A stretch of DNA of 35,765 bases. It comes from Tannerellaceae bacterium. GTDB taxonomy: Bacteria; Bacteroidota; Bacteroidia; Bacteroidales; Tannerellaceae. Under the pieces are notes generated by a model. That model was not told where the DNA came from. It did no database searches and was given only the letters and a program-made list of their open reading frames with translations. The stretch's first letter is position 1. Every line of letters begins with the position of its first letter. Where the stretch lies: positions 1 to 35,765 of the forward strand of contig JAITRG010000263.1 of the NCBI GenBank assembly GCA_031288515.1, given 5' to 3'. Of the stretch, positions 1 to 35,765 are shown in pieces. The position numbers and the translations under genes are program-made.

Positions 1-398
1 ACGGCTATGACTGAAAGAAGACCTTTCATCCTTCTTTCAGAAAAAAAAATACAGGGCCGGTAAAAAAGGAAAAAAATCATTGCGTCCTCTTTTCCAAACC
101 ATTGCGACGCCTTTGGTAAATCATTGAGAAGACTCTGATGAAGCATTGCGAGGACTAAAAAAAAGCGCTATGACGCCTTCAACAGACCATTATTGTGGTT
201 TGGTAAAGAGTATATATTGGTTTACTGAAGACTGTATACTGATTTTTTTATGGAATAAATCCCTCTCTTCCGGTTTCCTGAAAGGAGGCTGAACGGTCTT
301 TTTTCAGGATTTTCATCCTGTAAATCAATCCTTTGCAACAAAGCTGAAAGTTGAAAGGAAAGGTGAAAAAGTATCGTTTAGCAGGGGAGTATTCCTGT
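1..398 (+). repeat. Dispersed repeat element, copy A (inverted relative to copy B at 24357-24744)
   Basis: This stretch aligns end to end with the reverse complement of 24357-24744. Position 1 pairs with 24744 and position 398 with 24357, and the first 30 bases match at 27 positions. The order of parts is the same in both copies: a short hairpin (ACTGAAAG and CTTTCAT arms at 10-28), an A-rich spacer with GGCCGG, 22-bp repeats, a CCCTCT/CCGGTTT block, a second CTGAA/TTCAG pair near 288-307, and a conserved block at 320-398. Within that block 36 bases (352-387) are identical to copy B. The alignment begins at base 1, so the element probably continues off the window. No transposase is seen in or beside it. 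Confidence 0.85.
74..226 (+). repeat. Degenerate 22-bp tandem repeats inside copy A
   Basis: About seven units with a 22-base period start at 74, 96, 118, 140, 162, 184 and 205. The unit resembles AAACCATTGCGACGCCTTTG followed by GT. One junction (184-204) is a base short. Units diverge mostly in the middle and keep the AAAC or AAAT start and a CTTT-like end. A 22-base period is not a multiple of three, so this is not a coding repeat; it is close to two turns of B-DNA. Confidence 0.7.
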
Positions 399-653
399 TG
401 AAAAAGCGGTTCCCGGGCCGGTATCAGGTTTAGCTTCTTTCTTCGCACGTTTTTTAATCTGTTAAAGTAGAAATAAATAGAAAGGAAGCATTTACTATAT
501 GTGCGCCAACTAATCCTTTGCATATATAAAACAAAGCAGAAAGCAGCCGTTTGCTATCTGTTTGTTCAAAAAAACAGCGGGTAAAAACAATTGTTTCAGC
601 GCCGTTCCGAGCCTTCGAAAGCCGCTTTTCCGGGCGCTTTCGAGCCTTCCGTT

Positions 654-763
654 TTTTCATTATACTGTCTTCGCCAGACCATTATACTGTTTTTGTAAAG
701 ACATCATAATGCCTTTGCAAAAGCGCCATAATCCTTTCCTCAAGACTCCGTACTGTTTTTCCG
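654..763 (+). repeat. Second 22-bp repeat array near copy A
   Basis: Five consecutive 22-base units start at 654, 676, 698, 720 and 742. Typical units read AGACCATTATACTGTTTTTG and AAGACATCATAATGCCTTTG (first 20 bases). They share the ATTAT/CATAAT core and CTTTG end with the arrays at 74-226 and 24524-24677. This array lies outside the 398-bp element, so the 22-bp unit occurs in more than one setting. The rest of 399-803 shows no convincing gene, only a GC-rich imperfect inverted repeat (CGAAAGC ... GCTTTCG) near 616-642. Confidence 0.65.
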
Positions 764-803
764 AAACTCTCCCGCAAAACAGTCAATAACGACTCATTTG
801 ATT

Positions 804-999
804 ATGAAAACAATTCGAAGAAAAAACCAGCGCTGAATTATTCGATGCTCTTTGTTCTTCGCTAGCTGAAAAGTATGAAGAAGACTCTGATCGATATTAT
901 AGTGAAGAGTTTGTTATTTGGCGTTATTATAGTCATAATTCTATTCGGTTCGAATATACTCCGAGGGGTCATATTGAAGGTTTCATACCGATTCTTTAA
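804..999 (+). pseudogene. Small gene with a start-proximal frameshift, 63 open codons, unknown function
   Basis: A frame open from 808 to the TAA at 997-999 reads KQFEEKTSAELFDALCSSLA and continues with an acidic, aromatic stretch (YEEDSDRYYSEEF) ending in EGFIPIL. It has no start codon of its own. An ATG lies at 804, one base out of frame, followed by four A residues. Removing one A would give ATG AAA CAA TTC and join the start to this frame. I infer a one-base insertion, or a start that needs frameshifting. I do not recognise the family. A competing 49-codon frame (875-1024) encodes a hydrophobic peptide and looks like a shadow of this one. Confidence 0.5.
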
Positions 1000-1016
1000 T
1001 GGTAAGAATAAGAAAA

Positions 1017-1039
1017 GAGGGTGAATCACTCCCTTTTTT
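1017..1039 (+). terminator. Weak hairpin plus T-run between convergent genes
   Basis: GGGTGAATCACTCCC can fold into a short stem with one bulged T and is followed by six T residues. The A-rich stretch on the other side supplies a T-rich tail for the minus strand. It lies between the small plus-strand remnant and the minus-strand TolB-like gene. The stem is short, so this is tentative. Confidence 0.35.
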
Positions 1040-1044
1040 ACGTT

Positions 1045-1959
1045 TTATTCGATACGGTAGCTGACGAAAGCGAAGCGTTTGCTGTCGGGAGCCCATGAGT
1101 TTACATTGATGGTTCCTTGTCCGCCGAACAGGGTGGCGAGGATTCTGGGTTCGCCGCCTTTGGATGGGATAAGGAGTAACTCTACGTTTTTGTTGGCAGG
1201 GTGGGAGCTGGGTTCTACGTCACCTTTTTTATAGGCGATGTAAACTACTGATTCTCCGTCGGGCGATACATGGGGGAACCATGAATTGCGGGTTTCGTCC
1301 TTTGTTATTTGGGTTTGTTCGCTGCCGTCGGCTTTCATTCGCCAGACTTGCATCAGACCGCTGCGTGTGGAATTGAACCAGATGTATTTTCCGCAGGGAG
1401 AATATTCGGGGCCGTCGTCTAACCCTTCGGCGGTGGTGAGGCGTTTTTCTTCTCCTCCTTCGACCGGGATTACGTAGACGTCAAAATTGCCGTTCCTTTC
1501 GGCGCAGTAGGCCAGTTCTTTTCCGTCGGGGCTCCAACCGTGCAGGTAACTGGGCGCTAATGGAGTGATAAGCCTTGGCGTGCCTCCTTCAATCGGCAAG
1601 GTATAAATGCGTGACCGCCCGTCTTCTTTTGTTCCGTGGCTGATGGCTATTTGTTTGCCGTCGGCTGACAGTACGTGGTCGTTGTTGCAACGGGTAGCGT
1701 ATCCCGTATTGATTTCTACCGGTTCGCCCGGCGAGGCAGGGAATATCTTATACAGTTTCCCTTTACTGTTGTAGATTAGCCATTGCCCGTCTGTTGCCCA
1801 GTTGGGCGCTTCAATCAGATAGGGAAATTCCTTCAGGACGTCTGTTTTACCGGTAGTGACGTCTATTACCTTCAGAACACTGGTTACCCGGGTATTTTGC
1901 GCCTGCAAAAAAGTAAATCCGAAAAGCAGGCATAAGGCTGAATTGAGAACGCGTTTCAT
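1045..1959 (-). CDS. Exported TolB-like beta-propeller protein (PD40 repeats)
   Basis: This 304-aa protein begins with a Sec-type signal peptide ([20 protein letters not shown], cleavage probably after AQA). It consists of PD40/WD40-like blades: [40 protein letters not shown] and [10 protein letters not shown], roughly one every 45 residues, as in the C-terminal half of TolB. Such periplasmic propellers usually bind proteins or sugars. It follows the GH88 gene by 36 bases on the same strand and is probably co-transcribed, so a role in sensing or binding uronic-acid oligosaccharides is plausible but inferred. The related PL22 oligogalacturonate lyase fold was considered, but the protein is shorter and I see no clear catalytic His set. 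Confidence 0.8.
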
Positions 1960-1995
1960 AAAGCGAGTAAAAATTTTAGGTTAGTGATTCATATA

Positions 1996-3186
1996 TTATC
2001 TGATAAGCTTTTTTAAACGGAGAAGCGCTTCTACGTAGTAGTAGTCGGCATAGCTGAGAGGTACGTCTACTTCCGAGTTGTCCGGGAAATTCCCCGTGGA
2101 ATGCATTAGCGCGAAACACCGGTTTGTCCCAGGTTTCGCCAAGTATTCTGGCGATGATAATGAACGTATTTGCTGTTCTGCCAGCTCTAAGCATTGCTTT
2201 CCAAATTCGCCTTTATCCAGTTGGCTTAATTCAATTAATGCCGATGCCATAATCGCTGCCGCAGAGGCGTCGTGGGGCGTATCGATACTTATGGGAGCAT
2301 CGAAATCCCAATAAGGAATCTTATCTTCGGGAAGGGTGGGGTGGTTTATGAGGAACCCGGCAATATTGCGGGCTTGTTCGAGGTATTTATTGTTGCCGGT
2401 TTCGCGTGCCATCGCTGTGTATCCGTACAGTCCCCATGCCTGTCCTCTTGCCCATGCCGATTCATTTGAAAAGCCCTGGTGCGTTTGTTTGATATGGGCT
2501 TTGCCGGTAATTGTGTCGTACGATACGACATGGTAACTGCTAAAGTCCGGCCGGAAGTGATTCTCGATTGTTTTCAAGGCATGCGAATCGACTATCTCGC
2601 GAAATATATCATTACCCGTTTCTTTAGACGCCCATGTAAATAATTCGAGGTTCATCATATTGTCTATGATGACGGGATATTGCCACACATCCTTATTAAA
2701 GTCCCATGATTTAATAGCGCAGACAGTAGGATTATACCGCGTAGCCAACGAATGTGCCCCGGCGATCAAAACATCTTTGTAATGCGGATTCTGCGTAATA
2801 CGAAGCCCGTTGCCAAAACTGCAGAACAGCATAAAACCTAAATCATGCGTATTGGTAAGATACTTGGCAGGCTCCACGCGACCGGTATAAAGTTCGGCAT
2901 ACTTCCTTAATTCCGGCGCAGGATTATTCTCATACAGATACCAAAGTTCTCCGGGAAAGAACCCGCTGCACCACCAACTGTAATCGCTTGTTTCTAAGGT
3001 TCCGTCGGGCTTGATGGTTGTAGGAAGTTTTCCTTCCCGGTTTTCAAGTTCCTGCGCCATTAAAACCGCCTGCTGCGTAGCTGTTTGCAACCCTCTTTCA
3101 ATGACTGCGCTCATCGGTTCTTGCTTATTACAACTGATAAAAAACAAACCTATGGCTAAGAATACAAAAAAAATATGTTTTTTCAT
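1996..3186 (-). CDS. GH88 unsaturated glucuronyl/galacturonyl hydrolase (lipoprotein)
   Basis: A 396-aa alpha6/alpha6-barrel hydrolase predicted to remove the unsaturated uronic acid left at the end of oligosaccharides by polysaccharide lyases. GH88 signatures are present: THDLGFM with the first catalytic Asp (residue 115) and IIDNMMNLEL with the second (residue 175), plus the Trp-rich SAWARGQAWGLYG. I start at the ATG ending at 3186 because it gives a clean lipoprotein signal (MKKHIFFVFLAIGLFFISC, Cys19). The frame extends 13 codons further upstream, but those codons lie inside the promoter and inverted repeat at 3196-3231. First gene of a two-gene operon with the TolB-like protein; no lyase or SusC/SusD pair is nearby. 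Confidence 0.88.
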   Translation of the reverse strand: MKKHIFFVFLAIGLFFISCNKQEPMSAVIERGLQTATQQAVLMAQELENREGKLPTTIKPDGTLETSDYSWWCSGFFPGELWYLYENNPAPELRKYAELYTGRVEPAKYLTNTHDLGFMLFCSFGNGLRITQNPHYKDVLIAGAHSLATRYNPTVCAIKSWDFNKDVWQYPVIIDNMMNLELFTWASKETGNDIFREIVDSHALKTIENHFRPDFSSYHVVSYDTITGKAHIKQTHQGFSNESAWARGQAWGLYGYTAMARETGNNKYLEQARNIAGFLINHPTLPEDKIPYWDFDAPISIDTPHDASAAAIMASALIELSQLDKGEFGKQCLELAEQQIRSLSSPEYLAKPGTNRCFALMHSTGNFPDNSEVDVPLSYADYYYVEALLRLKKLIR

Positions 3187-3195
3187 GGGAATAAT

Positions 3196-3231
3196 AAAAT
3201 TATGCGTTTTCGCAAACATACGCATAATTTT
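3196..3231 (-). promoter_or_regulatory. GH88 promoter inside a 12-bp-arm inverted repeat (operator or terminator)
   Basis: AAAATTATGCGT (3196-3207) and ACGCATAATTTT (3220-3231) form a perfect 12-base inverted repeat with a 12-base centre. On the minus strand, the Bacteroidota -7 match TATGTTTG (3213-3220) overlaps the centre and the edge of one arm, about 27 bases before the GH88 start codon. No good TTTG lies at -33; TATG is found 19 bases upstream. The arrangement fits an operator overlapping a promoter. The same structure followed by TTTTATTATT could also terminate ychF transcription. Confidence 0.55.
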
Positions 3232-3282
3232 TTATTCTTCATATCATTAAGAAGATATTTATTATCAGTGGTTCAGGCCTTT

Positions 3283-4386
3283 TTATACATTGAAACGGAA
3301 GTGCATGACGTCGCCGTCCTGTACGATGTATTCTTTACCTTCTACGTTCATTTTGCCGGCTTCTTTTACGGCGGCTTCGGAACCGTATTTGATGAAGTCT
3401 TCGTATTTGATTACTTCGGCGCGGATAAAGCCTTTCTCGAAGTCGGTATGGATAACGCCGGCGCATTGAGGAGCTTTGCTGCCTTTCAGGTAGGTCCAGG
3501 CGCGTACTTCCTGTGGGCCGGCAGTGAGGAATGTCTCTAAGTTGAGTAGTTTGTAGGCCAGCTTAATCAGGCGGTTTACGCCTGATTCTTCCAAACCTAT
3601 CTCGGCAAGGAACATTTGCCGTTCGTCATAGGTTTCAAACTCTGCGATTTCGCTTTCAATCTTGGCGGCTACGATCAGTATTTTTGCGTTTTCTTCTTTT
3701 ACGGCTTCACGGATGGCGTCTACATATTTATTTCCCGATATGGCGCTTGCCTCGTCTACATTGCAGATATACATAACCGGTTTATTGGTAAGCAAGTATA
3801 ATTCGCGGGCGATTTTCTGTTCGTCTTTTGTATCGAATGTTACTGTGCGGGTGCTTTTTCCCTGTTCTAATGCTTCTTTGAATTTGGCAAGTACGTCATA
3901 TGCCAGTTTCGCTTGTTTGTCGCCTCCGGTCTGCGCTTGTTTCTGTACTTTGGCAAGGCGGCTGTCTATTGTTTCAAGGTCTTTTATTTGTAGTTCCGCA
4001 TCAATGATTTCTTTATCCCGGACAGGATTCACGCTGCCGTCTACGTGCGTGATATTATCGTCGTCAAAACAGCGGAGTATGTGAAGGATAGCGTCTGTTT
4101 CGCGGATGTTGGCCAGAAATTTATTCCCTAATCCTTCCCCTTTGCTGGCTCCTTTTACGAGTCCGGCAATATCTACTATTTCTACTGTCGTAGGGACTAT
4201 CTTTTCCGGATGCACCAGTTCTGCCAGTTTATTTAAACGTTCGTCGGGAACTGTGATTACGCCCACATTAGGCTCTATCGTACAGAAAGGGAAATTGGCT
4301 GATTGCGCTTTTGCGTTTGATAAACAATTAAAAAGAGTAGATTTTCCTACATTCGGAAGGCCTACGATACCACATTGTAATGCCAT
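3283..4386 (-). CDS. ychF: YchF/OLA1-family ATPase
   Basis: A 367-aa Obg-like P-loop NTPase, the usual length for the family. The P-loop GLPNVGKST (9-17) is followed by G3 DIAG (72-75), then a Leu where Ras-type GTPases carry Gln. The G4 motif is NVDE (209-212) instead of NKxD, the known hallmark of ATP preference in YchF. The C-terminal TGS domain contains the typical TYLKGSKAPQCAGVIHTDFE segment. The family is ribosome-associated and linked to translation and stress responses. It has its own promoter-like element at 4428-4435 and is separated from polA by 101 bases that also hold a parS-like site. Confidence 0.96.
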   Translation of the reverse strand: MALQCGIVGLPNVGKSTLFNCLSNAKAQSANFPFCTIEPNVGVITVPDERLNKLAELVHPEKIVPTTVEIVDIAGLVKGASKGEGLGNKFLANIRETDAILHILRCFDDDNITHVDGSVNPVRDKEIIDAELQIKDLETIDSRLAKVQKQAQTGGDKQAKLAYDVLAKFKEALEQGKSTRTVTFDTKDEQKIARELYLLTNKPVMYICNVDEASAISGNKYVDAIREAVKEENAKILIVAAKIESEIAEFETYDERQMFLAEIGLEESGVNRLIKLAYKLLNLETFLTAGPQEVRAWTYLKGSKAPQCAGVIHTDFEKGFIRAEVIKYEDFIKYGSEAAVKEAGKMNVEGKEYIVQDGDVMHFRFNV

Positions 4387-4427
4387 TTATTTCGTTGTTT
4401 TATTGGTTGTTATAACTTATTCGGCTA

Positions 4428-4435
4428 CAAAGATA
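4428..4435 (-). promoter_or_regulatory. Bacteroidota -7 element upstream of ychF
   Basis: The minus strand reads TATCTTTG, an exact TAnnTTTG match, 41 bases before the ychF ATG. The -33 element is weak: TTCG lies 20 bases upstream, and a true TTTG lies only 15 bases upstream. Confidence 0.55.
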
Positions 4436-4465
4436 GTTATTTATTTAAGACAAACCGAATGGATT

Positions 4466-4481
4466 TGTTTCACATGAAACA
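4466..4481. other. parS-like site (TGTTTCACATGAAACA)
   Basis: This 16-mer is a perfect palindrome apart from the central CA/TG step. It matches the widely conserved chromosomal parS consensus TGTTTCACGTGAAACA at 15 of 16 positions, differing only at the central G. It lies between the polA stop and the ychF promoter. ParB/Spo0J proteins bind such sites, which usually cluster near the replication origin. A second site is at 11872. Binding is inferred; parA and parB are not in the window. Confidence 0.65.
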
Positions 4482-4487
4482 TCTACA

Positions 4488-7253
4488 TCAATGCGCTTCC
4501 AGCCAATTGTTACCTTTGCCATAATCAGCGATTAGGGGGACTTGTAGCTTGATGACGTTTTCCATTTCTTCTAACACTATTTTTTTTACTGTATCGAATT
4601 CGTCTTTCCATACGTTGAAATTTAATTCGTCGTGTACCTGGAGGATCATTTTGCTTTTAAGTTGTTCTTTTTCAAATCGATTATAAATATTTACCATGGC
4701 TACTTTTATAATGTCGGCGGCGCTGCCTTGTATGGGAGCATTGATGGCATTCCGTTCGGCATAACCTCTTACGATGGCGTTGGTTGAATTGATGTCGGGG
4801 AGGTATCTTTTTCGTTTGAACAAAGTCTCTACGAAGCCTTTTTCTTTGGCTTCTCCGATGCTGTTATTCATATAATCCCGAACGCTTGGATAGGTGCGGA
4901 AATATCCTTCAATCAGTTCTTTAGATTCTGCGCGCGGAATATTGAGGCGTTCGGACAGTCCGAATACCGAAATACCGTATATGATACCGAAATTGGCTGT
5001 TTTGGCTTTCCGGCGCATGTCTTTGGTTACATCGTTCAAGCTGATACCATATATTTTGGCGGCTGTGGCAGCATGGATGTCTTCGCCGCTCCGGAAGGCG
5101 GAAATCATATGTTCGTCTCCGCTTAAATGTGCCATAATCCGTAACTCTATCTGGGAATAGTCTGCCGAGAAGAACAGGCAATCTTCATTTTCAGCGATAA
5201 ATGCCTTACGAATCTCACGCCCCATATCATCACGGATAGGAATGTTTTGAAGATTGGGATTGGTGGAACTCAATCGCCCGGTTGCCGTAACTGTTTGATT
5301 GAAAGAGGTATGTACTTTTCCTGTATTCGGGTTTATCAATTCCGGCAGTGCATCAATATAGGTACTGAGTAATTTTTTCACCCCTCTGTATTCCAATAGT
5401 TTGCCTACAATTGGGTGTTTAGAGCGCAGCTTTTCAAGAATGTCTTCACTTGTGCTGTAACTGCCGGTTTTTGTTTTTTTTGCTTTCTCTTCTATATTGA
5501 GTTTTTCAAAGAGTATTTCTCCTACCTGTTTGGCTGAATTGATATTAAATTCAATGCCTGCCAACGTGTGTATTTCTTTTTCTAACCGGATCAGTTCTTT
5601 TGTTAATATTTCGGAAGACTGTTTGAGCGCTTCCGTATCTAATGTGATGCCCGTCTCTTCCATTTCCGCCAGTACATAGATTAATGGCATTTCTATGTTG
5701 AAAAAGAGCGGTTCGACGTCCTGTTTTTTTAGCTCGGGTTCAAAGTAGTTTTTAAGTTTGAGCGTTACGTCGGCATCTTCGGCAGCATATTCTGCTATTT
5801 TGTTTATCGGGACATGACGCATGGAGAGCTGATGTTTTCCTTTAGGGCCGATTAGTTCTTCTATATGTATGGTTTTGTACTTTAAATACGTTTCGGCCAG
5901 ATAATCCATTCCATGCCTTAGTTCGGGGTTTAATAAATAATGGGCAATCATCGTATCGAAAAGAGGCCCTGCTACTCTTACGCCGTATTTGCGTAAGACA
6001 AGTATATCGAACTTAATATTTTGTCCGATTTTTTGAATCGCTGTATTTTGGAGAGGGCAGGAGAGGAGCGATACTGTTTTTGCAGCTTCTTTTTTATCCG
6101 CCGGAACAGGAATGTACCAAGCCTCATTCTCTTTTACGGCAAACGACATGCCTACTAAATTGGCCGTTAAGGGATCGATTCCGTCTGTTTCTGTGTCAAA
6201 AGCAAATTTTTTCCGTTCAGATAAAAAGGCGCTTAATTGGGTTATTTTTTCCTCTGTATCAGCGATAAAGTATGTGTGAGAGGTCGAGTTTAAGTCCGAG
6301 AGACTCGAATTTTTTGGAGCAACTGTACTTTCGGGCGCAAATTCGGCAAAGAGCAAGCCTTGAACAGGGATATTTTTTACCGGTTTCTTCTCTTCTTCTT
6401 TTAATTTGGCAAGAAATGTCCGAAACTCTAATGCGGTATAAATTTCAGTAAGTCTCTTCTCGTCCGGTTTGGTAAGAATACATTTTTTTGCATCGAAGAT
6501 GACCGGAACGTCTGTTATAATGGTTGCCAGGAATTTTGAAAAGCGAATTTGTTCCGCATTTTCAATAATCTTCTTTTGCAAAGCTCCATTTAACTTAGCT
6601 GTATTTTCGAGTAGGTTTTCAATCGTATCAAATTCTTCCAGCAATTTTACGGCTGTTTTTTCTCCTACTCCCGGGCAACCCGGAATATTGTCTGAACTGT
6701 CTCCCATCAATCCAAGCAAGTCTTTTACCTGATCAATGGATTGGATAGAGAATTTTTCCAATACTTCTTTTACTCCCATGGTTTCATACCCGCCCCCGTA
6801 TTTAGGGCGATAGATAAAGATATGCTCCGAAACTAACTGCCCATAGTCTTTGTCCGGCGTCATCATATATACCTGAAACCCTTCCTTTTCAGCTTGTTTG
6901 GCAATAGTGGCAATTACGTCATCCGCTTCATACCGGGGAACTTCAATAATAGGAATGTTATAAGCCTCAATTATATCTTTGATAATCGGAACCGATTCGC
7001 GTATGGCTTCCGGCGTTTTTTCGCGCTGCGCTTTATACTGTTCGTACACTTCGTGCCGGAAAGTGGGGCCGGCAGGGTCGAAGCCAACAGTTATATGGCT
7101 GGGATTCTCTCTTTTCAGTACATCTTCCAGGCTATTGATAAATCCGAAAATGGCGGATGTATTCATCCCCTTGGAGTTAATTCTCGGATTTTTAATAAAT
7201 GCATAATACGATCTGTATATTAAAGCATAGGCGTCGATCAGGAATAATTTCAT
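4488..7253 (-). CDS. polA: DNA polymerase I
   Basis: A 921-aa family A polymerase with all three classical domains. The N-terminal 5' nuclease spans about 1-290 (LIDAYALIYRSYYA, EADD at 109-112, DKDYGQL). The 3'-5' exonuclease contains FDTETDGIDP (352-361) with the metal-binding Asp353 and Glu355 intact, so proofreading should be functional. The polymerase domain has motif A DYSQIELR, motif B with RRKAKTANFGIIYG, and motif C VHDELNF (873-879). It fills gaps and removes RNA primers in replication and excision repair. It is divergent from the polyprenyl synthase gene across 98 bases; a weak TACATTTA -7-like match lies at 7288-7295 on the minus strand. Confidence 0.98.
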   Translation of the reverse strand: MKLFLIDAYALIYRSYYAFIKNPRINSKGMNTSAIFGFINSLEDVLKRENPSHITVGFDPAGPTFRHEVYEQYKAQREKTPEAIRESVPIIKDIIEAYNIPIIEVPRYEADDVIATIAKQAEKEGFQVYMMTPDKDYGQLVSEHIFIYRPKYGGGYETMGVKEVLEKFSIQSIDQVKDLLGLMGDSSDNIPGCPGVGEKTAVKLLEEFDTIENLLENTAKLNGALQKKIIENAEQIRFSKFLATIITDVPVIFDAKKCILTKPDEKRLTEIYTALEFRTFLAKLKEEEKKPVKNIPVQGLLFAEFAPESTVAPKNSSLSDLNSTSHTYFIADTEEKITQLSAFLSERKKFAFDTETDGIDPLTANLVGMSFAVKENEAWYIPVPADKKEAAKTVSLLSCPLQNTAIQKIGQNIKFDILVLRKYGVRVAGPLFDTMIAHYLLNPELRHGMDYLAETYLKYKTIHIEELIGPKGKHQLSMRHVPINKIAEYAAEDADVTLKLKNYFEPELKKQDVEPLFFNIEMPLIYVLAEMEETGITLDTEALKQSSEILTKELIRLEKEIHTLAGIEFNINSAKQVGEILFEKLNIEEKAKKTKTGSYSTSEDILEKLRSKHPIVGKLLEYRGVKKLLSTYIDALPELINPNTGKVHTSFNQTVTATGRLSSTNPNLQNIPIRDDMGREIRKAFIAENEDCLFFSADYSQIELRIMAHLSGDEHMISAFRSGEDIHAATAAKIYGISLNDVTKDMRRKAKTANFGIIYGISVFGLSERLNIPRAESKELIEGYFRTYPSVRDYMNNSIGEAKEKGFVETLFKRKRYLPDINSTNAIVRGYAERNAINAPIQGSAADIIKVAMVNIYNRFEKEQLKSKMILQVHDELNFNVWKDEFDTVKKIVLEEMENVIKLQVPLIADYGKGNNWLEAH

Positions 7254-7326
7254 TACAATTAACAGGATTTAGTAAGACAATTGACGGTAAATGTACGAAA
7301 AAAGCGTCTTACTCAATAGTTTTTCT

Positions 7327-7334
7327 TATTTTTG
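7327..7334 (+). promoter_or_regulatory. Bacteroidota -7 element upstream of the polyprenyl synthase gene
   Basis: TATTTTTG is an exact TAnnTTTG match, ending 17 bases before the ATG at 7352. No good -33 TTTG is visible, and the implied leader is very short. Confidence 0.45.
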
Positions 7335-7351
7335 CTCGTCTTTAAGCGACT

Positions 7352-8326
7352 ATGGATAAAAGAAAAATTATTGAGGAACCGGTAAATGCCGAGTTTAAAT
7401 GCTTTAAGGATGAATTTGTAAGTTCGCTGTCAAGTTCAACTTTGAAGTTGCAGTCTGCTATTGATAAGATAATGTTGTCATCGGGCAAGCATATTCGCCC
7501 GCTACTTGTTTTGCTGACAGCCAAGGCTTGTGGGAAGATTACGGAAAACACAATAAATTCGGCCGTACTGTTAGAGCAGTTACATACGGCGAGCCTGATT
7601 CATGATGATGTGATCGACAATACAAAGCAACGGAGAGGCGTTCCTTCCCTGAACGCTTTTTTTGATAATCGCGTATCTGTATTGGTGGGCGATTATATTT
7701 TGTCTTCTGCCTTGGTACGTTCGATTCAGATTGGCGATTTGCGGATCATGTGTATTGTTTCGGAAGTGGGCCGCGCTTTATCGGAAGGAGAGATTCGTCA
7801 ATTAGAAGTAGTAGAAGATATTGTCTTGGATGAAGATTCTTATCTGGAGATAATTAAGAAGAAGACGGCTATGCTGATTTCCGCCTGTACTGAAATCGGA
7901 GCCATTACAGCCGGCGCATCAGACGAATTAGTTACGTATTGCAGGCAAATAGGGGAGTACCTTGGCTATTGTTTCCAGATTAAAGATGATATTTTTGACT
8001 ACTATTCAAATCTGAATATAGGCAAACCTACCGGCAATGATATTTTAGAAGGAAAAGTAACCCTGCCTTTATTATACGCTTTACGAAAATCGGATGGCGA
8101 TGATTCTTCTTATTATATGCAGTTGATAGAAAATAAAGATTTTACCCCCAGTCATATTGCCGAACTGATCTTATTTGCCAAAGAGAACGGCGGAATTGAG
8201 TATGCTGAATTAAAAATGAAGGAATATCGCGATAAAGTGGTTGAGATGATGTATAAACTCCCACATTCCGACGCCCGCAATAGCCTGATAGAACTTGCCG
8301 ATTATATCATAGAAAGAGAAAAATAA
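7352..8326 (+). CDS. ispB: All-trans polyprenyl diphosphate synthase
   Basis: A 324-aa trans-isoprenyl diphosphate synthase. The first Asp-rich motif is DDVID (85-89) in LIHDDVIDNTKQRRGVPSLN, and the second is DDIFD (212-216). The N-terminal SSGKHIRPLL is the substrate-binding GKxxRP segment. Small residues just before the first motif (HTASLIHDD) fit a long-chain product, such as the side chain of menaquinone. The exact chain length cannot be read from sequence, so the ispB symbol is by family. It stands alone on the plus strand, divergent from polA and convergent with deoC. Confidence 0.9.
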   Translation: MDKRKIIEEPVNAEFKCFKDEFVSSLSSSTLKLQSAIDKIMLSSGKHIRPLLVLLTAKACGKITENTINSAVLLEQLHTASLIHDDVIDNTKQRRGVPSLNAFFDNRVSVLVGDYILSSALVRSIQIGDLRIMCIVSEVGRALSEGEIRQLEVVEDIVLDEDSYLEIIKKKTAMLISACTEIGAITAGASDELVTYCRQIGEYLGYCFQIKDDIFDYYSNLNIGKPTGNDILEGKVTLPLLYALRKSDGDDSSYYMQLIENKDFTPSHIAELILFAKENGGIEYAELKMKEYRDKVVEMMYKLPHSDARNSLIELADYIIEREK

Positions 8327-8351
8327 AGTAAACGATAGGATTCGTTTACTT
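8326..8351. terminator. Bidirectional terminator-like hairpin between ispB and deoC
   Basis: AAGTAAACG and CGTTTACTT form a perfect 9-bp stem around an 8-base loop in the 32 bases between two convergent genes. It begins at the last base of the ispB stop codon. No long T-run follows, so it may act mainly as a convergent-end structure. Confidence 0.55.
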
Positions 8352-8358
8352 ATATGCG

Positions 8359-9222
8359 TTATTCTCCGATACGATGGATTATATCTGTTGCTAAGTTGCT
8401 TGCTCCAATCCTGAAACAGGCTTTATCCAACCATCTTTCGCCTAAAATACTCTTTACAATCGTATAATATCTGACGGCGTCTTCCACTTTTCTTATGCCT
8501 CCTGCTATTTTTATACCGATTTGCCGTCCGGTTAATTCGTAATATTGTTTAATTACCTGACATATAGTATAAACGGATTCAGGTGTTGCGCCTTCATATT
8601 CTTTACCTGTTGATGTCTTTATGAAATCTGCACCTGAATATATTGAAATTATTGTTGCTCGTTGTATATTATTGGCTGATTTCAATGCTCCGGTCTCCAG
8701 GATAACTTTAAGAGTGGCTTCGTGTGCGCTTGCTTTAATTTCCTGGATATTTTCGGCTAATTCCTGATAATTTTCTTCAAGCAATAATCCTATATTTAAA
8801 ACTGTATCTATTTCGTCTGCACCATGCATAACAGACAATGCAACCTCTGCAATTTTAACTTCTTCAAAGGTCTGGGAAGACGGGAATCCGCCTGCTACGG
8901 CTGCTATTCTGACATTTTGTGCCGTGAGCGCCTGTTTTACGGTTTCAGTAAAGATCGGGTAGGTACAGATAGCCGCTATGTTTGGAATATTAGGGTGTAA
9001 TCCTTCAAAATCGTTCACATAAGTTACTAATGTCCAGATGCTCTCTTTTGTATCGGTTGTTGATAAAGACGTTATATCTATGCAACCATGTAAGAAAGTA
9101 AGAATTTTGGCTGTAAAATTCTCTTGTTCATGTACTCGCAGAATTTTATCTACTTCTTCTTTAATTTGTACTTCGTTACCTGCCGGTTTGAATTTGCCTA
9201 ATGCTTCCTGATACTTATCCAT
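8359..9222 (-). CDS. deoC: Deoxyribose-phosphate aldolase
   Basis: A 287-aa class I aldolase cleaving 2-deoxyribose-5-phosphate to glyceraldehyde-3-phosphate and acetaldehyde. The Schiff-base Lys is in DFIKTSTGK (Lys202), the relay Lys is in GIKIAGGIRK (Lys238), and DEIDTV (136-141) carries the acidic proton-relay residue. At 287 residues it is slightly longer than the E. coli enzyme because of an N-terminal extension. It is the last gene of the minus-strand run and follows the mazG-like gene by 5 bases, so it is probably co-transcribed with it. Confidence 0.95.
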   Translation of the reverse strand: MDKYQEALGKFKPAGNEVQIKEEVDKILRVHEQENFTAKILTFLHGCIDITSLSTTDTKESIWTLVTYVNDFEGLHPNIPNIAAICTYPIFTETVKQALTAQNVRIAAVAGGFPSSQTFEEVKIAEVALSVMHGADEIDTVLNIGLLLEENYQELAENIQEIKASAHEATLKVILETGALKSANNIQRATIISIYSGADFIKTSTGKEYEGATPESVYTICQVIKQYYELTGRQIGIKIAGGIRKVEDAVRYYTIVKSILGERWLDKACFRIGASNLATDIIHRIGE

Positions 9223-9227
9223 GTTAC

Positions 9228-9569
9228 TTATAATTTATTGTTGTTTAAATGCCTTGTATTATCCCGGTTTGTCTTTTTTTCAAGATTTTTCTCGAAAGCT
9301 ATTGTTAAATCAATGCCTGTTTGATTGGCTAAGCAGAGGAGAACCCATAGTACATCCGCTATTTCATCTCCCAAATCATATTTTTCATCGCTTTCTTTAA
9401 AAGATTGTTCTCCGTATTTCCTGGCTATTATACGAGCTACTTCCCCTACTTCTTCTGTTAATATAGCCATGTTTGTCAGCTCATTAAAGTATCGTTTACC
9501 ATAGTTTTTAATCCATTGGTCTACTCTCTCCTGCGCTTCTTTTATTGTTATTACTGACTGTTTGCTCAT
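9228..9569 (-). CDS. MazG-like nucleotide pyrophosphohydrolase
   Basis: A 113-aa all-alpha NTP pyrophosphohydrolase. The metal-binding residues are in LTEEVGEVARII (Glu39, Glu40, Glu43) and DEIADVLW (Glu69, Asp72), the EExxE...ExxD pattern of the MazG/iMazG family. It has a single domain, about half of E. coli MazG. The family hydrolyses (d)NTPs to monophosphates, often as house-cleaning of damaged nucleotides; the substrate cannot be read here. It starts immediately after the dtd stop codon. The pairing with dtd and deoC points to quality control and nucleotide salvage. Confidence 0.88.
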   Translation of the reverse strand: MSKQSVITIKEAQERVDQWIKNYGKRYFNELTNMAILTEEVGEVARIIARKYGEQSFKESDEKYDLGDEIADVLWVLLCLANQTGIDLTIAFEKNLEKKTNRDNTRHLNNNKL

Positions 9570-10022
9570 TTATTCTTTGTTTTTAGTGTCTATTATGATG
9601 GTGACCGGCCCATCGTTTATTAATTCTATCTGCATATTTGCTCCAAATGTTCCGGTCGCTGCCTTTTTTCCTGTAATTTCTTCTGTTTTTTTACAGAATG
9701 CTTCATAAAGAGGGATAGCTATATCAGGCTTAGACGCCCGGATGTACGAAGGACGGTTCCCTTTTTTAACGGAAGCGTGGAGTGTAAACTGGCTTACAAT
9801 CATTAGTTCGCCGTTTATTTCTATTAGCGAGCGATTCATAATACCTTGTTCATCGTCAAATACGCGCAGGTTGACTATTTTCTTTGCCAACCAATAGATA
9901 TCTTCTTGATTATCATTATCTTCAATACCTATTAATACTAATAATCCAGACTCTATTTTTGATTTTATGTTACCGCTGATAGTAACAGATGCTCGTTTAA
10001 CCCGTTGGATGACTGTTTTCAT
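9570..10022 (-). CDS. dtd: D-aminoacyl-tRNA deacylase
   Basis: A 150-aa DTD, standard length, that removes D-amino acids (and glycine mischarged on tRNA-Ala) from tRNA. Both active-site signatures are present: SQFTLHA (77-83) and NDGPVTIIID with the cross-subunit Gly138-Pro139 motif. The start MKTVIQRVKRASVTI is typical. It lies one base downstream of the uvrC stop and directly abuts the mazG-like gene, so it is clearly within an operon. Confidence 0.95.
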   Translation of the reverse strand: MKTVIQRVKRASVTISGNIKSKIESGLLVLIGIEDNDNQEDIYWLAKKIVNLRVFDDEQGIMNRSLIEINGELMIVSQFTLHASVKKGNRPSYIRASKPDIAIPLYEAFCKKTEEITGKKAATGTFGANMQIELINDGPVTIIIDTKNKE

Positions 10023-10023
10023 C

Positions 10024-11862
10024 TTATTTTTTTAATTCATTGATCAATATTGTAGCTTTCGTTTCTCCGATTAATTCTTTCAGTTCGTTTTCCGGAGCTT
10101 CTCTTATTCGTTTTACGCTTTTATATTTTCTTAAAAGGATTGTTTTTGTTTTTTCTCCTATCCCTTTAATCTCATCTAATTCCGATACAGTTTGTTTTTT
10201 GCTTCTTAATTGCCGGTGGAATGTGATTCCGAATCGATGGGCCTCATCCCTTAATTGCTGGATTATCTTTAATGTTTCAGAGTTTTTATCCAATATTAAA
10301 GGAATAGGATCGTTAGGGAAAAAGATTTCTTCCAATCGTTTGGCAAGCCCGATAATCGTAATTCTATCTAAAAGCCCAAGATTCCTGATGATTTCAGTGG
10401 CCGCATTGAGCTGTCCTTTCCCTCCGTCAATGATGATGAGCTGGGGTAATTCCTGCTTTTCTTCCGAAAGCCTTGTATAACGGCGTCCTACAACTTCCTG
10501 CATGGATGCAAAATCATTGGCTCCTATAACTGTTTTGATGTGAAAATGGCGGTAATCCTTCTTGGACGGTTTGGCCTTTTTAAATACGACACATGCTGCC
10601 ACAGGATTTGTACCCTGAATATTAGAATTGTCGAAACATTCAATATGCATAGGGAGTATATTCATATGTAAATCCTTTTGCATGGTTGTAAGAATACGTG
10701 TTGTGCGTTGTTCTGGATTTAGTTTTTCTGCTTGTTTAAGTTTGTCGATTTTGTATTGTTTTACATTTTGTTCTGATAATTCTAATAGTTTCTTTTTATC
10801 CCCCCTTTGCGGAATAATGAATTGAAAATGATTCGAATATTCAATATCAGGGATAAACGGGACTATGATTTCACGCGCATTGCTCTTAAATCTTGTGCGC
10901 ATTTCGATGATACCTAATCCGAGAAGCTCTTCTTTCGGTTCGTCAAGCTTCTTCTTGTATTCAAAAGTGTATGCTTGTACAATAGCCCCGTTACCAATGT
11001 GCATATAATTGATATAGGCAGATTTATCATTGTCGGTAAATGAAAAAACATCAATATTGGTAAGCATGGGAGGGACGACTGTTGATTTCGCCCGGTAATT
11101 CTCTATGGCGTCGTATTTGTTTTTTATGAGTTGCGCTTCTTCGAACCTTAATTCAGAAGACAACTCCTTCATCAGATCAAATAATAAGCGGCTGATTTTA
11201 GAAATATTTCCTTTCAGTATTTCTTTTATCTGGCTTATGTTTTCGTTATATTCTTTTAAAGATTGAAGCCCTTCACAGGGGCCTTTGCATTTTTTTATAT
11301 GATATTGCAGGCATACTTTATACTTCCTCTGCCGTATGCTTTCCGGGGTGAGAGGATGTTTACAGGTCCTTATAGGATATAATTCTTTAAGCATTTGCAG
11401 CATCACTTTGGCTGTGTAGGCCGACGAGTACGGGCCAAAATACAGAGACCCGTCTTTCGCCAGATTTCGTGTTTGGTAGATGCGCGGAAAGTATTCGTTT
11501 TTCAGAACAATAGATGGGTATGTTTTGTCGTCTTTCAACAGTACATTGTAACGAGGGTGGTATTGTTTGATTAAACTGTTCTCTAAATGGAACGCATCCT
11601 CCTCTGTGTCTACTACAATATATTTAATATCTCGTATTTGTTTAACTAAGATATATGTTTTACGGTTGTCGGGTGTTTTATTGAAATAGGAGAGTACTCT
11701 TTTTTTGAGATTTTTAGCTTTTCCTACATATATGATCGTTCCTTTGTGATCAAAATATTGATAACAGCCTGGTTTTTCGGGAGTTACGGAGATAATGGAG
11801 GAGATTTTTTCCTTATAATCGTCGTTAGGACTTTCTATATCTCTTGTAATGTCGTTGTTCAT
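10024..11862 (-). CDS. uvrC: UvrABC excinuclease subunit C
   Basis: A 612-aa UvrC that makes both incisions in nucleotide excision repair. The GIY-YIG nuclease is at about 28-105 (PGCYQYFDHKG...IIYVGKAKNLKKRV). A Cys-containing segment (CKHPL...CLQYHIKKCKGPC) follows near 180. A UVR motif (LIKNKYDAIENY) lies near 245. The C-terminal RNase H-like endonuclease contains ECFDNSNIQG and IIDGGKGQL, and the end carries helix-hairpin-helix motifs (LDEIKGIGEKTKTILL). It lies between mnmG (37-base gap holding a parS-like site) and dtd. Confidence 0.97.
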   Translation of the reverse strand: MNNDITRDIESPNDDYKEKISSIISVTPEKPGCYQYFDHKGTIIYVGKAKNLKKRVLSYFNKTPDNRKTYILVKQIRDIKYIVVDTEEDAFHLENSLIKQYHPRYNVLLKDDKTYPSIVLKNEYFPRIYQTRNLAKDGSLYFGPYSSAYTAKVMLQMLKELYPIRTCKHPLTPESIRQRKYKVCLQYHIKKCKGPCEGLQSLKEYNENISQIKEILKGNISKISRLLFDLMKELSSELRFEEAQLIKNKYDAIENYRAKSTVVPPMLTNIDVFSFTDNDKSAYINYMHIGNGAIVQAYTFEYKKKLDEPKEELLGLGIIEMRTRFKSNAREIIVPFIPDIEYSNHFQFIIPQRGDKKKLLELSEQNVKQYKIDKLKQAEKLNPEQRTTRILTTMQKDLHMNILPMHIECFDNSNIQGTNPVAACVVFKKAKPSKKDYRHFHIKTVIGANDFASMQEVVGRRYTRLSEEKQELPQLIIIDGGKGQLNAATEIIRNLGLLDRITIIGLAKRLEEIFFPNDPIPLILDKNSETLKIIQQLRDEAHRFGITFHRQLRSKKQTVSELDEIKGIGEKTKTILLRKYKSVKRIREAPENELKELIGETKATILINELKK

Positions 11863-11871
11863 CTTAATTTG

Positions 11872-11887
11872 CGTTTCACGTGGAACA
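11872..11887. other. parS-like site (CGTTTCACGTGGAACA)
   Basis: This 16-mer contains the full TTTCACGTG core and matches TGTTTCACGTGAAACA at 14 of 16 positions (first T is C, one A is G). It sits in the 37-base gap between mnmG and uvrC, about 7.4 kb from the site at 4466. Two sites this close support a centromere-like, origin-proximal region. The role is inferred. Confidence 0.6.
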
Positions 11888-11899
11888 TTTAGGCGTTTT

Positions 11900-13777
11900 T
11901 TATCTTCCTAAAAGGATAAGTAATATGTTTATGTCGCTTGGCGATATACCTGGAATCCTGCTTGCCTGTGCGATTGTGCTCGGGCTTATTTTTGCGAGTT
12001 TCTGTCTGGCTTCAGTGGATAGTGATTGTATGTCGTTGTAGTTGAACTTTCCTTTGATGCTTATGTTCTCAAGACGGCTTATTTTATCTGCAATAATCCG
12101 TTCTCTCTTTATGTATCCGCTGTATTTGATTAATATTTCTGCCGCTTCACTAATTTCTTCTTTACGGTTTGGAGGCGTCTTCTTTAACTCATCATTAAGA
12201 GCGGGAATTAATGTGGCCAGATTATCTAAACTGATATGAGGGCGGGCTACCAAGTCTATTAATTTGCATCCATGAGACAGGGGAGTAGTTCCTAATGCTT
12301 CTAAACCGCTATTTATGTATTGAGGCTTTACGGAGTAATTCTCAACAAAAGAAATGATAGCATCCCGGCAGTTTCTCTTTTCTTGTAGAATCTTATACCG
12401 TTCTTCTTTCGCCAGTCCTATTTTGAGGGATTTTTCCGTTAAGCGCATATCCGCATCGTCTTGGCGAAGAAGTATCCTGTATTCGGCTCTGGAAGTAAAC
12501 ATACGATACGGTTCGTCTACTCCTTTGGTTACTAAATCGTCAATAAGGACGCCGATATAGGCTTCGTCTCTTCCTAAGATGAAAGGATTACCGCCATGAC
12601 AATTGATGTGGGCGTTGATACCGGCTATCAATCCTTGTCCGGCGGCTTCCTCGTACCCGGTTGTGCCGTTTATTTGTCCGGCGAAAAACAGGTTTTTGAT
12701 TTGCTTTGTTTCCAATGTGTATTGTAATTGAGTGGGGTCAAAGAAATCATATTCGATCGCATAACCGGGCCTGTAAATCTGAATGTCACGAAAAGCGGAT
12801 ATTGCTTGCAGCGCTTTTAACTGAATATCGAGTGGGAGAGAAGAAGAGAAACCATTCAGGTAATATTCTTGTGTGTGCTCGCCTTCCGGTTCCAGAAAAA
12901 GTTGATGCTGCGTTTTATCGGCAAAGGTAACAATCTTCGTTTCTATACTTGGACAATAACGAGGTCCGATACTTTGGATTTGCCCATTGTATAGCGGCGA
13001 ATCAGGTAATCCTTCGCGTAGTATATCATGGCATGCTTCATTCGTGTAAAGCGTCCAGCAGTTGAGTTGTTTTAATGTACGTTTGGACGATTCCAGATAA
13101 GAAAATTTGTGAAAATCATTCTCTCCCGGCTGTGCTGTTAGTTCTTCAAAATGAACGCTTCTTCCGTCAATACGGACGGGCGTCCCCGTTTTCATGCGTG
13201 CTGATTTAATCCCCAGGGAGACTAATTCTTCTGTTATACCGGTTGTTGCAGGCTCTGAAAGGCGTCCTCCTTTTATTTGAGTCCTTCCGATATGCATTAG
13301 TCCGTTGAGGAACGTTCCATTTGTCAGGATGACGCTTTTCGCTCTAAATTCAACGCCCAAGGCCGTTTTAACTCCTAAGATAGTCTTATTTTCGATCACC
13401 AGTCTATTTACAATATCTTGCCATATGTAAAGATTTTCTTTGTTTTCCAATACATTTCTCCATGCTTCTATGAAGCGTGTTCTGTCGCATTGAGATCTTG
13501 GGCTCCACATGGCCGGGCCTTTGCTCTTGTTAAGCATGCGGAATTGTATGGCTGTTTTGTCTGTAACAATCCCCATATATCCTCCGAGAGCGTCTATTTC
13601 GCGAACTATTTGTCCTTTTGCGATACCACCGATAGCCGGATTGCAACTCATTTGGGCGATCTTATTCATGTCCATTGTGATGAGGAGCGTTTTTGAACCT
13701 AAGTTGGCCGCTGCAGCCGCTGCTTCACATCCCGCATGTCCTGCGCCGACAACTATTATATCGTATTTAAAAATCAT
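11900..13777 (-). CDS. mnmG: tRNA uridine-5-carboxymethylaminomethyl synthesis enzyme MnmG
   Basis: A 625-aa FAD enzyme that works with MnmE to modify the wobble uridine of several tRNAs. The FAD dinucleotide fold is at the N terminus (VVGAGHAGCEAAAAAANLG). Other family signatures are SCNPAIGGIAKGQIVREIDALGG, the paired FLNGLMHIGR and GRLSEP segments, GYEEAAGQGL, and MFTSRAEYRILLRQDDADMR. The C-terminal helical domain ends with ASRIPGISPSDINILLI. The length is normal. Its start overlaps the ybeY stop by four bases (ATGA), so translation is probably coupled. An alternative symbol is gidA. Confidence 0.97.
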   Translation of the reverse strand: MIFKYDIIVVGAGHAGCEAAAAAANLGSKTLLITMDMNKIAQMSCNPAIGGIAKGQIVREIDALGGYMGIVTDKTAIQFRMLNKSKGPAMWSPRSQCDRTRFIEAWRNVLENKENLYIWQDIVNRLVIENKTILGVKTALGVEFRAKSVILTNGTFLNGLMHIGRTQIKGGRLSEPATTGITEELVSLGIKSARMKTGTPVRIDGRSVHFEELTAQPGENDFHKFSYLESSKRTLKQLNCWTLYTNEACHDILREGLPDSPLYNGQIQSIGPRYCPSIETKIVTFADKTQHQLFLEPEGEHTQEYYLNGFSSSLPLDIQLKALQAISAFRDIQIYRPGYAIEYDFFDPTQLQYTLETKQIKNLFFAGQINGTTGYEEAAGQGLIAGINAHINCHGGNPFILGRDEAYIGVLIDDLVTKGVDEPYRMFTSRAEYRILLRQDDADMRLTEKSLKIGLAKEERYKILQEKRNCRDAIISFVENYSVKPQYINSGLEALGTTPLSHGCKLIDLVARPHISLDNLATLIPALNDELKKTPPNRKEEISEAAEILIKYSGYIKRERIIADKISRLENISIKGKFNYNDIQSLSTEARQKLAKISPSTIAQASRIPGISPSDINILLILLGR

Positions 13778-14217
13778 ATATTATCTGTTTTACAGGCTTC
13801 TTCCGGTAAAAGCAGAAGCGCTTTGTTCTCGTAATTTTCCATTATTTCACGTTCTCCGGGTCCTTTATCTTCAATGCCGCAGAGATGTAATACGCCATGA
13901 ATAATTGTCCGGTGAAGTTCTTCCGGATAAAGAGTTTTATATCTTTCCGAATTGCTTCTTACCGTATCAATACTGATAAAGATATCTCCTGAAATGATAT
14001 TCTTTTCAGAATAATCAAATGTGATGATATCTGTGTAATAATCATGATTAAGATATTGTTTGTTTATTTCCAATATCTTTTCATCCGGACAAAAGATATA
14101 TGAAATATCTCCTGTTTTTTTCTCGAAAAGACTTACGACCTCTTTAATCCAAGAACTTACGATTCTCTTTTTTATAGGAGGAAACTTGATGCCTTCTGTA
14201 TAATAATTAATTGCCAT
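13774..14217 (-). CDS. ybeY: Endoribonuclease YbeY (16S rRNA maturation)
   Basis: A 147-aa UPF0054 metalloprotein involved in 16S rRNA 3'-end maturation and ribosome quality control. The metal site reads HGVLHLCGIEDKG (His107, His111). The family usually has a third His where this protein has Asp117. I believe this is common in Bacteroidota YbeY, and Asp can bind zinc, so I do not read it as inactivation. LNHDYYTDIITF is the conserved central segment. It overlaps mnmG by four bases and starts 12 bases after the SpmA/B-like gene. Confidence 0.93.
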   Translation of the reverse strand: MAINYYTEGIKFPPIKKRIVSSWIKEVVSLFEKKTGDISYIFCPDEKILEINKQYLNHDYYTDIITFDYSEKNIISGDIFISIDTVRSNSERYKTLYPEELHRTIIHGVLHLCGIEDKGPGEREIMENYENKALLLLPEEACKTDNI

Positions 14218-14229
14218 AACAAAATATAA

Positions 14230-15462
14230 TTAACCAAAGAACATATAGGCTAACAATACAGACGCGATTACGCCAGCTAAATCTGCCAGTAATGAAATTT
14301 GTATTGTATACCGGGTATTACGTATTGCCACGCTGCCGTAATATAAGGCTACAATATAAAATGTAGTATCCGTAGAACCTTGCACGATGCATGCAAGCCG
14401 CCCGACGAAGGAATCGACTCCATACGTACTCATCGCGTCAATCATCATTCCTCTTGCCCCGCTGCCACTTAACGGTTTCATAATCATCGTTGGGAGAGCT
14501 TCTACAAACCCTGTATCTAATCTTGCAAAAGAAATGCCGGAACGTATGCCTTCAATAAGGAAATCCATGGCTCCAGAGGCCCGGAAAACGCCTATACCTA
14601 CAAGTATGGCCACTAAGTAAGGAATAATTGTTATAGCCGTTTTAAACCCTTCTTTAGCGCCTTCTATGAAGGCGTCATATACATTGATTTTTTTTCTTAT
14701 ACCGCTGATAATAAAGCCGCAAATCACCGTAAAAAGGGTAATGTTGGCCGTTAATGTAGCGTATAGCGATACTTTTTCTTGTTCCATTGCATGAAAAAGC
14801 CAGATTAAACTGCCGATAAACAATCCCATTATTCCGAAGAATAAAAGGAGGTTCCGTTGAAAGATATTAATCCGTTGTTTATAGCAAACGCCCAGGATAG
14901 CAACAATTGTAGAGATGAATGTGGCCAATAAAACAGGCAGGAATATATCGGAAGGATTGGCCGCCCCTAATTGAGCCCTGTACATAAGGATTGTTATGGG
15001 TATAATCGTTAACCCTGATGCATTGATACACAGAAACATGATCATCGCATTGCTGGCTTTGTCCTTTTGATTGTTTAATTCCTGAAGTTGCTGCATTGTT
15101 TTCAATCCCATAGGCGTAGCAGCATTATCCAAACCCAATAGGTTTGCTGAAATATTCATAAAAATAGAACCGGTAACAGGATGGTTCCGGGGAATTTCGG
15201 GGAATAATTTGCTGAAAACGGGCGACGCTAAACGGGCAAAGGCCTGTATTAATCCCCCTTTTTCTCCAATTTTCATAATCCCCAGCCAAAGGGTTAAAAT
15301 ACCTGTCAGTCCGATTGAAATCTCAAATCCTGATTTTGCCGAAGCAAAAGAAGCGTCTATCATTTCAGTAAATACAGTTACATCTTTATCTATTAGAAGC
15401 TTACCTAAAGCTACGACAAATGCGATGAGAAAGAATCCTATCCATATATAATTTAATACCAT
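14230..15462 (-). CDS. SpmA-SpmB-like fused nucleoside-recognition (Gate) membrane protein
   Basis: A 410-aa polytopic membrane protein with two Gate-type halves. The first half (about 35-190) contains GLTGILTLWLGIMKIGEKGG and ANLLGLDNAATPMGLKTM, characteristic of SpmA. The second half (about 265-410) contains PYLVAILVGIGVFRASGAMD and LPTMIMKPLSGSGARGMMID, characteristic of SpmB. I count about nine or ten hydrophobic segments. In Bacillus the separate proteins act in spore core dehydration. Bacteroidales do not sporulate, so the substrate here is unknown. It heads a tight minus-strand run (12 bases to ybeY) behind a promoter-like element at 15480-15487. Confidence 0.85.
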   Translation of the reverse strand: MVLNYIWIGFFLIAFVVALGKLLIDKDVTVFTEMIDASFASAKSGFEISIGLTGILTLWLGIMKIGEKGGLIQAFARLASPVFSKLFPEIPRNHPVTGSIFMNISANLLGLDNAATPMGLKTMQQLQELNNQKDKASNAMIMFLCINASGLTIIPITILMYRAQLGAANPSDIFLPVLLATFISTIVAILGVCYKQRINIFQRNLLLFFGIMGLFIGSLIWLFHAMEQEKVSLYATLTANITLFTVICGFIISGIRKKINVYDAFIEGAKEGFKTAITIIPYLVAILVGIGVFRASGAMDFLIEGIRSGISFARLDTGFVEALPTMIMKPLSGSGARGMMIDAMSTYGVDSFVGRLACIVQGSTDTTFYIVALYYGSVAIRNTRYTIQISLLADLAGVIASVLLAYMFFG

Positions 15463-15479
15463 CTTCTTCCTTTTTATTA

Positions 15480-15487
15480 CAAAAATA
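15480..15487 (-). promoter_or_regulatory. Bacteroidota -7 element for the SpmA/B-ybeY-mnmG-uvrC operon
   Basis: The minus strand reads TATTTTTG, an exact TAnnTTTG match ending 17 bases before the ATG of the membrane-protein gene. No convincing -33 TTTG is present. Confidence 0.45.
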
Positions 15488-15534
15488 ATAAATCTTATTC
15501 ATATATTGACGTTTATGCGTCTGATTTGGATAAC

Positions 15535-15561
15535 CCCGGCGCAAGCGAAGTACAACCCGGG
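15535..15561. repeat. Possible REP-like GC hairpin in a 364-bp intergenic region
   Basis: CCCGG (15535-15539) and CCGGG (15557-15561) bracket a 17-base loop in a GC-rich patch (about 15530-15600) within otherwise AT-rich DNA. The patch resembles short GC palindromes scattered through Bacteroidota genomes, but there is only one copy here, so repetition cannot be shown. The rest of 15463-15826 holds only the two divergent promoter elements. Confidence 0.3.
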
Positions 15562-15762
15562 ATGAGAAAGGCGAAAACATGACGCCGCCTTCCGTAAATC
15601 ATAGCGATGTTTTTTTCTTTCGTCAATTCCATATTCCAACCTCAAGTATAAAAATACCGGGTTTTTCGGACAAAGGGAAAGCTTGCATGAAAATAATCGC
15701 TGGATTTGGGGGTTAATATTTATCAAATACGTTTGGATATGCTTGATATGCTGCTATTTAGT

Positions 15763-15793
15763 ATTGATCTATGGGATAAATATCTTATCTTTG
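15763..15793 (+). promoter_or_regulatory. Promoter of the 2-hydroxyacid dehydrogenase gene
   Basis: ATTG (15763-15766), then 19 bases, then TATCTTTG (15786-15793). This matches the Bacteroidota TTTG-N19-21-TAnnTTTG pattern with one mismatch in the -33 box. The ATG is 34 bases further on. Confidence 0.65.
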
Positions 15794-15826
15794 TTTTTAT
15801 TAATCCAGGTAGAAAAAATATAAATT

Positions 15827-16783
15827 ATGAAAGTATTGATGACGTATGACATGTATCGGGACGGTTTTATCGAATTATTCGATAGATATGATGTAATACA
15901 CCCTGAAGGGAGAGATTTTTCTTTTGAAGAAGTAATGGAGATGATTCCATCGTATGATGTATTATGTCCTATGTTTAATTTTCCGGTAAATAAAGAACTA
16001 ATAGATAAGGCGCCCAAATTACGCCTTATTGCCAATTATGCGGTGGGATACAATAATATAGATGTTGCATATGCGTTGAAAAGGGGAATAGCCGTAGCCA
16101 ATACTCCTGATCCCGTTATTGCTCCAACAGCAAATCTGGCGCTTGGATTAATGATTGATGCAGCAAGGCGTATAACAGCGTGTGACAGAAAACTTCGAAT
16201 CCAACGTGATACGGTGAAAATAGGGATTTTAAATAATATGGGAACGTCTATTACCGGGCAAACGTTGGGAATTTTAGGGATGGGGCGCATTGGGAAAGCC
16301 TTATGTAAAAGGGCAAGAGCTTGCGGAATGGAAATTATCTATCATAATCGCAGGCAATTAGATATTGAAGAAGAAACGAAATTGGATGTAACCTACGTCT
16401 CTTTCGACGATTTATTGAAGGAGTCCGACTTTCTATCGATAAATGCGCCGTATTCACCCGAAACCTATCATATAATCGATGAAAAGGCATTAAAATCGAT
16501 GAAATCGTCTGCTATTCTTATTAACACAGCCAGAGGACCCTTAGTGGATGAACACGCTTTAGTTTATGCGTTGAAAAACAATTACATAAGAGGCGCCGCT
16601 TTAGATGTTTTCGAATTTGGCGATTTTCCCGTGCCTGAGCTTTTAGAATTGGAAAATGTAGTTTTGACTCCTCATATTGGTACGCAAACCGGAAAAGCAC
16701 GTTTTGAAATGGCAAAAACAGTTTCCGACAATGTAATTGGATTTATTGAAGGCGATAGAAAAGTTTTTCTGGTAACAAATTAA
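15827..16783 (+). CDS. D-isomer specific 2-hydroxyacid dehydrogenase
   Basis: A 318-aa NAD(P)-dependent oxidoreductase of the D-2-hydroxyacid dehydrogenase family. The Rossmann motif is GILGMGRIGKALCKRA (148-163). The catalytic triad is present: Arg236 in NTARGPLVDE, the conserved acid near Glu263 in LDVFE, and His283 in LTPHIG. The second cofactor strand ends IIYHNRR; Asn-Arg-Arg in place of an acidic residue is often seen in NADPH users such as glyoxylate/hydroxypyruvate reductases. The substrate is not certain, and a serA role is less likely because there is no ACT domain. Monocistronic; a 398-bp AT-rich gap follows. Confidence 0.88.
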   Translation: MKVLMTYDMYRDGFIELFDRYDVIHPEGRDFSFEEVMEMIPSYDVLCPMFNFPVNKELIDKAPKLRLIANYAVGYNNIDVAYALKRGIAVANTPDPVIAPTANLALGLMIDAARRITACDRKLRIQRDTVKIGILNNMGTSITGQTLGILGMGRIGKALCKRARACGMEIIYHNRRQLDIEEETKLDVTYVSFDDLLKESDFLSINAPYSPETYHIIDEKALKSMKSSAILINTARGPLVDEHALVYALKNNYIRGAALDVFEFGDFPVPELLELENVVLTPHIGTQTGKARFEMAKTVSDNVIGFIEGDRKVFLVTN

Positions 16784-17181
16784 TCGTGCAATTCTAATAT
16801 AAATACAAATAGATTCAGATATTAACAAAAAATCTTGCAAATCAGCTATAAATGTGATTAATCGTTATAATTACATATTCATACAATTGAATATAGGAAT
16901 TAGGCCGTATTTATCATTTAATGTAAAATTATGACAAAATATATTACATATAACCTAATATATGGCTGTCTGTAGATGAATTTGGTTAAATTATTTTGGA
17001 TTCACATATCTTTTTTAGATTTATATTTTTTATTAAAGATATTTATTATATTTGCAGGTGCAGATTTAATATTTGATTAGATTTTTCTATTTAATTCATC
17101 TATGGAAAATAGAAATTGAAATGAAAATAATTATTTTTTCAAGAGAATAATTTATGAACAGTATTATTTAATAAATGAAAT
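16784..17181. other. AT-rich 398-bp intergenic region without a gene
   Basis: The region is strongly A/T-rich and I see no open frame of useful length on either strand. It holds a candidate promoter at 17047-17054 for the following operon. No convincing terminator hairpin for the upstream dehydrogenase was found. Confidence 0.6.
17047..17054 (+). promoter_or_regulatory. Bacteroidota -7 element upstream of the DUF6261-like gene
   Basis: TATATTTG is an exact TAnnTTTG match and implies a leader of about 120 bases before the ATG at 17182. The surroundings are so AT-rich that a chance match is possible. Confidence 0.4.
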
Positions 17182-17937
17182 ATGAATAAAGTGAAAGAAA
17201 TTAACCGACCCAGCTTTCGTCTTGTGAGAGATGGCGAGCATTATGATTATCATTCGAAAATTTTACAGATAATATCTCCTCTGCTCGCTAAAGAATATAA
17301 GATGGAAGAACAGCGTTTGGTGTATGAACGCCTTTTTAAGAAAGAGGATGATGCTTATTCGCGTAACAGGGGATTTGAAGAGACGAAGGATATTCAGATA
17401 GCCAATAAGAAACGGGACGAGTTTTTTGTTTTCATAAAAAGGACAATTGAAAATATGAGGTTTCATCCGGATGCAACTATAAAAGCCTATTGGGAAGAAT
17501 TATATGAAGGTTTGGAACCTTATAAAAATGCACACCGGGCGAATGCAATAGAGGATACAGTCTTGGTTTTTTCTTTTATAGAAGAGATGAATCAGGAAAA
17601 ATATCAGGAGATATTAAAAAAGTTAGATTTATTATTGGTGATCGATAAATTAACAGAAGCGAATAATAAATGCAGCCAACTGTATGGCGAACGCATGAAT
17701 GAGAAGCAGAAAAGGAATAAGGAAGATAAAATGAGGAAAATCCGCCCTTTAGTGGATGATGCTTTTTTTGAATTGATAAAGTTTATAAATGCTATCTATT
17801 TAGTCAGTTTCCAAATATCAAAAGAAGAACAAGTGATTCAGGAAATAGGAGAATTGATAACCCAAGTCAATGTATGTACAAAAGCAATGCAGGATTCTAT
17901 TGTTAAAAGGCGTCAGAAAGTGAAAAGAGCAAAATAG
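17182..17937 (+). CDS. Uncharacterised helical protein, DUF6261-like
   Basis: A 251-aa protein with no signal peptide or membrane segment. It is highly charged and predicted almost all-helical, with heptad-like Lys/Glu stretches near 150-195 (KLTEANNKCSQLYGERMNEK). The N terminus INRPSFRLVRDGEHYDYHSK resembles a Bacteroidota family I know as DUF6261, whose members start with a similar RNGEHF-type motif and have about this length. No function is established for that family. The gene stands 7 bases before aroK in the same direction, so it is probably co-transcribed. The family assignment is from memory of the pattern. Confidence 0.7.
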   Translation: MNKVKEINRPSFRLVRDGEHYDYHSKILQIISPLLAKEYKMEEQRLVYERLFKKEDDAYSRNRGFEETKDIQIANKKRDEFFVFIKRTIENMRFHPDATIKAYWEELYEGLEPYKNAHRANAIEDTVLVFSFIEEMNQEKYQEILKKLDLLLVIDKLTEANNKCSQLYGERMNEKQKRNKEDKMRKIRPLVDDAFFELIKFINAIYLVSFQISKEEQVIQEIGELITQVNVCTKAMQDSIVKRRQKVKRAK

Positions 17938-17944
17938 GTACAGG

Positions 17945-18469
17945 ATGAAACGTATTTATCTGATAGGTTATATGGGGGCCGGTAAAACCACTGTGGGAAA
18001 GAAACTTGCCAGGCAAATGAATTTATCGTTTATAGACCTTGACCATTATATCGAAGCCCGCTACCATAAGATGGTAAGGCAACTTTTTGAAGAAAAAGGA
18101 GAAGCGGTTTTTCGTGATATTGAATGTAAGATGTTACATGAAACAGGTATGATTGAAAATGTAGTGATTTCAACCGGCGGAGGGACCCCTTGTTTTTTCG
18201 ACAATATGTCTTTTATGAATCAAACAGGGACAACCGTTTATTTGAAAACATCTTCGGGTGAACTGACTAAACGGTTAGAACTTGTAAAGCATACCCGCCC
18301 TGTATTAAAAGGGCTTTCCGGCGAGAAACTTAAACAATTTATAACAGATAATTTGGAGAAAAGAGATCCTTGGTACAAGCAGGCTTCGGTGATATTCGAC
18401 GCTGAAAAAATGCTTACGGAAAATGACGTTAATGAAATAACATGCGAACTGAAGAAATTGTTACAGTAA
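17945..18469 (+). CDS. aroK: Shikimate kinase
   Basis: A 174-aa P-loop kinase that phosphorylates shikimate at the 3-hydroxyl in the chorismate pathway. Walker A is GYMGAGKTTVGKKLA (8-22). Shikimate-binding residues are in DLDHYIE (Asp33), FRDIE (Arg57) and STGGGTP (Gly78-80). LVKHTRPVL is the lid/adenine region with the conserved Arg. The length is normal. It lies between the DUF6261-like gene (7 bases) and the alanine-dehydrogenase-like gene (15 bases); no other aro gene is in the window. Confidence 0.95.
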   Translation: MKRIYLIGYMGAGKTTVGKKLARQMNLSFIDLDHYIEARYHKMVRQLFEEKGEAVFRDIECKMLHETGMIENVVISTGGGTPCFFDNMSFMNQTGTTVYLKTSSGELTKRLELVKHTRPVLKGLSGEKLKQFITDNLEKRDPWYKQASVIFDAEKMLTENDVNEITCELKKLLQ

Positions 18470-18484
18470 TAAAAATTAAGCAGA

Positions 18485-19687
18485 ATGGGGTCAACACATT
18501 TACAGGGAGGGTATATTCCACAGGAATTATTGAAAGAACTTAGCAAGATGAATAACCAGTTGCTTATAGGTATTCCTTGTGAAAAGACCGGAGGAGAACG
18601 CCGGTTGGCCCTCACTCCCGAGGCCGTGGATATGCTGACGGACGCCGGCCATCGTATCCTGATTGAAACGGACGCCGGATTGGGTATTAACTATTCGGAT
18701 AATCATTTTTCGGAAGCTGGGGCAGAGATTGTTTCCGGCCCGCAGGAAGTTTACCAGGCAGACCTTCTATTGAAAATACTTCCCCCTTTACCTTCGGAGG
18801 CGGCTTTGATGAAACCACGGTCAACCCTGTTTTCAATGCTCCAGTTTGGGATGTTCAGACAAGAGACTTATGAAATGATGATGGCGAAACGGATGAATGC
18901 CATTGCTTACGAACTCATGATCGACGGACAAAAAAAGTCTCCGGTATTAAATGTTATTTCCGAAATTGAAGGGACGGCTTCCATTACGATTGCGTCGGTT
19001 TTATTAAGCAATACGCAAGGGGGGAAAGGCGTTTTACTGGGCGGTATTCCGGGTATTGCCCCTACCGAAGTGATTATTATCGGCGCCGGCTCTGCGGGAA
19101 CGGTGGCTGCACGCTCTGCTTTAGGCATGGGGGCTACCGTAAAGATATTTGATAATGACATCAATAAATTACGAATGATTCAAAATGCGTTAGGGCAAAA
19201 AGTTTTTACTTCCAACTTTCATCCGAAAGTGTTGCATAATGCCTTTCGTACGGCCGATGTGGTTATTGGGGCGATGAGTTATATTAATGTACAACGGAAA
19301 TATATGATTGCCGCCGACCTGATCCGTACGATGAAAAAGGGGGCGTTGATTATTGATTTACGTATAAATCAGGGAGGCTGTTTTGAAACGACTTGTTGTC
19401 TCTCTGCTTCCGAACCGGAAGTGTTCGAACAATTTGGCGTATTACATTATTGCAAACCGAATATCAGTAATTCGGTAGCGCGTACAACGTCTATGGCATT
19501 CAGCAATATTTTCGTCCCGTTATTACTTCTGCTGGGCGACACAGGTTCGATCCAGGCAATGGTGAAAGAAGAAAATTGTTTCCGTTCGGGTATCTATATG
19601 TATTCCGGGAAACCGGTTAATAGTTATGTGTCGAATCATTTTAATATACCATCCAATAATCCGGATATCTATTTATCGGCATTTTGA
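18485..19687 (+). CDS. Alanine dehydrogenase / PNT N-terminal family protein
   Basis: A 400-aa protein of the alanine dehydrogenase/transhydrogenase-alpha family. The N-terminal catalytic half has IGIPCEKTGGERRLALTPEA with the substrate Arg, and LLLKILPP with the conserved Lys97. The NAD domain has IIIGAGSAGTVAARSALGMG and the acidic VKIFDND. Two residues I recall as catalytic in classical Ald differ: the His of the LFTYLHLA-type segment is Gln120 (LFSMLQFG), and the Asp of the AIDQGG-type segment is Asn295 (LRINQGG). The Gln may be normal for Bacteroidota; I am unsure about the Asn. The start keeps the YIPQELLKEL extension seen in Bacteroidota relatives. An ATG 21 codons downstream is the alternative start. 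Confidence 0.82.
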   Translation: MGSTHLQGGYIPQELLKELSKMNNQLLIGIPCEKTGGERRLALTPEAVDMLTDAGHRILIETDAGLGINYSDNHFSEAGAEIVSGPQEVYQADLLLKILPPLPSEAALMKPRSTLFSMLQFGMFRQETYEMMMAKRMNAIAYELMIDGQKKSPVLNVISEIEGTASITIASVLLSNTQGGKGVLLGGIPGIAPTEVIIIGAGSAGTVAARSALGMGATVKIFDNDINKLRMIQNALGQKVFTSNFHPKVLHNAFRTADVVIGAMSYINVQRKYMIAADLIRTMKKGALIIDLRINQGGCFETTCCLSASEPEVFEQFGVLHYCKPNISNSVARTTSMAFSNIFVPLLLLLGDTGSIQAMVKEENCFRSGIYMYSGKPVNSYVSNHFNIPSNNPDIYLSAF

Positions 19688-19722
19688 TTGGGAAAGGTAG
19701 GAATGTATTATAAAGTTTTACT

Positions 19723-19730
19723 TAACTTTG
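19723..19730 (+). promoter_or_regulatory. Bacteroidota -7 element upstream of korA
   Basis: TAACTTTG is an exact TAnnTTTG match, 48 bases before the korA ATG. No correctly spaced -33 TTTG is evident. Confidence 0.5.
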
Positions 19731-19778
19731 CAATAATATGCTTCAATTAATCAGAATGCTAAAACTAAAAAAAGTGTT

Positions 19779-21629
19779 ATGGCAGAACAGACAAAAGTTA
19801 CAACTTTAGAAAAAGTTGTGGTTCGTTTCTCGGGAGATTCGGGAGACGGTATGCAGTTAACCGGTACGATCTTTTCGAACTTGTCGGCTATTTTAGGGAA
19901 TGAAATTTCTACTTTCCCTGACTTTCCTGCAGAGATTCGCGCCCCCCAGGGTTCTTTGAGCGGCGTTTCCGGTTTTCAGGTTCATTTGGGTTCCCGGGAA
20001 ATTTTTACTCCCGGAGACAGAGCGGACGTCCTTGTTGCGATGAACCCCGCGGCTCTAAAGGTAAACGTTAATCATCTGAAACCAACTTCGATTATTATCA
20101 TCGACTCCGACTCATTCGGGAAGGCGGATCTTGATAAGGCGAACTTTACTACCGACGACCCTTTTAAAGAATTAGGCCTTACGGCACAGGTAGTTGCTGC
20201 GCCAATCTCTACGATGGCGAAGGATGGCCTGGCTGAGTTCGGGCTTGATAATAAGTCGGCGGTTCGTTGTAAAAATATGTTTGCTTTGGGTTTGGTGTGC
20301 TGGTTGTTCGACCGGCCATTAGACAAGGCCGAACATATGTTGCAAAATAAATTCTCAAAGAAGCCGGCCATCGCGAAAGCCAATATCAAAGCGCTAACCG
20401 ACGGCTACAATTATGGCAGCAACATTCACGCTTCGGTTTCTACCTATCGTATAGAAAGTAAAAAAGCCGCACCCGGTTTTTATATGGATATCAATGGCAA
20501 TAAGGCTACCTCTTACGGCTTGATAGCTGCCGCTGAAAAAGCCGGGTTGAAACTGTTTCTGGGCAGCTACCCGATTACCCCTGCCACTGATATTCTGCAA
20601 GAGCTTTCCGCCCGTAAAGAATTAGGCGTTAAGGCGCTCCAGTTTGAAGACGAGATTGCCGGTATCTGTACGGCTATTGGAGCGAGTTTTGCAGGTTCAT
20701 TGGCCGCTACGTCTACGTCTGGCCCAGGTTTGGCCCTAAAGAGCGAGGCCATTGGATTGGCTATGATTGCCGAATTACCCTTAGTCGTTATCGATGTGCA
20801 ACGTGGCGGGCCGTCTACGGGATTGCCAACCAAAAGCGAACAAACCGATTTGCTTCAGGCACTTTACGGGCGTAATGGAGAAAGCCCTGTTGCCGTTATT
20901 GCAGCCTCTACGCCCACAGATTGCTTCGACGCGGCTTTTTGGGCAGGAAAATTGGCTGTTGAGCATATGACGCCTGTTATTTTGCTAACGGATTCGTTCC
21001 TGGCGAATGGTTCTTCGGCGTGGCGGATTCCCGATTTGGATACGTATCCGGACATTAAACCGGCCTATCCGGCGGATTATAAAGGCGAAGAACCCTGGAA
21101 ACCGTATCGCCGCAACCCAGAGACACTGGTTCGTTATTGGGCGATACCGGGCATGGAAGGCTTTGCCCACCGGATTGGCGGATTAGAGAAAGATTATGAT
21201 ACAAGCGCTATCTCTACCGAGCCATACAATCATCAGAAAATGATAGCGACACGCCAGGCTAAAATAGATAAGATTGCCGGTTGTATACCCGGACAGAAAG
21301 TGATAGGGGATGAAGAGGCAGACTTACTGATTGTAGGGTGGGGAGGTACTTTCGGCCATTTATGCGAAGCTATGGAAACGATGCGCGAAAAGGGGAAAAA
21401 AGTAGCGTTAGCCCATTTTAAATTTATCAATCCGTTACCTGAAAATACGGCGGAAATATTTGCCAAGTACAAAAAGGTAGTAGTAGCAGAGCAAAACAAC
21501 GGGCAGTTTGCCAATTATTTACGCAGTAAAGTATCCGGCTTTACTCCCTGCAAATTCAATCGTGTAAAAGGGCAACCTTTCATTGTCTCAAGATTAGTTG
21601 AAGAATTTACCAAATTATTGGAGGCTTAA
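19779..21629 (+). CDS. korA: 2-oxoacid:ferredoxin oxidoreductase, fused gamma-alpha subunit
   Basis: A 616-aa fusion. Residues about 10-200 are the gamma domain (VVRFSGDSGDGMQLTGTIFS and FPDFPAEIRAPQGSLSGVSG). Residues about 240-616 are the alpha (pyrimidine-binding) domain with SYPITPATDILQELS, QFEDEIAGICTAIGASFAG and TSTSGPGLALKSEAIGLA. With KorB it oxidatively decarboxylates a 2-oxoacid, most likely 2-oxoglutarate, to the CoA thioester and reduces ferredoxin. In anaerobes it often also runs reductively. The gamma-alpha fusion is the normal Bacteroidota form. It is followed 3 bases later by korB. Substrate choice rests on family resemblance. Confidence 0.93.
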   Translation: MAEQTKVTTLEKVVVRFSGDSGDGMQLTGTIFSNLSAILGNEISTFPDFPAEIRAPQGSLSGVSGFQVHLGSREIFTPGDRADVLVAMNPAALKVNVNHLKPTSIIIIDSDSFGKADLDKANFTTDDPFKELGLTAQVVAAPISTMAKDGLAEFGLDNKSAVRCKNMFALGLVCWLFDRPLDKAEHMLQNKFSKKPAIAKANIKALTDGYNYGSNIHASVSTYRIESKKAAPGFYMDINGNKATSYGLIAAAEKAGLKLFLGSYPITPATDILQELSARKELGVKALQFEDEIAGICTAIGASFAGSLAATSTSGPGLALKSEAIGLAMIAELPLVVIDVQRGGPSTGLPTKSEQTDLLQALYGRNGESPVAVIAASTPTDCFDAAFWAGKLAVEHMTPVILLTDSFLANGSSAWRIPDLDTYPDIKPAYPADYKGEEPWKPYRRNPETLVRYWAIPGMEGFAHRIGGLEKDYDTSAISTEPYNHQKMIATRQAKIDKIAGCIPGQKVIGDEEADLLIVGWGGTFGHLCEAMETMREKGKKVALAHFKFINPLPENTAEIFAKYKKVVVAEQNNGQFANYLRSKVSGFTPCKFNRVKGQPFIVSRLVEEFTKLLEA

Positions 21630-21632
21630 AAA

Positions 21633-22646
21633 ATGGAACAAACAACAACATATCAACCAAAAGATTATAAAAGCGACCAATATGTACGCTGGTGCCCGGG
21701 TTGTGGCGACCATGCCGTATTGAACTGTATCCATAAGGCAATGGCCGACCGGGGGATTGCCCCGAAAGACATTGCCGTTATCTCCGGTATCGGATGTTCT
21801 TCCCGTTTGCCCTATTATATGAATTCTTATGGATTTCATACCATTCACGGGCGTGGAGCGGCCATCGCTACCGGCGTTAAAACGGCCAATCCCGCCTTAA
21901 CCGTATGGCTGGCTACCGGCGACGGCGATTGCTTAGCCATTGGAGGCAATCACTTTATCCATGCCGTACGGCGTAATGTAGATATAAATATCATTCTTTT
22001 TAATAATAAGATTTATGGCCTTACAAAGGGACAATATTCTCCTACGACCGACAGAGGGTTTGTATCCAAAAGCTCCCCTTACGGAACGGTGGAAGACCCC
22101 TTTATCCCTGCCGAGCTAACCTTTGGCGCAAGGGGTAATTTCTTTGCCAGGGCCATAGACGTAGACCTTAAAAATACAACGGAGGTATTAACGGCCTGCT
22201 CAAAGCATAAAGGCGCGTCGGTGGTAGAAGTTCTGGTAAACTGCGTAATCTTTAATGACGGCGTCCACAAGCAAATATCTGTCAAAGAGGCCAGAGCGGA
22301 ACGCACGATATTCCTTCGCCATGGCGAGAAAATGCTGTTCGGCAACGACAACGGAAAAGGAATCGTACTGGACGGTCTGAAACTAAAAGTCATAACCATA
22401 GGCCAGGACGGATATACCCTCGACGATGTATTAGTACACGACGCGCACACGCCGGACGCCACCCTCCATGCCATGCTGGCCATGATGAGCGGCGACCTGC
22501 CCGTAGCCTTAGGCGTTATCCGCGACGTAGAAGCGCCTTGTTACGACGCCGAAGTAGAAAAACAGATAGCCGAAGTACAAGCAAAGAAACCCATCCGCAA
22601 GCTGCATGATTTGCTGATGAGCGGCGAAATCTGGGAAGTGAAGTAA
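21633..22646 (+). CDS. korB: 2-oxoacid:ferredoxin oxidoreductase, beta subunit
   Basis: A 337-aa TPP- and Fe-S-containing partner of KorA. Four Cys suit one [4Fe-4S] cluster: WCPGCGDH (Cys21, Cys24), GIGCSSR (Cys55) and VLVNCVIF (Cys204). The TPP/Mg motif starts at GDGD (96-99) and continues through LFNNKIYGLTKGQYSPT. The heterodimer carries only this cluster, and no ferredoxin-like delta subunit is adjacent. It is transcribed with korA and ends before a 42-aa HicB-like remnant and a strong terminator. Confidence 0.95.
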   Translation: MEQTTTYQPKDYKSDQYVRWCPGCGDHAVLNCIHKAMADRGIAPKDIAVISGIGCSSRLPYYMNSYGFHTIHGRGAAIATGVKTANPALTVWLATGDGDCLAIGGNHFIHAVRRNVDINIILFNNKIYGLTKGQYSPTTDRGFVSKSSPYGTVEDPFIPAELTFGARGNFFARAIDVDLKNTTEVLTACSKHKGASVVEVLVNCVIFNDGVHKQISVKEARAERTIFLRHGEKMLFGNDNGKGIVLDGLKLKVITIGQDGYTLDDVLVHDAHTPDATLHAMLAMMSGDLPVALGVIRDVEAPCYDAEVEKQIAEVQAKKPIRKLHDLLMSGEIWEVK

Positions 22647-22669
22647 GGGTAGACGTTAAAAAGAATAAT

Positions 22670-22798
22670 ATGAAACTAAAAGCGATTGTGGAATTATGGG
22701 ATGACGGGACGTATAGTATTTATGTGCCGGATACGAAAAAACACAATCTGACTGCGCAAGGTGCGTCGGTTGCGGAGGCTAAGAGCAATATGATTTGA
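22670..22798 (+). CDS. 42-aa HicB-like antitoxin fragment
   Basis: ATG at 22670 to TGA at 22796-22798 encodes MKLKAIVELWDDGTYSIYVP followed by a variable stretch and ASVAEAKSNM. This fits the first two beta-strands and start of the helix of the HicB (partial RNase H-like) fold, whose pattern is an alternating strand, DG-Y-hydrophobic strand, then G-x-TxxEAxxNI. Complete HicB proteins continue through the helix and a DNA-binding tail, both missing here. No HicA toxin is adjacent. It is either a truncated remnant or a minimal stand-alone domain. It lies 23 bases after korB, upstream of the terminator. Confidence 0.55.
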   Translation: MKLKAIVELWDDGTYSIYVPDTKKHNLTAQGASVAEAKSNMI

Positions 22799-22813
22799 AT
22801 ATTTGTACACAGG

Positions 22814-22847
22814 AAAGCCCCTTTTTCGTTATGATTCAGGGGCTTTT
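22814..22847. terminator. Intrinsic terminator, probably bidirectional
   Basis: AAGCCCCT and AGGGGCTT form a perfect 8-bp GC-rich stem (22815-22822 and 22838-22845) around a 15-base loop, followed by TTTT and preceded by AAA. It lies between the korAB run and the convergent beta-helix gene and could serve both. Confidence 0.85.
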
Positions 22848-22867
22848 GCTATTTTAAAAAGCGCTGT

Positions 22868-24103
22868 TCAGAAGTTTTGCCGGGAGGCTCCGGCGATGGC
22901 CGGCGGGGATGTCAGCGGAACGCTCCGGCAGGGGTGGAGGTATTCGGAAGCGGGGATGAGGCTGATGCCGGCAGACCTTAACTCGCCGGGAAGATAGTTG
23001 TCGACGTCCGGCTCCAGTTTGCCTTTCAGGGATTCGGACAGACTGGCGGAGGGGAGGTAGTCCGCGTTCAGATCGCTTTTCTTATACGTCTGATTGCCCT
23101 TATCGACCGACAGGAAGTTGGCGGCAAGGTTCTTAATGTTTTCCGAGAACAGATTGTTCACCATCACGATGCCGGACGCCGGCAACCGGGAGGCCGGTAT
23201 AAAAAGCGAATTGCTCGTTTCTTTACTGTTCAGTATGGTGTTATGACTCAGATAGAGCGCATGTTCTGTCCAGCGCCCGATGTTTTCTTCGTGGAAGGCG
23301 ATGATCGACGTATTGGGGCTTTGCTCGGATTGCTGGATGATATTCCCGACAAGGATATGCGTCCCGCCATCGGGGAAATCAACCTCATAGCTCGAGTTGT
23401 AACTGTCGTCATTCTCGTTGGCGATCCGGTTATAGGCCAGGAGGCCGAACCGGGCGCGGCATTTGACTAAATGGCCCTCTTTGGCATGGTGCGAATACGA
23501 GCCTGTCATCAGGAAAGTATCAATCTGCCCGACATACAGATTGTGCGACCTGCCGTCGCCATAGCCCAGATATCCAAATTCCGTATGGCGTACGATTAGC
23601 GTACCGCCGCTGTTTGCCGTCAGAATACCGCACTCGCTGTGCAGAAACTTGCAGTTGTCTACCGTCAGCCGGCCTTTGTCGAAGCGTATCCCGGCTCCGT
23701 TCCGGTCGGGTACCTTGGCATTGATAAACGTAAACCCTTCTACCTTTACGTTTCCGCCGGCGATCTCCCAGATACCTTTCCCTGCCCAATGCCGTCCGTT
23801 GGCGTCGAGGATAACCTCGCCTCCCACGGCGCGGATGTACAGCTCATCCTGTTCCCATATCGTCACATCTCCCATGTACGTACCTGCATCCACCTCGATC
23901 AGCGTACTGTCTCCCGCTGCGACCGCCGCCTGGCGGATGGAGGTAAACTCCCTGTTAGGACCTACCTGCAGGACATGGGTATAGGCAATCTCATTCTCCG
24001 GAGCGTTTTCTATTTGCCGGTCATCGCCGCCGGGCAGTAACTCTATTTGCTCGCAGCCCATCATGGCAGCAAGCGCAATCAAAAAAAGAACGTTCAACTT
24101 CAT
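22868..24103 (-). CDS. Right-handed parallel beta-helix lipoprotein
   Basis: A 411-aa surface or periplasmic lipoprotein. I choose the ATG ending at 24103 because it gives a lipoprotein signal (MKLNVLFLIALAAMMGC, Cys17); an ATG 15 codons earlier would spoil it. Residues about 65-330 read as stacked beta-helix rungs: GTYMGDVTIW, GGNVKVEGFTFINA, GGTLIVRHTEFGY, THILVGNIIQ, HALYLSHNTILN, SGIVMVNNLF. This fold is typical of polysaccharide lyases, some glycosidases and adhesins. No catalytic set is clear enough to choose, so the substrate is unknown. Base composition is visibly GC-richer than the flanking core genes, consistent with acquisition. It is the intact gene of an otherwise decayed island. 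Confidence 0.82.
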   Translation of the reverse strand: MKLNVLFLIALAAMMGCEQIELLPGGDDRQIENAPENEIAYTHVLQVGPNREFTSIRQAAVAAGDSTLIEVDAGTYMGDVTIWEQDELYIRAVGGEVILDANGRHWAGKGIWEIAGGNVKVEGFTFINAKVPDRNGAGIRFDKGRLTVDNCKFLHSECGILTANSGGTLIVRHTEFGYLGYGDGRSHNLYVGQIDTFLMTGSYSHHAKEGHLVKCRARFGLLAYNRIANENDDSYNSSYEVDFPDGGTHILVGNIIQQSEQSPNTSIIAFHEENIGRWTEHALYLSHNTILNSKETSNSLFIPASRLPASGIVMVNNLFSENIKNLAANFLSVDKGNQTYKKSDLNADYLPSASLSESLKGKLEPDVDNYLPGELRSAGISLIPASEYLHPCRSVPLTSPPAIAGASRQNF

Positions 24104-24144
24104 CGTGTCATTATTTAAGGGTTTGCATTTGTTTTGCCTCCATT

Positions 24145-24159
24145 CCATACTATGTATGG
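24145..24159. promoter_or_regulatory. Short inverted repeat upstream of the beta-helix gene
   Basis: CCATAC-TAT-GTATGG is a perfect 6-bp-arm dyad, 42 bases upstream of the chosen start codon. It could be an operator. No TAnnTTTG match was found in this upstream region. Confidence 0.3.
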
Positions 24160-24186
24160 AGGGAACGGTTTATTCATTCGTTATTT

Positions 24187-24354
24187 TTAAAATGCGGTAA
24201 ATATATAAAATTTATTTTCATCCATGACGGCCATCCGTTTCTTTTGGTCAGGCAAACCTGCAACGGTTGCAGCATCGTCTTTGCCGATATAAATCCGTCC
24301 ACCCTGCGCATTGGCAAAACCGCATACCCATTTGAGATAATCGTCGTGCCACGA
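24187..24354 (-). pseudogene. Remnant of an AlbA_2 (Schlafen-type) DNA-binding domain protein
   Basis: A minus-strand frame reads SWHDDYLKWVCGFANAQGG, then RIYIGKDDAATVAGLPDQKK, ending at a stop at 24187-24189. This closely follows the AlbA_2 (older name AAA_4) signature, in which W(R/H)(D/E)(E/D)YLKW(I/V)CGFANAQGG is followed by a glycine-rich strand, IGKDD and GL. Intact proteins have this domain at residues 10-130 and continue for 300-500 residues as RecG-like or transcriptional regulators. Here about 40 matching codons remain, with no start codon, and upstream the frame runs straight into repeat copy B. I read it as a fragment left by insertion or deletion at the repeat boundary. Confidence 0.7.
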
Positions 24355-24356
24355 GG

Positions 24357-24744
24357 ACAGGAAAATACCCCTGCTAAACGATACTTTTTCACCTTTCCTT
24401 TCAGCTTCCAGTTTTGTTGCAACTGACTGGTTTACAGAATAAAATCCTGAAAGAAGACGAAAGAAGACCTTTCAGCTTCCTTACAGTCTTTAGAAACCGG
24501 AGGAGAGGGATTGACGCCAAAAAAAACCGTTATGACACCTTTGGTAAACCGTTATGATGCCTTTAGTAAATCGTTATGACGTCTTCAGTAAACCGTTATG
24601 ATGTCTTTGGCAAACCACTATATACTTTTTACCAAACCATTATACCGGTTTACTGAAGGTATCATAATGACTTTTTTCCCCTTTTTGCCGGCCTCATTTT
24701 TTTGCTGAAACGGGGCTGAAAGGTCTTCTTTCAGCCATAGCTGT
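24357..24744 (-). repeat. Dispersed repeat element, copy B (inverted relative to copy A)
   Basis: Read on the minus strand, this 388-bp stretch matches 1-398 along its whole length, including a 36-base identical block at 24368-24403. Both ends of the central part carry hairpins. At 24714-24736 GGCTGAAAG and CTTTCAGCC surround GTCTT. At 24447-24475 CTGAAAG and CTTTCAG surround a duplicated GAAAGAAGAC. Between them lie the 22-bp repeats. One boundary abuts the AlbA_2 remnant and the other faces a second coding remnant. No transposase is present, so it would be non-autonomous if mobile. Confidence 0.85.
24524..24677 (+). repeat. Seven 22-bp tandem repeats inside copy B
   Basis: Units start at exactly 24524, 24546, 24568, 24590, 24612, 24634 and 24656. 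The first four follow AAACCGTTATGAYGYCTTYR plus GT, with only a few differences each; the last three diverge. This is the most regular of the three arrays. Sequence between units is absent, so it is a tandem array and not a CRISPR. The period equals about two helical turns, which would place every copy on the same face of the DNA. Confidence 0.85.
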
Positions 24745-24876
24745 TCATACGCAAGCGCTTATAAACCGGCTGGAAGCTGAAAGATAGCGCCAAACAAGCC
24801 TGTGTAATGGGGTTTTGTGCATACGCCGGCGGGTTGATGCCGGAGGCGTCTACTGAACAGATAAAAAAATCACTGA

Positions 24877-25068
24877 AGATCGAATCGATCAGGAAAAATA
24901 GCCGCAAAACGAGCTGAAGACTCAACTAAACTACTAAACGCTTCTCAAGAGAAAATAACTCAATTAATAAAATCTGTTCAAGATAAAGATAACCTTATCC
25001 CTGAAACTCTTGTCCGCCGGATAAGTATACATATCTTCCGGGGGAAACTTGAGTTGAAAGATTACTAA
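24877..25068 (+). pseudogene. Coding remnant of unknown origin, 63 open codons
   Basis: A frame open from 24877 (after a TGA) to the TAA at 25066-25068 has no start codon. It includes KRAEDSTKLLNASQEKITQL, then VQDKDNLIPETLVRRISIHI and a short tail FRGKLELKDY. The mix of a helical charged half and an IPE-LVRRI-I strand is vaguely like the C-terminal end of serine recombinases, but the match is too weak to name. It lies in the decayed island beside copy B. The rest of 24745-25298 shows no gene; a GC-rich patch occurs at about 25150-25190. Confidence 0.4.
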
Positions 25069-25298
25069 TCCGGATTTTGTTCCAAATGAGGATTCAAGTC
25101 TATTTCCGATTGAGGAATAGGCATTGATTTTGAAGAAAAACGGAATGAATGGGCCGCGGAGGCCGTGCGCCGCCCCGCCCGGATATGCCTTGCGGCTGTT
25201 TTTTTACGGCAACATCAGCCGGCGGGAAAGGCAAAGGCTTGCTGTCCGGAATACCGGTTAACCGCGACATCATTACCGAAAAATTTCTTTAATAGACG

Positions 25299-25328
25299 TT
25301 TGATAATAGAAAAATAATATTACTTTTG
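25299..25328 (+). promoter_or_regulatory. pckA promoter
   Basis: TTTG (25299-25302), 18 bases, then TACTTTTG (25321-25328). Both Bacteroidota promoter boxes are exact and the spacing is one base under the usual 19-21. It leaves a leader of about 85-90 bases before the ATG at 25424, long enough for post-transcriptional control, although I see no known riboswitch in it. Confidence 0.72.
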
Positions 25329-25423
25329 CATCATGGTTTACAAGGGCCTTTAAAGGTCTTATTTAAATCGGGGTGGAAAGTAGGTATAAGTTATTATAAA
25401 TCAATTTTAATTTTAATTACAAG

Positions 25424-27031
25424 ATGGCTAATTTAGATTTAAGCAAGTATGGGATTACGGGTGTAACCGAAATCGTGTATAATCCGTCTTTTGACGTGTT
25501 ATTCAACGAAGAAACGAAGCCGGGTTTGGAAGGTTTCGAAAAAGGCCAGGCGACTGAGCTTGGCGCTGTGAATGTGATGACAGGCGTTTATACCGGTCGT
25601 TCTCCTAAAGATAAATTCTTTGTAATGGATGAAACCAGCAAAAATACAGTATGGTGGACGTCCGACGAATATAAAAACGATAACAAACCGGTAGACGCTG
25701 CATGCTGGACTGCCGTAAAGGATTTGGCTACCAAACAACTTTCCGGCAAAAGACTTTTCGTAGTGGACGCTTTCTGCGGAGCTAACGAAAATTCGCGCCT
25801 GAAACTTCGTTTTATCATGGAAGTGGCATGGCAGGCTCATTTTGTAACGAATATGTTTATCCGTCCGACGGCTGAAGAATTGGCCGGCTTCGGAGAACCG
25901 GATTTTGTTATCATGAACGCCTCCAAAGCAAAGGTAGACAATTACAAAGAATTAGGATTGAACTCCGAAACCGCCGTAGTATTCAACCTGACTGAAAAAA
26001 TTCAGGTAATTCTGAACACCTGGTATGGCGGCGAAATGAAGAAAGGGATGTTCTCTTATATGAACTATCTGTTGCCGCTTAACGGGATGGCTTCCATGCA
26101 CTGCTCTGCCAATACGGACATGCAAGGCAAGAACACGGCTATCTTCTTCGGTTTGTCGGGAACCGGAAAGACGACGCTTTCCACAGACCCGAAACGTTTA
26201 CTGATCGGCGACGACGAACACGGATGGGACGACGAAGGCGTGTTCAACTTTGAAGGCGGCTGCTATGCCAAAGTAATCAACCTGGATAAAGAAAGCGAGC
26301 CGGATATCTATAAGGCTATCAAACGCGACGCTTTATTGGAAAACGTAACGGTAGACGCTGCCGGAAAGATTGACTTCAGCGATAAGAGCGTAACTGAAAA
26401 TACGCGCGTTTCTTATCCGATCAACCATATTACGAACATCGTTAAACCGGTATCTAAAGCCGGCCCTGCCGAAAAGGTTATCTTCCTTTCTGCGGATGCT
26501 TTCGGCGTATTGCCTCCGGTTTCTATCTTAACTCCCGAGCAAACGCAGTATTACTTCCTTTCCGGTTTTACGGCTAAATTAGCCGGTACGGAACGTGGTA
26601 TTACCGAGCCGACGCCTACTTTCTCCGCTTGTTTCGGCGCTGCATTCCTTTCGTTGCACCCCACCAAATACGGAGAAGAGTTAGTTAAGAAAATGAACAA
26701 ATCAGGCGCTAAAGCTTATTTGGTAAATACAGGTTGGAATGGTAGCGGCAAACGTATCTCTATCAAAGATACGCGCGGTATCATTGACGCCATCCTGGAT
26801 GGTTCGATTAATACGGCTCCTACCAAAACAATTCCGTATTTCGACTTTGTCGTTCCGACAGCTTTACCGGGCGTAGACCCTAAAATCCTTGATCCTCGCG
26901 ATACCTACGCCGATGCTTCCCAGTGGACGACGAAAGCGGAAGACCTGGCAAACCGCTTTATCAACAACTTCAAGAAATTCACTGGAAACGATCTTGGCAA
27001 ATCGCTTGTTGCGGCCGGTCCGAAATTGTAA
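25424..27031 (+). CDS. pckA: Phosphoenolpyruvate carboxykinase (ATP)
   Basis: A 535-aa ATP-type PEPCK interconverting oxaloacetate plus ATP with PEP, ADP and CO2. The kinase-1a P-loop is [11 protein letters not shown] (243-253). Kinase-2 and metal-binding residues are in [20 protein letters not shown] (261-280). The oxaloacetate-binding Arg lies in [10 protein letters not shown] (57-66). The C-terminal [15 protein letters not shown] segment is typical. In fermentative Bacteroidales this enzyme often runs towards oxaloacetate and feeds succinate formation. The length is normal. It is monocistronic, with a strong promoter and terminator. Confidence 0.97.
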
Positions 27032-27059
27032 TTGGCAAGATATTTGTAATGTATACAGG

Positions 27060-27095
27060 ATAGAGACAGGGCTATGCTTTGTCTCTATTTTTTTT
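27060..27095 (+). terminator. pckA intrinsic terminator
   Basis: ATAGAGACA and TGTCTCTAT form a perfect 9-bp stem around an 11-base loop, and the right arm runs into eight T residues. It starts 29 bases after the pckA stop codon. Confidence 0.92.
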
Positions 27096-27184
27096 CTTAA
27101 AATCTTACTAAATACAAAGGGATATTAAAAAGTATTATTATCTTTAACGCGTATATTTTATGTGGGAAGTTTGATGGTGTAATA

Positions 27185-28315
27185 ATGAAGAAAATTCTTC
27201 TGATAATAAGCGCGATACTATTTTTGTCTTCGTGTGGCGGGGATGTAGTTTACCGGATTGAAGGGAAACTTGATAATCTGGAAAGTCAGGTTATTTATAT
27301 TGTTTTCGAATCGGAGAACCGCAGCTTGGCAGATACCGTCGTTTGTGAAAAACCCGGACAATTCAAAATAGAGCGGCATCAGGGAGGCTTTGATCAGGCT
27401 ACGCTTTTCTTTGAAAATAAATCATCATGGTTTACCGTTTACCTGGAACCGGGCGTGAAGGTCACGGTTACGGGCGATGCGCATTATCCTGTGTTGTTGC
27501 AGGCAAAAGGAGGCGGATTAAACAATGAACTTTCGGCTATACGAAAGAAGATGGCGCCCCTGTTAAAAGAACAGACAGATTTGTTTGCCGGGTTAAATAA
27601 GAGCGGCGGAACGACGCCGGCGGATAGAAATGAGATGTTGTCTAAATTGACGAATGTGAATCATCAGTTAAGCGAAATCGCTCTGGCTTATATTCAGAAT
27701 CATCCCAGCGAGCAAGCGTCTGCCGTATTAATTCAAACCTTTTTTGTAAATCCTGACGATACGCGTAAGCTGGATGAATTACTAATTGCTTTAGACCCTG
27801 AATTAAGCGGTTTTTATTTAGTAAAGGAGCTGGAACAATATAGCGTGAGAGCCAAACGGACGGCCTTGGGAGCGGAAGCGCCTGATTTTACGGTAAATAA
27901 TATCTATGGGAAGCCTGTCGCTTTGGATTCATTCCCCGATAAATATTTATTGCTTACCTTTACGGCTCCCTGGTGCGACATGTGCCGGACAGATGATTTG
28001 TATCTGGATGAAATAGAGAAATTATATTCGAAAGACGATTTGGAACAACTGCTGATAAGCCTGGATGATGATATGGAAGGCGTGCATCGGTTGCTGGAAA
28101 AAGACAGTATCCAATGGAACTTGGTGACCGATTCGGCAGGGCAGGCAACCCTCTTGATTGATTTGTATAATGTAACGGCTCTACCCCGCTGCTTCCTGAT
28201 TGATGAAGAGGGGAAAATCGTCCTTAAAACAGAAAATGGAATAGAAGTAAAACAAACGTTGGAAAAACTTATAAATAATGAAAACAGGAACAAAGAGAAA
28301 GAAGGCGGTAAATAA
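27185..28315 (+). CDS. TlpA-like thioredoxin-fold lipoprotein with N-terminal DUF4369-type domain
   Basis: A 376-aa lipoprotein (MKKILLIISAILFLSSC, Cys17). Residues about 20-105 form a beta-rich domain (YRIEGKLDNL, VTVTGDAHY) of the DUF4369 type. A helical linker spans 110-225. A thioredoxin/AhpC-TSA-like domain from about 228 begins GAEAPDFTVNNIYGKPVALD. The active site is APWCDMC (Cys264, Cys267), and the cis-Pro is in TALPRCF (Pro334). Such proteins act as periplasmic thiol-disulfide oxidoreductases, reducing protein or haem-maturation disulfides. A -7-like TATCTTTA is at 27139-27146. comM follows 39 bases later without a visible terminator. Confidence 0.9.
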   Translation: MKKILLIISAILFLSSCGGDVVYRIEGKLDNLESQVIYIVFESENRSLADTVVCEKPGQFKIERHQGGFDQATLFFENKSSWFTVYLEPGVKVTVTGDAHYPVLLQAKGGGLNNELSAIRKKMAPLLKEQTDLFAGLNKSGGTTPADRNEMLSKLTNVNHQLSEIALAYIQNHPSEQASAVLIQTFFVNPDDTRKLDELLIALDPELSGFYLVKELEQYSVRAKRTALGAEAPDFTVNNIYGKPVALDSFPDKYLLLTFTAPWCDMCRTDDLYLDEIEKLYSKDDLEQLLISLDDDMEGVHRLLEKDSIQWNLVTDSAGQATLLIDLYNVTALPRCFLIDEEGKIVLKTENGIEVKQTLEKLINNENRNKEKEGGK

Positions 28316-28354
28316 GGCATAAAACCTCGTTTTCTTTCTCCCGGTTCCCCCAAA

Positions 28355-29902
28355 ATGTTAGCTATGTTAGTAAAAACCTATGCCGCAGCCGTACAAGGCG
28401 TCACGGCGACAATCATTACAATAGAGGTCAGTTGCAATAAAGGCATTCAATTCTTTTTGGTCGGATTGCCGGATGTAGCTGTGCGTGAAAGCCATGAACG
28501 GATTATTTCGGCTTTGCAGGTTAATGATTATAAATTCCCCCGCTACCGGATTGTTATAAATATGGCGCCGGCGGATATCCGTAAAGAAGGCTCTTCGTAT
28601 GACTTGCCCCTTGCGGTAGGTATTATGGCGGCTGCCGGACAAATAGACGCTTCCCGGCTGGATGAATTTATGATTATGGGAGAGTTGTCCCTCGACGGAA
28701 GTTTATTGCCGGTAAAAGGCGTTCTGCCGATAGCCGTCAAAGCCCGCGAGGCAGGTTTCAGGGGCTTTATCCTTCCCGGACAAAATGCCCGCGAAGCAGC
28801 CGTAGTAGAAGGACTGAATGTGTATGGTATGGAAAATATCAGGGAAGTGCTTGAGTTTATCGACGGCAAACGGCATAAAGAGCCGGAACGGATTGACGCC
28901 CGCGCCGAGTTTTATGCCCATCAGGAATCCTATGCGTGTGATTTCTCCGACGTCAGGGGACAGGAGAATGTGAAACGCGCATTGGAAGTAGCCGCGGCCG
29001 GTTCGCATAATTTGTTGATGATAGGCCCGCCGGGCAGCGGAAAGTCCATGCTCGCCCAACGGCTTCCTTCTATCCTGCCTCCCCTCACGCTGCATGAATC
29101 ATTGGAAACGACGAAAATACATTCGGTAGCCGGCAAACTGGGGAAAGACGTCTCCTTGGTGGCGCGACGTCCTTTCCGTTCGCCGCATCATACCATTTCC
29201 AATGTAGCGATGGTAGGAGGAGGCGCTTTTCCCCAGCCGGGAGAAATCAGTCTGGCCCACAACGGAGTCTTATTCCTGGACGAACTTCCCGAATTTAACC
29301 GGAATGTGCTTGAAGTAATGCGGCAGCCTCTGGAAGACAGGATGATTACCGTCTCCCGCGCCCGTTCGTCCGTTGACTATCCGGCAGGATTTATGTTAAT
29401 CAGTTCCATGAATCCCTGTCCGTGCGGATACTATAATCACCCCGAACGCACGTGCGTATGTTTGCCGGGTTTGGTGCAAAAATATATGAATCGCGTTTCC
29501 GGGCCGTTATTAGACCGGATCGATATCCAGGTGGAAATAACCCCCGTCCCGTTTGATAAAATATCGGAAAGAACTCCGTCCGAGTCCAGCGCCGCCGTTC
29601 GTGAACGGGTTATAAAAGCGCGCACTATCCAGGAAGAACGTTTTAAAGACTATCCCGGTATCTATTGCAATGCCCAGATGACTCCCAAAATGCTGCATAC
29701 GTTTGTTGATCCGGATAAAGACGGTTTGTCAAGGCTAAAGACAGCCATGACACGATTGAGTCTTTCTGCGCGGGCTTACGACCGCATCCTGAAAGTGTCC
29801 CGTACCATCGCCGACCTGGAAGGCGCCGAACATATTGCCGGGTGTCACATTGCCGAAGCGATCAGTTACCGTAACCTCGACCGGGAAAGTTGGGGAATGT
29901 GA
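28355..29902 (+). CDS. comM: YifB/ComM-family Mg-chelatase-like AAA+ ATPase
   Basis: A 515-aa protein with three parts. An N-terminal Lon-protease-like domain spans about 4-170 (VEVSCNKGIQFFLVGLPD). The AAA+ module has Walker A GPPGSGKS (224-231) and Walker B GVLFLDELPEF (about 304-314). A Cys cluster in MNPCPCGYY...RTCVC (Cys355, 357, 367, 369) probably binds zinc, and a C-terminal Mg_chelatase_C domain follows. ComM helicases drive branch migration during natural transformation, but homologues are widespread in species not known to be competent. The in-frame ATG at 28364 is an equally good start, since relatives begin MLVKTY. The stop abuts the stop of the convergent gene. Confidence 0.93.
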   Translation: MLAMLVKTYAAAVQGVTATIITIEVSCNKGIQFFLVGLPDVAVRESHERIISALQVNDYKFPRYRIVINMAPADIRKEGSSYDLPLAVGIMAAAGQIDASRLDEFMIMGELSLDGSLLPVKGVLPIAVKAREAGFRGFILPGQNAREAAVVEGLNVYGMENIREVLEFIDGKRHKEPERIDARAEFYAHQESYACDFSDVRGQENVKRALEVAAAGSHNLLMIGPPGSGKSMLAQRLPSILPPLTLHESLETTKIHSVAGKLGKDVSLVARRPFRSPHHTISNVAMVGGGAFPQPGEISLAHNGVLFLDELPEFNRNVLEVMRQPLEDRMITVSRARSSVDYPAGFMLISSMNPCPCGYYNHPERTCVCLPGLVQKYMNRVSGPLLDRIDIQVEITPVPFDKISERTPSESSAAVRERVIKARTIQEERFKDYPGIYCNAQMTPKMLHTFVDPDKDGLSRLKTAMTRLSLSARAYDRILKVSRTIADLEGAEHIAGCHIAEAISYRNLDRESWGM

Positions 29903-31402
29903 TTACCTGAATACTACCTGCTCTGCCGGGAAGTTTGCGGCCGCGTGCCGGATGGCGTAGGGGCTTATGCTTACTTCTCCGTTCACTAACTCCGGCAGGT
30001 TGTAGGAATAAAGGGAATAATCATACGTATCCGGATGTTCCTGCGGTAATACGAAGGGCTTGGAAGGATTGCCCTGCCCGTCGATATGAGCGAAATAAGG
30101 CAAGGTATAGACGCCATTATCCCGCCGGCTGCTTACGGCCACCCACCGGCTGTTGGTACTCCAGGAATGGTAACTCTCCGTATCGTCGCTGTTGAGGGCA
30201 GACATATCGATGGGCCGGCTGGTCGTAAGATCGATCATCCGTATCTCTGCGTCTTTATGCCAGACAGGGAATTGCCCGTAGCCCGTTTCGGTGTACATCA
30301 GAAAACGTCCGTCAGGCGATATACGGGGGAATGAGGCACTATATTTATCATTATGGACGAGAGTATCCACTTGCGTGCCGATATATCCATGAGCGTCGTT
30401 AAAAGCCACTCTGTGGATTGCATAACGGATACTGTCATATTGCTTTGGCATGGGAAGGGCGGGAGCGGAGCAATAGTAAAGCGATTTACCGTCCGGCGAG
30501 AAAGAAGGGAACGTCTCGAAGGCGTCTTTCGTTATCAGGGAAGCGGCAGAGAGGATGGCCTTGTTTTCAATATCGTAGATAACGACATCCGACTCCATGT
30601 CGAACACTTCCATTTTCAACGCTTTTACGGAATGGAAGAATTGTTTGACGTCGTTTACCGAGGCGGCGAGGTATTTCCCCGACGGGTGCCAGTACGGATA
30701 GGTCAGGTGGCTGATGGTTTGCTCCGTTTGGGTGTTTAGCTTTTGTATGTTCTTTCCGTTGATAATGTATGTTCCGCCATTGGTTGCACGCATATGGAGC
30801 ATCATTCGTCGAGGGTCTCCTCCGCAGAAACTATGACAGTTGATACAGTTGTAATCCGTCATGTCATTTTTGATAAGAGGCTTTTCCGTAAATGTTTCCA
30901 GGTCTCTTTGATAAATGCCTGTGACGTGCCATTTCTCGTATCCCGGTTCAATCAGGCGGTATACTAAATGGCTGTCTATCGGGTCGTTGCTTACGTATAG
31001 GGTAAACGGTTGCCAACAGGTCCATTTGCCGTCGTCCGACCGGGTAAAGACCGTTACCGACACAGGCTGCCCGGCATTGTCCGCCAGCAGTTTTTTCCAT
31101 TCGCCGGGTTTGATACGGATATTGTTTTTACCCGAACAACTGAAACTGCTCCCGTTCGTCCCGGCGAAGACGGCATAACAGCTCTTTACCTCCCCTTCCA
31201 CCCTGAAGTTAAGCGGAGCGATATTAACCGGAATAACGACTCCTGCGTAGTCGGGAAAGATGTGGGGCAGTTCGCTTACGACAACAGCATTATCAGGCTT
31301 ATCGCCACAACTGAAAAGGATAAAACCAAGCCCCGGCAAACAGGCTGCAAGGATGCAGGTAAGCGCTATCCGGACGGCTTTCTTTTTCGTTTTGTTATTC
31401 AT
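29903..31402 (-). CDS. TolB-like beta-propeller lipoprotein with a CxxCH haem-c motif
   Basis: A 499-aa protein with a Lys-rich N terminus, one hydrophobic segment and a lipobox (ILFSC, Cys32). Residues about 50-150 form a beta-rich domain with WTCWQPFTLYV. CINCH at 186-190 is a covalent haem-c motif, followed by MMLHM (200-204), which could supply an axial Met. From about 225 there are PD40 propeller blades: YWHPSGKYLAAS, SFSPDGKSLYY, RISPDGRFLMY and SWSTNSRWVAVSS. A c-haem on a TolB-like propeller suggests a periplasmic redox or sensing role. Its start overlaps the upstream DUF6057-like gene by four bases (ATGA), so the two are translationally coupled. Function is unknown to me. Confidence 0.8.
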   Translation of the reverse strand: MNNKTKKKAVRIALTCILAACLPGLGFILFSCGDKPDNAVVVSELPHIFPDYAGVVIPVNIAPLNFRVEGEVKSCYAVFAGTNGSSFSCSGKNNIRIKPGEWKKLLADNAGQPVSVTVFTRSDDGKWTCWQPFTLYVSNDPIDSHLVYRLIEPGYEKWHVTGIYQRDLETFTEKPLIKNDMTDYNCINCHSFCGGDPRRMMLHMRATNGGTYIINGKNIQKLNTQTEQTISHLTYPYWHPSGKYLAASVNDVKQFFHSVKALKMEVFDMESDVVIYDIENKAILSAASLITKDAFETFPSFSPDGKSLYYCSAPALPMPKQYDSIRYAIHRVAFNDAHGYIGTQVDTLVHNDKYSASFPRISPDGRFLMYTETGYGQFPVWHKDAEIRMIDLTTSRPIDMSALNSDDTESYHSWSTNSRWVAVSSRRDNGVYTLPYFAHIDGQGNPSKPFVLPQEHPDTYDYSLYSYNLPELVNGEVSISPYAIRHAAANFPAEQVVFR

Positions 31403-33153
31403 CGGTTTTGTCTTTTAGGAGGTTGTACAAATTGGGCGTAATAATAATACGTATCGCCGTATTGGCGCGACAGCAGGGTGGGAGACAGGCGCTGTGCCTG
31501 GCTCAGGTAACTTTGAAACCGCTCGTACACTTTCGGGTCGATGGCGTACGACCGGAATGCTTCCGGGTTGCTCTCTACTGCCGAATAATAAACGCATATG
31601 GCTTCCTGGTAGGGAACGGGGACAGGCTCTCCCTTTTCTTTCAGCAGGTTCATATAGTGCATAAAGGGCGCCAGGTCTTTATAAATTAAAAGATAGCCCA
31701 TGCCGTATTCAAAAGCCTTTTTGTTTTCGGGATGGTCGTCAATAAGGAAGGCCAGGGCGTCGGGCAATGCTTTTGTCAGATCGTAATTATTGTCGGTGAT
31801 GGGGTTAAGCTTTCGTCTCTGGGCAATCCAATCCGTCGAGGCGGCTTTCTCCGGGTTCAATAACGGACGTTGCTCCCTTGCCCAACGGCTGTAGAAAAGA
31901 GTATTTTCCAATATCTTGATATATTTCTCGGCTACTTGATACTCTTTATTTACTAAGTATGTTTCAATCAGGCGTTTCATCAGGCGGGGCTGCACGCATC
32001 GTTCCGCGCTTAATACGCCCACGAAGGCAAATCGCTGGGCGGCATTGGTATGATTGACTAACCAGGCGACTTCGCTCGCTTCGATAAGTCCCAGGCGTGT
32101 CTTAGGATCGTAAGGAACAAAGCCTTCTTCTCCAATCTGCGGAATACGCATCAGCGCTTCGTTAAACCTGTCTGTATAAGCATACGCCAGATTGATATAG
32201 ACCAATGCGTCTTTATCTTTTACCGGATGCTTCCCGGCATGTTCTGTAATTTTCTCCCATTGTTGTTGTCTGGCGTACCAGTCGTACCGGTAAGCCTGTT
32301 CCAATGGATGTTGTTTATAGAGGATGAACCCACCCATAATGATTACCGGAAGCAGCAGCAGGGCGGCGGTATTCATCCATTCTTTATTAAATACTTTTTT
32401 CTGTTTCCGAAAAGTATAAATAAGCAAAGCAACCAGTGGAAAAGAACACCAGATATACCCGAATGAAGCAGGTATGGGATATTCGGGATGATAGAGATGT
32501 TTGCTCAGGAAGGCTTCGCGAATCGACAGGACATACGCCGTACGCATAGCAAGCAAAGGAATCGCAAACGCCCAGAGAAGTAATCCGGCAGCAACCGTAA
32601 AACGCGCTTTCCCTTCCCTGGATACCTCATAAACGATCATTAACGCAACCGCTAACAGATGCGCCGGAGCAGCCAATAAGTACGCCGGCAATAATAAGAC
32701 GAACCCCAAAACGTAGCGGACAACCGGCTTTTTAACACAGGAGTAACCCAACGCAGCGCCTGTCGCAAACAAAGCGGCTACGACGGAAGCTATGGATTCA
32801 ACCGGATATACCCAGAACAGAAAAACAGGCGCGATGGCTATTATAACAGATACCTTAACGCCGCAACGCTGTAAAAACAGATGAAAGAAGCATACGATTA
32901 TTCCCGATAAGACAGCCAGACTGCAAGCTGCAAAAAAGGGAAGCAGGAAGAATTGCGTAATGAACGCCGTTATATATTCATTAAAGCCTCCGGGTTGCCC
33001 CAAAAGCTCCATAAAAAAATCTTTCCGGAAAAGGAACAGATTGTATTGCTCCATAAACCGGTACCAATACCGGTAGTTCAGTTCGAAGAAAAGAAAGCAA
33101 CCGGTAAGATAGAAAAGAAAGAGCGCCCGATCGCCGGCCAGTAAGCGTTTCAT
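31399..33153 (-). CDS. Multi-spanning membrane protein with C-terminal helical repeat domain, DUF6057-like
   Basis: A 584-aa protein. The first 290 residues hold about nine or ten hydrophobic segments, for example LFLFYLTGCFLFFEL, FFLLPFFAACSLAVLSGIIV, VLGFVLLLPAYLLAAPAHLL and ALLLLPVIIMGGFIL. The rest is soluble and helical, TPR-like in feel (ALVYINLAYAYTDRFNEALM, NKEYQVAEKYIKILE), and ends near SPTLLSRQYGDTYYYYAQF. Polytopic Bacteroidota proteins of this layout are annotated DUF6057, with no known function; I assign it from general resemblance. It is the middle gene of a three-gene cluster, 39 bases after the TPR gene and overlapping the haem-propeller gene. Confidence 0.75.
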   Translation of the reverse strand: MKRLLAGDRALFLFYLTGCFLFFELNYRYWYRFMEQYNLFLFRKDFFMELLGQPGGFNEYITAFITQFFLLPFFAACSLAVLSGIIVCFFHLFLQRCGVKVSVIIAIAPVFLFWVYPVESIASVVAALFATGAALGYSCVKKPVVRYVLGFVLLLPAYLLAAPAHLLAVALMIVYEVSREGKARFTVAAGLLLWAFAIPLLAMRTAYVLSIREAFLSKHLYHPEYPIPASFGYIWCSFPLVALLIYTFRKQKKVFNKEWMNTAALLLLPVIIMGGFILYKQHPLEQAYRYDWYARQQQWEKITEHAGKHPVKDKDALVYINLAYAYTDRFNEALMRIPQIGEEGFVPYDPKTRLGLIEASEVAWLVNHTNAAQRFAFVGVLSAERCVQPRLMKRLIETYLVNKEYQVAEKYIKILENTLFYSRWAREQRPLLNPEKAASTDWIAQRRKLNPITDNNYDLTKALPDALAFLIDDHPENKKAFEYGMGYLLIYKDLAPFMHYMNLLKEKGEPVPVPYQEAICVYYSAVESNPEAFRSYAIDPKVYERFQSYLSQAQRLSPTLLSRQYGDTYYYYAQFVQPPKRQNR

Positions 33154-33192
33154 GACAGTTATAGATTGATATTTTATGCAAAAGTAAATAAT

Positions 33193-34017
33193 TTACTTAG
33201 CCATGCGCAGGAGTTCATCTATTATTTCCTGATTGTAACCCATTTCTTTTGCTTTCAGAAAGTCCTTTTTTGCCGGTTCCCGTTCATACAGAGACAATTT
33301 AATTTTTCCTCTTAATACGTACATGGCCGCAGTGGGTTCGGCTTCTAAAAAGGCTTTGTTGATGTCGGCCAGCGCGCGGGCATTTTTGCCCATCATAAAA
33401 TAAAGGTCGGCCCGGCCTTCGTAAAGCGCCCGGTCGTGGGGTAATTGATCAATGAGGTAATTGTAGATGCGTTCGCTCTCGTCGTAATTGCCGCGCATCT
33501 TTTCCAAAACAGAGTGTCCCAGGCGTCCGTATACCGTCTTTTCGTTTGCCTCAAGTATCTTGTCAAAGTCTTGTTCGGCGCGGATAAAATCTTTCTTCCC
33601 AAGATAAAGGATACCCCGCCTGTAAAGGGCGTCTTCATTCACAGGATTTTTCAACAGCAGCAAGGTGTAGTCATTGATCGCTTTATCTGTTTCGCCCATC
33701 TCCACATATAGCGAAGCCCTGTTGTCTAAAATAGTTTCATTATCGGGATACCTGCCGAGGGCGGCTGTATAAGAAAGGATCGCTTCCTCCTTCTTCCCCT
33801 GGCGGTGCTGTATTGTCCCAAGGTTGGTAAGCAAAGCATAATTGTTCGGATTCCCGGGTTCTGACCGCATAGCCGCCCGCAAACTTTCTTCGGCGGCAAA
33901 CAGTTCTCCCTTATCCAGGTACTGATAACTTTTCTCAATATACTCCTCATACGTCTGAGCCGTTAACGCCCCGGACGAATAAACAATACCCCACAGTAAA
34001 ATAGTAAACAATCTCAT
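33193..34017 (-). CDS. Exported tetratricopeptide repeat protein
   Basis: A 274-aa protein with a signal peptide (MRLFTILLWGIVYSSGALTA) followed by about six or seven TPRs filling the mature chain. Examples are NNYALLTNLGTIQHRQGKKE, AILSYTAALGRYPDNETILD and AINDYTLLLLKNPVNEDALY. TPR arrays are protein-binding scaffolds, so this could be the periplasmic adaptor of the cluster. It is the first gene of the three-gene unit, behind an exact -7 element at 34039-34046. It carries no catalytic domain. Confidence 0.9.
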   Translation of the reverse strand: MRLFTILLWGIVYSSGALTAQTYEEYIEKSYQYLDKGELFAAEESLRAAMRSEPGNPNNYALLTNLGTIQHRQGKKEEAILSYTAALGRYPDNETILDNRASLYVEMGETDKAINDYTLLLLKNPVNEDALYRRGILYLGKKDFIRAEQDFDKILEANEKTVYGRLGHSVLEKMRGNYDESERIYNYLIDQLPHDRALYEGRADLYFMMGKNARALADINKAFLEAEPTAAMYVLRGKIKLSLYEREPAKKDFLKAKEMGYNQEIIDELLRMAK

Positions 34018-34038
34018 ATGATTTTAGCAGATAACATG

Positions 34039-34046
34039 CAAAGATA
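34039..34046 (-). promoter_or_regulatory. Bacteroidota -7 element of the TPR-DUF6057-propeller cluster
   Basis: The minus strand reads TATCTTTG, an exact match, 22 bases before the TPR gene ATG. No -33 TTTG at the correct spacing was found. Confidence 0.55.
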
Positions 34047-34157
34047 ATAAATTCCTTTGATTCCTTACGTTATTATGACACATGGAATACATGGAATACG
34101 CGGCCTCTTTTCTTCTTTTTTCATATCTTCGTGGCAATTATTAATACTGTTTTAATC

Positions 34158-35132
34158 ATGAAGACAATTCATTGGGGGATTATTGGAGGTGGCAGCGTTT
34201 GTGAAAGGAAAAGCGGGCCGGCTTTTTATAAAATAGAACATTCGTCGTTGGCGGCGGTGATGAGCAGGAATGCCGGCAAAGCGAGGGATTTTGCTTTAAG
34301 GCATCAAGTACCAGCCTGTTATACCGACGCCGATTCGCTTATTTATGATGCAGATATTGATGCTGTCTATGTGGCGACTCCGCCCGATTCGCATAAAGAA
34401 TATACAATCCGCGCATTACGGGCAGGTAAACCGGTATATGTGGAAAAGCCTATGGCGATGAACTATCAGGAATGTGCGGAGATGATAAAAGCTTCGCAGG
34501 AGAGCGGGCAAAAGCTGTTCGTCGCTTATTACAGGCGGGCGTTGCCTTATTTCCTTAAAGTAAAAGAACTGTTGCAGGAAAATGCCATAGGAAATGTCTT
34601 ATCGGCCGGCATAAAATATTTCCGTCCGCCGCTGGCGTCCGACTTTACTGCCGAAACGCATACCTGGCGGGTGAAACAGTCTGTAGCCGGAGAAGGATAC
34701 TTTTATGACCTGGCTCCCCACACATTGGATATACTGGATTTCCTTTTAGGAGAGATAAGCGAAGCAAAAGGTTTCTCGTATAATGCGGGGCATTTATATG
34801 AAGTAAAAGATACGGTTACCGCTATCCTGCGGTTCCGGTCCGGGGTAACGGGGGTAGGGCAATGGTGCTTTGTTACATCCGGTAAATCAACGGAAGATTC
34901 TGTCGTCATTACCGGCGATAAAGGAGAACTTCGCTTCAATACCTTCGCTTTCCAACCCATCCGGCTGCGAGCCGTCAACCGGGAAGAAGAATTTGCTATC
35001 TCTCCCCCCGAACATATCCAGCAACCCTTGATTCAAACAATCGTTGATGAGTTGCGGGGAACAGGTTCCTGCCCTTCCACAGGAATCTCCGGCGCAAGGG
35101 CCTCACGTGTAATGGATATGATTCTGAAATAA
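34158..35132 (+). CDS. Gfo/Idh/MocA-family NAD(P)-dependent oxidoreductase
   Basis: A 324-aa protein. The N-terminal Rossmann fold has GIIGGGSVCE (8-15 region) and AVYVATPPDSH. EKPMAMN carries the catalytic Lys97 of the family EKP motif, and DLAPHTLDILDFLLG gives the conserved Asp184 and His188. Family members oxidise or reduce sugars, inositols and related polyols; the substrate is not readable here. I start at the ATG at 34158. The frame extends to a GTG at 34131, but that adds an atypical nonapeptide before the usual MKTIHWGIIGGG start. An imperfect -7 (TATCTTCG) is at 34124-34131. The broken methyltransferase gene follows 7 bases later. Confidence 0.9.
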   Translation: MKTIHWGIIGGGSVCERKSGPAFYKIEHSSLAAVMSRNAGKARDFALRHQVPACYTDADSLIYDADIDAVYVATPPDSHKEYTIRALRAGKPVYVEKPMAMNYQECAEMIKASQESGQKLFVAYYRRALPYFLKVKELLQENAIGNVLSAGIKYFRPPLASDFTAETHTWRVKQSVAGEGYFYDLAPHTLDILDFLLGEISEAKGFSYNAGHLYEVKDTVTAILRFRSGVTGVGQWCFVTSGKSTEDSVVITGDKGELRFNTFAFQPIRLRAVNREEEFAISPPEHIQQPLIQTIVDELRGTGSCPSTGISGARASRVMDMILK

Positions 35133-35139
35133 AAGCCAC

Positions 35140-35672
35140 ATGACGCAAACCGCCGAATTTTGGAAAGAAAGCTTTAAAGAGAAGCAAACGATGTGGGGCT
35201 TTGAACCGGCTGATTCTGCTATCCGGGCAAAAGATTTATTTCTTCGCGAAGGAATAAAGGACGTACTGATACCAGGTATCGGCTACGGCAGAAATGCAAA
35301 AATCTTTATAGAAAGCGGTATGCGGGTAACAGGAATTGAAATATCGCAGACAGCTATTGGCTTAGCCCGGAAAAATAAGCTTGATATACCGGTTTATCAC
35401 GGCTCTGTTACCGATATGCCTTTCGACAATTGTTTGTATGGCGGTATCTTCTCAGCTACGCGCTCATCCATTTATTAAACAGCCGCGAGAGGAAGCGCTT
35501 TATCTGTAATTGCTATAACCAACTCGAACGGGGTGGCTATATGATATTCTCAACAAAGCAGGAATTTGGGCGGTATGGCTACATAACATGCGAACCTGTT
35601 GACGAGCTTGTCAAGTTTATGCCTGATCATCCGCCCATGAAATTTAGTCTGATAACCTACCGGAAAGCATAA
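35140..35672 (+). pseudogene. SAM-dependent class I methyltransferase, frameshifted
   Basis: The first frame (35140-35478) encodes a normal N terminus: FWKESFKEKQTMWGFEPADS, then SAM motif I VLIPGIGYGRNAKIF and the acidic VTGIEIS (Glu67). It runs through DMPFDNCLYGGIFS and then goes out of frame to a stop. The expected continuation, SYALIHLLNSRERKRFICNC and QLERGGYMIFSTKQEFG, is encoded in the next frame from about 35453 to the TAA at 35670-35672. One missing base near 35450-35454 explains the break. The last 30 residues (CEPVDELVKFMPDHPP) do not look like the family C terminus, so the 3' end may also be rearranged. A sequencing error cannot be excluded. Confidence 0.78.
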
Positions 35673-35711
35673 TTGTATTTGCCGGCAGGCGAACAGGCAT
35701 GTTTGATTATA

Positions 35712-35741
35712 GATAGTTTTTATTAGTTGATAAAAACTATC
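35712..35741. terminator. Perfect 12-bp inverted repeat near the window end
   Basis: GATAGTTTTTAT (35712-35723) and ATAAAAACTATC (35730-35741) enclose TAGTTG. A related ATAGTTTATC follows at about 35752-35761. It could be an AT-rich terminator for the broken methyltransferase gene, an operator for a gene beyond the window, or an element end. Nothing else is seen after 35672. Confidence 0.45.
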
Positions 35742-35765
35742 CATTAAAATAATAGTTTATCACAA

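What the first reader, a model, noticed from the sequence alone, without database searches (positions are those of the whole stretch)
1..24744. Inverted pair of ~390-bp hairpin/22-bp-repeat elements 24 kb apart
Bases 1-398 align along their whole length with the reverse complement of 24357-24744, with the same order of hairpins, 22-bp array and a block with 36 identical bases. Neither copy carries a transposase. Two copies in one 36-kb window suggest a family, and the inverted orientation could support inversion of the core block between them. I know of no named Bacteroidales element with this architecture.
Basis: seen in the sequence. Interest (0 to 1): 0.75.

Follow-up and report, generated by a model that had tools for sequence, protein, structure and literature searches.

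The report
IS701-type mini-transposon carrying 22-bp repeats
The two matching stretches are worn copies of a small, gene-less jumping element, present in dozens of copies in this bacterium's genome, whose ends fit a known transposase family (IS701) and whose middle is a variable array of 22-letter repeats; sister genomes give no sign that the DNA between the two copies flips.

Summary
In detail: 1-398 matches the reverse complement of 24357-24744 far above chance, with a 36-base exact block. The real element is longer (about 550-700 bp), and the two copies are damaged members of a large dispersed family: A keeps one end and is cut by the contig end; B has lost both ends. Full copies begin TTCTACTTTAACAGATTAA and end in its near-inverse; 125 ends of this form, all interiors together, lie in this genome against 1 in the control. 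Insertions duplicate 4 bp, mostly NTAN: three empty sites in sister species and 7 of 16 two-ended copies. Whole IS701-family insertion sequences elsewhere in the order carry the same ends and 4-bp duplications, and this genome has one IS701 transposase gene with the right-hand end. So it is best read as an IS701-derived MITE. Its core, a 22-bp palindromic array of about 5-11 units, also occurs alone in sister species. Inversion of the 24-kb block is not supported: order and strand match sister genomes. [quoted passage not shown] A new variant of a known kind.

The parts
1..472 (-). Copy A: MITE with intact left end, reading on the minus strand; cut by the contig start, so its right part is missing
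   Evidence: element positions 1-291 match 472-197, 341-417 match 81-1
454..472 (-). Left terminal inverted repeat of copy A, TTCTACTTTAACAGATTAA
   Evidence: exact match at C24:454-472
473..476 (+). ATAA, the 4 bases outside the end of copy A (NTAN form; the partner side is off the contig, so the duplication itself cannot be checked)
74..249 (-). 22-bp array of copy A (about 8 units)
24357..24813 (+). Copy B: MITE that lacks about 75 bp at each end, both terminal repeats included
   Evidence: element positions 75-486 of 561, 83.6% over 457 columns
24384..24457 (+). Left hairpin arm; this stretch also matches without the array in G016 and G008
24524..24677 (+). 22-bp palindromic array of copy B, 7 units between an A-run and a T-run
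24704..24784 (+). Right hairpin arm; also matches alone or with the array in G016

Best explanation
Both stretches are remnants of one MITE family (a transposon without genes). Complete copies are about 550-700 bp: an IS701-type left end, a hairpin arm, an array of 22-bp palindromic units between an A-run and a T-run, a second hairpin arm that is roughly the inverse of the first, and an IS701-type right end. An IS701-family transposase acting in trans would cut at the two ends and insert the element at 4-bp, mostly NTAN, sites (SHOWN: ends, target preference, duplication, empty sites, a transposase gene beside the same right end in this genome; INFERRED: that this transposase does the moving). 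The array differs between copies in 22-bp steps (SHOWN); replication slippage or unequal exchange as the cause is INFERRED. The inverted placement of A and B is two independent insertions (INFERRED).
For: Ends: the 19-base pattern TTCTACTTTAACANATTAA (up to 2 mismatches) occurs 125 times in G000 against 1 reversed control, all interiors together. In 91 stretches of G000 examined, 37 left ends (30 classified by script, 7 more read by eye from its rest list) and 26 right ends of this interior were seen. Target: 67 of 84 end flanks (6 nested ends dropped from 90) have TA in the middle of the 4 outer bases; TA background 6.8%. Duplication: of 17 two-ended copies found by script, 16 have full flanks and 7 of these 16 have identical 4-base flanks, permutation mean 1.6, P 5e-5. 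Two of the seven (L048, L088) have another interior; one of the seven is TTTG, not NTAN. Empty sites: the C69, C22 and C9 copies are absent in sister species with one copy of CTAA, ATAA, CTAT. Partner: G000:C52:944-2263 encodes an IS701-family transposase (NCBIfam NF033540, 217.7 bits, cut-off 150; Pfam DDE_5, 152 bits), followed by TGTTAAAGTAGAA and TTAA. Whole IS701 copies in G247, G064 and G255 have TTCTACTTT(A/G)ACAGATTAAA left ends and TGT(T/C)AAAGTAGAA right ends with duplicated ATAA, TTAA, TTAG, CTAA. Published IS701 ends are ---YACT-Y--YR with a 4-bp direct repeat (PMC2266710, passages); TTCTACTTTAACA meets 7 of 7 stated positions. Array-region lengths in 26 of 28 distinct loci lie within 3 bases of a 22-bp ladder from 122 to 254.
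Against: 9 of 16 two-ended copies do not have identical flanks, so many copies have decayed, recombined or been mis-joined. The only IS701 gene found in G000 lacks a left end, so no complete autonomous copy was seen in this genome. Two further empty-site tests, C137 and C160, were not clean. Copy B has no end and copy A only one, so their own insertion cannot be checked. Some copies carry other ends (CAGGGCAACCGC type), so IS701 may not be the only mover. L019 and L072 fall off the length ladder.
Confidence: 0.88

Rival explanations
1. The two inverted copies bound an invertible 24-kb segment, flipped by recombination between them.
For: They are inverted and share a 36-bp exact block.
Against: In G015 the gene at window 1043, the block 17000-22648 and the block 25268-34000 lie in order on the + strand of one contig, C180; in G007 and G011 the two sides of copy B are collinear too. 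G016 and G008 have the two sides on different contigs and say nothing. The pair is about 69% identical overall, poor for recombination. Dozens of other copies exist.
Confidence: 0.03
2. The hairpin-array-hairpin core is itself the mobile unit (a foldback element), and the IS701-type ends are a late or accidental coat.
For: In G016 the core occurs with about 100-bp inverted arms and no IS701-type ends seen by eye (L183, L184, L186, L187); the array alone occurs in G015 and G008; in G000 some cores have CAGGGCAACCGC-type ends instead.
Against: The three clean empty sites lie exactly at the IS701-type ends with 4-bp duplications. I found no duplication or empty site for the bare core, but I did not test it systematically.
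Confidence: 0.15
3. The array works as an RNA structure or a two-way transcription terminator (A-run, palindrome, T-run), and copies persist for that reason. This can be true beside the MITE reading.
For: Palindromic units between an A-run and a T-run; none of 20 array loci examined in G015 has a frame of more than 150 residues across the array, though four shorter frames reach into it.
Against: The full foldback register pairs 64% of cells, no better than registers shifted by 22 (65%, 63%); this test was crude, with 31 sequences of which six were one-base-shifted repeats of others. Neighbouring frames show no preferred orientation. No Rfam match in the window and no terminator-like site in 24300-24900.
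Confidence: 0.15

Closest known systems
BrickBuilt MITE of Porphyromonas gingivalis (PMC4596501; abstract, section 5 and the first part of section 7 read, plus passages)
   Same: Transposase-free element with two flanks, an internal tandem array (23 bp there, 22 bp here) of varying unit number, short inverted ends, many copies
   Different: Ends there are GAGACCTTTGCA-like and fit IS5-family elements; duplications there are inconsistent and 4 of 19 copies have both ends. Here the ends are IS701-type with 4-bp duplications, the units are palindromic, and the array and arms also exist as separate modules
IS701 family insertion sequences (PMC2266710; passages read)
   Same: Terminal signature ---YACT-Y--YR and 4-bp direct repeats
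   Different: No transposase gene inside; 550-700 bp instead of 1400-1550 bp
MITEPgRS / MITE464 of P. gingivalis (as told in PMC4596501)
   Same: MITE with internal tandem repeats
   Different: 41-nt repeats and GAGACTGTTGCA ends

Membership tests
MITE | 50-1000 bp, no transposase gene, many copies | tested here: met
   561-bp type copy; 98 matching pieces in 40 scored of 160 candidates
MITE | Terminal inverted repeats | tested here: met
   TTCTACTTTAACA/TGTTAAAGTAGAA, extending to 19 bases with one variable position
MITE | Target-site duplication and empty site | tested here: met
   3 clean empty sites of 5 copies tested; 7 of 16 two-ended copies
MITE | Mobilised in trans by a transposase of the same genome | not testable with these tools
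   A candidate gene is present; activity not testable
IS701-derived element | End signature ---YACT-Y--YR | tested here: met
   7 of 7 positions; the paper says this consensus does not stand for the whole family
IS701-derived element | 4-bp target duplication | tested here: met
IS701-derived element | Ends shared with whole IS701 elements | tested here: met
   L110, L112, L125, L131
IS701-derived element | Complete autonomous parent in the same genome | tested here: inconclusive
   One transposase gene with right end only; assembly in 318 contigs, 90.9% complete
BrickBuilt | 23-bp tandem unit | tested here: not met
   Unit is 22 bp
BrickBuilt | IS5-type ends GAGACCTTTGCA | tested here: not met
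   Ends are TTCTACTTTAACA
Invertible segment | Alternative orientations of the enclosed DNA | tested here: not met
   Collinear in sister genomes; no reads available, so a rare flipped form is not excluded

The most novel reading that the evidence does not exclude
The 22-bp palindromic array is a module in its own right, confined to a small clade of four species (215, 85, 66 and 32 motif hits against at most 3 in each of the 36 other genomes searched), that has been taken up by several unrelated carriers: IS701-type ends, CAGGGCAAC-type ends, and long foldback arms. Its 22-bp spacing of CATTATAATG-like centres, about two helix turns, would suit an array of binding sites for a DNA-binding protein, so that the carriers spread a regulatory or nucleoid-binding cassette. 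The protein is a guess; nothing here tests it.
Probability: 0.25. Interest if true: 0.6.

Novelty: new variant of a known kind. Interest (0 to 1): 0.42.

Why it matters
Many copies lie at contig ends, so the family probably adds to the fragmentation of this assembly. The array as a separate clade-specific module with several carriers is the open question.

Tried and rejected
Tried without result: an exact 36-base pattern in genome contigs, 0 hits, with the tool's warning that the window's own genome may be left out. Pfam on the 81-residue frame left of copy B, 0 families; a reading of it from recall as AlbA-like is dropped. Fold by covariation, no single register, crude test. Rfam and tRNA scans of the window: 0. 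Promoter/terminator scan of 24300-24900 only: 1 promoter-like site against 0.9 expected, 0 terminator-like. An IS630-like DDE_3 remnant (69.1 bits against an NCBIfam cut-off of 100; Pfam 53.3 against 28.6) beside one TTCTACTTTAACACATT end (L104) was considered as the parent and set aside: the 4-bp duplication and whole IS701 copies with these ends fit IS701, and IS630 duplicates TA (recalled). ISAs1 as parent of the CAGGGCAACCGC ends is undecided: one ISAs1 C-terminal match at a contig start (82.9 bits, cut-off 70) with no such end in the first 600 bases of that locus, and a 22-residue start of a frame next to such an end with only a weak DDE_Tnp_1_assoc match, E 0.046, below cut-off. Empty-site tests that were not clean: the C137 (L049) and C160 (L088) copies. 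In G016 the DNA left of copy B aligns only up to about window 24236, so B has no clean empty site. The regex script timed out half-way; its right-end part was redone. My first hand-made list of two-ended copies (14 pairs, 6 matches) missed L048, L056 and L072 and was replaced by the scripted list.

Full report
What was checked. Bases 1-398 align along their length with the reverse complement of 24357-24744: 418 columns, 287 identical, score 120 against a shuffle maximum of 19, longest exact block 36 bases.

The element is longer. Searching G000 with copy B gave 98 matching pieces in the 40 candidates scored of 160; a second query gave 45 in 40 scored of 173, so both are lower bounds. Complete copies begin TTCTACTTTAACAGATTAAAAAACGTGCG and end GAATTAATGTGTTAAAGTAGAA; a type copy, from C69, is 561 bp. 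TTCTACTTTAACA with up to one mismatch occurs 132 times, reversed control 12; the 19-base form with up to two mismatches 125 times, control 1. In 91 stretches of G000, 37 left ends (30 by script and 7 by eye) and 26 right ends of this interior were found, and 8 ends nested in CAGGGCAAC-type copies; 27 further end-like matches had other interiors or were chance. Not all of the 132 places were fetched.

Copies A and B. A keeps its left end (454-472 on the minus strand, outer flank ATAA) and is cut by the contig start. B matches element positions 75-486 and has neither end. Neither copy can show its own duplication.

It moves as a transposon with 4-bp duplication. Outside 84 distinct ends (6 nested ones dropped from 90), 67 have TA in the middle of the four flanking bases; TA background 6.8%. 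A script found 17 copies with both ends on one stretch; one (L056) has a cut flank; of the other 16, 7 have identical 4-base flanks, against 1.6 when pairs are permuted, P 5e-5, and 9 do not match. These include two copies with another interior (L048, L088, both matching) and two with a nested second end (L030, L072, neither matching); without these four, 5 of 12 match. Three copies have clean empty sites in sister species: C69 in G015 (one CTAA), C22 in G015 (one ATAA; only 23 bases of the right side align), C9 in G008 and G015 (one CTAT). Two further copies, C137 and C160, gave no clean junction.

The parent family. One locus, C52:944-2263, has an intact 439-residue frame called IS701-family transposase (NF033540, 217.7 bits against 150) and DDE_5 (152 bits), with TGTTAAAGTAGAA and TTAA just behind it. 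Its left end is missing; a frame that I read by eye as IS1-like lies upstream. It is the only match in G000. In the order, 17 of 295 genomes searched have a match, G000 among them. I printed the flanks of 13 loci, one of them G000's own. Whole elements in G247 (two of the three loci printed; the third print caught another frame), G064 and G255 have the same ends and duplicated ATAA, TTAA, TTAG and CTAA. G210 has related ends with CTAT on both sides. The two G152 copies have related ends whose flanks do not match exactly. G179 has different ends. The rest were partial. A published survey gives IS701 ends as ---YACT-Y--YR and a 4-bp direct repeat (PMC2266710, passages). All seven stated positions fit. 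The 19-base end is also above background in G015 (15), G016 (14), G008 (13) and G014 (11), and at most 3 in each of the other 35 genomes searched.

The core. The array region between fixed anchors was measured in 28 distinct loci (29 rows, B counted twice); 26 lie within 3 bases of a 22-bp ladder (122, 166, 188, 210, 232, 254), which is about 5 to 11 units; L019 (131) and L072 (246) do not. The array also stands alone, between an A-run and a T-run, in sister species. Of 41 such loci a simple parser read 30; 17 had 99-100 bases between the runs, five had 77-78, two had 122-123 and six other values. At least two of the 77s (L187, L191) are parser errors, since reads the same loci as 100. A motif from the array has 215 hits in G000, 85 in G015, 66 in G016, 32 in G008 and at most 3 in each of the other 36 genomes searched. 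In G016 the core has arms of about 100 bp in inverse orientation (for example L183, L184, L186, L187, read by eye). The foldback register is no better paired than registers shifted by 22, so this crude test singles out the palindromic unit and not one long fold. In none of 20 G015 loci does a frame of more than 150 residues cross the array; four shorter frames reach into it; neighbours show no preferred direction.

The inversion idea. In G015 the gene at window 1043 lies at about C180:21994 on the + strand (with the locus place), window 17000-22648 at C180:36654-42305 and 25268-34000 at C180:47264-56014, all +. G007 and G011 are collinear across B as well; in G016 and G008 the two sides are on different contigs. 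The assembled order is therefore the shared one. A rare flipped form in a population cannot be excluded without reads.

Comparison with print. BrickBuilt of P. gingivalis is the same kind of thing: a MITE with a 23-bp tandem array, 19 copies, IS5-like ends (PMC4596501, abstract, section 5, first part of section 7). It is not a relative by ends or unit length. A 2024 review of prokaryotic MITEs names BrickBuilt and does not contain the word IS701 (PMC10969869, passages). Two papers hold IS701, MITE and miniature inverted together: PMC9208149, where the passages do not link IS701 to MITEs, and PMC10586675, which I did not open. In the listings I saw no described IS701-derived MITE.

Verdict. An IS701-derived MITE family with a captured 22-bp minisatellite: a new variant of a known kind, moderately interesting.

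Noticed in passing
window 651-760: A third, weaker 22-bp array lies beside copy A (669-701), inside a different repeat that by eye shares sequence with L032 (C19).
   Followed up: partly
G000: L045, L032, L087; L068, L062, L051, L048, L088; L033, L052, L055, L031; L064, L089: At least four other interiors carry the same TTCTACTTTAACA ends, so these ends carry a set of MITE kinds in this genome.
   Followed up: partly
L025-L030, L036, L044, L072, L080, L083: A second end type, CAGGGCAACCGCRCCAA (30 hits against 0 control), flanks some copies of the same core and also bounds small elements of 150 and 191 bp; ISAs1 parentage is possible but not shown.
   Followed up: partly
L104:2001-2300 (G000:C271): An IS630-like transposase fragment starts just inside a TTCTACTTTAACACATT end with flank TTAG; origin unclear.
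   Followed up: no
L067 (G000:C224:29958-29989): Two TTCTACTTTAACA ends in the same direction 19 bases apart: one element seems to have inserted into another's end.
   Followed up: no
window 22649-25267: In G011 the sequences on both sides of this interval are only about 136 bp apart, so gene 22868-24148 and copy B sit in a variable spot.
   Followed up: partly
L033, L051, L068, L168-L177: A further repeat with GTGACTGAACGTGACGGAG-like tandem words recurs in G000 and G015 (seen by eye).
   Followed up: no
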